In this document: positions 1 to 64,000 of the stretch, in pieces
Numbering within the stretch: the stretch's first letter is position 1
Layout of the letters: the number at the start of each line of letters is the position of its first letter
DNA from: Asterochloris sp. CNOR1
Taxonomy: Eukaryota > Chlorophyta > Trebouxiophyceae > Trebouxiales > Trebouxiaceae
Reading direction: 5' to 3'
DNA length: 64,000 nucleotides
NCBI GenBank assembly: GCA_963969365.1
Contig: OZ017746.1
Location: 2,852,001-2,916,000, forward strand
Program-made: the position numbers and the translations under genes
Notes under the pieces: generated by a model
What the model was told of the DNA's origin: nothing
The model's input: the letters and a program-made list of their open reading frames with translations, nothing else
Database searches by the model: none

Positions 1-1539
1 AAAGGCTCAGCTAGGGAACCACAGGAGCTGACTGTCACCACACGGCACCAGGTCTGAGCAACACGCTCCTATGCTTCAGCTGCTTTCAGCCTGTGACAGC
101 ACAGAGCGCGCCACAGCAAGCAAGGCAGTAAGCAGGCTGAACAGAGCTGGCAGGGCGGCCCCACCTGCTTGGCAATGCTGATCAGCCTCACTTGCATGCG
201 AAAGCTGGTCAGCCCACCTGCTTGTCGATGTTGTTCAGCAAACCCGCTCGGTGCTGGTCTGCCCACCTGCTGGTCAACCCACCTGCTTGTCAATGTTGGT
301 GAAGCCAAAGCGGCGCATGGCTACATCCCCCGCCAGGCGCTGTGCAGAGGCCGCCCAGTCCTGCAGTCGCCGCCAGATCTGGGCAGTCATGTCCATTCCC
401 GCCGGCAGGGAGTCCAGCTGCGTGAAATAGTGCAGCATGGTGAAGTGGAAGTGGGCCATGGCCACCGCGACACTGGAGGCCACCTCAGGGACCGCCATGA
501 GGGGGGCTGTCACTGCCTGGGCCTCCAGGAACTCCTCAATACGCCCATTCTCAAAGGAGACCTGCAGCAGGAATAGCATGTTACCTGGAGCTCTTTGCCT
601 GTAACATGGTCATTGTGGCGGTGAACGCTTTCATTGCCACAGGACACAACAGGACGAAGTCGGAATCCGGGGAGCCGCCATCCTGGGCTGTCATGGCCTG
701 AGCCTTGAGACCTGCTCTGTCCCATGTTTCAGCGGGAACCCCTGCAGAGCAGTACTGCTGCTGGAGTGCTGCTGAAAGGATGGCGCCATGGCTGTGGGCT
801 GTGGAATCTCGAAGGAGACCTGCAGCGCACCAGTAGCTTTCTCTTGCTGCAGATGCTGCGACAACCCCGACCTCCAGACAGAAAGAACCATGTGTGCTGA
901 TCAGCAAAGGTAGTCTGCAGCTTTCATCCAGCGAGCGTGAGCTGCTGTAGGTGCTTGCAGGGCCCAGCTGGTGTTGGTGCGCCTGTGGTGAGGCTTGCAT
1001 CTTGCAGCCTGCCGCCTGGATAGTAGGTGAAGGGCATGTGCAGGCTGACACGCTGGGTCCTGCAAAGGAGGTGCTCGCCAACCTGCGGAGGCAATGCTCA
1101 CCAAGACTTTGGGACCTAGCCCAGCGTCTGCGACTGCACTAAAGACCAGCTGCTCATCGTCCCTGCCAAACAGGCCACCGGCGCTGCCAAACACCCGGGC
1201 CAGTGCATGCTGCTCCTGCAGACCTGGCATTGAGGTTCAGCGTCATACACCTTGCAGATGTCAGCAGTTCTCATGTGCGCACCTGCTCTCCATCAACAAA
1301 GTCTGCCCTGTATATGAGATTGGTCATGGCACCAGAAAGCTGCTGAACCTTAATCTGATCATCATCAGCCTGAATATATTGCACTTTGAGTGGCCCTCAT
1401 CAGTGAAAACAGCTGACTGAGCAGAACACAAAGGGCAGCAGCTCTGCACCTGCCCCCAGCCCTGAATGCGTCTGAGCAGGGGCAGCAGAGTAGCCCGGGG
1501 GTTTTCGAGCAGCTCCTCCACATCTATGCTGTCGGACAT
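1..1539 (-). CDS. choline/ethanolamine kinase, N-terminal part (cut by window edge)
   Basis: Likely ATP-dependent choline or ethanolamine kinase, first step of the Kennedy pathway for phosphatidylcholine/phosphatidylethanolamine, cytosolic. Exon 1 (1539..1450) starts MSDSIDVEELLENP and ends RRIQGWGQ. Exon 2 (1369..1283) follows in phase and carries VQQLSGAMTNLIYRADF, the ATP-binding hairpin of the family. The next exon, ending at about 1092, reads ALARVFGSA, then a stretch ending DAGLGPKVL. An exon from 561 to 283 reads VSFENGRIEEFLEA, typical of plant choline kinases, then VAMAHFHFTMLHYF. The catalytic HND and DxE motifs would lie left of base 1, so the gene is incomplete. All joins I checked have GT-AG ends. 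The introns contain degraded copies of both the 5' and 3' splice junctions (155-240 and 806-836). Choline versus ethanolamine preference cannot be settled from this part; GRIEEFL favours the choline-kinase branch. Confidence 0.85.
155..305 (-). repeat. three copies of a 5' splice junction
   Basis: The kinase exon end and donor (plus strand 268-305) recur at 204-239 (about 31 of 33 aligned bases alike) and more weakly at 155-187. Each copy keeps the minus-strand AAGCAG|GTGGG junction. Confidence 0.85.
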
Positions 1540-1765
1540 TGGTGGCAGCTGACCAAGAGATGAAAATTTGGCTTTGACCGAGCAACTGCCATTTACTCAT
1601 GAGGGCAGCCCGTTTTGCAGCAAACAGGGGCAGAATGGCGACCAGTACAACTGACCTACATTCATTTCGGACCGTGGGCATGGCAGACGGTACTCTCATG
1701 GAACATCATGATCTCTTTCCCTGACAGGATCAACAACCATCCCTGCTTGTCCCAAGTTGCAGGAG

Positions 1766-2574
1766 TCAGCCTGTGCCGGTGCAGTGGACTACCTCATCCA
1801 GAAGATAGTCTATGATGGTTTTCAACATGCTTTTAAAGTATCCGTCAAGCAGACAGCTGGTTCATTGCCTGCAGCACAATTGCACACTCCGAAATGCTTG
1901 CCTGGCCTCAACCCCTGTGCATTAAACCCAGCTGCGCAGGGGCGTCGCCTGAAAGCAAAGCCTGAAAAGCAGCACGTCACCCAGCAGCATGTTGCAGCAG
2001 CACACCTAGCAATGACAGGGCTGACACAACGCACCTCAGCCTCCTCTCCTGAACCTGGAGCTGTCAGTCCTGCGGTGGGCAGCGGCTGTGACGGCAACTG
2101 GGCCACGCCTGGGTGTGCCCCTATTGAGGGGGCCGGCTGTTGCAGTCCTGCGCCCGCCTGCAGCGGCACAAGCAGCGGCGGGGCCAGGTAGTGCATTTAG
2201 CAGCCATGAAGACTGCTGCCAGGGCCTGCAGGGAACGTCAGACTGCAAAGCCGCGGGCTGGCCTGGCAGACAGGCATATGTCTATACAGAATATATTGCT
2301 CCAGCTGTGCTCTCCTGTACAGGTCTAGCTCATCAGGGAAGCTAGTTGGGTCAATGCCACTGTCCTCCTCCGCCAGCATGCTGCACTGAGACAAACCAGC
2401 TCCGGTCCCTCGGCCTGCATGGTGCGCTGGCCCTGGGAAGCTCATGTCTGTCAGGTCCTGAGGGGCCTCTGACATGCCCAGGTCTTTGAAGCCGCTTAAC
2501 CTCAGTATTGCATGTTCTACGCCTTCTGGCGTTGGGTGGTGTTGAGGGTCTGGCAGGCTGTTTGTCCCCGCCAA
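1766..2574 (-). CDS. unknown 125-residue protein, two exons
   Basis: I do not recognise this protein. A model with exon 1 2574..2288 and exon 2 1856..1766 gives 378 coding bases (125 residues plus stop) with a GT donor (GTATAG), an AG acceptor and matching phase. Exon 1 starts MAGTNSLPDPQHHPTPEG and ends SFPDELDLYRRAQLEQYI; exon 2 contains LLDGYFKSMLKTIIDYLLDE, which looks like amphipathic helix. There is no signal peptide or membrane segment. The gene is head to head with the tomosyn gene, with 231 bases between start codons. The phase match and protein-like composition are the only support; it could be a shadow of regulatory DNA. Confidence 0.45.
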
Positions 2575-2805
2575 GATTTATGCTGCGATGGTTCATACCA
2601 CACAAGGTCTGACTGCGGACACTGCAAATGGTACAGCTACAAGTCAAGCATCCGCTGTTCAGGCATGCCGCTCAACCATCACGTGCAAAGTCTGCAACTT
2701 GCTTTCTTGCCATTTTGTGTGCATGCGAATAGAGGGCAGGGAACAGCAATCAGACAGCAGCCTGTGTCTCATCACATCGCCGGGAAGCCCTTCCACAGGG
2801 TTGAC
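2575..2805. promoter_or_regulatory. shared head-to-head upstream region
   Basis: 231 bases between the start codons of the unknown minus-strand gene and the tomosyn gene; both promoters must lie here if both gene models are right. No clear core element seen. Confidence 0.35.
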
Positions 2806-5800
2806 ATGAGGAGCAGGCTCAAATCAAGCATTCACCAGCAAGTACTAAAGACAGATGGGTTTCAGCTAGCACAGGACAGACTGAAATCTGCAGCCCTCGA
2901 TCCCACCTTCTTTGGCCATGCTGGCTTCCCCGAGGACACTGACAGTCTGGCCTATGAGCCTGTGCAGAGGTTACTTGCGGTAATCTTTTGCCCGAACAAT
3001 GCACAGAGAGTTGCATTCCTTACTTTGCCACCTGTGTGCCAATGTGGGGAGGGGGGCAGGGGATGTGCTCGGATGAACTTGTTGGTGCCCATCGGAAGTC
3101 CTGCTTTGCATGTGCATTTGGCTGACTGCAAACCTGGCATCCATCCTGCAGGTCAGCACCAGCGATGGGCGCATCAAAATAATCGGCCATGAGGGTGTGG
3201 AGAAGACCATCAGGGCTGCAGACCACACTGGCACCCGCCATATCCAGTTCCTGGTCAACAAGGGGGCAGTGCTGCGGGTCACAGAGGTGCAGGGCCTGCA
3301 GTCTGCATGGTCATCTGCATGGCAATCTGCATGGCATTGCTGCACCAGGAGGCAGCCCCAGGCCCTTTTAGGCCGCTGTGAACATGCAGATGTGCTTGGC
3401 CCCTCACCAGGGTGGCCTACCTGTTCAGGCCCGGCTACTAGCAGCCTGGCCTGAATCTGTCCGGGACTGTAGCCAGCGGCCTCTGCTGGCTTCTCTGAGG
3501 CTTCGCATCTGGGATGCATCAAAACGCAACATTTGCCTCGCCCTCAGCCATGCCGCAAGCATCAAGCACTCAAACATCCCAGACTTGACTGCAGACTGGT
3601 GACATCCAGCTGTTCAGCATGACAGATGGCGCCCTCCTGGAGAGTGTGCCTTGCGGGGATCAGGTCACAGCAGTTGCCGTCATGCACAGCACCCCCTATC
3701 TGCTGCTGGGCTGCGAGAGTGGCGACGTAATGGTGGCCACCCTGCTGGACAGTGCTGGGGCGCCAGCGCAGGGGGCTGAGCAGGCTGCGACCCTGCAGCT
3801 GCAGCCCTACGAAGGTCAGATAGTGCCCTCTGTGGCTGGATGAGGGGGACAGGCGAGGATGTGGCCTAGGCTCTGGAAGCCGCCAGCCTGCCTGCAGCTG
3901 CGTCCCTATGAAGGAGTGCTGCTGCCCGCTCTGGTCACTCTGTGCACGTGCTGCTGAGTTTCGCAGGAGGGCGAGAAAGGTGTTGCCGGCATGGCAGAGC
4001 AGGCTGGAACAGGTGCAGTCCTATGAAAGAGTACCTGTGCCTTGGTGCATAAGAGCCAGCAGACACAAGCTGCAGGGTCCCATATATGGAAGGAACCATG
4101 CTGCTCTGCCTGCCTCAAGCTGAGGTCTCATGTACAGGCACAGGCCTTCTCCCAGCCAGGAGCGTTGGCCAAGCGAGAACTGCTGCATGTCACCGTGTTG
4201 TGCTGTCAGGCCTGTCGCAGGCTGTGCAGCAGTGCTGGAGGATGGCAGCTCAGTTGCTCACCATGCTGCCTGCAGTCACGGCAGAGATCATGGGCGGCAA
4301 GGGGCGTGTCTTGTCCCTGGCAGCGCACATGATGGGGCACCAGGCACGCATGCTGATTGTGCACGAGCAGACTGGCGCACTGGTGTGGGACGTCAGGTGG
4401 GCCCGAATGCCAAGTGCTGGCCAGAGCCGCCCTTAAGAAGCCCTGCCAGTGTCCTGCCCAGGGCGCCGCCAGTTGTTGTGCTGCCTTTGTCAGGGCAGGC
4501 CTCCATTCACAGCGCATACATCCACAACAAACAGTTGCAAGCTTTGCTGTGTGCGTCTCTGTGCATGCCACGCATTTAGAGACAGCTGTGCTGCTGCTAC
4601 GTCCCCGTCTTGGCACGCACCTCTGTGCATACCGACCCCTGCCGTGCAGGTACCAGGCAGTGGTGGTGCGGGCTTACAACGGAGACCCCCTTGAGACCGA
4701 GGATGGGCAGGAGGCACCAGCCGCTGAGCCCGGTAGCCCTGAGGCTGCTGGCAAGGCCACCACTGCGTGCTGGATCGGGCGGCATGGCAACTGCTTTGCC
4801 ACAGGGCACAAGGCTGGGGACGTCTTTGTGTGGGGACTGCCCAAATCCTGCCAGACAGGTGGGATGGCTTGGCCAGGGTGAAGCATCCCTGCTGTCAGCC
4901 CACCTTCCAGCAGGCGACACCTCTTCCAGGTGGGCCTCAGCCCTGCATGCCACAAAGGGTGCAGCCAGGCAAGGTGCTGCTTCTGCAGCAGGCAGACTCC
5001 TGACCTGGCCACCCTGTTTGCCTGCTCCCTCAGACCACAATTGAGCCATGCCTGCCTGCCTGCCCTGCACTGCGTGTGTGCAGGCCATGCATGCTGCACC
5101 CACGCACCGCTCAGTCTGTGCTCTGCCCTCCTGCAGTCATGCATGCTCCAACCTGGGCTGCCCACTCAGTCCGTGCCCTGCCCTTCTGCAGTCATGCATG
5201 CTCCTCCAAGCCCTGCCCTGCCTGTCCCTGCAGGCTGCATCCCTGCTGTACAAGCTTCGGCTAGCACCACCTGGACAAGGTGGCCATGCTGCCCTTGTCC
5301 TTGCCGCACACCTGCACCTGCATGGCCCCTGGAAGCCATAGCCAGCCTAGCTCGCCCCGCTGACTGTGCTGCCTCGCACCAGCTACACCTGCACCCTCAC
5401 CAGCAGTCTCCCCAACATGTTGCGCTGCCCTCCTGCAGCCCTCCCGCCCCTGGACGCCGGTGACGCCGTCCTGCTGGACAAGTTGAGGGTGGCTCCCCTG
5501 GACGAGGTGGCTGCCCCAGTGCGCAGCGTGACCTACGTCCCCGGCAGCGAGGCCGGGCGCAAGCACACCCTGCTTGTGTTTGGTGGGCAGGCGGCTGAAA
5601 TGCCAGACGTGCTGACCCTGGTGCCCATGCACTCACTAAATCAGGTTAGCCCTGCTGTGCGTTGCAGCCCAGCAACCAAGATGCCTGATGTGCTGTTGAT
5701 GCCCATGCATGCTTCTAATCAGGTCAAGGCCAGCAGCGGTGTCTCCCCATCACTGTGCCAGGCCAGCGCAGCGTGCAGCGCTGGTCAGGTGAAACCATGT

Positions 5801-8800
5801 GGTGCGGGCACCTTCTGCCTTCATGCATGCTCCCCCAGAAGTGCTGATGCTGTGTGTGCAATCAGTCAGGCCTCCCAAATCTCACCTTCCTCAATCGTGC
5901 CTGTGAGGGCAAGCAAGTGCCCATGGTTGTCAGTGGACACTGCACCAGGCACCTGCCCAGCGTGTCCCAAGCGATGGGCTGCCTTGCCATGTGCAGGACG
6001 CCAGGCAGGGTGCCGCCACAGAGGAGGCAGCAGGCGAGCCCCACAGCATCCCCTGGTTTGGCAATGTGCGCGGCTTTGCGCTGGTCCCCCCCGACGGGTC
6101 CATCAGCGAGCGGGACAACCCTGCAGCCGTCATGGTGCTCACCGAGGGTGGCCAGCTCATGGTTCATGACCTAAAGACCTTCCAGCCTGTGCCCCTGTCC
6201 TTGCCCTTCCAGGTGGGCACGCAGCCCTAGAGGGTGGGTCAGGGTAGAGTGCATACTTTGTAGCAGAGCCTGTAGATGTACTTGACAGGTGAGTGAAGGG
6301 CTCCCAGCCTGTTGCCCTGTCCCTTCCATTTCAAGTGGGTGCTTGGTGGTTTTGCCCTGACAGTGTTTCCAGGAAGCATGTGCTGTGACCCGCAAGTTGA
6401 GTGCCTGAGTCTGCATGTGGCACGCTGTACAGCAGCATCCTGATGTGCACCAGTGAAGCTAACACGTGACCTGCAGGAGTTACAAGTGGCCTCTGCATCC
6501 AAGTTCTGCTGCTCCTCTGCTGAGCTGCCAGCGGGCACAGGAGTGCTGCACTGCGTCACCCTTGATCGACTTCGGGTGAGTTGCATTCCTGTGCAGCCTG
6601 CAGCTCAAGAGAAGCCAGAATCCCTGTCTGTTGGCGCTTTCATTTTGCGCTGCTGAAGGACCTGCCCATACATCCTGCAGTCCAGGTGGCCCTGTGTAGG
6701 GAAATCTATCCCGGCAGGCTGGTGCTGCTCCATCTGCGTGGCGCTGCCATCTACCAGTGGTCTTGGCGCTGCCATCAGCCAGTAGTCTGCAGGCAGCCCA
6801 CTCCCCTGCTCAACCAGCCCTTGCCTTCTGCCTGCAGGCAGTGCAGAGCCACTCTCCTGGCTCAGCTGCCAAGAGTGGGACTGCAGGCAAGTGGCGCTTT
6901 GTGCTGGGCGGCGGCCAGCCCCCTTGCATGGGCTCAGGGGTCCCAGGGGCCTGTGATCTCTACTTCACAGGGCACCGTGATGGTCGGGTGCGGGCGTGGG
7001 ACATGACCAGCAACGTGCCAGCCCTGGTGGCCACTGTGCCCCATGACAGCGGCGGCCCCGGCGGGAAGCTGCGTGGTGTGGCGTCCCTGCAGGCGAGTCA
7101 ATTGGGCACCCCTTGGAGAAGGGGCCATGGGGCAGGGGAAGGGGCTGCGCCTGTGGGTGTTGGACCTTGGCTGCAGCTTCACAAGCTATGTGGGTTGGGT
7201 TATCTGGCAACTGCGCTGCATATTGTTCTTCCTTTGTAGCCAGGCAGGCACCTCGACACAGCCCAGCAAGGAGAGAAGCTGCAGCACAGAGGTGCACATG
7301 TGAGCAAGCAGATTGGGCCTTGTCTGCATGACCTGGCTCCTCTCCTCATTTTCGTTCCCTGGAGACACCAAAGACGTGTTCCCTCTGGGCAAACGTGCCC
7401 AGGGCAAGTCCCCAATTTTTGCTGACTGGGTAGCGAGAGAATTGAGGGTTGACCCTGCAGATGGACACCTTGGCTGGCCTGCTGGTGGTTTCCCATGAGC
7501 AGGGCGAGGTTCGCGTCTACCAGTTCTCGACGAGTCCCCAGGAGGTGGACTGCATGGAGCTGGACGGGCGCCACAAACCCTCGGAGCTCAAGCGCCAGCA
7601 GCCCCCAGGGTTCCAGTGCATCCTGCAGTGCACCCAGCACTCGGCGGCTGTGGGCGCAATTGCAATCGCCAGTCGCGTGCGCTTGATGGCGTTTGGGGAC
7701 GCAGAGGGGTGGCTGTCCATGGTGGATCTTGCACAGGTAGGCCAGTGTTCTTGAACTGTGCTTGTGAGTACGCTGCACTGCCTGGATGCTTGCTTGCACG
7801 CACCAGCTGGCGCAGAGACATGGGGCCTGAGGCTGCATCTGCAGCCTGGGTGCCTGACGTGCTGGACCAGTTGATTAGAGCTGTGCCGGGAAACTGCACC
7901 TAATCAACTGGACGTGATCTGCAAGAACCTGAGACTATACATCTGCCTGCAGTGCTCTGCAGAAGTGCACTGTGGACTAGGCTGCAGTCAAGAGCGCCCC
8001 ACAGAGTATTATGGAATTTGGTTGCCTGCACCAAAGTATCTGCATTCATGCAAGTGACCAGCAGGGCTCCATTTGGCTATTTGCACTGCGCACGCTGAGA
8101 CTGTGTATCTGCCTGCAGCCTGCAGTGCTGTACAATATCAAGCTGGCTGATCAGGCAATCTCCTCGCTGCACTTTGCGCCACACACCATTGGGCCCCCGC
8201 GAGCCTCCCCCAGCAAGCCCGGAAAGGCATCTCATGCGGACCGCCGGCTGACAGTCGATGCGCCCAATGATAGCAAGTGAGCGCTTCGGACTCCTGCCAC
8301 TCTCAGACGGCTGCTCGCAAGCGCTGCTGAGGGTCTCGAAGTGCACGTGTGATGAGGGTGTTATGTCCTCTACCTTCACTTGTAGGGGCTCTGGAGGATT
8401 GCCAGCTGTCATCTGGTGCGGTCGGCTGTCATTGAGGTCTGCAGGCACCTGTCTGGCGTGTGCTGTGCTCATGTGAGGATGAAGGCTCAGCGATCTTAGT
8501 CAACAACACCCATAAAAGTATGTGTGTACACCCTGAAAGGGTGGCACCGCTGCCCTGGCAGACCCTAGCGCCAGTATGCCATTGGGTTGCCGGCCTCGAA
8601 GAAGCACCTGTGCCTGCAGGGTGGCACTGTATGTCGCTCTAGCGGACTCAAGTGTGGGTCTGGTGGATGCTGAGGAGGGCAGCTCCCTCAGCAACGCGCA
8701 GTGGGTGCGTCCCAAGAATGCGTGCACCGCCCTGGCCCTGGCACTGCTGGACGTGCAGGGACAGCCCCTTGGGCCCTACGCTGCCCACCTGCAGCTGCAC

Positions 8801-11800
8801 TGGGCCTGCAACAACGCAGCCCTGGCTGCAGCAGACTCAGGCAAGCCACGTGACTGTTTGTCTCCCTGTTGCATACAAGGGAAGGTTGTATATGGATGGG
8901 GGACTCGCAGGAAGGGGGGGGGGGGGAGCCCAGGGGCAGGGGTGGCTCATGCAAGCTGCTCAAGTAAGGGGTAGAAAGCATGCTGTTAGCTGCTGGATCT
9001 CGACATTACATTTGCTGCTGCCAGGCCTTCATCCTGCAGCCTGAGGCACCAACACCTAAGCATGCCAGCGTCTGCCTGTTCGCTGTCCCTGAAGTCAGTC
9101 TAGGAGCAGACATCGTGTGCCTACAGTTGCACGTGTTGCAGCCCCTGCAAATGATGAGTAGGCGCAGCCATGGCCAGCATGGGCCCCGCCCATGGGGCCA
9201 GCGTTCAGCATGCTGCTGCCAGGCTACTGTGCCACATTGAAGACGTCACGCTTTGTTTTGATGTATTCTGCAGGCAGCGAGTCGAGCGCAGCCACAGCCA
9301 GCGTGGGCCCTGCTCAGGGAGGCAGTGTGCTGTCGGACGGCACTTACCTGGGGAGTGCTGCCAGCAGGCAGGACGCGAGTGCCATGGCCAGTGCTGGGGT
9401 CATGCTGGATGAGCCCGTCCTCTCTGGGGCCACTGCGGCATCTGGCGCCACCCTCAGCTCAGGTGAGCCCCCGAGCTTGGTGCCATGCGGGCACATCCCT
9501 CAGCACAGCAGTCAGGTCAATGCATTTTGCCCGTCCAGTGGCTGAGGCTGATGCTGTGATGGGGGACGACCAGGTAGCAGACAGACCCAACCTGCTGAGC
9601 AGGTCCCAGACAGCATCTGGGCTGCTGCTTCTGCAGGCCTGGCCACACCTGGATGCAATTGTGCTAAGTGTTATCCAGGTGTGCAGGTCTAGGCAGCCGA
9701 AGTGGTGTTCACTTGCCTCCTGCAGCAAGCTTGGTCCTATGTAAGATGTGCCACATCACTTGCCACATTCAGCAGCAGCAGCACCTACTCTGTCGGGGTG
9801 CTTAAGACATATCGCTCTTTCCAGACGTCTGCAGCCAAGGTTGCCGCATTCTGCGCTTGGACACAGTGCTCCCATGCAAATTCAGTGCACCAAAAAGACA
9901 TGAGGTGGCCCTGCAGCCGGCGTGTATGAGGAGGAGGAGCCTGAAGCTGCAAACTCAGAAGACGACGACGACTTGCTGGCAGCAGCAGCTGCAGCCATGG
10001 AGGCGCAGGAGATGAAGAGCAAGGGGAAGAAGCATCTGGGCATCCTGGGGAAGAAGGGCAAAAAGGAAAAGGAGAAGGAGAAGGAGCAGCCGCCAGCTGC
10101 AGGGCTGGTGGCGTCCCCAGCCAAGGTGAGTGGCCAGCATGTGGGCCGCAAGCATGACGGCATGAGACACAGGGCAGCCAGCCCTGTGTAGGTGCCATGT
10201 AAGCGGCATTCCACCACACAAGTTGCACAGCAAAGCACATTGGGCAGGGCTGAGTGCGGTGGCGCGGTCGTAATTCCAGTGCAGTCCGGTCAGGGGGCCT
10301 GTGCCCGAGGCTGGTGGCTTCTTGTGTCAAGGTGAGCATCGCTGCAGCTGCATGGAGCGCACTGCCCTGGGTCCACGCAGTGCAGTCCAGCCAGGGCAGG
10401 ATGCACCCTTCATGCACCTGCTAGTGGCCTCTTCTGACACACTTGGCACAGTGTGCGCACCGCAACGCTGCATGCTGCGAGCGTCTGGGCTGCCTGCTGC
10501 ATCTTTTGGTGGGACAGCAGATGTCCTGCGTCAAGGCTGTGGCCGATGTGGTTCCACCGCAGCCCATACTGCTGCTGTCAAATTTTAGCAGCTCGCCGCC
10601 TGTCCAGGTGCATCTGGCCAAGCATGCATGGCAAGCAGGGGTGGCACGTGGAGGCCTGCCAGGAACCGTTCCCTGCTGGCTGCTCCCTGCACTGCTCCTC
10701 ATGCTGCCTGCAGTCCTCTGGCGGGCTCTCATCCAAGCGCTCAGGCAACGTCTTTGCTGCATCCCCTGTGAGATCTGAGACGTCAGAGGGGGGCCATCGG
10801 GGCTTCTTTGGGAAGGCGCCCATTCCTGCATCGCCCACAGGTGGGACAGCAGCACTGCTCATGAGCAAGTGTGGCAGCGCACAGCCTACCAGTTGCACTG
10901 CAGACATCCACTCTCCTGGCCTGGCTGTACACCGTGCTTGCTACGCTGCTCTTGCCATCCAGCCTCTTGATCTATACGCCTTTTAGCGCCTGGACGCCAG
11001 CCTGAACCTGCGTGACACCATAGTGTCACACGTCAACTTCTGTGGTCGCAAACCAAGTCCACTGTGTACATGCTGCAGGCTCAGTGGGCTCAGCCTTCAG
11101 TTCTGTTGCCCCCGGCTCTGCTCGTTTGCTGGCAGCTCCACTGTCAGAGCACATGGTGGCAACAGCATCGCTGGATACAACGCCAGTGGCCCCCGTCGCC
11201 CATGTGCTCCTATGCACGGACAACACGCTGCGCTTGTACCCTGCAGACGGCCTGAAGCAGGGGGACAGGTGTGCCCTTTGGCGGCTTGTGCTTCAGCCAA
11301 GTGAACCTGACACTGATTTGTTAGCTGCCTGCACTTCCAGGGTGCAGGCGTCTGGTCTGCTGGCTGGTGAGGTCTGCCTTGCCGTCGTTCAGGCTACATG
11401 AAGCATGTTGCATGCAACAATGCTGGCTTTGAGTGGGACAGCATCGTGTAGCTCTCACAAGTGATACCTCAACATTGCCTCGCATGGGCAGGCCTGAAGC
11501 AAGGCCGCTCACGGCTTGCAGCCTCTTTCGGACCCCTGTACACCTTTGCCTGCCAGGTCAACAGTCAAGAAGGCGCGATTACTGGAGGCAGTGGGCTTTG
11601 CAGCAGTCTTTGACAGCCAGCACGGGGCTGGCGTGGTGGCAGTGTCCCGCTCAGGAGGGCTGCAGGTGGGTCACTGTCTCTGGTGGGCACAGCTTCACCG
11701 CTCTGGTGGGCATCGCAATAGCCTGCTGCTATTGCTGCGCCACATGGGCTGCCTGCTGAGCATGCCCCTGGTCCAAGGTTGTTTGCACCTGGTTCACTCT

Positions 11801-14800
11801 GGGCAGACGCCACCTCAGCTCCCTCTGCCCTCAACTGTGCCTCCCGCTGTGTGTACCGCTTAGCAGATTGACCGGCGCGGTCGCTGCTGAGGTGTGCCCA
11901 ACTCTGCCCTGCGTACAGGTGCTGGCCCTGCCCAGCCTGGAGCCTCTGCAGCAGTTCAGCCTGGCAGCCTGCCTGGGCTTTGCTTGGTCCTGGCAGGAGG
12001 ACGCCTTCCCCACCACCTCGCTGCATAGCTTGTGTGCACTGGCCGCTGATGGGCAGCTGGCCATGGTGAGACAGCATCTGTGTCTCTGTGAGCACGCTGA
12101 GCGCACCTGCAGCCCCTCTGCAGCGTGCCCAAGCTGGATATGTGGCTGCATGCGGTGCCCACAGCTGCATCGATGGCCTTGTAGATGTTCAGCAGCCCTC
12201 AGCCCTGCAAGTGCTTGCACCTTTGCAGGTGACAGCAGCATGACCTGTATTGCCCAAAGCGCCCATCTGCCCAGCCAGCTGCGCTGCAATGAGCCTCTCC
12301 TCTGGTCGCAGAGCTGGACAGCCGCACGGCCTGCACAGATGCCACCATGCCCGGCTTGCAGTGCTGTTATCCCTCACAGCCCCTGCTCTCCCCTGCTGCA
12401 GGGTCGTCGCCGCACATACAGTGGTACCACCTGCTTAGGCGCACTTGCGCTGCCAGCACACCTCGTGGCCCTCACCTCTCTGCTGTGAGCCCCTGCACAC
12501 GAGGTGACCCCTCTGCCTTGGCCCCTTGGCAATACACCTCCCAGCCCCTCAATCCTGCTGCAGATCGGCCCCTGCAATGAGGTGGCCCGCGTGTGCCTGG
12601 TGCGCGGCGTGCCCCAGCCCGCCGAGCCCGCTTCACTGTACGACTTTGAGCTGGCACAAGCGGCAGTGGCCACCGCCCGGGCGGTGGCCCAGTTTGAGGA
12701 GAGGGAGCGGGAGCAGCCGGCAAGGGAGAGGCACCCCACCCAGGACCTGCGGCGAGGTGAGGGGCAGTGCTGGGTGGACAGTGGGTGTGTGCAGGGATGC
12801 AGGGGCCAGGGCCTGCACAGCGGTGCGTGATGCACAGCAGTGCAAAGGCGGGGCCTTAGCCCTGAAGCCTGCAGCGAGGTGTGAGGCAGTGCTGGGGGGG
12901 CAGAGGCTCTGGGCGGAATGCTGTCATTGCATAGCACAGGCGCAGCACAGGGTTGAGGTGGTGCTGCCAGGGAGGGGCCCCAGTCACAGGGCATGCAGCA
13001 GGGTCAGGCTGATGCGTCGTGGGACACTCTCTGGGCTGGGCTTTCGGCACAAGGCTTTCACAGCAGTGGCATGGTGCTGCAGAGTGCTTGAATTGCACAC
13101 CAGGCTGGTCAGTGCTTGCGCCCTGGGCCCTAGTTTCATGTGGGCCACTGGCTACCCCTTGTTCTTGCTGTCCCATACCTGCAATTGCCGCTTAGTGGTG
13201 GACTCCGCATGCAGACCTGCCGCGGACGCAGGGCTCAGGCATCGGTGGCTTCCTCCACAAGGTCACAGATGTGGCCACCAAGGTAGGCGCCAATCCACTG
13301 AGCCAACCAGCTTCACTCACGATGGCTTATTTGCAGAGCTCTGAAGTGTAACGCATGTGCACAGCTGCCCCAGGCCCCGGCTGCTACTGCCCTGTGAGCC
13401 TGTGGGGATGCCACGCACCACCCGGTGTGATGTATGCTCATCTCAGGCCCCTGTCCTGATGTGCAGGTCATCGATGAGTCCGGCAGGGAGCTTCACACCA
13501 TCGGCAAGCACCTGCACCAGGACTTTGACCGAATTGGCAAGAGCCTGGTTGGTGAGTTGCAGAAGCTGCTGGCGCTGGTCACCGCACAGGCAGCCTCGCT
13601 TTCCACAACTGTGGGAGTGGTGGCCTGCAATCAGCAGCCTTTCATGCTGTGATGAGGGTTTGAGGCCCGCCTGCAATGGGTGCAAGCTGCAGGAGGCAGC
13701 TACCACTGCACATGACGGTGCACGCTGTCCTCGAAGGGGAAGACCTATGCTTTGCCGAACTCCCCTGTAAGTACCATCACGTGGCCCAGTGGGCTGTCCC
13801 TGCCCGCAGGCCACGCAGCAGGCTCTGCACCCAAGCGCCCCCCTCCCCCTTCCCTCAGTCAGTTGTTCAGCAGCACTGCTCAGGAGCCTGCAGCTCTGCT
13901 GCTGGAGCCTGATGAGACACCCAGCACAGGCCTCAGTCTGAGGTGAGCGCCGTGCTGGCTGCCCGCTGTTGTTCGTGGTGCCCACAGTGTTGGGCCCTGT
14001 CTGAGGTGAGAGACCTGCTGGCTGCTCCGTCTCACCTGGAAGCATGTTCCAGGCGCCGCTTGAGCAAGCAACCAAGCTTTGCGCGGCCTGCGAGGCCCCA
14101 CCAGGTCGGCATCTGCCAGCAGAGCGTGATGAGGCCCCTGAACAGGATTTGTTGTACGTAAGAGCCATGCTGGCTGCATATAATGATGATGCATCGTGAT
14201 CCTTTCTGCTTTGCCCAGTGTGTCCTCCTAGGCTGCATGCTGTGCCACTGCTGAGCGGATGTACCCTGGCAGTGCGGCAGCCATTCTTTCACTAACTCCA
14301 TCTGTCTGCTACTGGCTGCAGTGGCACACAGTAGCCTGGGCATTGCTGGCCAGGGCGGCCCGCCTTCAGGGCAGAGCAGCTCAGTTGGCGCCCCATGCAT
14401 CTCTGTGATGGCCTTATCGATGCCGCTGCTGCCTGCAGTGGCACCCAAAGGTTGGGAGTTGGCGGCCAGGCCGGCCAGCCCTCTCGGCGGCATACCTCTG
14501 AACAGCTCAGTCGGCGCCCCACGACTGATGCCTTCAGCTCAGGCGCAGCATCGTCAACTCCCATGGCTGGTGGCAGGCACGCAACCCGCGACCAGGGGGC
14601 AGAGGCTGGCCCTAGCCCGGATTGTGAGCTGCAGTGCATGCCAGTCCTGGAGTGCCTGAGCTTTGCTCTGGCCTTTTGCTGCTGCTGCCCAGCCCTGCAT
14701 GCGGCTTGAGGGAGTTCAATACTGACCGCTGGGGCAGTGCTGCTCAAAAGGCAGACATATCGAAAGCATGCTGTGAGTGTCCTGCCATGCAGCTATGGAG

Positions 14801-15503
14801 ATGAGCCTGGCTATTCGGGGCTGCAATCTGCTTTGTCCCCTTGACACAGATTCTGCTGATCACATGTGCCACATGCTCGGTGCTGCATGCCTTCAGCATG
14901 TGCTGCCATGCTCCTGCAGCTGTGGATTTGGATGCTGACCGGGCTGAGCTTTTCAAAGGTGCCAGCGTCGCCAGGTCCGGGGCCAAGGGCAATTCTGTTG
15001 CGCCTCGCTCTGCAGCAGACATCAAGGCGGCATATGGACGCAGTAATACTGCCAAGTGAGCAGTCTGTGAATGTGTGCAGTGCCTGCAGATTGGTTTGGC
15101 ACATGATCTCCTGATTACGAACAGAGCACAACGGGGCCTGGGCCCATGCCTATGCGCTCAGTTGGCGCAGGCAAGGGTGCAGCCCAGCGTGCGTGCAGTG
15201 CGACTTGAAGCCTGTACTGCCTGAAGTGCATTCTCCTGCCTTCAGATCCAAGCAGACATGGAAGCATGCAGCGCGAGCTTTGTCGGGACTGCAATGTTGA
15301 CCATGTGTGCCTGGCCTGTCTGCAGGGCCAAGGGGGCTCAGGCAGTCATGTCTGAGAATGTTGCTCGCATGGAGGAGCGCGGCGAGAAGCTGCGCAACCT
15401 GCAAGACAAGACCGAAGACCTCGGCGATGATGCCATGGACTTTGCCTCCATGGCGAAGCAGCTTGCTGCTCAGCAAGCCAATCGGAAGTGGTGGCAGATG
15501 TGA
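2806..15503 (+). CDS. tomosyn/LLGL-family WD40 protein with C-terminal R-SNARE motif
   Basis: Homologue of tomosyn (plant TYN1, yeast Sro7 relatives), which binds Q-SNAREs and regulates exocytosis. Start at 2806 gives MRSRLKSSIHQQVLKTDGFQ, then FGHAGFPEDTDSLAYEPVQ, the usual opening before beta-propeller 1. Clear exons include 2806..2979, 3152..3286 (VSTSDGRIKIIG), one ending 3814 (TPYLLLGCESGDVMVATLL), 4276..4396 (RMLIVHEQTGALVWDV), 4650..4858, one ending 5644, one ending 6212 (FGNVRGFALVPPDG) and one near 6970-7090 (GHRDGRVRAWDM). About fifteen more blocks follow. An acidic then lysine-rich stretch is at 9924-10125. The last exon (to 15503) encodes an R-SNARE coiled coil, MSENVARMEERGEKLRNL, with Arg at the zero layer, ending NRKWWQM as in tomosyns. 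No membrane anchor. Introns are long and hold many splice-junction copies; one (8841..9273) is GC-AG. Not every exon edge is resolved. Confidence 0.88.
3797..4036 (+). repeat. three copies of a tomosyn 5' splice junction
   Basis: The exon end with GTCAGA donor (3797-3820) is echoed at 3892-3920 and 4009-4036. The real join 3814/4276 restores phase (PYE then VTAEIMGG), so the later copies are intronic. Confidence 0.85.
5105..5215 (+). repeat. 55-base tandem repeat in tomosyn intron
   Basis: About two units; the shared core runs from tcagtc to ctgcagtcatgcatgctcc, at 5111 and again at 5166. It contains a ctgcag acceptor-like site in each unit. Confidence 0.8.
5597..5730 (+). repeat. duplicated tomosyn exon end and donor
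   Basis: Exon end 5597-5644 (donor GTTAGC) resembles 5678-5722 (followed by GTCAAG), offset about 78 bases, both ending AATCAG|GT. Confidence 0.85.
6181..6342 (+). repeat. duplicated tomosyn exon end and donor
   Basis: The exon end at 6181-6212, followed by GTGGGC, is echoed at 6302-6334, followed by GTGGGT; offset 122 bases. Confidence 0.8.
6739..6788 (+). repeat. 25-base tandem duplication at a tomosyn exon end
   Basis: Units 6739-6763 and 6764-6788 both start TGGCGCTGCCATC and end AGT followed by GTCT or its variant. It lies at the end of the exon encoding LHLRGAAIYQW. Confidence 0.7.
7867..7911. repeat. perfect 12-base inverted repeat with 21-base loop
   Basis: CCAGTTGATTAG at 7867-7878 is the exact reverse complement of CTAATCAACTGG at 7900-7911. 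It lies in a tomosyn intron and could form a hairpin in the pre-mRNA. Confidence 0.9.
7929..8130 (+). repeat. duplicated tomosyn 3' splice junction
   Basis: The acceptor region at 8095-8129, followed by the exon encoding VLYNIKLADQAISS, is echoed at 7929-7956, offset 166 bases. Both contain ATCTGCCTGCAG. Confidence 0.75.
8841..9273 (+). other. GC-AG intron in the tomosyn gene
   Basis: The exon ending ALAAADSG is followed by GCAAGC, the usual GC-donor consensus. Joining after cag at 9273 restores phase to GSESSAATASVG. No GT donor fits here. The intron also holds a copy of the downstream exon (9162-9209) and a run of 13 G (8914-8926). Confidence 0.65.
9162..9332 (+). repeat. copy of exon start sequence in upstream intron
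   Basis: Exonic 9286-9332 matches intronic 9162-9209 at most positions, starting GCGCAGCCA in both; offset 124 bases. Confidence 0.8.
12746..12899 (+). repeat. duplicated tomosyn exon end and donor
   Basis: 12746-12777 (exon ends at 12756, donor GTGAGG) and 12868-12899 share CTGC, GCGAG|GTG and GGCAGTGCTGGG; offset 122 bases. The real join to the exon starting DLPRTQGSGIGG near 13217 keeps phase. Confidence 0.85.
13930..14180 (+). repeat. three copies of a tomosyn 5' splice junction
   Basis: Junctions at 13943, 14006 and 14158 are each followed by GTRAG and then TGCTGGCTGC. The first two also share GTCTGAG before the junction. Confidence 0.85.
14313..14523 (+). repeat. duplicated 3' splice site plus exon-like block
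   Basis: 14316-14396 and 14432-14521 both begin CTGCAGTGGCAC, share a GGCCAGGSCGGCC core and end with a CAGCTCAGTYGGCGCCCCA block. Confidence 0.8.
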
Positions 15504-15692
15504 TGGTCGCCTTGATGCCCCTCTCTTGACCCCTCACATTTCTTGCTTTGTAGCTTTTGATTTTCGGATTGGGTCTTAGCACCAGGAATGCATGTTTCAA
15601 TGTCATATTGTTGGATGCGCCCCTTCAATGCAAGGTCAACTGCATATGTCGAGCATAATCTTGAACTGCAGTCAAGGTTCTAATGTGAAATA

Positions 15693-18600
15693 TCAGCCGT
15701 CCCCATCAGCTGGTCCAAGCCTGCGTTCCCACTCAGGATTTCGCTCAGCTGCCTGCTGTGCATCTTGCAGCTGCCTCTCAACAGCTGAAGGAGACATGCT
15801 GCTCAGCTCCACCTCCAAAATCACAGAGGGCTGCTGCTGACCTGTGGGAGGGGCTGCTCGAGTGCTGTCAACAGCTGCAGGAGCCGCTGCAGGCTCGGAG
15901 TCGAGGTCACTAGTGCCTGGAGCGCTCACTTGGGCCCCAGGCTGCGCACCAGATGCAGCTGCACCCTGAGGGCCCCCGCTGCCGTCCTCCAGGCTGCTTG
16001 AATGCAGCCTGAAGGGCGAAGAACGCGTTATGTGCCAGGGCTGCATTGCGCGCATCGTCAGGGCCATCCACATGCATGCACACACACACAGCTGGCCTGC
16101 ACATGCACTCACTCTGTGTGTCCAGCAGCACTGCTGATGAGGCCAGTTCCTTCTTCTGGATCCCAGCCGCGCTGCTGGTGCCAGCGTTGCAGCCTGACCC
16201 TGGTGCTGCTGATATGCGCCAGGAGCTCCCTGAGCCAGGCAAAGTCGTCCATCATGATCACGCGTCCACCTGCACACAGGCCCTGACCAGATCCAGGATG
16301 CGACTTGAGGTCATCTGTCCAATCTAAGTATGGCTGCCAATGGACTGCAGCTGCAAGGTCTTCATGGGCTTTGCTGCCCAGCATGCATGTGATGTTCAGA
16401 GCGGTGAGCAGTTTATTGCTGGCTGCCAGTGGAGTGGGAACCCATTTGCGGGCTGTGGACAGCAGGCAGTCAGGCTGAGAAAATAGTGGCTGCTTGCGCA
16501 AGGGCCACAGCTGACAGGGCTGCTCACACAGGGAGCCATGCTGCTGCTGCTGAGCGTCTAGCAGGGCGCACCGAACGAGTGGTAGCGCCACATCTGGGCG
16601 GACTTGAGGATGGCCATGCCACACAGCGACCCCACTGCCAGGCCACTCAGGATGGCAAAGGTCACTGACAGCAGGTCGGTGTAGCGAGCTCCTGACGTCA
16701 CCCAGATGGGCACACCAGCATCGTCCATGCCCACTGCAGCCAGGTGCACAGGGGTGGCAGGCAAGAGGAGATGGCAGCACGCCTGATGGTGGACCATGGG
16801 GAGGGGCACAAGGCAGCCAGTGGGGAAGCACCACCGTCTGCTACACGTACAGCTCTTTGATGGTGGCATGGGATGTTTCCAGTGATGACGGCTTGCTGCC
16901 TGCCCATCAATGACGCATGTCATGCAGGCCTCAGGTGCTGCATGAAGCATGGCACCAAGTGAAGGCGTGGCGACATGCTGTTGATGCCCCTGACGCAGTG
17001 GAGCATGCTGGTGGTATGCAAGGCGCCTGACTTGTCAGGGTGTTGCCCAACACTGCACGCCCATGGCACACAGACAGACGTCACAAGCGCTCAGCATCAG
17101 CATGGCATGCTGGTGTACCTGACGCCCCTGGCAGGCTATAGTACATCATGAAACCCCTGCCTGCTGTGCTGTTGTCCATGCTGGTGAAGACCACCAGGGC
17201 TGACAGCTGGGGGTCGTTCCCAGTCTGCCAGGCACCGCCAGGAGCAGGAGGGCGCGTGATGATGGTAGCTGGAGGCGCACTGCCTGCACACCACTCCAGA
17301 GAGGGGCATCCTCCTTGAGCTGGGGGCATGTAGGGTGCGTACACGCTGTCAGGTGTGGGCACCGTGCAGACTGGTCTGCTGGGGGCAGCAGGACGCACAA
17401 GAGACAGATAAAGCGTGGAAACTCAGAGGCCTGCAGGCGCTTGCGATGTAGCACGCGGATGCTGGCAACATGCAGCTGGCTGCACAGGAGAGCAGGGTTC
17501 ACCCGACCAGCAGCACTGAGGCACAGCACAAAGCTGCTGGCCCAGGGCAGCAGGCTGCGCGCTGCAGACTGGGGGAGCACGGCCCACGGTGGCTGTGCAG
17601 GGGAGCATATGACGCCAGAATGTGCAGCAGCTTGAGCAACACCTGTCAGGTTGGCGCGCAGCCTGGACGAGTTGGCGGCAGGGCCGTCATAGATGGCAAG
17701 GGAGTCAGAGGTTGCCAGCTCAAGGGAGAGAATGCTCAGGGCAATGGGGCTGTACAATGGGCTGATCAGCCATTGGCACTGCGAGCCTGGCCTGCATTCA
17801 GAGGCAGCATTGCTCGCCTGCTTCTGTGCAGGAACACCACACATGCATGCCAAATGCAGTGACAGGCCATGTCCTGCAAGTTGATGTTGAGTATTCAGTG
17901 ACTGCGGCACGGCAGCACTGCTTGCCTGTATTTTTGCCTGCTGGGGCTGCCATCTGTGAGGGTCCCGCTGACATCTGTCAGCACTGTGTGGCTGTCACAG
18001 TATGGTCCTGCAAAGCACTCGACATGGGATCAGTCAGCGTCAGTCAGAGTGCTGCCAGCCCTTGGGCAGGCCAGAAAACAACATGAGCACAAGGACATTG
18101 TGTCAGTGCTGTTGATAACCATTCTGGGCTGAAGGAGGCTGTTGATGCAGCGATCCGCCTGCGCAGCTGCTGCTTCGCCAGGACACGCCACTCTTTGACG
18201 CACCACTCTCTGCTTTCAGGTACTGCTCCATCTCAGGATGGCTTGCCTTGCTGCCAGGTCAGCGCCCAGCCCAGCCCCTGCCTGGCCCCATCAGCCTTGA
18301 AGCGCAAGACCACCTCGCTGGCAGCCACCACCATGCTCTGCTGCCCAGCTGCAGCCAGTGCTGGCAGAGAGCCTGATAGGTTGGCCACCACGTCTTGCAG
18401 GCTGTTGGAGACAGCCAGCACCCACAGGGTGTCGAAGGCAGGCTCGGTGTCAAACCTTGAGAAAGTCAGCCTGCACAGGCAGAGGCCAAGAACCAGCAAC
18501 AGGTCAACTACAGCCAGTGCTGTGAGGTGCCCCCCACAGAGCAGGTTCAGGCAGTGCTACCAGGCAAGTCTGATTGTCCAGCAGGGCTGGCATATGAAAC

Positions 18601-19607
18601 AACCCCGGGCCCACAGGGCACGAGCGTCAGGCGGTCACTGTTCACACCATCACTGCATCACCTCAAGCAGTGATGTCAGGTGTTTTTGGCTCCCTGCAGC
18701 CCTGCCAGCACATGACACACCTCCATGCACAGACCTGATGCGGGAGTAACCTGGGACAATCCTCCAGCTGCAGTCAGTACTGGGGGCATAGGCCTCCCCC
18801 GGAGGTGAGCCATCTGTGAGGCTGCCCAATGCAGCAGTCAGCAGGGTCTCCCCCATGCAGAAGGGGCCTGTCTGAGGCGAGGGGCTTGCCCCAGAGGGAC
18901 TAGAGGCTGCACAGCCGCTGCAGGTGAACACCAGCCTGCAGATGGTGCATGCAATGGTTCAGATTTCAAAGTGCACTGCCCGCATGCAGCTCTGCTGGAG
19001 CACCTGTGTGCAAGGGAAGTTGGCAGCCTTGCTCCTGGGGAGCCTTATACTATGCCAAGGAAACAAGTGTGCCAGATTAGTGTGCACACCAGGCCAGCCC
19101 GGCAATGCTCTGAGATAGGACCCTTTGTTGCAATGCTCTGCCTGGTGCACAGCTTGCGTTGAATTGGGCCACTGATTGCATACAGCTCTGCGGGGGACAG
19201 TGCTCACCTTGGCTCTCCAGCATCACAGGCTACTTGGCCTGTCCCCTGTGTGAAGTTCGTGGTGCTCAAAGCACAGGCAGCTGTGCTGGCAGCAGAATCT
19301 GGCTGAGCTGTGCATGTCAACACAGTGCCTGTCTCCAGCTTGGCCAAGAGCAACGGGAGGCCTGCAACATATCTCTGCTGATAGTCACGACCAAGATTGA
19401 TGGGAAACAAGCGCACCATGAGCAAACACCTTCTGCTGTGCCGTTGTTAAGCATCAGATGCAATGGCAGCAACCCTGGCCCATTTGAAGCCTGACATGAC
19501 ATTGTCAGGGCTTGTGCATTGGCATGAGCTTCTGCCAAGTACAAGTACCCGGCCTGGGCAATCTGGCAACCGCACAGAGCCCAAAGGACCGCCAGAAGGC
19601 GCATCAT
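15693..19607 (-). CDS. secreted or single-pass membrane protein with several CUB-like domains
   Basis: N-terminal signal peptide MMRLLAVLWALCGCQIAQAG (start 19607; an upstream ATG at 19661 is also in frame). Cys-poor CUB-like blocks follow: LTFSRFDTEPAFDTLWVLAV with later ASEVVLRFKADG (about 18480-18240), STDCSWRIVPGYSRI (about 18780), LATSDSLAIYDGPAANSS (about 17690) and ALVVFTSMDNSTAGRGFMM (about 17190). A membrane segment, LLSVTFAILSGLAVGSLCGM, lies near 16670-16610. The last exon (stop at 15693) is acidic and Gln/Pro rich, probably cytoplasmic. CUB domains usually bind protein or glycan ligands outside the cell; the role here is unknown. Exon joins are not all resolved, and domain calls rest on short patterns (aromatic-rich strands, DSLxIYDG), so CUB assignment is likely but not certain. 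Confidence 0.68.
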
Positions 19608-19817
19608 CTCAGGCAGATGAAAATGTGAAATATCAACATGTCCATAAAAACCGTAATCCATTCAAGCTTGATCTTGCTTGCAGAGAGAGCCTGTTGACGT
19701 TCGTTCAACATCTGCCTAGGGTCTCCTGACTGCAAGTACATCAGCCTGGTCACAGATCAACTCTAGCAAGACCTGATCAGATTTGTAATACCTGAGAAGT
19801 CAGAAATTCAAGCTAGC
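19608..19817. promoter_or_regulatory. shared head-to-head upstream region
   Basis: 210 bases separate the start codons of the CUB protein (-) and the ACC-synthase-like gene (+), so both promoters are likely here. No core motif identified. Confidence 0.4.
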
Positions 19818-22800
19818 ATGAGCCCAGATCATGGCCTGTCAGTCAGAGGCATGCGAAGCACCAAGAGGACGATGGCGTATTTTGATGCCGTGATGAAGCT
19901 CCTGCAGAGGCCATGGTGGGGCTTGATAAGTCAGTCTGGTTCTCTGTTCATTTCAAGCCCCTAAACTCCTGTATCAAAAGCCATGCATGCATAGCTAAAA
20001 CAGGGTTGATGTTCTCTGCAGGAGTCATGCTGACAAGGAAGGCAACATCGTCATGTCGGTCAGTACATTGTCTGTTTAGGGCCTGCTCGGTGGCTGGCAG
20101 CATTTGCAGCCAGCTTCTGCATGCACTCTGCTGATGCCAGCCTTGCGTGCTGCTGTTGAGTCTGCTGGAAGGCTTTGCTGCCCAGCCTTGCCTGCCGCCA
20201 AATAGCTAGCTGAGGACAGGCTCCTTGCAAGAAGACAGTCCTGCCTGCCGTCTGTTGTTAGCAGGCTCCCCGCGAGATGTCAGCTCTGCCCATTGCCGTG
20301 CAGATTGCTGAGAACAGGCTGACGGCTGATCTCGTTCAGAAGAGGCTCCAGGAGTGCACCAGCGACATCCCATCCAGCGTGTTTTTCTACGATAACATGT
20401 CAGGCATCGCCAAGTTCAAGGCAGCCCTTGCCAAGATGCTGGAGCACACCTTCATGAAGGTCAAGCTTTTCAGTTGGTGCCTGCATCTCCAGCTGCCAAG
20501 CCGGCAGCTGCAGATAGTTTAGCTCTAGGTATAACATTTGCAGAGTGGACTCAAGGCTGCCCTGCTAACACCAGCCCTCAACCTGCCAATTGGTCTGCGT
20601 CATATTGGGGCCGACCGGGTGTGGTGAAAGCACAATCTAGTAGGACTGGCCCATGCCTTGCCGGCTGAAAGCCCCAATCTGGAGCTATCTTGTCCAGGGG
20701 CCTGACCATCGGCTGCTTGTGCCGCGATGCTGCATCCGAGATCACACCGGGTCAGCCCATGCTCTCTTCACACGCCTGGAGTGAATGCCGGGCTCAGGCT
20801 GGCCATTCTTGCTGCACCGGGCAGCGCAGCAGGCAGGCAGCAGGCAGCGCTGTGCAGCATCTCTGGCGGGGGGGTACCTAGCATTGTGCCCACTGTGAGC
20901 TCAGGAGCTGTACAGCAAATGTTGCCCTGCCATTTGCTGCAGCATCTGTTGCTTTGATGAAGTTCCCGAAGTCCCCCTGCGTCTGCCCAATCTGCAAGGT
21001 ATGTCTGCAGGTGCTGCACGGCAGAGGGCTAATCTGTCGCTGACTGCAGCGACTGTTATCTTGGCAGCTCCACCAGCCTGCCCACTGTGAGCTTTGCCTG
21101 CAGGGGCTGCATGTGGAGCCAGAGCTGCTGACCATCTCTTCAGGCTGCGGCGCCATTGTGGATAATGCCATGTAAGTGAGGAGCTGCATGTGATGGCTTG
21201 ACATGTGCAGCATGTGGTGCCGCAGCCAGCTGCTGCAGAGCGCGAGGAGCATGGCCACATGGTGGGCTGCACCAGTCAGGCCTGAGGTTGTGCTGGGCAT
21301 GTGCCCTTCTAAAGACCTGCTGCACCGGTCAGACACGATGTCCACAGCGTGGCATGAGGCGGCATGACATGCTGAGCGACGTGCTTGTGCTTGCAGCTTT
21401 GCGCTGACAGATGCTGGCAATGGAGTCCTTCTGCCAGCGCCTTACTATCCTGCATTTGACTGGGATTTGACGGTGAGACCTGCGTGACCAGAGAAGAGCA
21501 GCCCTGTGCCTGCACAGCCCTAGGCTGCCATGCAGGCATTGCGGCTGCCACCGCTCTGTGACTTGGGCGCCCTGCACAAGCAGCACCATGACACACTCAA
21601 GCATGGGCTTGTTGCCATGCATCCTGCAATCCTGTGCATCGAGGCAGACACCCAGCAGGGACCTTACTGCATGCTTCCCTTGCAGGCAAAAAACGAGGCT
21701 GTCCCCATCCCTGTGCATCTTAGCGCCTCACAGGAAGAATATGACCTGCAACTGGACCATGCAGCTGCTGACTTTGTAAAAAGGACTGGTGGGTTACTGC
21801 CTCACCGTGCACACGCACTGGAACGTAAGGGTATGCCAGTGGATGTAAGGATGTGCCAGTCACAGTACTGTGGGAACTGTAAGAGGGCCGCGTGTCCCAG
21901 ACGCTGTTCCATGGGTGCCTGCTGCTACAGCTGTGCAACTCTTTCAATTATGAAACCTACAGCTGGCAGACACACTTCAGGCACTCAAACAATTCACTGT
22001 GTCACTGCAGGCAAGCGGGTGAAGGTGCTGCTTGTCACCAACCCAGATAACCCAACAGGCAAGGTGTACAGCAGGGAGCAGCTGTCTCAGATGCTCAGCT
22101 GGTGCCTGGAGAATGGTGTCCACTACATCAGGTGCGCTGCCGACAGATCCTGGGACACCTCAGCACAAGCCGATCTCCTCAACTCACCCCTGGAAGCCGC
22201 TGCCAGGCTCCTCTGCATCTCACATCTTAGCTGCTGCCAAGCAGGAGGGCAAAGTCCTGCCAGCTGCATTTACCTAGCAGCGCCTGTCAGGCAGACTGCA
22301 TAGTGTGTAGCATGGTCACAATGGCTGCCTGTGGAGCACCTATCACCTAGGCTAACCCTGAAGTCGACCCTCCGTGCACTGATCATCTTCTGATGTCCCA
22401 GTTGTGCCAAGGATCATCTGAAGGAGTGTTGCCACACTCGACGCTGTGCATTCGGGCAAGTGAACTTGCCTTCAGACGGTCACAGCCCTTGCTGTGCCCC
22501 TGCAGTGATGAGGTGTATGCGAATGCAATTTTTGGCAAGGCGCACTTCGTATCCATTGAGCAGCTGGTGGAGCAGGAGGTGCAGGAGGGCAACATCCAGG
22601 CAGAGGAAGCCCAGACTTTTGTGGTAAGCCGCTGCACCCCGCAGCTGTGTGCAGTGCCAGCCTGGTGCAGGGCACTTGCGGGTCTGTAGTTGCGCAAAGT
22701 CCACTTGTGCTGTGCCGAGCTCAGGCTGCCTCTGATCAGAGTGGTGAGCTGCGGCACACATGGAGTGGGTGCTTATTTGCAGCATCTGCAGCCGGTCATC

Positions 22801-24401
22801 TGGGACTGCTTTGGGCACGATTGCTGCTGGGCTGAGGCTACATTCCATCTTGACAGCATGCCAGGTTAAGGCTTCACTTCACTTCAGGGTGTGCTGCAGC
22901 AGCCCATGCAGCTCCAGCGTGTGATGCAAGGTCATGCCTGGTTCAAGAAGCACCCCCCCTCACCAGTGCACTGCCGCCTCCCTGCAGCACACCATCTTTG
23001 GCCTGAGCAAGGACTGGTGCGCCTCTGGCCTGCGAGTGGGCTGCATGTACACCCACAACCCAATGCTGTGCAAGTCCCTGGGCAACATGGGCTACTTCTG
23101 TGGCGTCTCTGGGCTGGCCCAGTACATCCTGGCCAGAGCTCTGGAGGACCTGTCCTGGGTGGACATGTACCTGACCGAGAACGCAAACCGCCTGGGTGCC
23201 TCATACAACATCCTTGCTGGTGAGTTCAGAGCTGAGTAACCTGTGCTGCAAACATAGCCTGAGCCATGCAACGGCAGCCCTGGGTGGACAGCTGCTGGAC
23301 CGAGACACAGAAGACCAAGTCTTGGAGGCAGCTTACCTCATCCTTTTGTTGTGATCTGTAGGTAAAGCATGCTGCTTTGTGCTGCTCTGGTGAGCTGCAC
23401 AGATCGTGTCAAGTGTCGGCAATTGTGTGGTGGCAGCTGCATGCGTCAAGGAGGCCTGATTTGTGCAGCATCCCAACGTCAGCTGTTGAATTCAAGCAGC
23501 ATTGTGTGCCTGCAGATTGCCTTACGAAGGCCAAGATCCCCTTTCAGCCTGCCGTGGCCACTGTCTTCTGCCTGGTCGATCTGAGAAAGGCCCTTGCTGA
23601 GCCCACTTGGGAGGTAAAGCCTGCCTCAAGGGCTAGTCACACGCAACTGCCCAGCACTGATGTGCTGCACCTGGGGTCCTCTTCTGTCTGCTTTGCTGCT
23701 TCGTGCAAGAAATGGCACCCGATGTGCGGGTTGGGCAGGCAGTGAGCCTTCAATGCACTGCTGGCTGCTCTGAGGTGGCCCCAATCTTGTCAGCTGGTGT
23801 GGGGCAGCCTCCCCATTGCGCCTTCTGCCAACTAATTCTGCCAGGGGTCAGCATTTATATGTATATATGAAGGTCTGCAGTGCCATGACTGCCTGATGTC
23901 ATGTCAGCTTACTCCACCTTGCAGGCTGAGCGAGAGCTGTGGGAGGAGGGCTTTGTTCAGAGGGCAGGTCTCATAATCACCCCAGGTCTGGCTGCTGACC
24001 ATGCTCATAGCCAGACCCCTTGTTTTCTCTGGCTGCTCACCCTGTGTCTGCCTGCAGGCAAGGACTGCCACTGTGCTGAGCCTGGCTTCTTCAGGATCTG
24101 TTATGCAATTGTCCTGCCAGAGGTCATCCCTCTGCTAGTCAGGCGCATCACTGATTATATCAGCAAGTCACCCCAGGAGCGAAGAAAGGTTCCAATAAAG
24201 CCCTGGCTGGCTTCAGACAAAGCAGAGGTGAAGGCTGATGGCAAGGCAGAGACAAGGAAGGCGTCTTCCAAAATGACCCACCCAGCGCCACAGGAAGAGA
24301 TGCATAAGGAGGCCGCCAAAAAGGACCACATGTCATCCCAGGCACAGATGAAGAAGTCGGTCTCGAAGAAGGAGACCACACCACAGCCCGAGCGCAAGTG
24401 A
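19818..24401 (+). CDS. ACC-synthase-like class I/II PLP aminotransferase
   Basis: Member of the ACC synthase/ACCS-like group of PLP enzymes. A short first exon at 19818 reads MSPDHGLSVRGMRSTKR, matching the LSxRG opening. The next exon ends at 20459 with IAENRLTADLVQKRLQ, then FYDNMSGIAKFKAALAKML. Further exons: 21104..21171 (ELLTISSGCGAIVDNA), one ending near 21473 (FALTDAGNG, PYYPAFDWDLT), about 21686-21789, then VLLVTNPDNPTGKVYSRE, SDEVYANAIFG, and FGLSKDWCASGLRVG with the PLP-binding lysine. The C-terminal exon ends PGFFRICYAIV plus a Lys/Glu-rich tail of about 65 residues up to 24401, longer than usual for the family. It could make ACC, but ACCS-like proteins often do other C-S lyase or aminotransferase reactions, so substrate is open. 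The join between the first two exons is unresolved. Confidence 0.87.
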
Positions 24402-24583
24402 CTGATTCCCTGTCTCCTGTAACTACCTGCAGCTCTCTGCAACAAAGACTACCTTGTTTATCTGTGACAGGCAAGCACCCATCTGCTTCCAATTCTGCGT
24501 GGTGTTCTCAAAGTATCTAGGCCCTCTTGCTGCTGCGCATTGATTCTTCAACATGTTTGAACCCTGTCTTGAACCGACTTGCA

Positions 24584-27064
24584 TCAAATGCCAGATTGAC
24601 ATCGTGTGCAGCTGCATGAAAAGCTGTAGTGTGCAAGTGCCTCCTGCCTTTCAGTAAATGGCAGATCTTCGTCAACATAAGACACAAGAAGCTCCTCGCC
24701 GGGCTCGACTGTCTGCACTGTTTCCACAACAGCTTTGCCGTCACCACATTTGTGAATCTTGACGTTGGGCACACAGCTGTGGTTGAGGCAGCTGTGAAGA
24801 GCATAAAAGCCAGTGCCCTGGCAGCAATCATCTAGGGAGGACACTTCCTCCACTTGGTGCCTCCATGGTGCAACACGCTCCTGCATGGCAGGCCCATCCT
24901 GGTGCTGCCCCACAACGGCGAAGTAAGCTTCCAGTGGCGACTCTATGTTGAGATCTGCATACAGAGGGGCATGGCAGTGTGAGGGAGCTCCTGTGACAAA
25001 CTACAGCAGTGAAGGGCTGCTGCCGCAGCAAACTCAGGGCGAGAGCTAGGGCTGCCAGACCAGTGCACTGCTGGCAGGACCAAGGTGGCTCTGACCGAGG
25101 TTGTTGAGCTCAAACATGCCAATCAGGCTGGCATAGACGTCCAAGGTGAAAAGGGCTGGGAAGCGGGGGTCATACACAGCCTGTTTGAAGAGCTCCAGGG
25201 ACTGTTGAGTGATCTCTTTCAGCTCTGCAGCAAGGCGCAGGGCAGCTTAAGCATGCAAGCTGCGCCTGCTTACTTGGGTGTTGCCCTGCAGCACGGGGCA
25301 GGGCAGCATGAGCGTACATGCTGGGCCTGTTGGCTCAGGCTCATCTTTGACATGCTGTGCTACCAGACACAAGCCTTAAAGCTGACACCTCACCCGCAAT
25401 GAGATCCTCGTCAGCTGTTTCAGCTGTAACCACGTCCCACCACAGCTTCTTGGTGCCAACCTGCACCCGGCAAAGCTGCGTGTTCCTGCGGGGCTGCACT
25501 CATGCATGAACACGGTTCACGATCACAGGCATTGATCACATGCCCACCACCTACCTGAAATGGCTGCCATGCCTGCTGAAGTGCATGCCAGGCTTTCTGG
25601 GGGCTGCCTGCGCTGTTAACAGGCGAGTTACCACCTGTAGGCCACAAACAAAGGTCCCCGACTTGCACAATGTCAGGTAATGTTGGGGCCGCAGAATGGG
25701 TCTCTCCACTGCAAGCTTGTGTTGAACTGGGATGTCAGCAGCAGCTGTAGTGCCTGCATGCTTCACAACAATAGCTCCAGTCTCTGCCTGCTGAAGGACT
25801 CACCTGTCTGAGACAACAGCGCGTCAGCCTGGCAGACCACAGACACCAGTAGCTTGGCAATCACATGGAAGATGTTGTTGGTGCTGTCTGCATGTTCCCT
25901 GAACGCCGCGAGCCTCTCACGGTGGGTCTGAGGTGCAGCAGGCTCAGCCTGTGGCATGCCATCATGCTGCGCGTGGCTGCAGCCGGCAGACAGAGCCTCA
26001 ACCGGCTCATCTGCTTCTGTGCCCTCCTGCGATGTGCTGCCTGCTGCAGCCCTTTCAGCAGCGGCAGGTGCTGAGGCGCCTATAGGGCCTGACGCTGAGC
26101 TGGGGCTGGTTATGCCAGGCCCAAGGCACAGCTTGCGGTGCTGGGTGTGCCAATCGGCCGCAGCGCAGGCTGCGCTGCAGTAAGCCTCGTCAGGGCACCC
26201 TCCAGGGCACAGCACCTTCAGAGCACACATAGGTGGTGGCTTCTTGAGTTTAATCTGTATTATATGCAGGTGCACACAGCTTGGCAGCGCCTGTTGATGT
26301 CTGCAAGACTTTGGGACATGATCTTTGTCTGTAGCACACTTCTTGCAGCAGGTGCTCACAGGCTGAGGCAGCGAGAAGCCTTCTGTGAGGGGCAAGCTGG
26401 GAATGTGGTGCCGCAGACTCTCCAGCATCTGAGGTGTGACAGCCACCAGGCCTGCAGGTCAGATGCACAGAGTCAAGGCCTCAGGAGCCGCGCACATTAG
26501 GAGGCCCTCTTGTCGTGGGCAGAGCAACTTGGGCAATGTCAGGGCAGGCAGTGTGCATACAGGCTCACCACCAGCCTGCTGGCAGACCAGACGCCAGGCG
26601 ATCTGCATCTCAATGCTGCCAAGAAACTTGAAGCAGTGGCTGCAGACCCAGCACAGCCCCCTGTTCTCAGTGTCCTGCCCTGCCACAAGTGGCGGCTCCC
26701 GCCACAATATCAAACCTGCCTGAAACGCCTGCAGCACAGTGGCACTGATCCCCTGTGGGACCCAGAATAAAGCGAGGCTGCCATGTCTCAGCGTAGACGC
26801 CAGCAAGATGACTTGCGCTCGCCTTTCTAGCAAACACGCCCTTGCCCATGGGTTCAGCAGAGGCGCACACTTCCACTGCATCTCCAGTGTATGTCTTGGT
26901 AATCTGTAGGTGCAGGGCATGCCTTCAGTCAGGGTCCATGAGCAGTGAGCTGACAGCAGCAGATTGAGACCCACCTCCTGATGGTATCTCTGGGCCTTCG
27001 CAGGGTCAGAAGTCTGCAACAAGGCCTGGATCTGCTGCTGCACCTCCATGCTGGCAGCTAACAC
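24584..27064 (-). CDS. ATXR2: SET-domain protein, ATXR2/SMYD type
   Basis: Homologue of plant ATXR2, a SET/MYND-like histone-lysine methyltransferase. Start at 27064 (MLAASMEVQQQIQALLQ; MEV at 27049 is an alternative). Exons in order carry the SET N-terminal part ITKTYTGDAVEVCASAEP, then PMGKGVFARK, then ILWREPPLVAGQDTENRG and CWVCSHCFKFLGSIEMQ. A zinc-binding block follows: CPGGCPDEAYCSAACAAADW with a downstream HxxxC. Next come ADSTNNIFHVIAKLLVSVV, an exon beginning at 25224 (ELKEITQQSLELFKQ), and the last exon with ALHSCLNHSCVPNVK (the catalytic NHSC), GEELLVSYVDEDLPF and the post-SET FSCSCTRC, stop at 24584. Order and motifs match ATXR2 from end to end. Nuclear role is expected from the family. 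The gene is head to head with the RING gene at 27236. One intron holds a copy of a 3' splice junction (25225-25329). Confidence 0.86.
25225..25329 (-). repeat. duplicated 3' splice junction in ATXR2-like gene
   Basis: Intron end 25225-25268 and copy 25286-25329 match over about 44 bases, each starting CTGCAGCA on the plus strand; offset 61 bases. Confidence 0.85.
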
Positions 27065-27235
27065 ATCATCTTGCAGTTGACTCAGTCAAGTCAAAACCAA
27101 CACCACTGTCCTGTGCGCCGGCAGACACCGGCCAAAGGCCTGATGTATGCTGCCTGCGAAACCTTTTCCGACTGAACCATTGCCTCACCTCTTAGCAATG
27201 CAATGTTCAACTAGACTACGTTGATCCCCAGGAGC
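27065..27235. promoter_or_regulatory. shared head-to-head upstream region
   Basis: 171 bases between the ATXR2-like (-) and BAH1/NLA-like (+) start codons; the shortest divergent gap in the window. Confidence 0.4.
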
Positions 27236-30200
27236 ATGGTGCCGGACCCGGGCCCACGCAGCTTTCATGAATATATGGAGCAGGCCGAGGCTGCATCTCC
27301 TGCATCATTCAGAGGGCTGTTCATCAAGTACGCTGCTCTGCGGGAGAGGCTTCAGACACTGGTTGGCGTCCCTGAGGGCCCAGAGCGCAGTGCTGCAGAG
27401 CAGCAGTTCTTCGACAGCCTCACAGACCAGGCACAGATTGTGAACAGGTCAGTGCTGCAGCGCCTTGTCAGGCACTTTGTGCATTGAGACATGCTGCTTT
27501 CATGACGGCGCAGCCTACAGGCATCCTCTCCCTGCCTGCAGCACCTTTGAGAGCAGTGCGACACGGCTGCTGAGGCAGAGCCCCCACATCACCCAAGCAG
27601 AGCATGCTAGGGGCTGGCTGGCACGATTTTCCTGCCTGCGCGCCTCCCCTGTGGCAGACAGCAAGGTAGGACTGGCAGGGGTCGCCTGCAGTTGTCTTGA
27701 ACGGGACCAGCACCTGACAGGGGCAAGCGTTGCATGAACAAGCTCCTTCACGATTGGCACAGAAGCCTGTGCCCCCCTGCCTTGGCAGGCAGCAACTATA
27801 TGCCAGAGACACTCTTGAGGAGCCTTCAGAAGAGCCTCAGGGCGGGACAGCCACCTGTTGCCTATGTTGCATCAGGGGCTAGGTGACATTGGTGGGTCAG
27901 TGCCATCAGCTGTGCCCTGTGTGTCCCTCCTGCATCGAGCCGACGTGCATGCTTGCTGCCGTGCCTTTGCACCTGCCGCATGCAGCATCTTGCGCTGCTA
28001 ATGCTTTCTAGCTTATGCTCAGCGGCAGCCAATCATGCTTGGGTATGCTCTGCCGCATGTTCAGAATTTGCAGCCACCACCTGTCACTGCCCACTCCCCT
28101 CGTCACCGATGGCCAGACACTGCTGAGTTTCTGGCATACTCATGTTCAGAACTGCAGGCCAGACATTGCTGATGTTACTGGTAACTTTGACACATGCTTC
28201 ATGATCAGGACTAGTACAGCAGCAGCCACCTGTGCCCAGCTGCCCTGCAGGAGCGTGAAGAGGAGGCTGCTGCCCAGGCTCACTCCTGCCGAGAGTATGC
28301 CAAGGTGAACGCCATCGCCATGCGCAAGGTGCTGGAGTTGCATGACCAGCTGCTGGGCAGCAGCACAGGGCACCAGCTGCTGCAGGTGAGCCAATGCCCC
28401 AAATAAGTAGCTCAACATGGGAACAGAAAGCTGCTGACCACGGTACCCTCCTGTCTGACAGTGCTCACGCTGCAGGCATGTCTCGCTTGCAGAGGGGCAT
28501 TGCTTGTGCAGCTTCCGCCATGTGCTACATAAAGGGCAGATGCAGATCACACCCTTCTTGCTCAGCCCCTGTCACTTCAGCTGACATCGACATTGCCAGC
28601 GCTGCACATGGGATGCACTCATGCTGCTTTCCACTGCGTCTGCTTTGCACCACACGGCAGTCGATGTGCTAGCAGTGTGGGGCCAGCGTCGCGTGTGAAC
28701 CTCTCACCCCACCTGCTCCCCCATCTCTGCCCTGCCAGGCCTGCTGGGACGACACAGCGCTTCGCACCCGGCAACACTCCTTCCGCTACCGCTTCCTGCA
28801 CTCCCCTCTGCTGGACGAGCTCAAGGCGTTGGAGCTAGTGGTGGAGAGCCAGTTTGGCCCTGGGCAGACAGCATGGAGGTCAGTCACAGCCTTGGCAAAC
28901 CTTGTGGCATCTGTGGCCAACGGGGGTGCACCCCAAGAGTGGCTATATGATGGGGAAAGTGCTGGGGCCCCCGTCTGGCCATGAGGTGGCGCATGAGAGA
29001 TGGTTCACAGCTCCTGGTGGAGCTCATTTGCATCCTAGGGCCCTTGAGGCTTACCTTTTGGCTAAACGGTGGGTGACCAGGTGGCAACCTGCTGGTGGCT
29101 GAAGGAAGCTGCAGGGCAAGGGACTGCATGGCAGTCACATCGCAGCCTGCTGAAGCCCAGCAGCCTGCTGGAGCTGTGGGGGAAGCCAATCTGGCCAAGA
29201 GATGGTACCCTGAAGGTGGCATCCTGTGCAAGGCACCAGGCCACAGCCGAGCAGGGTGCAGCCACATAACTGAGTACACACCTGCAGCAGACAACAGCAG
29301 ATGATGCAGTGGTGGCAGATGCGTTGGGCATCACTGATGCGGCTGCATAGGGCTGCCATCCTGTTGCATTGGCCATCAAGAAGGCTGCCAGGCCTGTGTC
29401 TTGCTCCCTCTTGGCATCAACAGGGCTGAGCTGTTCAGCAGTGATATGCCCCTTGCTGCAGCACACAGGAAGACGAAAACGCTTCCCCTGCTGGCGACCT
29501 TCCATCAGGCATCCGCCTGCCCGGCACTGGCCTGGAGCACCTAGCAGGTCCAGGTGCTGCTGATGTTGCGGGCTCACAAGCGGAGCTGGAGTCCACTGCT
29601 GGCCTGGAGAGCAATGGGCAGGAGCCAGCCAAGGTGTGCTGCATGGCACGCTGCATTGGGAGTTAGCACCTGGGAAGTGGGTCCCAGATCTCTTGAAGTT
29701 GTCATAACTGTGGGACTTGATAGCAACCGGAGCCAAAAATTACTGTGTGACACCGTGCATGTGGCAGGCCACAGCCAGAAGTCCTCCACTGCAGGAGGGC
29801 TCTACGCCTGGCAGTCAGGACCAGGGCAGTTCCCAAAGCTGTCATCATTGTGTGCAGGGGGCCCGCGGTTTTGAACTGGTGGAGCACTGGCTGTCGGAAT
29901 TGGACCTGCCCAGCGAGGTCGGTTCCAGCGGGAGCCAGCCCAGATTGCCACCCTCCTCAGGACTGGCCGACCCTGGCTGCCAAACCGAGAATGAGCGTGG
30001 TACATCAGGTAAGTGCCTCCCCACATGTACCTTGCCCATTCAGGTTGGGTCCTGCGCAATGAGGTGGGCTCTGCCTGGAGCCAGTTGGGTTTGCTTGCAT
30101 TCTCAAGTCTGGCTGGCCCTTACCGCCAGACCTTTAGTTGAGCGTGCTACACCTGGTGGGGACTGCATGCCTCGCCAGGCATTGTCCAAGACATGGCGCC

Positions 30201-31151
30201 CCACCCCTCCCCTGGACTGGTGCAAATTCCGCTGTGTGCTGGGGCTGTGGATGCGTCGACGTGCATCAGGCTCAGGCTGTGAGGGCCTGTGCACATGCTG
30301 CCCACCTGCTCGGTGCTTCACGGCCGCCAGCAGCCTCAGCCTGCCTTGGCGCCTGGATTGCAGGTGGAGCAGAGGGCGGGCTTGCCCACTACCCCTCAAC
30401 TGTGAGCTTAGATTCTTACAATGAAGAGGACGAGGACTTCACCTGCCATATCTGTCTGGTGAGGGCCTGCCGTTTAGCTGACTGTCCAATGTCGTTGGGT
30501 AGCTTTACACCCTTTCTGCCGTCCAGCCTGTCTGTCACGGAGTTATGCATGGCACCTGCTGACTCACTGCTGTGCCTCCACATGCAGAAGGTGCTGTACA
30601 TGCCTGTTGGCCTGTCCTGTGGCCACAAGGTGAGCATGCAGTGCCTGCCTGGTCGAGTCTCGCTTGTTGCCCTGCCCAACAGTGCATCTCATCACAGTGC
30701 CACCCAGCGCTGCAGTTTTGCCTGCCGTGTGTCCTTCTGGACGCCGGAATCAGAGACTTTCGGGGCCATCCTCGGCATCTGCTTCACCACAAAGTGCAGA
30801 AGGATCAGCCCTGCCCCGAGTGCCTGGTCAAAGGTGTCTTTCAGGAGGCGGTTGACCTGGAGCGCCTGGGCGCCTTTATCAAGCAGCAGTGAGATTCTGG
30901 CACTGCTGAGGGAGAGTTTGTTGCTAGGTTCCCATCATGGTGGGCTCTAGGTCGACCGTTGGGTGGCAGGGCTGCATGCCAATTTTGAGGAGGTATTGCA
31001 TGCAACTGGCAATACGCCTGTGGGCTGCAGATTTCCCACCCAATGGACTGCAAGAGCTGTGGAGGAGACTGAGAGACTCCAGAGGCTTGATGAGGAGCTG
31101 GCGAGGCAGGCAGAGGAGGAGGGGCCCGCATTCTTCAGCAGGGGCGTCTGA
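27236..31151 (+). CDS. BAH1/NLA-like SPX-RING E3 ubiquitin ligase
   Basis: Resembles plant BAH1/NLA proteins, RING E3 ligases with an N-terminal SPX domain that send phosphate and nitrate transporters for degradation. From ATG 27236 the first exon reads SFHEYMEQAEAASPASFRG, then LFIKYAALRERLQTLVG. Later exons include STFESSATRLLRQ, REYAKVNAIAMRKVLELHD (last SPX helix) and TALRTRQHSFRYRFLHSPLL. A Ser/Glu-rich linker follows, then the RING: EDFTCHICL, KVLYMPVGLSCGHK, FCLPCVLLDAG and CPECLVKGVFQEAVDLERL. Reading on gives a TGA at 30890, but that TGA lies inside a GTGAGA donor. Splicing 30888 to 31031 joins AFIKQ to QFPTQWTARAVEETERLQRL and ends at 31151 with FFSRGV, as the NLA C-terminus does. 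SPX start residues (usually MKFG) are absent, so an extra 5' exon is possible. Confidence 0.85.
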
Positions 31152-31747
31152 GACACAGTCACACAGACAAGCAAGATTCACTTAGAAGTTCAATACAGCT
31201 ACCCTGGCCCTCTGACTTACAATTCATGTCTCAGCTGATCAGATGTGGTCAGGCTGATGTATCGAGCCCAGCATTTGCTCAACTTGAGGCTCTGGGCAGC
31301 CACAATCCTGTTGCTGTTCCTGTGAGGCAAATCAAATCTTTTCGTCTTTTCAATAAGCCCTATGTCACAGGTCAGACGCATGCCATCAAGTGACCCGTCG
31401 GGTTCGTCCTGTGTCCAGATGGCATGCTTTTGAAGCCCCAGCTTGTGGGGATCCGTTTAGCCAGACATGCGATTGCAGGCAAGACTTACTCCCACACAGC
31501 AGAGGAGGATTGGCAGCTGCAGCCCTATCTCTCAGCTGCTGCTCCAGCCTTGTCTAAAATCCCAGCACAGGTGCATGACGACCCCAAGGAGACCAGCACC
31601 TGTCCAGTGTGCTGCTGGTGAGCATGTTACCTCAGGCTCACCTGCCTGAACAATGCTGCAGCATGATGTGCTGCTGCTGCAGGTGGGGAGGGCTCGCTGC
31701 CAGATTTTCAACATGTGAAGGGCATTCTGTGTGAGAGAGCTGTGTTG
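31152..31747. other. intergenic, no gene supported
   Basis: 596 bases between the RING gene and the HAD phosphatase start. A 65-codon plus-strand open frame at 31424-31621 has no recognisable motif. The region probably holds the RING gene 3' end and the HAD promoter; a 5' targeting exon for the HAD gene cannot be excluded. Confidence 0.5.
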
Positions 31748-33472
31748 ATGCTGCTGCCAACCCTCTATGTGCTGGCCACATGGCCCGCAAAAGCACCTGA
31801 CTTCTATGTGGCTGCAGTCGACATCGATGGGACCCTCCTCAACTCGGACTCACTGCATTTCCAAGCGTGAGGACTCTCTCTCTTCTATGCAGTCTTGCCT
31901 TCTCTGTTGTTGTGCTGCACACTTGCTGCTGCCTGGTGCAGGTTCAATGAGCTGCTCCCAAAGTATGGGGGCAAGGCTGTAAGTGAAGAGTACTTCCGCG
32001 AAAAGATAAGTGGAGGCCACAATCCTGTGCTGGCTGCCATGCTGTGGCCAGACAAGTCAGAGGTGCGATCCCTTGCCAGGGTTCTCCAGCTCCCCTGCCT
32101 CCTGTGACAAGCTCAATCCTGATGAGCCAGACAAAGCTTGCACGGCATCACACCTCCTGCAGCCTGCTGCAGGCAGCTGAAGGTCTGGTGGGCCACCCAA
32201 AGTCATGCACACCTGCGTCGAAGACCTCAGACTGAGATGCGCTGCGCGCTGTCTGGCCCTGCAGGACTGGCGCAATGACTGGATGGATGAGAAAGAAGCG
32301 CTGTTCAGGTCCATGGCAGGTGCCTCAGACTACATGGAAGCTCCTGCCAGATCCAAATGACTACATATCTCTCTGAAGCAAGCCACTGCTCCTTGCTGCT
32401 GTCTCCAGTCTCGTGGCAGGCCCTTTGTATTGTCCACACCCTTGTCAGCTGCACCAAGCTCATGCAGCCTGGTCAAGGCTGAAACAGCCAGTATGCTTTC
32501 AACACCTCAAGCACATGTGCACACCCAGCCGACAGAAGACTGCAGCCCCTTTCCGAGCTGATGCCATGTCCTTGTGCAGGTGACCTAAAACCAATTGCAG
32601 GTCTCAAAGAGTTCCTGGCTTGGATTGACACACAGCAGCTGGGCAAAGTGGCAGTGACTAACGCTCCCCGGGCCAACATGCATGCCATGCTGGCTGGCAT
32701 TGGGCTGGGCAACTACTTTGACCATGGTGAGGCGCCTTACCAGTGCCCTTGTGGATAGGCAAGCTGTCGTCAAGAGGTCTGAGACGGGAGCTATACAGTG
32801 AACATGGTGAGGTCAGCAGAGGCAATGTGTGATTGAGATTGGGCAGTAAAGGGTTGCGGGGCATCAGGCTGGGCGACCAAATTATTTACGGTCAGCTATG
32901 CTGTGAGGACATCATGAGCTTGCTACTTGCTTTTGGGGCATCAGTGTGGACAGTCACAAGGTCTGAACCATTGCTGGGTTCATGGCATGTCATGCTGGCT
33001 TCCCAGGCCAGCTGAAGCTGAGTGGTGTGCCACTTTTGAGGTATTGAGCACTGGGCAGGTCACCTGCTTGTCAATTGCACTCAGGTGTGCCCTGCAGTGA
33101 TCCTTGGTGAAGAGTGCGCCAGGGCGAAGCCCTTCCCAGACCCCTACCTTGAAGGTTTGAAGGTTTTAGACATTGCTCCCTCAGAAGCGCTGGTCTTTGA
33201 GGACTCCCTGTCAGGTAGCTATGTTATCCCTTCCGCAACTGGACCCGTCTAGCTGCACTTCCGCTTCAAGCGTATGGCTGAGTTATTGATGGCCGAAACA
33301 CAGACATACTGCTGTGCCTGTTGCAGGCATTGGCGGTGGAATTGCTGCTGACATACCTGTGGTGGGCATCACAACCACCCAGTCACCAGAGCGTCTCAAA
33401 GCGGCAGGCTGCAAGTGGATCATAGATGATTACACAGCCCTGGCGGAACACTGCCAGAACTTGAAGTCCTGA
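31748..33472 (+). CDS. HAD-superfamily sugar phosphatase, SGPP-like
   Basis: Six exons join in phase: 31748..31866, 31942..32062, 32265..32319, 32580..32726, 33098..33214, 33327..33472. They total 705 bases, 234 residues plus stop. All HAD motifs are present: I, VDIDGTLLNSDSLH with the nucleophile Asp; II, KVAVTNAPRANMH; III, the lysine in ARAKPFPDPYLEG; IV, VFEDSLSGI. The cap helices contain YFREKISGGHNPVLAAM. Order and spacing match plant SGPP (broad sugar-phosphate phosphatase) and the beta-phosphoglucomutase-like branch. The N-terminus MLLPTLYVLATWPAKAPDFY is short and hydrophobic before the domain; whether it targets an organelle is unclear. Substrate is inferred from family only. Confidence 0.9.
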
Positions 33473-33668
33473 CTGGACCTGGAAACGCCTCCCCCTCCCC
33501 CCCGTGATGTGAGGCCACAGCCTTCTGTCTGCTGCAGAAGCTCAGTCAAATGCATCGTGCAATTCAAATGCGAGGTGCTCAATACTCTGCAAAGTGTCAA
33601 TTGCATTCACAATCAAATAACTTGACATGGTTGGGTCATGAGCAAGACAATGCAGAGGGAAGTGCAAA

Positions 33669-36600
33669 TCATATCTGGGGTTCCCGACGCTGATGCCTAC
33701 TGAAGTAGGCTTCAAGAAGGTCACAGGCCTTCTGCAGCTTATCATCTGTCTTGCAGAACACAAAGCGGACCAGGTACCGAGGCGGATCTGGACTAGCATA
33801 AAACGCGCTGACTGGCAGCATTGTGACCCCTGCCTCTGTCGTCATGCGCTCACAGAAGGCCACATCATCCTCTTGCTGCTCATGGATCTGCAGCAGCTGC
33901 CTGCAAGGTCACACAGGCACACATGTCGACCGCCAGAGCTGTCTTCAGGGTCCAGCAGAGTTTGGCAGCATCAGGGCAGCCAGTCACGCATGACCAAACA
34001 CATGTGTGGGGCGTATGCGCCAGCTATGTTCTGCACACAGAAGAAAGCTGCACCGCTTGCCTGAAGTCTGCCACCAGAAAGTAGGACCCCTGTGTCTGCA
34101 ATGTTCTGAACCCAATGGTCTTCAGACGCTTCTGCAGGTAGCTGCGCTTGCTCTCCAGGGAGCTGCCCAGCTCCCTGCACACAGAGTACAGCAATGCTCA
34201 ATCTGTGCTGGGCATCCACAACAGTGCTCAGGCCATGGCATAACCTTCAGCAATGAGCTGCCAACAGCATCACCCAGGCCATGCAGCGCCAGGGTGCCCA
34301 GCCTGTACATGCTGAGCAATGGCAGACTGGGTCCACTTCATTGCCAGGCAGTGGAGCAGCCCAGGCTTCATCTGCAGAGTCATGCATGCGTGGGGGCCTT
34401 GCAGGCAGCAGGGCCGCAGCTGCCTGGCAGGGCTCACTTGAAGAACCCCTGCTCGTGCTCCAAGCCATGTGCCACGGCCTGCTGCAGGTTGGAGGGCACT
34501 GTGAACACCAGAAACATGTGTGCCTTGGCTACTGCGCCCACCAAGCGCTGGGGACCCGTGACCCAGCCCACCTGCAGCAGCTGTCTATGTTGCAGGACCA
34601 TGTTGGGGGACCTGCCCTGGTCAGCAACATGCAGCAGACCAGTATACCACACAGCATGTGCTGTATGCAGCTTGTGCCTATGCCAACAGCAGCACTTCCG
34701 CGCCAGAGGCGGATCTTCCAAGCACACTTGTGGGCAGCATTCAAGCAGACGACAGCGCCATGCCACAGGAACCTGTGGCCCTGCACACAGCAGCGCTCTG
34801 GCACCCAGCAATCAGCTTTGAGGCAGACAAGAGGTTCATGTTACCCCTCCGCCTCAAGAACGCAGGCACCGGCATGCATGTGCCACAAGCATTCCTCTGC
34901 ACCCCCCCCAAGCAGGCCTGCAGCAGTGCACCCCACCTTCCAGGCGGTGAAGGAGAAGGTCTTCCCAGCCGAGCCTATCCTGATGCTGCGCTGCTGCATG
35001 CCAGGCAGGCTGCGCAGGCTGATGTGCTGGCTGCCGCTGAAGATGAGGTGCTCATAAACCTCATCGCACACTGCATAGGCATCGTGCTTGACACACCTGC
35101 GGCAGGCAGGGCCAGGTTGAGATCAGAGGCCTGGGTGCACCTGCAGCAGTCAGGGGCCGCATCACACTCCACGTGGTGGGCTTGCAGCAGGATGCATGCA
35201 GCCAGCTTCCAGAACTTGACCACCCTGCATTGCAGAAAATCTAGGGGTCAGATGCAGCATGCTCAGGTGCTGGGTACGTCGGCCCCACGTGCTGCGTACC
35301 TTACGAGAGAACTCCTCATGCCCATCCTGTTCTCCCATATCAGTGCCATGCCAAGTGACAGCCCCACTCACAGGTGAGCAACACACTGCAAGGCAGAGCC
35401 TTTTTCTGCTGTTCTCACAGCCTCACAGACTTCCATGATGCACAAAAGTTCAGGCAGCCACTCACACATCGGCAATGCAATGCAGTCCTTTGCACTCGCA
35501 GGCTGTGAGCAGCCTGTCTGGCCCCATCCACAGCTCGGCAACCCTCTGCAAGCTGGGCGCCACGGCACCGCTGGCCACTGTTCCGCGGAGACCAGGCATG
35601 CAGTGATGCTTGGACCCTCTCTGTAGCAGCCACAGCAGCCCCCCCACGAAGGGTGGTCCCGCACCCAGCCCAACTGGCACAGCCAATCACAGATCGGCAG
35701 TGCACTGCAGACCAGCCCACTACCCACGCTTCTTCCCACAGCCAGACAGTGATCGACCAAGAAGATTTAGGCCGCTTCTCAGAGGTCCACAGCAGCTCTT
35801 CAGATCTTGCACACCAGCTCAGGCACCGCTCACAGGTTGGCGATGCACTGGAGATCCTCCCGCGAGAACACTTTGCCCGTTGGATTGTGCGGCGTGTTGA
35901 CCAGGATGAGCTTGGTGCGGTCTGAGAAGGCTGCAGCCAGCTCCGCCTGGGGCACGCTCCAATTGTTGTCCACGTTCAGCTTCACACTCTGCACCACGGC
36001 TCCGCAGCGCTCTGCCATGGACTTGTATGCGTCGTACTGAGGGTCAAAGAAGATGACCTGCAGGCGGAGTGCTAGCCCGTCTACAACTCCAGGCAGGCAC
36101 ATCTGGGCAGCACAACAAAGGTGGGAGGCCATCTGCAGGGCGCCTCTCGCTGCGCAATAAGGCTTTGCAGAGGCACTGGGACAGGCAAGCCAGTGGGCAA
36201 GGGTCAATCGCCCTGATGGCCCAGGCTGTCAAGGGGTCCCCTTGGCCAAGGTCCCCTGAGCCTGCCTCAGGGATGCATGCACAACAGAGAGTGACTCCTT
36301 CCGCACCAGAGCTTTGCAGCCATGGTGCCAAATTCTGCTGCAGGAGGGTGCTCTCGTCTAAGCGGGCCCATGAAGGCGGCTCTGCTGTGGTGACTGGGAG
36401 GGCCAGCGCTGTCAGCTGCAGGGCCCGCAGAGGCCCACTTGTCCCCAGCTCAACCCCTAGGACCTATGCAACAGTGGTGGCCAGGCAGAGGACAAGACCG
36501 TGGCCTACCTCGTCGCCCGGGTTGAGGAGGCCCATGAATGCTGCTGCCAAGGCTTCTGTGGCCCCGCAGGTGACCAGAGTCTCTATCTGCCAATCCACCT

Positions 36601-37544
36601 CTAGGCCGGCAAACTGCTGGCTATGACGAGCCACGGCCTGGCGCAGCTCCGGGACGCCAGCAAAAGGTGGGTACCTGAACCCCAGCCATAATCATCTGCC
36701 GGTGGAGGCTGCACTGCCAGCAGTGGCTGAGGGAGGTGCTGAAAGCAGCCTGGTCTGTCCAGCTCAATGTGGGCATAGCAAAGATGGTCTGACCGTGCTG
36801 CTGTTTGGTGCCATCAGCCATCAGGTGATACATGACTTCCATGCGTGTGCTAGTTGAGAGCAGAGTGACTAGTCTGGCTTGCAACACATGGGAGCGCACT
36901 GATTGTGGGTGCTCAGGGTGTACTCCCCCACAAGCTGCTTCATGGTCTCCGGGCCCTCCTCATCAGGGAACCCCTGCACCGCAAGAAGCAATGGCAGGTT
37001 AAGTCACGCACATGTGCACGCAAACATGCTGGCCATTGGCTGCACCCCTAGGCAGCACTTTCATGCTGCGCAGCAGACTCACTGGATACGTTGACGTCAG
37101 AGGCAGCTCACCTGACCCAAATTGATAGTGTTGTGCTTAATTGCCAGCGCAGTGAAGACAGAGAAAACAGTGGTGGGCAGGCCTGCATTGGGGTGCAGCA
37201 GTGAGGATCTGCATGTTGAGGTACGTTCATGCTTGTGGCAGAGTGTGCTCCTCACCTGTCAGGAGTTCGTTCAAAGGCTTGCCAGGCTTCTGTAAAATGC
37301 CATTGGCTGTCATTGTAGCTGCAATTCACGTCAGAGAATTCCAGGGGAGAGGACCTCCAGTCAACCTTGCCCAAAGTTTGACTGGCTCTAACCTGCTGAT
37401 GGAGCAGCTCTGTTGTACCAGCTGACGAAGCATACAATTCCATGCATGCCTCCTGATCGCAGAACACGCTGCTCTGTGAAGGTCAGTCTGCATGACAGCA
37501 TTTCCCACCTGAATTGACCTTCGCCGAGCCGCACCGCTTGACAT
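33669..37544 (-). CDS. kynurenine/glutamine-type aminotransferase (class I PLP enzyme)
   Basis: Closest in pattern to plant KYAT-like aminotransferases (At1g77670 type). Start at 37544 (MSSGAARRRSIQ). Next exons read MTANGILQKPGKPLNELL, TTVFSVFTALAIKHNTINLG, GFPDEEGPETMKQLV and YPPFAGVPELRQAVARHS. Then TLVTCGATEALAAAFMGLL, VIFFDPQYDAYKSMAERCG, ILVNTPHNPTGKVFSRED, and an exon ending 35834 with QCIANL that joins in phase to CVKHDAYAVCDEVYEHL. SAGKTFSFTAWKVG holds the PLP lysine. The tail reads SYFLVADF, DVAFCERMTTEAGVTMLP and FVFCKTDDKLQKACDLLE, stop at 33669. The family is usually cytosolic, plastid or mitochondrial; no clear leader is seen. The intron after 35834 carries three degraded copies of the exon end. 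Confidence 0.88.
35461..35852 (-). repeat. four copies of a 5' splice junction in the aminotransferase gene
   Basis: The real exon end (from 35834, plus strand) is echoed at 35691, 35532 and 35466. Each has CACAG/CACAT, a TCGGC or TTGGC core and a GCA-rich tail. The real site is fixed by the phase of the join to the next exon. Confidence 0.85.
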
Positions 37545-38466
37545 TGTTGGAGCCAAGGTCAGGCAATCATGCAGCGCCCCAAGTTATATTGTGTTGTTTC
37601 TGATGCTCGCACATTGCTGGCAGCATGCAATGCAAGGGAGGTGCTCCCTTGGCTGAAAATGTTCTCAACATGACATGTTATTCTGGCAGATGCACAGCAA
37701 TGTCAGGGTAGCAACTGGAGCTGCCAGCCACACTGCAGATCCGCCTCTGCTGCCTTGCATCCTCCACATGGACATGGAAACATTGAAGCATGACCTCCTT
37801 GGTCAGCACCTGTCGCCCATCAGCTCCAGGAGCAGTCAATGGCTCTCCTTGCTCTGCTTGAAAATGATGAACATACTGGGTGATGAATGAACAGAGATAG
37901 ATAAACCCTGAAACACTTGTGCCACCCGATCTGTGATATGTTCAACAGTGCATGCCGTCAACATACCTGACTCTGATGGCCACTTCAACATGTCAATCTG
38001 GCTTCATAAATGGTGCTGCTGCGGTCCCTGCTGACCTTGAGCAGCCCCTCAAAATTGCGTCTGGGACCCAGAAGGGTGCAGCGCTGGATCAATTGCATGC
38101 TGCCATGGGCCTGCTTCACACTGGATGGCACAAGATGGCTGCTGCTGCTTTGCAATACACTAATCAATTCTGCAAATGGGATGGCTTCCTGCACAGCCAA
38201 GAACAGACGATGTCATGCACATCGATGCACAATTTGCTGCTGATCATTCACTGCTGCTCACCTGGTAGAAGCCATGGACAAGTCGCAGCAACTGTTGGCG
38301 GCTGAGGCCCCTGTGTGGTACAGGCACAACTCTGGCAGCGTGGCCCAAGCTGCCAGCAACGTCCAGAGGCAGCAACACTGTCAACGTGGGCCCCTGCAGT
38401 CACCATCATCTCTCATCAGCAGCTCTCATCTGCATTCAGCGACTTGCCAGCACGTGCAGCATGCCG
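37545..38466. other. intergenic, no gene supported
   Basis: 922 bases between the aminotransferase start and the BRCT gene stop, both minus strand. Open frames of about 70-120 codons on either strand have no recognisable motif. It presumably holds the aminotransferase promoter and the BRCT gene 3' end. Confidence 0.55.
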
Positions 38467-41400
38467 TCATTGGCAGCTGCGCATTGACAGAAAGGGCACG
38501 GCCCTTTTGCGCTTGAAACGTCGGCCCCGGCCATTTTGGTTGCTGACCTTGTAGATCGCCTCTGCTGCCTGTGCCTCAGTCAGCGGCCTGGTCTTCAAGG
38601 GCAGACCATAGTGCAGGGCTGGGTCAGACCTGGAGTGCACTAGCGGTGATCGTTCAGATCATTGATCAGCTTGCCAGATGGGTGGGAGCGGGATTCATGC
38701 AGCCATAAGCCACTGGGCCTGCAGAGGAGGCCTAGGCGGCACAAGGGCTGTTGCCAGCCAGCCACTGCCTGTCGCTGCTTCACACTGTACTGCACAGCAG
38801 CTGCAGTGAAGGGAGTGCTCACCCGTCATCCTCCCCTGGGCCTTCAGACACCACTTCAAGGCATGCCGTCTCTGGCAATTGGTCAACACTCCAGGTCATG
38901 TCCGTAAGCAGCTGAGCAGGTGTGGGTGGCGGCTGCCCGGCTTGCCTACCTGCACCCATGCTGACCTCAGTGTGAAAGGGGCCAGTCATGCCGGGTGCAA
39001 ACCATAGATCTGGGTGATTCAGGGGATGACCACTCTGCACAGCAGGCACAGGCAGACTGCCCACACCTGGCACGCCTGATGTCGCCTCCAGCTGCTGCAG
39101 CAGCTGCTGCTGCGCAGCTCTGCTGCACTCATCTGCCAGGCAGGCATGCTGCAGCTGCTGGGAAGTGGCGTCCACAGGTCTGTCTGCAGCGAAGCAACTG
39201 CGCAGCTGAGGGGGCCAAGCGCAACCTGCTGCAAGGTGCAATCTGAGCAGCACAGCTTCACTTCATGCACGAGTTGCATGCAGGCCACCAGAGTCCTTTC
39301 CAGGGGTCCCAATCAAGCCGGCCTGCAAGGATGACCAACCAACCTGCAGCAGATGTGCTGGCCTCCTTGGGAGGCAGCTGGCGGGATGCGTCCAGAGACA
39401 TGTGAAGGCACCGCTGCTGGCAGCCCAGCTGCAGGGAGCGCACCACCCATTGCGGGGAGATGATGCTCAAGCCTGCAGACAAGCCCGTGTTCTGAGTGGC
39501 AGCAAGGCCTTCCACCCAGCTGAGAAAAACAAGGCAGGCGACAAAAAAGCACGGAGCACACAGCAGACATTGCCCTGTAGCTGAGAAGCACCAGACCTGC
39601 CAGAAAACACTGGCTTGCTTCACAACTGCTCACTATCAGCAGCTGCATTCTTGCCAAGTATAGCAGAGCAAATTGCAGGCGTCAGGTGTGCTGGGTGGTC
39701 TTACCCATGGACAGCCACCGCACCGCGGCCTGTGGCTGGCAGACGACATGAGTAGCCCCGCTGCCCAGCCAAGCGCCCTGGGAAAGGGTCCCGCCACCTG
39801 CCACCAGCGCTTCCCGTGTCCTGCACGTACACACCTGCTGCGATCGCTGGTAGACAGTTGGCTTCATACTTGGAACTTGCCCTGCAGGCTGGCAGGGGAG
39901 CATGCGACAAGGCCCGGATTGCTGCTGGCATGCAGCAAAGGCACTGCCAGCACAGCAGGAAGCATGCCTGGGCGGCGCAAGCACATGCATCAAGACGCAT
40001 GTGCAAAGCTTGTTCAATGTCACCCCTTTACCCGAAGCTTGGTACACATGGTATGGGCACCGCGACCCAGAATCATCAGCCGCCACCTGAGTATCCAGCA
40101 GCATCCGGAAGCTGTACTAGCACTTCCCTCCTGGCCTAGCACTGCACACAGGCTGGCAGTGTACGCAGGTTGTTGCCATGCCTCATGGCTGTGGCAGACA
40201 TAGTGTTGACGCTAGCGTCATGAGGTGCACTGCAGCTCACCTGTCAGCCTCGTCAGCTGTCAGCTCTGGGTCCAGCACTACCTGCATCCCTTCGAATACC
40301 GCAGCCGTGCCGCGGTCAGCAGCTGGGGCGCTGCCGCTGCTGGCCGTTTGCTCCTCCGCAACGCCACCCATCTCACTGTCAGCCCCCCAGCGTTGCCTGA
40401 GGCTCCCTGGGGCAACACGATCAAGCTGGCTGCCTACAGCAGGGGCAGGTGGCCGGGCCCCAGCAGTGATAAGGGTGCCCTGTGCCTGCTGCGCCTGACT
40501 GCAGCATGGCTGCTGCTGCTGGCTGGTGGCGGGCTCTGTGTCCTCCTCTAGCCTACACAGCTTGGCCTGCCTGGCAGCCGCCCTGCTGTGCCCCTGGCCA
40601 GCGGACTGTGGCAGCCTGTGAGGCAGGCCTCCACCAGGGCGGACGTCCTGGCTCATGAAGTCTAGGGTGCAAAGCTGTGGCAGCCCCAGAGGCCTGTCAC
40701 TGCCGTCCCAGCTCATGAAGTCGAGGGTGGCTGGCAGCAGCGGCCCCTGCCAGCTGCCACCATCAGGCTGCTGGTGGCTCATCAAGTCAAGGGCACTTGG
40801 CAGCGGCAGCAGGGCCTCGTGGTCTAAATGCAGCTCGCAGTCCATCTGGGTTGGGGCCACGTCAGCCCACCCCTCGTCAGCATGCAGCACTGTTGGTGGC
40901 ACGTGTCCCGGGCTGCTGGCGTCGATGTGCATGCCCAGGGCAGGGGGCGGTGTGCAGGGGGACTGGTCCCCCTTCAGGGGATCATCAAACAGCCTGCAGC
41001 AAGATTTCCCAGAGCTTTAGCAGGCTCATACTCGGCAGGCAGCACTGCTCAGCTGATCTTCCATTGGCGTCTGGCCCTTGCTCAGGGGAGTCACAGGCAT
41101 GCGGGGGTGCTAATCCCCTTTCATGGGCTCAGCAACCAGTCTACAGCCAGGCTCTTTGAAGCTTCAGATGCAGATGCTGGGCAGGCTGCTGATCAGGCAG
41201 CCGTGGCATCCTCGGTTTGCACAGTGCACGGCTTCTGTCTGGGTTGTGCGGGCAACCGGAGGAGCACCAAGGCATCCTGCAATGTGTGTGCCCAGTGCCA
41301 GGCTTCACACTGGGTCTTGCGAGAAACAGGGGGAGCACCAGGGCATGTGAGTGCCTCTTACCACAACACATGTCCTGTCTGCAATGAGAGCTGGGGCGTT

Positions 41401-44400
41401 CTGCGGCAACATGCTGGCAATTGCCTTTGCGCTTCAAGCAGGTGCCTTCATATACCCAAGGAGCATGCAGCACTGTCTCTTGCTGACACAGACAGAGGAG
41501 CGATGAAGATCAGTGCGATCAGATTGCCTCTCAAAATTTGCTTCACAACAGGGTTGACTGACCTGCATGCAATGGGATCCAGTGCGTCCCGCGGTGACAT
41601 GCTCTTGCGCTCGGCCTCTAGCCTGAACCTGCTGGGCTTGGGGGTGAACTCGCGCACGGGGCCCCTGCTGCGCAAGCGCCGCGGTGTGCTGGCAGCCTGT
41701 GTGGGGGGGGGCGACGTCGGAGGCAGCCTGGCAGACCCGGCATCTGCCACATAGCCTGCAAGCACAGGCAGGGCCTGCTGGTGCTGCAGCAGAGGGGGGC
41801 TTTCAAGCGAGGAATACTTGTGGCTGCCTGCCTGCAGCCTGACCTCCCCGCCACAGCGGCTGTCAGCAGCCATGCAGGGTGCAGGAGCCTGCTGCAGCTG
41901 ATTGATGCAGAAGTCAGGCCGATGGCAAACCATGTGCCTCGAGGCAGCCAGCAGCGCACTTTGTGCTCACAAGGCAGGTATGTTGGTCCAGCTGACCCAC
42001 ACACAACCTGGAAACCAGTCGCAGAATGCACAGACGCAGGGGGTCATCCGGCGGTTGTGCAACAGTGTTAGGGCGCCCTCGCTGTGCTCGAGCATGCTGA
42101 CAATCTTGCTTGTCTTGTGACGGCTGGTGCCAGCAGCCTCTGCGTTGAGGCAGGTCCCCAAGTGCATGGCTAGTGACAACAGACCTCCGCCCAGACCTGA
42201 GCCGCAGCAGCAGGCAATTGGCCTCACAGGACCCACTGCAATTGCTGCTGGCAGCCTCTGCCTTGTTACCATCCTCAAGTGCGGCCATCAGCAGCAGCAG
42301 TCCACACTTGTCACCTGACCCAGGGCGCCTGCTCCTGGCTGCCTCTGCATCCATGCAGGTCCCTGAGTGCACCGGCGGCATCAGCTGGATGCCACTGCTG
42401 CCGCCCCCCACCCGCGGGCTGGGCGGCCGCGGGGACTTGACTGGCTTGGCTGGGGGCAGCTTCAGGGGAGAGGTTCGGCCCCGTCGCTCTGCCGAGATCT
42501 TGGCGCGCACTGCCGCGATGGCGTAGGGGCGGGCACCCTGCTGCTCTGCGCCAGCCCTGCATCATCACACCAAGCTGCCTCAGCCCAATTGGCCAGGGGC
42601 ACTGTGGTCACAGACATACCATGGACTCAGCATCTCAGCAAGACTGCAGTGAGCTGTTGGCTGATGACGGCCCTGCATCCCACAGTCCAGCAGCCTGACT
42701 GCCACCAGACGCGTTGCAGCTGCAAGCAGCAGCTCTCTGGCTGCAGCTGCCCAGGACACGGCCATGCTGTTTAGTCTGTTGCAGCACTGTCAGGCAGTCT
42801 CTCAGGGCTCTGCTGTTTTCACAAAGCCCTGCTGACTTACAGTGGCAGTGCCGAGTGCCAGCAGCTTCAAGCACACCTGGTGGGCGGTCCCTCACGAGGG
42901 GACAGCTTGGTCAGCTTGGCTACCAGCTCCTCTGTCCCATCGTCAGCTTCACTGGCAGCGCCACTGGTTGTGTTCTGCCCTGCTGCCATGGCGCCTGAAG
43001 ACACCACCCATACATGTGTCGAATGCCTAGCATACAGCAGCAGCTGTGTACAAGACAGTTTTCAGCGTCGTTCAGGGATGGCAGGGGCTCTTTGCCAGCA
43101 TGGCGGCCTGAGAGTACCACTGGTGTACTGGCCAGCCCTGCACAGCACTGGCATTGGTTGTGGTCTGCTGAGCTGGCTTGTAGCATGGCAGCAGGCTGAT
43201 CAGCTCCACAAGATATGTGGCCTGAAGCCGCCTGCTGGCAGCTGAGCCAGCACCACCTGCTGCTGCTAGCATGGGGGCAGAAGCAAATCTTCTGCTGCAG
43301 GACAGCCAAATTGCCAAGCGGCACCCCTGCTGTGTACTGGGGCATGCCAGACTGTGGCACTGCAAGGCAGCAGATGCCTCCCTGAGGTCTTCCTTGCAGC
43401 TGAGCCCTCAATGGTCTATGGGGCACACAGCTGCTTGCCTTGCTGCTAACAGCCCAATTCTCCATGTCTGACCTGAGGGAGGGCCTGTCAGTGGCAGGCA
43501 ATCTTGATAGAGAGGAGAGGGCAAGCAGCTGCCCATCTTGCTGACATGTCAAGGGCACCTGGGGGAGAGGGTCCGTGGATGGGCCTCTGCAGCGCTTGCA
43601 GCCCCTTGACCAACGACGTCACGCTGCCAGGGGCTTCGGAGGACGCCTGTACCCCACTCTTCCCTGCCTGCGGCTGCGACAGGGCCCCAACTTGCCCTAG
43701 GCCTCCTGTCGTGGCAGCTGTCAGCCCCTTGCCATCTCTGTTGCGCCACGGCAAGCTGTCACGAGCACCAGGATGCTGTGCTGCTTTGCAACCGCCCCGA
43801 TTGCTTGGCATGCCTCTGCAGCTGGGCCCCCCAGCCTGCTGCTGGGCCAGCAGGCAAGCCAGGGTGGCATTGGACATTGAAGGCTCAGCGCCTGCAGGTT
43901 GCAACAAAGGCGTTGTACATCTTGGGACAAGTACTGGCTGGTCCTGCCTGCACCACAGCATGCACAGCAGCAACGTAGAAGGTCAGCAGAAGACATCCAT
44001 CTGCCAAGGGGCAGGGCGGGTGGTCCCACCTTCCCTCGCCTGTGGCCGGGCTCAAGCAGAGCACGAGCTTGGACTTTGGGACTGAGTGGGTGGGCCTAGC
44101 AAGAAGCCTCACCTGCCATCTCCAGGTCGGGCTCCTCATCCAAGGGCCTCAACCCTGCTCGATTGCTGCTGGTGGCGGTCGGCGGCTGGCAACTCACAGG
44201 GATCATCAGCCCAGCCTGCTCCCTGTAGCCGCCGCCACCACCTCCCCGCGCAGTGGCGCGCATGGGGCTGGCGGTCACAGCTGGTGTGGGTCCGAATCTG
44301 AAGGTGGGTGGGAACCTGAAGGGTACCGGTGCCTGTGCCGGCCGTGGCCGGTGGGCCCGGTCAGGCAGCACATGCGCATGGGGCTTCAAGGGCATGGGGC

Positions 44401-46608
44401 TGCCCAGTGCTGCCGGACAAGCTGGGTCCAGCAGCTGAGGCCGTGTTGGTGGCCGCGCTGCTGGCTGGAGCAGAGTTTGCTGGGGCGGCGGGGAGCACGG
44501 CGGCGGCAGCTGCACACCGGCGGGCTGCTTGGGTGCGGCCAATGCTGTGGGGCCTGCACTTGCATCAGCAGCTTCAACTGGCAGGGGTCCGCCTGCACCA
44601 TGCCGCCTTGTGAAAAGGGAGGACTGCACCGAGTTGCTTCTGGTAGTCCAGAAGCTCAACAGCTTGAGAATCTGTGCGTTGACATGGGAAGCAGGCAGTG
44701 CTGAACCTCTGCAGGAGCAAGGCTCACCAGTGGCAGAAGGCTGCAGGCCAAGACTAGGATCGTTCAGCTGCAGACCCCGCTTGTGCTGGGCTGCTGCCTG
44801 GGCATTGATGGCATGCAACTGGCTGATGAGATCTGATGGGCTGCCCCAGTTCGGCTGCTGCAGAGCATTGTGGGCGCCCATGACTCCTGGGGAGTTGCCA
44901 GCTGGATGTTGGGCATTTGCTGTGCCACCTGCACCATTGCAACCAGTACCATTCTTGCACAGGCTAGAGCTCAGAATGCAAGCCTTGACAGTTGCAGCTC
45001 CATGCTAATGACAGCCCTAATGCGATACCTTAGGCGAGGCCAGGCGACTGCACTTTTGCATTGTAAGCAGCCCCACTCCAACGACTCCACAAATGCAGAA
45101 AGAGCAGGTCAATGGCAACTTGAATAATGCCCGGTTGCCCTGCTTCCATACTGTTCCATGAGGCCAGCGCAACTGTGACCTGCAGGTGGCTGCTCAGCGC
45201 TTCGGGGCTCAGGTTGCACGCCTCCCCCTGTCGGCAGCGCTGCAGAGGCTGACGCCTGAGCAGTGGCACCTCTCTGGGTCCCTGCCTCTGCAGCCCCACC
45301 CTCCTCTGCCTGCAGCACAGGCAAGCAGAGCCCCTTGCTTGTGTTCAGTGGACTTGCAGCCACGACGAGCTGCACAGGCACCTGTGAGAGCGCAGGCAAA
45401 GTCAGCACGTGACATGCTTGTGAGCACTAAGCAGCCGACTGTGTAACCAAGGACCTACTACCTTGCTGCTGGGCTTGTTTCTCTTGTTTGGCAGCTGGGC
45501 TTGACTGGAGGCTGCAAACTTTGACCGGGCCCCAGTGCCGTCCACGTCCGGTTGCATGTCTGCTGCCACCCTCTGCAAGGCAGGGAACCCTCTTTGGCTC
45601 ATCTTCAGCAGTTGCTGTATAGGCAGACGTTGCTGGAGAAGCTGAACTGCAGCTTGTTTCAAAGCGCTTGCAGATGCTGCTGACCGGCCTGACCTCTGCA
45701 TAGACAGGGCGCCCGGATGTCCAGCACTCATGTGCTTTCCAAGCAGCGAAATGAACACAGCAGCAGCAGGGCCTGCTCCACCCTCTGACCTTGCCGCATG
45801 TGTGTGTGGGAGCTTGCTTGCTACCTTTGCCTGGCTGTGCAGACGGCACCCTCTTGTTGGTGGAACCAGAGGCATGCAGGGGCGCCCTTGGCGTGGCGGC
45901 AGCCTGCAGCTGCTGTTTCAGCGCCTCGACGTCCTGCAAGGAGTGACGCGCTGTTTCAGCAAGGGGCCAGGCAAGCCAGCGTCCCTGGAGGAAGCACCAC
46001 ATCAGGATATCAGCAGATGATGTGGAGGGACGGCACATCTATAGCGACACCTGGCTGTCAGACGCAGCTCACCCTGACAGGGGGCAGAGCAACCTGGAAG
46101 CCCTGCTCTGGCAGGTGCTGCTTGCGTCTGCAGCTCTCGAGCACCCAGGATAGTTTCACTGTCTGCGTGCCCCACTTGGGCTGGTTGACCTGCAGGAGGC
46201 AGTCTGGTCACATGCCTCTGACAAGGCAGCGCAGCAGGCAGCACCCTTTTCCAGCACACATAGGAGGCACGCAGCGCCAGCACCAGAGCCAGGCGGGGCT
46301 GCTGTGACAATCTGCTCAGTCTGTTGCCTGACAGCAGGCAGCAGTGGGATCGCAGGGCTGCAGCCTCTTGAATGCCCTGCCTAACTGGCTGACCACGCAC
46401 ATACCTGGGCAAGGTACATTTTGAGAGATGCTGATGATGCTGCCTCATCAGGGACCACCAGGTGAGTGCATCGCCGAGAGAGATTAGGAGTGTATGTGCC
46501 CCCTCCATCCGTAATTGCGCCCTGTACCTGCTGGCGCTGCTCCTTGGCCATACCAGTGACTGCCACATGGACATCCGTCAGGAAAGCATGGTCAAGTGAG
46601 CCCTTCAT
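38467..46608 (-). CDS. multi-BRCT nuclear protein with long disordered middle
   Basis: Probable DNA-damage or replication scaffold of the plant BRCT (At4g02110-like)/TopBP1-PTIP type. Exon 1 from 46608: VHVAVTGMAKEQRQQVQG, GGGTYTPNLSRRCTHLVV (BRCT1). The next exon reads VNQPKWGTQTVKLSWVLES (about 46200-46090). The middle (45.9-40.2 kb) encodes Gln-, Pro- and Ser-rich stretches with short repeats, including three xLDxMS motifs at 40815-40655. A C-terminal BRCT is split over exons GAWLGSGATHVVCQPQ / VRWLSM and LSIISPQWVVRSLQLG. The last exon contains LPLKTRPLTEAQAAEA and a basic RGRRFKRKR run, stop 38467. Many exon edges in the disordered part are uncertain, and I cannot exclude that it is two adjacent genes. 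BRCT domains bind phosphorylated partners. Confidence 0.72.
40655..40815 (-). repeat. three-fold xLDxMS coding repeat
   Basis: In the BRCT protein: SALDLMSHQQ, ATLDFMSWDG and CTLDFMSQDV, spaced about 20-25 residues, each preceded by a Leu/Pro-rich stretch. Confidence 0.85.
41225..41350. repeat. direct repeat, about 75-base period
   Basis: Two related segments share GGAGCACCA(A/G)GGCAT, at about 41258 and 41333, inside the BRCT gene, probably intronic. Confidence 0.55.
42131..42374 (-). repeat. three-copy repeat in the BRCT gene
   Basis: Plus-strand copies at 42131-42170, 42248-42285 and 42337-42374 share GCCTCTGC and AAGTGC/GAGTGC blocks. On the coding strand they give CMDAEAARS, NKAEAASSN and CLNAEAAGTS. 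Confidence 0.7.
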
Positions 46609-47026
46609 GGCGGCGTCATCAAGTCATGGTGGGCTTGTTAGCCAAATATATTGGAAGGGGTCCTGGCACTGCACAGACCACTGCGCAGGCCAAAAGTGCA
46701 TTGCTGAAGGCAGTAGTGCAACTGAGTGATCATGCCTCGATGGATCGATCCTGCTCATGTCTAGCGTGCAATATGGGATATGCAACTGGTATGCAGAGTC
46801 TTGAGCCGGGATCTGCCCATCGCTGCAAGGCGGGTTGGTCTTGGAAAGAAGGGAAGAGAACCTGCAGGTCTGGAAGGCTGCATGTCGAGAGTCACGAAGG
46901 GAGGCTGCTGCTTTGTTGAGCAACCATTCAGGGCTTTGTGAAACCAGCTGCCCAGGCATGCGTGGCGGGTAAACAGGCTAATTGTTATATGACATGCTGA
47001 GTTGCTGAGGGCTTTGGCAGGCAAGG
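46609..47026. other. intergenic, no gene supported
   Basis: 418 bases between the BRCT start codon and the first hydrolase stop codon. A plus-strand open frame (46596-46919) has no motif. Probably the BRCT promoter plus the hydrolase 3' region. Confidence 0.55.
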
Positions 47027-49122
47027 CTAGGCTTGTGACCCGGCAGGCGCTTGCATATGATGATGCAGGCCATGGCAGGTCTGTAGGAAAGCCATCACAG
47101 CTCGATCCATCCAGGCCCCCCCAAGGCAGAAAAGGTTGCCCTCCAGGAAAGCCAAGTGACCGCCACAGCGTGGTGCGACCAGGCAGACCTTGGGGTTTGC
47201 CGCGACCTCCTGCATTTCGTGGGGCAGCACGATGTCGGCACAGTCTGCATTGCGGTAGTCAGCGGTATCACAGCAACCCGGATCAGGGCAAGCAAAGCTT
47301 CCAGCATCCAAGCCAACAAACACAAGGTGAGCATCCTGACCTGTACTGGCATCCTTCCAAGAAAGGGATCGTCCTGTGCTACCAGAAGCAAAGTGTGTGT
47401 TCTAATGCTGGGGATGTAAGTAGTTGTTGAGGCTGCAGTGTAGTAATCCTCAACTGTGGAGAAGCCAAACAGCGCACAGACCACCCACTCATCCACATGC
47501 TTCGAAGTGGTTATGGTTTGAAGGCGTTCCTGTAGCAGCACAGTCCTGGTGGTGTCGTCTTGCCTCTGCCAGGACCATACTGGTGGCAGCAGTGAGGCCT
47601 AGGCAGGCTACACATAGGCAGACCAGCACCATCAAGTGCTGGCACAGACTGCAGCTGAGCAGACTGGCTTTCAATGCCTGCAGCAGCACAGTCGTGACAC
47701 GGGCACGTTGCCCTTCCATGTTGACCTGCTGCAGCATGCAGGGTGATGGAAGGGCTACATGGGCAAAGTGACATCACATGTGCTGGAGCAGCCTGCTTCG
47801 TGAGCAGGCTGGCTAATGAAGAAGGCTGCTAGCCGTTTTCAAGAAGCATGGTGTGTCCGTAAGCAAGCTCACCAATTCCAGTGCTTGATGCTTCCCCAAT
47901 GCCCCCCAGTGCTCCAGAATGTAGGCTTTCATCCGGTGCGCCAGCAGCCTGCCGTACACCCAGCCTGAAGACCAGGTCTTGGCCAACCTTGTTGTTGACA
48001 GGTGCATGCAGCAGGGGTTGCTGACCAACGCTGCTCCCCTGATGCGCTCACCTGCACTGAAAAGCCATGTCTGCAGCACTGCATCCTGAAAAGCTGCTGG
48101 CTGTGCATACTATCAACGCCAAGCAGCTCGGCACAAGGAGTGCAGCAGTGTCAATGCTGATGTGCCAAGCTTCTGGCGTGATGAGCTGCTGACCTCCAGG
48201 TTCTGTCAGTGCCTTCGCCAGGATCATGGAGCCGAGGCTGTACCCTGCTGCATACACTGGCGCTGCTTCATGCTGCTGACTGATGTGGTCCACAGCCTGC
48301 AGACAAGGCAGCATCTGAGACCAATTGTTGCTGCAAAGTCACCCAGAAAAAGCAGGTGCCTGCAGATGCTCACCAGGTGGATGTCCTCTGTATGTGCTGC
48401 ACTGTAGGTGAGGGGACTTGTCATTTCCAGGCCTGCACAGCCCCGATAGCACCTGCAAGCAGCTGCTGCCACACAAATCATTGCTCCAGACTGCTGCTGA
48501 CTGCCTGCAGAGCGGCCATGTCGTATACTTACAGCACCACAGCCCTCCAGCCCCGTCTGGCAGCAGTCTTACAAATCCACTTGCTAGCCCCATCTTTGCT
48601 GCCGCCTGCACCGCAACTCAGCATTCGCTGCGCCATGGCATGACCGTCCTCAGGCATGACGAGTGGCTCTTGCCTTATGCTCACCAGTCAACCCATGCAG
48701 CACCAACAAGATGGGACTTGAGAGTGAGAGAGCAGGGTCTGAAGAGGTGCTCTGCCACCAGTCAAGGGACACAGTGCCACCATCTGGACAGGCGAGCAGC
48801 TCCCGGTGATAGCGGGGCCAGCATGTCAGGCCCCGCATAACTGCAGCACAGCATGGGATGTGGGAGTCAGCCATCATCAGTTTAGCAGCACGACAACTCA
48901 AGAGTGCGCACCTCCCAACGCTGTCATGATGTGTGGGTTGAAGGCCAGCATGGGCGGTCTGTATATGCTGAATAGCAGCTTGCATTGCTGCTGCAGCAGT
49001 GCCTGCAGGGGGCCTTTGCAGACAACCAGTGGACGTGTGCATTGTCTGATCCAGGTGTAGATGTACAGGCTAGCAGCAAACACTGCAGCTGACTGCAGGA
49101 TCCTATGTTGCTGCTGCTTCAT
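47027..49122 (-). CDS. EMB8/ABHD1-3-15-like alpha/beta hydrolase, copy A
   Basis: Member of the YheT/EMB8/ABHD1-3 hydrolase family, lipases or esterases that are often membrane-anchored. Start at 49122 (MKQQQHRILQSAAVFAASLY, a likely N-terminal anchor; ATG 49140 also in frame), then FSIYRPPMLAFNPHIMTAL. Later exons: TVSLDWWQ with ILLVLHGLTG; RGCAGLEMTSPLTYSAAH; VYAAGYSLGSMILAKAL with the nucleophile serine in GYSLG; GAALVSNPCCMH; FSTVEDYYTAAST; LLLVAQDDPFLG with the catalytic Asp; and CGGHLAFLEG with the catalytic His. Stop at 47027. All triad residues are present. It lies directly downstream of a second family member on the same strand, so the pair likely arose by tandem duplication. Substrate unknown. 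Confidence 0.86.
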
Positions 49123-49430
49123 GTGCTCTGCTGCTGGCAACTTTAGAGCATCATTCCACTGCTGATTGCATCACGGCATCAATCTACTGCTGATTGCAAC
49201 TGCTGGCAGCAAATACATTTTCTCATGGCTCAGAGCGCTTGATCTCCTGTCAGATAGCCCCATATCGAGACCTATTCCGAGTTGTGTCACCGAGCTGTAG
49301 ACTTTCAGTTCATGTCAGTAGAGTTCCCTGAGGAGCTATCAAGGCAGCTGCTGCTGGGAGGCTGACAATTAGGCTCATGTTTGGCTTCGAAGATAAAGCC
49401 AGCTTGTTCTTAAGCCAGCCAGCTTGTTCT

Positions 49431-52314
49431 CTACCTTTCTCCGACTCGGCCCTCCTTGTGTGTCCTGGGAGGGTCAGGATTTCCTGGTGAGCTGGCATGG
49501 GGCGTCACTCTTCTAGCTGGAATAAGGAGCTCTGCACGGTCCATGCTTCTCAGGTCTGGCGCTGACTGCATCCCTGCCATGTGTGCGTGACCCCCCAGCG
49601 ATGTCACAGACAGCGACTGGTACAGCTGCACCAGGGGGCCCAGATCAGAGGCTGACCTCCGGGGCTGCACCTGGCGTCTGGGCACTGGCGACAGGGGGCT
49701 GAAGGCATGGCTGCGCTCGACTGCCTACATGGAGCGCTTGGCTACACAGGTGCAACTTGTAACGGGGCAGGGCCCAATCAGGAGGACCTCACCTCAAAGT
49801 ACTCCATGCAGACATGGTCTGACCAAGCATGCCTGCACGCAGAAGAACAAGGGGTGTGGCCTTTTGCAAATGGGTTTTCAGTGGAAATACCCTTGGCACC
49901 GTGGTATCTGCCCAGGGAGAGCTTTGTGAAGTTTGAGAGGATATTGTGGGCTCACCTGAAGGGATTGAGCCCCTGTAGGAAGGCAACATGACTGCCACGT
50001 TCTGTCACAGCCATGATAGTGAAAGGACTTGAGCTGCAGTCCTACAGACCCACAGAAAGTCACAACTTGCAAACATGTTGAAAAGAGCAGGCAGCGCATC
50101 ATGTCTCAAACAAGCCCACATCAATTGGCAGCCCTCCAAGCAGGGGATCGTCCTTGCAGTACACTGGAAGGACCCCGTTACTGCTTGCATAAGCAACGAG
50201 TACAGAAGGGGAACGTTCAAGCATCGCAACTTTTCTCAGTGCTGATGCTTGAATGCATGCAATGGTTGATTTTGCCCATGCAGGCGTGAGAACAGCAAGT
50301 GGGCCCACCTGGACACAAGAAACAGAGAGGGTGTCCTGAAGTGTAAGATGAACTGCTTGGTCCCTGCTGCCTGATAATACTCAGCCACATCCGCATGTTT
50401 GAGCAGCCTGCAGGTGATTGTTTCATCCCATTTGTGGATCCCGATGCCTTGCAGTATGGTGGCCTGCAGCGGCAACGCATAGCTGTGAGCTGACCTGACC
50501 CAGTAGGAGCACCTTCAGCAGGCAGACACACTAGAGACCACTGCTCTGATGTGGGCCTGGCAACTGCCTTTCAGAAGCCCAGGTGGGCAGCATGGGCTGG
50601 TGAGGGGACAAGCTCTGAACAAACCAGAGTCATTCGAAAAGAAGGATCCAGCATAGCTTTGTGCCTGATTGCGTAGGCTCGCACACGCTGTGCAAGCACC
50701 AGCCCATAAAGCCAGGGCATGGTCCAGGGGCGCTTCAGGCGGGAACTGGCTGTGGTGAGGCAGAAGGGGTTGCTGACCAGGGCTGCAGCTGCCAGGCCGC
50801 TGTCTGCAGGAGGTGCAGCAGGGTCAAAAGCCGATGGCAGCGTGAAACATGCAGTGAGTTGTACGGTTCTCACTGAGGCAATTGCTGGTGGTATGCTGAC
50901 CAGCTGGCCCAGGTGGACAAGAGTCAGGGACAGCAGCTAGAGCAGCATGCTTGCTGCTCTTGCACTGATGATGACGATGATGGGCTGACCTGCATGTGAG
51001 CTAGCCAGGTACCTGCCCAGGATCATGCTGCCCAAAGAGAAGCCTGCCGCATGGATTCTAGCACATGGGTAAGTCTTATGAATTATGTCAATAGCCTGCA
51101 GACACAATCTGTCTCAGATGTGCTCCTTGCCACAGGCCAGCGGCTCCCTTGCAGCCCAGTGACCCTCATCTGGGCTTGACATGGGAAGGGGCGCCGTCAC
51201 AGCTGCCATTCACAGCCTGAAGACCCAGCGGGGCTGACAGCAACTCGAGCCTATCACAAGGGCCTCACCCCATTTGCCGCATTGTCACTCACCAGCTGAA
51301 GGTCATCAGAGCAAGTCGCAGAATACACCAGCTGCGTGGTCAGCTTCAGCCCAGAGCATCCTCGGTTGTTCATCTTACACGCACGCCAGCCCTTCATAAA
51401 TGCAGCTGCGCATGGCCACTTGCAGTACCCCTGGTGTGAGCCCCCTGCATGCATTGCAGCAGCTTTCCACAAGGTCCCATAGGTATGAGGTGGTCTGCTT
51501 CTGCACATGCTCATGTTTCAAGGAGCACACAAGTGCTGTCTTGAGGCAGGCCATACAGGAGTTGTTGGATGGCAAGCCCACCTCCAAGGCCATGCAGGAC
51601 CAGCAGGATGGGTGCATGAGATCACAGATTGACCATGTTGCTGCCCTGGAACCAGTCCAGGGCAATGCAGCCACCATCCGCACATGTGAGCAGCTGTCTG
51701 TGGTAGTTGGCGTTGCAGGTCAGGCTACGAATAGCTGTAGGGCAAATGGGCAGCTAGGCCTCAGTCCAAGCGACAATGTGAAGAGACGCACAAGGAGGCT
51801 GGGTACTCTTGAAGGCTCATTTGAGAACAACCCAAAGCGCACCCGAAAGCACTGTCTGCAGGTGCTTGTTCACTGCCCAAACTGTTGGCCTGCAAAAGAA
51901 ACATGAAATGTGTCCAATGATGCTGACAGATGCTGCAGCCTGGGACTAGCAAGTCCAGCCTCAGCCCACCTGTAGGGCTGATGTAGGAGAGGGCAGCGCT
52001 GCAGCACAAGGCAGGCAAAGGGGCTGGCTTGCTGGTAATACAGTGCTGGTTTTTTGCAGATGTGAATGTAGTAGTAGCTGCAAGGCGGCATGAAGTTAGC
52101 TTTGAACAGTCTGTTCAGAAGGACACCACTGGCAGTCCTCTGGCATAGCACACCAGAGGTAAGCAGCTAAGCCTCCAGCAGCTGCCAGCTGCATGAGGCG
52201 CCGCTTTGAGGGCCGCTGCAGGGCCTTGAGCCTCGATTCTGGGCCTGGCAGCCTCTGCCAGGCAGCCAGCGCCTCAGACAGCTGCTCAGGGGGCAAGATC
52301 AAATTCATGTTCAT
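49431..52314 (-). CDS. EMB8/ABHD1-3-15-like alpha/beta hydrolase, copy B
   Basis: Second family member, upstream of copy A with 308 bases between its stop and the copy A start. Start at 52314 (MNMNLILPPEQLSEALAAW), with a membrane-like RLMQLAAAGGLAAYLW. Then KPALYYQQASPFACLVLQ and RCPLLHQPYR, matching the family opening. Later blocks: ILLVLHGL region near 51600, NNRGCSGLKLTTQLVYSA, ARIHAAGFSLGSMILGRYL with the nucleophile serine, AALVSNPFCLTTASSRL, VYCKDDPLLGGLP with the Asp, and ERGSHVAFLQG with the His. AWSDHVCMEYFE is near 49820. The last exon (to 49431) adds a Ser/Arg-rich tail absent from copy A. Copies A and B differ clearly, so the duplication is not recent. It is head to head with the MRNIP-like gene. 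Confidence 0.86.
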
Positions 52315-52576
52315 GTTGGACGAGGGGCCCCTTGCTCTATGTCTGCATCAGGATGTGGTCTTCTGCTTCCAGGCCAGAGCCAACAGGCAGAGGCCGATCA
52401 GGCAAGGAACGTTACGATGACTAGAATGATGAACAAAATGCGAGGGAGCCGCCAATCACCCTTAAGGTCGAGATGCAGAAGCTCCGCTTCAGCTCTTTTG
52501 ACCTGGCAATGAATGCACAGATGAGATCCTTTGAGCATGAGCTGTGCAATGCTCTGGGCCTTTGAAGTACGGGACC
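52315..52576. promoter_or_regulatory. shared head-to-head upstream region
   Basis: 262 bases between hydrolase copy B (-) and the MRNIP-like gene (+). A minus-strand frame here ends in a hydrophobic stretch ILFIILVIVTFLA; I could not link it to either gene. Confidence 0.35.
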
Positions 52577-53926
52577 ATGCCACAATTTCATGCAGTGCAG
52601 TGCTTCCAATGCAAAGCCTTCCAGGTGATGCACCCCTCCAATGCTGGCTGACGCACTGGCTGCAGAGTCTGAGCTTTGGACATTGTTTGTGCAGGTGCAG
52701 CAGGTCAAAAAGAGCGGCAAATTTGCATGCAGTGTCTGCGGAGCCAGGCAGTCTGTCAGGCAGGTGGGCACTGTTGGAGGCAGGATAGCTGGTGAGCTGG
52801 CAAACACGCAGATTCAGCAGCTGAGCCGAGGCTGTGCAATGGTGCAGGCCTCTTGCTGCTCAGACAGAGCCAAGGATGTCAGGCTTGTGGTCATGGAGCT
52901 GAACTTCAAGCATGGACTGAAGAGGCAGGCTGAGGACAAGCTCTTGGGGCAGGTGCAAGAGCCGACTATGGTGCCTCCAGCTCAGGAGGCTGTTGCAGGC
53001 ACATGTGCGCCTGAGTGGGACACCTTTGTGGTGAGGCCCTGCACCAGGCCGCCAATGGAGCTCAACTGCAGCAGAAGCTGAAGCAATTTCTGTGTGGCTG
53101 TGCAGCAGTCAGTGTGAGTGCGCTTGTCTGCCAATGAGTGTCACTGCAATGCTGCAGCCTGCCTTGCTGTGCACGCTGCTGAGCCGCAGTGCTGTACTTG
53201 TTGCCTTTCTCCAGGCAGAGGACAATCAGTTGCTGGCAGTGCTGGAGGAAGCAGAGCAGATGGAGAATGCTGCATTTGTGACAGTCCTGCCGGAGGGACG
53301 GGAACATGGAGGAAAGCGGCTCAAGCAAAGCAGTGCCACAGGTACAGTGCACATCATCACTGCCTGCCGCGACATCTCTCGTGGTGGTACCCTTTCCGGC
53401 AGTGCCAAACTCACTTCGGCATCTCTGCTTCTCTGCAGACTGCGCTGCAGCTGGTCACCAGGGGGCAACAATGCAGCAGCAGCTGGACATGCAGGGTACA
53501 GGAGCTGCCACGTCTGGCACTCCGGGCTCAGAGTGCAGAGCGGCGGCATCCACTCAGCTGCAGGCCAGGTCTACCAGAAAAGCAATGACAGCCACAATCA
53601 GCAGGAGTGCAACAGGCCTGCTCCCAGTCCAGCCAAATTTGCCACTGCAGCGTCCACTCGGCGTGCAGGGGAGCCTTCCTGCGCAGCAGGGTAGTGCGCA
53701 TCAGAGGCACCCCAGGAGGCACAGCCCAGTACAGCAGGGGCCAGGTTGGGGGCGACGAGCGCCTGTCTTGCAGGCACCTAACCCAAAGGTTCCTATGTGG
53801 CCACACCCTCAGCCAGCAAGCAGTGCTGAGGGTGGATGGGGCAGTTTCATGACCCCGCAGGAGATGAATTGTGCAGCATCTGACAGTGAAGAAGACCAAC
53901 ACGGCCTGACATTTGCAACTAATTGA
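52577..53926 (+). CDS. MRNIP: MRN-complex-interacting-protein-like (MRNIP) protein
   Basis: Exon 1 (52577..52624) is only 16 codons: MPQFHAVQCFQCKAFQ. It joins in phase at 52695 to VQQVKKSGKFACSVCGARQS. Together these make the paired CxxC zinc motif and the QVKKxxKWxC signature of MRNIP, a partner of the MRE11-RAD50-NBS1 complex in double-strand break signalling. The rest is low-complexity: charged helix LLAVLEEAEQMENAAF, then Gln/Ser/Pro-rich, ending WGSFMTPQE and an acidic SDSEEDQ before the stop at 53926. The short Trp-containing end resembles other MRNIP proteins. Internal joins between about 52762 and 53440 are uncertain. Identification rests mainly on the N-terminal motif. Confidence 0.74.
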
Positions 53927-53983
53927 CTGGTGGAAACTCATTGAATTCAGCATGGACAAATGTGCAAGCTGCAGACGCTGCAA

Positions 53984-56953
53984 TCAAATGATGTCCACTT
54001 GTTTGGTTGTACCATTTGAGTCTGGCACAAGCTGCCCCAGCTCTGGCTGGTTATGCTGCAGCTTGCGCAGCTCCACTTCAATGCGTACAAACATCCACTG
54101 GAAACGCCTGAACACTTCAAGGAGGGTGAACATCAAAACTGTGAAGTGGTTTCGTCTGAGGTGAGGGGACAGCTTGTACGTCCAAGACAGCCTGAGTACA
54201 AGATTGGAGAGCATCAAGTACGTGTAGAATGCCTTGTGATACAGCAGCTTCTCCTTCAGCACCGGTTTGCGCACTCCCATCACTTTCTCATCTGCGGCAT
54301 CAACCGCGCAGCGTCTCAGTGTGGCGCCTGCTGCATCAGCTGGGCAGTACGTGCAACATGACATCACTGCAGCAGCAGGCTGCACAAAGCAAAAAGGACA
54401 GGCCCATAAGCAGCTTGTGGTCAGGGTAAGCAGGTGCACCTTGCTTTGTGCGCAGGCATGCTATAGAGGAAAAGGAGCAAATGTATTCATGTTTTGTGCA
54501 ATGCAGATTTGCTTGCAAAAGTTGCAAAGGCAGGGTGTACAAGCACAGGGTACATGCCCAAGAGCGACATGCAGACAGACAGCCTCACTTGAGGAAGAGG
54601 AAAAGAAACTGATCTCCCAGTCTCGCTCGATGTCCCAGTAGTAGGAGTAGCCAGAGTTGAGGCATGCCGACAGCAGCCACAGGGGCTTGTATGCGCTATT
54701 CCATTGCCCCAATGTTACATGGTACTTCATGCTGGACAGGATGATGACGGGAAAGGCCGTGCTATACTTGAGGGCGTTGAACAGCTGGGGACGGGCCCCT
54801 GTGTCACGGTAGACGCGGATGCACTGGCAGAGGCGCCAGACGTAGGGCAGGCACAGCGTGAAGGCAATCAGCCAGGAGCTGCTGCCGCAGACCTTCAGCA
54901 CAGGACAGACGCGTTCGGCAGCGCTGGTCGTAGCGGCAGGCACGGCTTGACAGCAGTTGGCCAGGAGGCACAGCTCTGCAGGCCCATGGGATGGGCCTTG
55001 CAGCCAGGCCTCATCTACAGAAGCAGGCGGCAATATCCTACATGTTGTCAAGGAGTTCAACCCACTGCAATGGCATGCTCCCATCAGTTCAAACTGTGAC
55101 TGATAGTGAGAGTCAGGGTCCAGCAGGCGCAATCATTTGCCTTGAGCTCGAGGCTGCATTGCTGAACATGGCGGCCTCACAGCCGAGATGGAGCTGAGCC
55201 CACCTGTACAGTGCTGGCAGGCAGCATGACTGGACCAGTCAGCAGGTGGCAGACCGCCCTCTCTGCATCTGACAGCGGCTTGGCCAGGGAGGTCAGCACA
55301 TCAGCCAGCAGGAAATCCGACCACGTCACCTCGCGAAAGGGTGTGATGACCCTGAACAGGGTGTGTGCAAAGAACATGCGGCTGTCCTGCAGCACATGGT
55401 GCTGCTTGAAAAGGTGCTGCCTTGTCACAGGTGGCACAGGTGCTGAGCAGCACTGAGCTCTGCTCTCAGGCAAGTCGTGCTCTCAAGTGCATCAAGTGCG
55501 ATTGACCACTCCATGTGCAGGCTTTGAAGGGCAGGCAGAGAGGCACTTGCGCCTCGCGGGCAGGCAGGCAGTCACAGAAGCAGGACACGCGCTCACTGGG
55601 AAGGCGAAGTTGATGGGCAGCAGTAGGAACCCGAGCAGCACAGCGTAGACCAGAGGGGGGTGTGGAGCTGCACCCACCCCTTGGTAGCGGACGGCATGCG
55701 TGGTGAAAGCGGCGGCACTCATCACCACCACTGCTGTGATGAGCCCAGCAGCCTGCAAGAACGGAGGAAGATGTACCTGCCATGTGTGCTCAAAACTGGA
55801 CCAGACATTGCACACTGGCAACATGGCAGCGCAGGAACGTGCACCCTGCAGGCTAAGATTACCAAGCACAGATGGTCTCAGAGGCAGAGGTCAGGCAGCG
55901 CTGCCACAACTTGGTGGGCACACAGCGCTGCCTCAAAGAGCCTGCACCCACCTGGAAGACCTGCCTGCTGGAGAGCAGGAACTTCTGGTCCCGTGTGGGA
56001 AAGCACACATCGTACTTGACGGTGTTGCGCTCAAAGTACCGCACCACTATTCCCCACAGCCAAACCATGATTATCACGGGGATCAAGGGCTGGTAGTAGA
56101 TGTAAAACAGCTCCTCGGCTGCTTGATCCCCAGCCCTCAGATTGCCCAGGATGACCAGGGCGCAAATGCAGAAGCACAGGGCCAGGCTGGGCTTCTGCAG
56201 GGCAAGGACAGAGGTTGCTGGAGGTTGGTGCAGGCCCAGGCTGGGCTTCTGCATGACGCACGGACATGCCATCGCAGGCAAGCTGCGCAATAGCCCAAGG
56301 CCTTGCCGGGCTTTGCAGGTGGACCAAAGGCTGGTGCAGGGGTTGACAGCAGTGCCGGCCAGGCCAAGGGCTGCAGACAGGCGGTGCTACAGTCTTGGCT
56401 GCACCACATGCGGGCGCTGAAGGTGCAAGCAGTCCTTTCCAAGGGAGGCTGTCCTGCCGTCTTCAGCAAGCACAGAGAGGAGGCAGGCAGACGTGGCCGA
56501 CTGTTGGTTGAGCCGAGCTTTCCACAGCACATGCTTGTTGTTGTGCCCCCTCCTGCCTGCTCACCAGGACATGGTTGGGGATGGGCAGCAGTACCTCCCG
56601 CGGCACCAAGCGCAGACTGTGGCTTTTTGCGCTCTCCAGGGGCAGCGGTACTGTGCGGAGCTCTGCATCACTGCAGGGCAGCCAGCACAGAGTGAGCCCA
56701 GCGTCAAGGTGGTGGCGTGCTGATTCATGCTGTTAGCTCGACAAGCCGTCCCTGCAGGCCTTGGTCACCTGTCGTGGTGCTTGCTGGCAATCAGTGCTGG
56801 TTCCTGGTGCATGCTGGGGCTTCTGTGATGGGCAGGCTCGACAAACAGGCCTCGCGACCTCAGGTTGGGGGACTTTGGCGCATTGTTTGAGCTGCAGAGG
56901 GCAGGCAGCAGTCACTGGTCGATGTAGGCCAACTGCACCAAGTCATCTGCCAT
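53984..56953 (-). CDS. EXS-domain membrane protein (ERD1/XPR1 family, no SPX)
   Basis: EXS family of multi-pass proteins that includes XPR1/PHO1 phosphate exporters and Golgi Erd1. Exon 1 (56953..56916, MADDLVQLAYID) joins in phase to exon 2 (56670..56565, AELRTVPLPLESAKSHSLRL). Later exons: ELFYIYYQPLIPVIIMVWLW with YFERNTVKYDVCF; AAGLITAVVVMSAAAFTT and VYAVLLGFLLLPINFAF; RVITPFREVTWSDFLLADV, the canonical EXS block; then PYVWRLCQCIRVYRDTG, FNALKYSTAFPVIILSS, GYSYYWDIERDWEI and HLRRNHFTVLMFTLLEV. Stop at 53984. There is no SPX domain upstream, as in plant SPX-less EXS proteins. Role, phosphate export or Golgi protein retention, is not decidable here. Confidence 0.88.
56179..56254 (-). repeat. 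duplicated 3' splice junction in EXS gene
   Basis: 56179-56200 and 56233-56254 share CCAGGCTGGGCTTCTGCA, offset 54 bases. Joining at the first keeps the EXS reading phase. Confidence 0.75.
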
Positions 56954-57414
56954 GGGCCTGACTGAGTTACGGGGCTAGGACAAGGTTCAAATGCTGCATA
57001 CTGGCATAGCTTGTAAAACTGCATTTTGTAAGGCAAAAGAGCCCTACCTGATTGCTTCAGTGTGGATTGGATCTGGGGTGCTGCCTACCTCCCCCCCTTG
57101 CATTGGCCGAGGCCAGTCTGCTCCTGCCTGTGTGAGCCCAAACACATGCACAGATCAGCACATCAGATGAGCTATGCTGCAATGGCTGCTTGATGGCCGA
57201 TCTAAGAACTTGTGCCCATGACAAGACCTATTAGGTTTTCAGACTCTGGAGGTTCCAGGCCCCGTCTGCACTGACACGTCCAGGAGGGTCTGTTTGCTGA
57301 GGTGAGCACCAAGCGTTCCCCAATCCTGGTCTGGCCAATGTTTTGCACTTGCTGCAGGGGCTCTGCTCCTGCAGACAGGCTTGAACACTCTGTGATCGAT
57401 TGCAGGTCTCAACA
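56954..57414. promoter_or_regulatory. divergent upstream region of EXS and ATP synthase genes
   Basis: 461 bases between the EXS start (-) and the ATP synthase 6 kDa subunit start (+). It is somewhat richer in A+T than its surroundings. No open frame with a motif. Confidence 0.35.
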
Positions 57415-57911
57415 ATGCCTCCCAAATTTCCGCTCCACTCCCTTCAGACCGAGAGTACTGTGACTACGGTCATTAGGGAGGCCAAGGCACAGTACGTGAA
57501 CCTTGCTGACCAAGCTCACTTGCCCTCGCTATGCATGACGCATGTCAAGTTTCATGCTATCATCAGTGGTGTTCTACAGGTGGCCCTTCCTTATGGGCTT
57601 TGGTGTCACAGGGTTCCTCATCTTCAAGGTGGCAGCCAGCATCACAGGTGTGACATGCCTTGAATGCTGGGTGCTCAGCAGACATGCTGGCATGGCGCTG
57701 TGAGTCCTGTTCTAAAGCTTGAGGTGGAGTCCAACCATTGACTATGTGCTGCTCTGCTTGCAGATGAGGATATCAAGAACTCAAGTGAGCTGCATGGCCC
57801 ACCCTGCCTGCAGCTGCTGGCCATGTGACAGCCACCACTCACTTCACAGCTCCTCAAACCTGTTCTTTATGTGCTGCAGAGTTCTCCAATCCAAAGGGCC
57901 ATGCGCACTGA
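57415..57911 (+). CDS. mitochondrial ATP synthase 6 kDa subunit, plant type
   Basis: Four exons join in phase: 57415..57491, 57580..57647, 57764..57784, 57880..57911, totalling 198 bases, 65 residues plus stop. The core WPFLMGFGVTGFLIFKVA followed by ASITDEDIKNSKF closely follows the plant 6 kDa F1Fo subunit (WPFLVGFAVTG...EEDAKNSKF). The N-terminal half (MPPKFPLHSLQTESTVTT) is longer than in land plants. One membrane helix, residues about 27-48, would sit in the inner mitochondrial membrane as part of the Fo sector. Exon 3 is a 21-base microexon. The last residues NPKGHAH are His-rich like the plant end. The gene is too short and split for single-frame scanning to find, so it is easily missed. 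Confidence 0.86.
57764..57784 (+). other. 21-nt microexon
   Basis: Encodes most of DEDIKNS in the ATP synthase 6 kDa subunit; flanked by cag and GTGAGC. Both neighbouring joins keep phase and the conserved motif. Confidence 0.8.
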
Positions 57912-58094
57912 TACCAGTGTCAGGCCATGGCTTGAGCAGGCTTTAGGTGAACCCTGCAACATGCCACTCACAGCATCTGGACCCGAGTTGGGCTTTGACC
58001 GCAGTGCTCTAAGCATCTTCATGTTCATGATGTCGGGTGTGGTGCATGTTCCCTGACACATATGAACTCTGCAGTCAGCCTGTTTGGGCAGCAA

Positions 58095-58661
58095 TCAATA
58101 GTTCTCTGGCAGGAATTGGGACGGCTGAATTGATGTTGGGTCTGTCACACCAAGCATGGCTGACACTGTTGAGGACACAAAGATGTAGAGCAGGGCTGCT
58201 CCGCCAACCACCAGGACTGCAGTTTTGGGCCGCTTCAGCAGCGCTATGATGGGCTTGACTGTGATGTAGGCTGTGCCAAGCAGAACTGTGATGAAGTAGC
58301 GACCATAGCGAGCAAGGTTGCCCCAGAACTCTTCCTCTCCCTCTGCCAGATCTAGGATGGGCATGTGTGGCAGCGTCTGCGTGTGTTGCTGGGCTGCATC
58401 AGCCCAGCTCCCATCTAGGCTAAAACTTGCTGCTGTGAAGGCCAGGACGGCTACTGCCAGCCCTGTGATGTCCAGCGCTCTGCCAGAATGCGCAGACATG
58501 GTTGTCCATGTGCGCTGCTTGTTGTCGGATTTGCAGCATCTGAGGGTGGCTCTGTATCTGTGCGTTGCCCGTAGGGTGGCATGCTGCAGCTGGGAACGCT
58601 TTGCAGCCCCAGAGCATTGCAGCCTGCTGTCGAGGCCAACGTGGCTGCTCGCGATCTGCAT
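58095..58661 (-). CDS. nuclear-encoded Ycf33/DUF751 plastid membrane protein
   Basis: Intronless 188-residue frame. Residues 1-55 are rich in Ser, Arg, Ala and His with no acidic run, as in a plastid transit peptide, and are followed by hydrophobic ALDITGLAVAVLAFTAA. The mature part FWGNLARYGRYFITVLLG, then KPIIALLKRPKTAVLVVGG and SSTVSAMLGV, matches the Ycf33/DUF751 pattern (FWxNxxRYxRYFI, LLKxPxTA, AMLG). Ycf33 is plastid- or cyanobacterium-encoded in several lineages; here it is nuclear, implying gene transfer to the nucleus. Two membrane helices. Function in the family is poorly known, with links to photosynthetic electron flow only suggested. An inner ATG at 58499 is possible but would lose the leader. 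Confidence 0.82.
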   Translation of the reverse strand: MQIASSHVGLDSRLQCSGAAKRSQLQHATLRATHRYRATLRCCKSDNKQRTWTTMSAHSGRALDITGLAVAVLAFTAASFSLDGSWADAAQQHTQTLPHMPILDLAEGEEEFWGNLARYGRYFITVLLGTAYITVKPIIALLKRPKTAVLVVGGAALLYIFVSSTVSAMLGVTDPTSIQPSQFLPENY

Positions 58662-58728
58662 TGTGGCAGCGGCGATTCGTAGCTGCAGACCTAATGTGGG
58701 GCAGTTTAGGTCACCCCAACCTTACCAG

Positions 58729-59933
58729 TCAGCTCAACCCCTCTGTGAGGCTCAAGTCAAAGCCGGAAGTAGGTTCTGCAGAGCAATTGCATGTTTGTAG
58801 TGTATGCCAAGAAGGGCCATCTGCATCTGACTTGAGATGCGCCTGAAACCATTCTGACTGGGATTCATGCTGCGCTGACCTTGCCAATTGCCTGACTTTC
58901 TGGTTAAAAGAGCTGCAGGTGATCCTCGATGTTGGCGTGAAGAAGGGGTTCATCATGACCTGCAGCGCTGGAACAGCCTCAATGGTGCCACTGCACCGCA
59001 CACTGGGCTGCAGGCCTTTCCTCACTGCCCACCATGACACGCCTGTTGGGCTGCTTGCCTTGAGATACACTTCATAAACGTCCCGGAAAAAGAGCTTGAT
59101 CACATCGTCACTCTTGCCATCATGGAGCAGCAGGAACTTGATGTGCGCTGCCGTGCAAAAGGCAGACACCTGGGAGTGTATGACGAGACAGTGAGGCTGT
59201 TGACTGCGCAGGGTCCTGCATAGGCTTTTCAGCTGCTTGTGCAGCAAGACAAGCTGCCTTGCGCAGCACCTGATGGCAGAGCAGCTTGGCCTGTGGGTGC
59301 AGATGCTCATGTGAGAAGGTCATGGCTCACTGGCAGCCAGGCACGGCACGCAGCCTCAGTGAGCAGGGCTTGCTGTGGTATGCAGCAGGCTCATGAGCAC
59401 AGTGTCTCATGCAGCAGAGCCCTGCAGGCAGCTGGGCGCTGTCCTACTGTTCTGGGCATGCACAATGCGCTCATGGCTCAGCCCAACTGCATGCTGTTGA
59501 ATCTATGGCAGAGCCTGATGCAGCAGGCCATGCCTCCTGGCAGCCACGTTCTGCTTCAATGAGGGGCCTCCGTGAGACAATGCTTTGGCCTCAATGGTCG
59601 AACCCACCTGCAAATTGTTGAATTTGTCCACCACTCCCAGGTGCATGGAGCTTGTGATCCACACCTGCTCGTCCACTGCATCAAGTGCAGCGTGCAGGAC
59701 GAACTGGTGGAGGTACTGAGCACGATCCTGCAGGAGTGCAGGCTGTGGTTTGGTCTGTGAGCATGCCAGCTGCATGTGGCACATCACTCAGGGAGCTACT
59801 CAGAGTGCAGTAGGTCTGTCAGGTTCATCAGTGGACTCACCCCTTCCCTGCCCTCTGCTCTGCTCAGATCAGCCTCAAAGATGGGGTGATCATCATGCCC
59901 CACAATCACGAACGTAAGCACTGCTGTTGCCAT
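58729..59933 (-). CDS. TRS20: TRAPPC2/Trs20 (sedlin) vesicle-tethering subunit
   Basis: Core subunit of TRAPP complexes in ER-Golgi traffic. Exon 1 from 59933 reads MATAVLTFVIVGHDDHPIFE, the longin-fold opening. The next exon (about 59715-59600) has YLHQFVLHAALDAVDEQVW and VVDKFNN. The next has VSAFCTAAHIKFLLLHD and IKLFFRDVYEVYLK, ending at 59059. A GC-AG intron (59058..58960, 99 bases) follows, then VMMNPFFTPTSRI and SSFNQKVRQLA, as in sedlin (MNPFYEPNSPI, FDRKVQFLGK). Known sedlins end soon after this point. Here the frame runs about 35 more residues to 58729, or a last intron (GTCAGC after 58885 or so) removes that tail. The start codon overlaps the stop codon of the frame upstream. Confidence 0.88.
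58960..59058 (-). other. GC-AG intron, 99 nt, multiple of three, no stop
   Basis: Donor AAG|GCAAGC and acceptor GCTGCAG|GTC. Removal joins EVYLK directly to VMMNPFF as in all sedlins. If kept, it would insert 33 residues without a frame change. Confidence 0.7.
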
Positions 59934-60667
59934 CAGAGAGGAAGCTGGCACACTCCAGCAATGGGGTTCGCCAGACTGACAGCGGTCAATATTTTGCAGT
60001 CGACCAATGCAAGAACTTGATGATTGCTGCTGCCATTGCTTGTGCTCGTCGAGCGGGGGACCTTGTCAAACAGCAAGGTGCAGGGTCTGCCATTCACAGG
60101 CTCATTCAGATTTCCAATGGGCATCTTCACATGTTCCATGAGCAGTCCTTCAGGTGCAGATGCATCTTCTATGAAGAGCTCTGATCCTGCACGTAGCAAT
60201 GCCACAAGTACTGGGTGTCGGTGAAGCACTCAAACTTTGCTGCAGGACAATGGCTGCTGTGCCAGCAGAGGCTTCAGGCCAGCTGGAGTCAACTATCAGC
60301 ACCAGTGCAAGGCAATATGCATGCAATGCTGCTTCCCGTCGTGAGAGGGCTGGCCAGGACAGCTTGGCCCCACACCAGAGCCTGCACCAGGAAAGTGCTG
60401 ACTGCCAACTGCACCCAGACCCAACAGCACCCAGCAGCAATGGGCCACCTGAGGCAGAACAGGATCGCTCACTGCCAGGCCTGCATTTCCAACGATTGCC
60501 ACATATGAAGTCTCTGGGACAATCAGGTGGGTAGGGGTAGGAAGCATGGGCCTCTGACCTGTCAGTGATGGGGCTGGCAGCGGTGGCCAGATCGTTGAGA
60601 CTCCTCCTTTGGAGTTCAGTGAGCATTGCATCAGGGTCTGGGCACGTGAGAGCAGGCGTGCTGACAT
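59933..60667 (-). CDS. unknown protein, possibly mitochondrial
   Basis: I do not recognise it. A first exon from ATG 60667 reads MSARLLSRAQTLMQCSLNSK, Arg/Ser-rich with no acidic residue, like a mitochondrial leader, and ends at a GTCAGA donor. A phase-matched exon could read GLAVSDPVLPQ. The last block (60229-59933) reads LLRAGSELFIEDASAPEGLL, then VKMPIGNLNEPVNGRPC, and ends at a TGA that overlaps the TRAPPC2 ATG (TGATG). Middle joins are unresolved. It overlaps no other convincing frame, and lies head to head with the PPR gene. Real coding status is uncertain. Confidence 0.4.
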
Positions 60668-60952
60668 GGTGGCCAAGGATGAAGCCCACACATGTGCTGC
60701 CTTTCAGGTGCAGTGTAGGAGGGTGCCAACCCTGGTGGTACAGGCTTGGCTCTCTGCTGCACGAGAGGCGGTTGTATGCACTGCCAAAGGGCTGGGTGGA
60801 CGAGATCCCAGCTCTCCTGTCTGTGAAGGTGCCCAAGACATGTTCAGCTGCACATTTATTGAGTGCAGGCAACTTGAGGGCATGCTAGTTCAGCCAGGCA
60901 ACATCCTGCTGCCGAAGCCAGCAGGGAGCAACAGGTGCTGCCTTGTCTGCAG

Positions 60953-63587
60953 GCGACACTAAGGGCATGCTGGACTTTCTGAAGCCATACCTGCCAGGCA
61001 ATGCCCCCATGCTGGACCGGGCAGTGTACTGGATGCGCCGGGACCAGCGCGAAGCCTTCTTTGACGCCCTGCACGCCCTGGGGGTGCCAGTCTCCCCTGG
61101 CATGCTGTCTGGCCTCATTCGCGGCCATGCTGCGATGCGCAACGTGGCAGCTGCCAGGGTGGCATATAGAAAGTGGACTGCTCAGGGGGTCCCCACGACC
61201 CTCAACGTCTGGAAGGCCCTGGCCTCCATCCACGTCCATCAGCCCAATCCGCAGGCAGGGCTTTGCAAACGCATGCATGCTGCACAGTGCTGTCAGGCAT
61301 GCTTACCTGAGGTGGCCTCGGCAGGGCCTGCCTGTCACTGTCAACACTTGAATGTGCAGACCACCACCTCAGTCAGCCACCTTGTAGACGAGCTGCCCAT
61401 ATCATGCATGCCCCACAATAATGCTGGGAAGACCTGATGCTACCAGCTGGACCATCAGGGCCATCTTGCGCACAGCACAGGGGGTACTGGATGCATTTGC
61501 TGGCCCACAGGCAAGCCAGGTACACCCTGCCGGCCCCAGATCAGACGCTGGACACTCCAGTCCGGCCAGCGGACAACTCGTGCGGGTAGCGCCCCACACA
61601 GAGTCCTGGCCAAATCTGCTGTATGTGGCTGCAGTGGGCGCTGTGAGCCTGCACTGCCTGCATGAGTGGTACCTGTGCTCCAGGGTGCCAGGTCAAGCAA
61701 GTACTGTTTGGGTGGGCCCCTTCCACCATTGTCATTCAAATGAAGGTCAGCCGACTGCATCCCTTGCAATGCAGGGCGTGCGGGAGATTATCGCACAGGC
61801 TCGCAAGGCCAGATGCCCAGACGCCCACCAACTGTATGTGGCCCTGGTGAAGGCTGGTGCAGCAGCCACGAGCCCAGCAGATGCCAGGTTAGACGCAGGC
61901 TGTTTGCCATGTCACTCTTGCCATGTCACTCTTCATCTAGACAAGTATTTGCTGCACTATCACTTGCTGACCACATTTAGGTACAATGCTCATTGCTCAG
62001 CCTCCTTGCCTGCTCATCCAAGCCTGTTCTGCAGGGATGTCCTGCTCAAAGAGATGCCTGCTGCGGGTGTGGAGCCCAAGCAAGCACACTGGCTGGCACT
62101 GGCACAGATCCATGCTGTGCGCACGCCAGCTATTCTGCTGGTGCGTAGTTGCTGTGGACCCCTCTGTTGCGTCTTTTAGCAGTGTGAATGCTGGACTGCC
62201 CGCCTCTGAAGACCGATGTTCAGCTCATCATCCTCTGTGACAAAACTGCAACTGGCAGTGCCCATGGCATCGTCCCTGATGTTTACCTTGATTCCGCAAA
62301 AGCACTGCATTCACATGACCTCTGAAAAGTTTCTTAGGTCGCCATCTGCCTCACGGACTCTGCCTTCCTTGCGGTCAGACGACGCTGGAGGTCATGCAGC
62401 AGGCTGGCTGCAAGCTAGAGGAGGACGTTAGGGCTGAGATCATCATGCTCTGCTATGTTAAGGCGCGACAGCCCGACATGGTGCTGGCAACCCTTCAGGA
62501 CTTCATTGACGGTGGCGGGCAGGTGAGTGGCAGCAGGGTGCTTGCAGATGCTGAGCAGGTGGGCCTGGTGGATAGCAGAGCAAAGAGGCTGCCTTGTGCG
62601 CTGCCAGGCATGTGCACGCCAACCTGCTGCTGTGCCAGAGCAACCAGCTCGGCTTGGCGGCGCTGCCAAGCATCCAAACTCCTGCGGCCAGCCATCCACC
62701 TGTTTGCTCCCGCCCTCGCCATTACAGCTTTGGCACTGCTGGCCATGTGCCGGACATGCATATGTCTGTGTGGTGCTCACAGCCTGGACTCCACGTGCCT
62801 CTCATTGATGCAGGCTTTCCATTTCCTTGAGGAGTCCAGCGCTGTCGAGCTGCATAGAGCCGTGAAGGGAGTGTGCACACGGTGGCGTGCCCTGCATGGG
62901 CTTGGAAGATCTGCCGGGGCAGCCCCTGAGCTGCAGTTGTATGCGCGCAGGTCATCTCAACAGTCATGCCGAGCATGAGCAGCCTCTTGAGCTCTTGTCT
63001 GCACTTGCAGGTGTCCCCCTCTCACATCACCCTCACAGCCAGTGCCTGTGCTGATGCTGGGCAGCCGGCGGCCGTGCGCACCCTGATGCAGCAAGCTAAG
63101 GCTGCTGACCTCGGGACGGGGCAGTTCTTGTGGAGCGCGCTGGTGTCTGCCCACATAGCGGCAGGTGAAGCCAATAAGTGAGTCAGCTGATGTCGATCAG
63201 GATTGTGTGTGCTGATGCCTCTAACATCGCTTGAGGTGACAGGTCCTCTGGCTGTACAGGGCGCTGGCTGTCAGGGAAGAGATGGAAGGTACCCCACACG
63301 TCTTTGGGCAGATTGAGTACAACAAGGTCATGACGGCCTTTGTTCACCAGGGCGACTTTGCTGGCGCTCGCCACGTTTGGGCCGCCATGCAGCAGGGATC
63401 CTGGCATCTGCGGCAGCGCGACTACGGCGTGCTGGTGCAGAGTTGCTGCAGGCAAGGGGACCTGGAGGGCGCAGAGGTGGGCTCAGCCGTCTTGGGACTG
63501 AGGAGGTTCCCTCTGCAGGGCGTGAGGGGCAGGTGGGAAGGGAGCAGACAGGAGACTGCCTCGGGAACTGTCTGCATGGAACTCTAG
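60953..63587 (+). CDS. pentatricopeptide-repeat (PPR) protein
   Basis: PPR proteins bind organellar RNA for editing, splicing or stability. First clear exon from 60953: AVYWMRRDQREAFFDALHA, PVSPGMLSGLIRGHAAMRN, VAAARVAYRKWTAQGVPT, a typical helix-pair pattern. Later exons: LKEMPAAGVEPKQAHWLALA; VMQQAGCKLEEDVRAEIIM with VKARQPDMVLATLQD; SHITLTASACADAGQPAAV; LWSALVSAHIAAGEANK; YNKVMTAFVHQGDFAGAR with VWAAMQQG; and DYGVLVQSCCRQGDLEGA. About eight to ten degenerate 35-residue repeats are visible. The likely stop is 63587. The 5' end, including any targeting sequence, is upstream of 60953 and not resolved; ATGs at 60840 and 60967 are candidates. Organelle destination unknown. Confidence 0.77.
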
Positions 63588-63651
63588 GACCACGATCAAT
63601 TTGAGGCTCGCTGCGCCATCCATCTACATTTGTGCAACTACCTGAGTTGGA

Positions 63652-64000
63652 CTACACGCTAGGTTCTGCGGCGCCCATCAAAGGCTGCACGCAGCCAGCA
63701 GCTGTTTCCCTGTACACTGCAGCAGCCAGCAGAGCCAGCAGGAGCAGAGGATAAGACGGCAGCTGCTGGCCACCAGGATCAGTATTGAGCAGCACACTAT
63801 TTGCCTGTTGCCAACACTGCTTGAACAGGGCAGCCCCAGCAATTTTTGCTAGGGCAGGCTGCACGCAAAAGGCAGATGGTCATGGTGCCTTGAGTGTCTC
63901 TGGCTTGATTTTGATGCTGAGACAGGCTGTGGCTGGCCGGCAGCCAGCCAGTGATTGCAGACTGCAGCAGCAAACCCTCATGTATGGCGTCAGTCAGCGG
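63652..64000 (-). CDS. C-terminal part of an unknown gene (cut by window edge)
   Basis: Last exon after tgcgtgcag (about 63863) reads PALAKIAGAALFKQCWQQ, then LPSYPLLLLALLAAAVYRE, a likely C-terminal membrane helix, and ends AAEPSV at 63652. A possible preceding exon near 64000-63910 reads AIHEGLLLQSAITGWLPAS. No family recognised. It is convergent with the PPR gene. Confidence 0.38.

Follow-up and report, generated by a model that had tools for sequence, protein, structure and literature searches.

Short tandem duplications across exon-intron junctions and the probable lengthening of introns in a genomic window of Asterochloris sp. CNOR1

Copied exon-intron junctions

We analysed a stretch of 64,000 nucleotides from contig OZ017746.1 of Asterochloris sp. 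CNOR1 (the window) and found by hand count that, among 175 modelled junctions, 21 (9 donors and 12 acceptors) are copied. The copied junctions belong to 18 introns of seven genes, and about one-fifth of the introns in the window hold decayed copies of their own exon edge. The original prediction had placed such copies, at both 5' and 3' junctions, in at least 12 introns of six genes (choline kinase, tomosyn, an ATXR2-like gene, here called the SET-domain gene, a KYAT-like aminotransferase, 'BRCT' and EXS); both statements held, with an ACS-like aminotransferase gene as an addition. We could not confirm the name BRCT: the 210- and 230-residue parts of this gene that were scanned had no Pfam match. 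The hand count omits two calls in the SET gene (23132-23345 and 24244-24401) because the exon models are weak there. Three introns (13943-14438, 40994-41562 and 41756-42196) are copied at both ends. The copied sites and associated arrays are the following.

158-298, minus strand: choline kinase donor, exon end 283, with copies; decoy donors near 218 and 165
549-826, minus strand: choline kinase acceptor, exon start 561; copy 807-826, decoy acceptor 819
3779-3934, plus strand: tomosyn donor 3814; copy 3878-3934; a third, near 3985-4040, noted by visual inspection only
5242-5511, plus strand: tomosyn exon (start 5439), region 5470-5511; copy 5242-5284
5044-5231, plus strand: tomosyn tandem array in the same intron as copy 5242-5284
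5600-5724, plus strand: tomosyn donor 5644; copy 5681-5724, decoy donor 5722 usable in frame
6174-6339, plus strand: tomosyn donor 6212; copy 6296-6339, offset 122
7929-8125, plus strand: tomosyn acceptor 8119; copy 7929-7962
9156-9328, plus strand: tomosyn exon start (9274) region; copy 9156-9204, offset 123
12451-12588, plus strand: tomosyn acceptor 12564; copy 12451-12510, AG lost
12714-13036, plus strand: tomosyn donor 12756; array of about three units of 121-122
13905-14177, plus strand: tomosyn donor 13942; copies 13993-14025 and 14122-14177
14308-14521, plus strand: tomosyn acceptor 14439; copy 14308-14395, offset 117; intron shared with donor 13942
20972-21111, plus strand: ACS-like aminotransferase acceptor 21104; copy 20972-21018
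25222-25329, minus strand: SET-domain gene acceptor 25224; copy 25283-25329, decoy score equal to that of the real site
35412-35861, minus strand: KYAT-like donor 35834; copies 35661-35718 and 35412-35489
40917-41196, minus strand: 'BRCT' gene acceptor 40993; near-whole tandem unit of 148 bases, aligned over 77 exon and 59 intron bases
41371-41603, minus strand: 'BRCT' gene donor 41563; copy 41371-41415, GT lost
41722-41901, minus strand: 'BRCT' gene acceptor 41755; copy 41822-41901
42121-42371, minus strand: coding array with a unit of about 87, running from exon 42197-42556 across its donor into the intron
54833-54967, minus strand: EXS exon start (54892) region; copy 54921-54967
56168-56340, minus strand: EXS acceptor 56194; copies 56231-56266 and 56287-56340, decoy 56248 usable in frame

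With curated gene models, 16 of 170 exon-edge 40-mers matched their own intron at p ≤ 0.01, compared with 2 of 170 reverse-complemented edges; an earlier junction test on uncurated models had given 18/172 against 3/172 in the control. The signal dropped inside the exon, to 6/142 at 40-80 bases and 3/101 at 80-120 bases. A splice dinucleotide lies within 20 of the 25 copy alignments, and in the others (at 42197, 5439, 9274, 54892 and one of the 56194 copies) the scored alignment has flank or a gap only. The exon part of the copied segments measures 3-83 bases and the alignment mostly runs across the junction, which indicates that DNA rather than spliced RNA was copied; the copied segments ignore functional boundaries.

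Excess of local direct repeats

A gapped Smith-Waterman self-comparison (score ≥16, offset 15-700) detected 47 local direct repeats, 43 of them with an offset of at most 300, whereas 12 far-offset comparisons of the window with itself gave a mean of 5.1 and a maximum of 10. At the stricter score of ≥20 there were 23 direct repeats against 0.2 in these controls (maximum 1). Using blastn with score ≥18, we obtained 29 direct and 6 inverted repeats; the reversed-sequence control of 17 raw matches was not deduplicated and is therefore not comparable with these numbers. Diverged copies were missed by a strict ungapped self-comparison, which found only 17 pairs, and by blastn with word 11, which found 6 near pairs, 1 of these being inverted. 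Laxer scoring of the self-comparison fused adjacent repeats, and our counts use the stricter gapped scoring instead.

The three exon-internal repeats have offsets of 60, 126 and 87, each a multiple of three, unlike the junction and intronic repeats, whose offsets are of any size. A fourth exon-exon pair, with an offset of 331, has an intron between its copies. Offsets of 146-148, near nucleosome size, recur in five pairs, two of them within arrays, although this grouping was picked post hoc. Repeats cover 3.3% of the bases outside gene models and about 10% of intron bases. We found no interspersed family, the best far match within the window being 23 bases (E 0.023), nor, in this one window, the same sequence across introns of different genes that would mark introners or mobile introns.

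The copies are direct and adjacent, and their aligned length is near the offset in about one-third of the junction cases, including 40917 (ratio of aligned length to offset 0.92) and the arrays at 160 and 12714. The best unit pairs 40917-41052 with 41065-41196, aligning 136 of the 148 bases of the offset; other ratios are 0.79 at 12451, 0.77 at 25222, 0.75 at 14308 and 0.72 at 41722, and in the remaining junction cases the unit aligns partly. Unaligned parts of the units keep a weak aggregate similarity (mean z 0.70, SE 0.24, n=18) that leans on few cases, with z of 2.5 and 2.2 in two of the 18 and negative values in five.

Junction crossing compared with random placement

Repeat copies contain 17 of 174 junctions, whereas 11.5-12.6 would be expected (p 0.08 by rotation and 0.11 by relocation). 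Repeats touching an exon numbered 22 of 27, a count that takes in the two weak SET-gene calls, compared with 16.5 by random relocation (p 0.0185, and 0.04, 0.06 and 0.11 with stricter thresholds). By the hand count that leaves these calls out, 21 of 26 repeats touched an exon, whereas the simulation gave a detected share of 0.47-0.57 (p 0.006 at 0.55 and 0.02 at 0.60). Junction crossing is thus only 1.3-1.5 times that of the same repeats placed at random, with p values of 0.02-0.11, or about 0.006 in the simulation. The original prediction had hinged on junction-spanning repeats being more frequent than randomly placed ones, and with an excess of this size it comes near to being refuted on that point. 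From geometry alone, about half of all duplications of this size would cross a junction. Within 40 bases of a junction, repeats cover a fraction of 0.06-0.08 of intron bases, compared with 0.10-0.22 beyond 80 bases.

Decay of the copies and decoy splice sites

In 25 non-overlapping copies, counted without the two weak SET-gene calls, mismatches at the three exon codon positions were 51/248, 46/248 and 67/244 (0.21, 0.19 and 0.27; third-position excess p 0.02). They are fairly even, with no coding-type constraint. Within the alignments, mismatches were 97/488 in the intron part and 164/740 in the exon part, so divergence is no greater in the intron part, a comparison limited by local alignments ending where similarity ends.

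A fair splice motif is kept at 11 of the 21 scored decoy sites, and some decoys (218 and 25285) reach the score of the real site. In frames taken from our own models, use of the decoy would lead to an in-frame stop at 17 of these 21 sites (drawn from 23 cases) and to a frameshift at 2 more. The other two, near 5722 and 56248, could be used without stop or frameshift. Where the next exon fixes the phase (3814/4276, 12756/13217 and 35834), only the outer copy had been expected to serve as the real site. The outer site is probably the spliced one, and homology is consistent with this in two cases, choline kinase 561 (exons joined by hand) and KYAT 35834. From the codon mismatches and from the stops and frameshifts, the copies do not have the open frame and coding constraint of alternative or mutually exclusive exons. 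The decoy GT or AG was retained in 17 of 20 copies against 12.6 expected from the flanks (P 0.022), a figure biased toward kept sites by the local alignments and the choice of cases.

Decoy junctions can mislead gene finders. The gene finder called 712-819, bounded by decoy acceptor 819, an exon of choline kinase, and read through both tomosyn donor 5644 and decoy 5722. Its first output fused genes; the gene-by-gene models were hand-curated, and exon 712-819 was dropped as a decoy. Exon coordinates within tomosyn and the 'BRCT' gene agree between both gene finder runs. Donors in the models have the consensus CAG|GT.

Intron gain or intron growth

An intron gained by duplication across AG|GT should repeat the end of the upstream exon at its own end and the start of the downstream exon at its own start. 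Among 83 introns, the intron end was not like the upstream exon end (own 5.59 versus 5.74 for other introns, permutation p 0.90), and the intron start was not like the downstream exon start (own 5.72 versus 5.65, permutation p 0.30). We also found no junction copy at an offset equal to the length of its own intron, leaving aside the first choline kinase intron, which is incomplete. The signature of intron gain is therefore absent, which points to growth of existing introns. Of the original suggestion of intron gain or growth by tandem duplication across the junction, local direct duplication that lengthens introns and leaves decoys finds support, and gain across AG|GT does not. The test of intron ends and starts separates growth from gain and is applicable to any annotated genome.

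Proposed explanation and alternatives

These data are probably best explained by frequent, nearly neutral short tandem duplications, mostly of 50-150 bp, that lengthened existing introns. Genes would gain short direct tandem duplications at the DNA level, with units mostly of about 50-150 bp, perhaps when staggered breaks are repaired by end joining, a route proposed for rice. A duplication over a donor or acceptor would yield two copies of the junction; splicing at the outer copy would leave the protein unchanged and the intron longer by one unit, and the change would therefore be nearly neutral. The inner copy would then decay by substitutions and small indels while coding selection kept the outer one, so that junction-crossing events should stay detectable longer than intron-internal ones. 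Duplications of this size would also explain why the junction signal is strongest within 40 bases and fades over 120 exon bases. The explanation takes in the observed excess of local direct repeats, their offsets, the copying of both junction types, the fairly even decay and the missing gain signature. Several observations count against it. The decay asymmetry predicts an intron part more diverged than the exon part, which was not seen; the lower repeat cover outside gene models argues against uniform neutral duplication, unless bases there decay faster or are mis-assigned; and junction crossing is somewhat above random, decoy dinucleotides are retained above expectation and the residual similarity comes from few cases.

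It is possible, but unlikely, that this lineage has hotspots of short tandem duplication at its exon-intron junctions, with introns growing preferentially from their ends and keeping a constant reserve of spare splice sites. The excess of exon-touching repeats over both relocation and simulation is what such hotspots would produce, but its p value climbs with stricter thresholds, the rotation and relocation tests of junctions give p 0.08 and 0.11, and intron bases near junctions are not more covered by repeats than the interior. In addition, an old burst of duplication would push the detection bias above the simulated level. Retention of decoy dinucleotides and the high scores of decoys 218 and 25285 would suit copies maintained by selection as functional alternative exons or as spare splice sites; we consider this distinctly improbable given the fairly even codon-position mismatches and the predominance of stops and frameshifts upon use.

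Donor and acceptor copies together with the CAG|GT donor consensus might instead reflect introns gained by tandem duplication of exonic AGGT segments. The end and start tests of the 83 introns make this very improbable for the visible events, although the signature would no longer be visible in very old gains. Least probable of all is an artefact of composition or gene models. CTGCAG is common (253 versus 142 expected from dinucleotides) and the gene finder went wrong in places, but far-offset and reverse-complement controls of the same composition stayed near chance, and the repeat excess does not depend on gene models.

Relation to known systems

Growth of existing introns by short tandem duplication, the explanation that we favour, looks like an ordinary process and not like a novel route of intron formation, and related processes are already published. 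In the tandem genomic duplication model (Rogers 1989; PMC3443670), a duplicated exonic AGGT supplies both ends of a new intron. The short tandem duplication with splice-like sequence is shared, but duplication in the window affects junctions already present and does no more than lengthen the intron. In a potato RdRp gene (PMC4974935), tandem duplication over an intron-exon boundary gave a new intron and a changed structure; there too the duplicated segment spans the 3' junction with its splicing signals, whereas the window shows no evident new intron and holds many, diverged events. Short tandem duplications in rice have been attributed to patch-mediated break repair (Vaughn and Bennetzen 2014, via the review PMC7407515). 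Among insertions of 10-1000 bp there, tandem or partly tandem duplications act as a general source of DNA growth, as may be the case here, but those are natural insertions, whereas we observe diverged copies in one window and the mechanism is hypothetical. In Drosophila (PMC2891723), sliding or tandem duplication has produced novel intron positions. Both cases have duplicated splice-like sites near introns, but the junction copies described here lie within existing introns. Among titles and the beginnings of abstracts, we found no report of dense junction copying within introns. If the density seen in the window holds genome-wide, this species would be well suited to measuring intron lengthening.

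Local direct repeats

The original prediction held that the introns of six genes repeatedly contain diverged direct copies of the splice junctions that bound them. The underlying observation is sound: a gapped self-comparison of the window (offsets 15-700, score at least 16) found 47 pairs of diverged local direct copies, whereas 12 controls at far offsets within the window averaged 5.1 pairs and reached at most 10. At a score of at least 20 there were 23 pairs versus 0.2 in the controls, and a blastn self-run (score at least 18) returned 29 direct versus 6 inverted repeats. Short offsets predominated, with 19 pairs at 15-100 bases, 17 at 101-200 and 7 at 201-300, followed by 2 at 301-400, none at 401-600 and 2 at 601-700, where chance predicts 0.6-0.7 pairs per class of about 100 bases (score at least 16). 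One nearly complete tandem duplication, with a 148-base unit of which 141 bases align, lies outside the curated exon models at 47529-47814. Five listed pairs share offsets of 146-148 (5044-5251, 29902-30157, 35661-35861, 40917-41196 and 47529-47814), which is near nucleosome size, a likeness that was spotted post hoc.

The whole analysis is based on the 64 kb of DNA, our own gene models and the literature. By general impression, the DNA probably comes from a green alga. Models came from a self-trained gene finder together with Pfam and PDB comparison, and the curated set holds 87 complete introns and one partial intron, in choline kinase.

Genes modelled in the window
Choline kinase: PF01633, E 7.6e-18
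Tomosyn-like gene: C-terminal synaptobrevin domain, E 3.4e-09; WD-like matches below Pfam cut-offs
Class I aminotransferase, which we label ACS-like: E 8.8e-55
SET gene: E 1.3e-06; 'ATXR2-like' is a name from the original prediction only
KYAT-like aminotransferase: top PDB match N-succinyldiaminopimelate aminotransferase, E 2.8e-69; kynurenine aminotransferase, 6.3e-67
'BRCT' gene (long minus-strand gene that includes 40917-42371, so named in the original prediction): no match in a Pfam search of parts of its product
ABHD-like hydrolase: weak match, below Pfam cut-off
EXS gene: E 6e-79
PPR gene: E 1.1e-09
58095-59933: Sedlin_N and DUF751 domains (Pfam) within one gene model, probably two adjoining genes fused by the gene finder

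Recognisable repeats cover 2664 of 26126 intron bases (about 10%), and 21 of the 87 introns contain some repeat. The 'BRCT' gene also has coding tandem repeats at 40644-40810 and 42204-42348, with offsets of 60, 126 and 87, each a multiple of three; the 87-base repeat extends beyond the donor into the intron.

Copied splice junctions

By hand count from the self-comparison list, 21 junctions are copied, named here by the coordinate of the exon end (donor) or exon start (acceptor).

Donors: 283, 3814, 5644, 6212, 12756, 13942, 35834, 41563, 42197
Acceptors: 561, 5439, 8119, 9274, 12564, 14439, 21104, 25224, 40993, 41755, 54892, 56194

For four of them (42197, 9274, 5439 and 54892) the alignment covers exon sequence beside the junction and leaves out the splice dinucleotide. 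When exon-edge 40-mers were compared with their own intron, 16 of 170 reached p<=0.01 (exon ends 9/85, exon starts 7/85), as did 6 of 142 taken 40-80 bases into the exon, 3 of 101 at 80-120 bases and 2 of 170 in a reverse-complement control of the edge test. The palindrome CTGCAG, which overlaps the acceptor consensus TGCAG, occurs 253 times in the window versus about 142 expected from dinucleotides.

Junction preference and random placement

By geometry alone, 46-64% of 90-150 bp duplications that touch an intron of the size seen here would cross a junction. In a simulation with constrained exons the crossing share was 45-46% among all placements and 47-57% among detected cases. The hand count gave 21 of 26; tested against crossing shares of 0.55, 0.60 and 0.65, this yields p 0.006, 0.02 and 0.065, respectively. 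When the observed repeats were relocated at random, with two weak SET-gene calls (23132-23345 and 24244-24401) included, 16.5 crossings were expected versus 22 of 27 observed (p 0.0185); as the threshold rose, the observed and expected counts became 19/24 versus 14.6 (p 0.04), 15/19 versus 11.5 (p 0.06) and 12/15 versus 9.4 (p 0.11). Junctions strictly within a copy numbered 17 of 174, where rotation predicts 11.5 (p 0.08) and relocation 12.6 (p 0.11). Repeat coverage of introns was no higher within 40 bases of a junction (0.084 and 0.063) than beyond 80 bases (0.10-0.22). In exons it was 0.106 at the edge and dropped to 0.032 at 80-120 bases, then rose again deeper in the exon, where the 'BRCT' coding repeats lie. 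The junction excess over random placement is modest at most, and the pattern is close to the expected remains of frequent short tandem duplication combined with selection on the protein.

Growth rather than gain in the visible events

If introns were gained by duplication of an exonic AGGT, the end of the intron should resemble the end of the upstream exon, and its start that of the downstream exon. Across 83 introns there was no excess likeness of either kind (p 0.90 and 0.30, respectively), and copy offsets were smaller than intron length wherever that length is known. The visible duplications thus made existing introns longer, so that of the proposed gain or growth by tandem duplication, growth is supported for these events and gain is not. 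Internal gene duplication was reportedly treated by Gao and Lynch in 2009.

Most of the unit is still alignable in about a third of cases; elsewhere it is chiefly the exon part. In the unaligned rest of the units, residual similarity had a mean z of 0.70 (SE 0.24, 18 cases); z exceeded 2 in two of the cases and was negative in five. This result fits tandem units and leaves room for some non-tandem copies. Published work describes how introns can arise by tandem duplication (review, PMC3443670), a duplication across an intron-exon boundary in potato (PMC4974935), tandem duplication close to novel intron positions in Drosophila (PMC2891723) and, in rice, break-repair insertions of 10-1000 bp that include tandem duplications (PMC7407515).

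Decay of the copies and decoy sites

In 25 non-overlapping copies, exon-versus-copy mismatches by codon position were 51/248, 46/248 and 67/244, the third being higher (p 0.02). The copies change without coding-type constraint, and the exon itself may contribute third-position changes. Within alignments the intron part was not more diverged (97/488) than the exon part (164/740), which counts against a simple decay picture. Decoys, the inner intronic copies of a splice site, retained GT or AG in 17 of the 20 alignments containing them versus 12.6 expected from the flanks (P 0.022), so they are not under removal; they may be kept, although ascertainment favours retained sites. A splice-matrix score of at least 4.5 was reached by 11 of 21 decoys. 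If used, 17 of these 21 would introduce an in-frame stop and 2 others would shift the reading frame.
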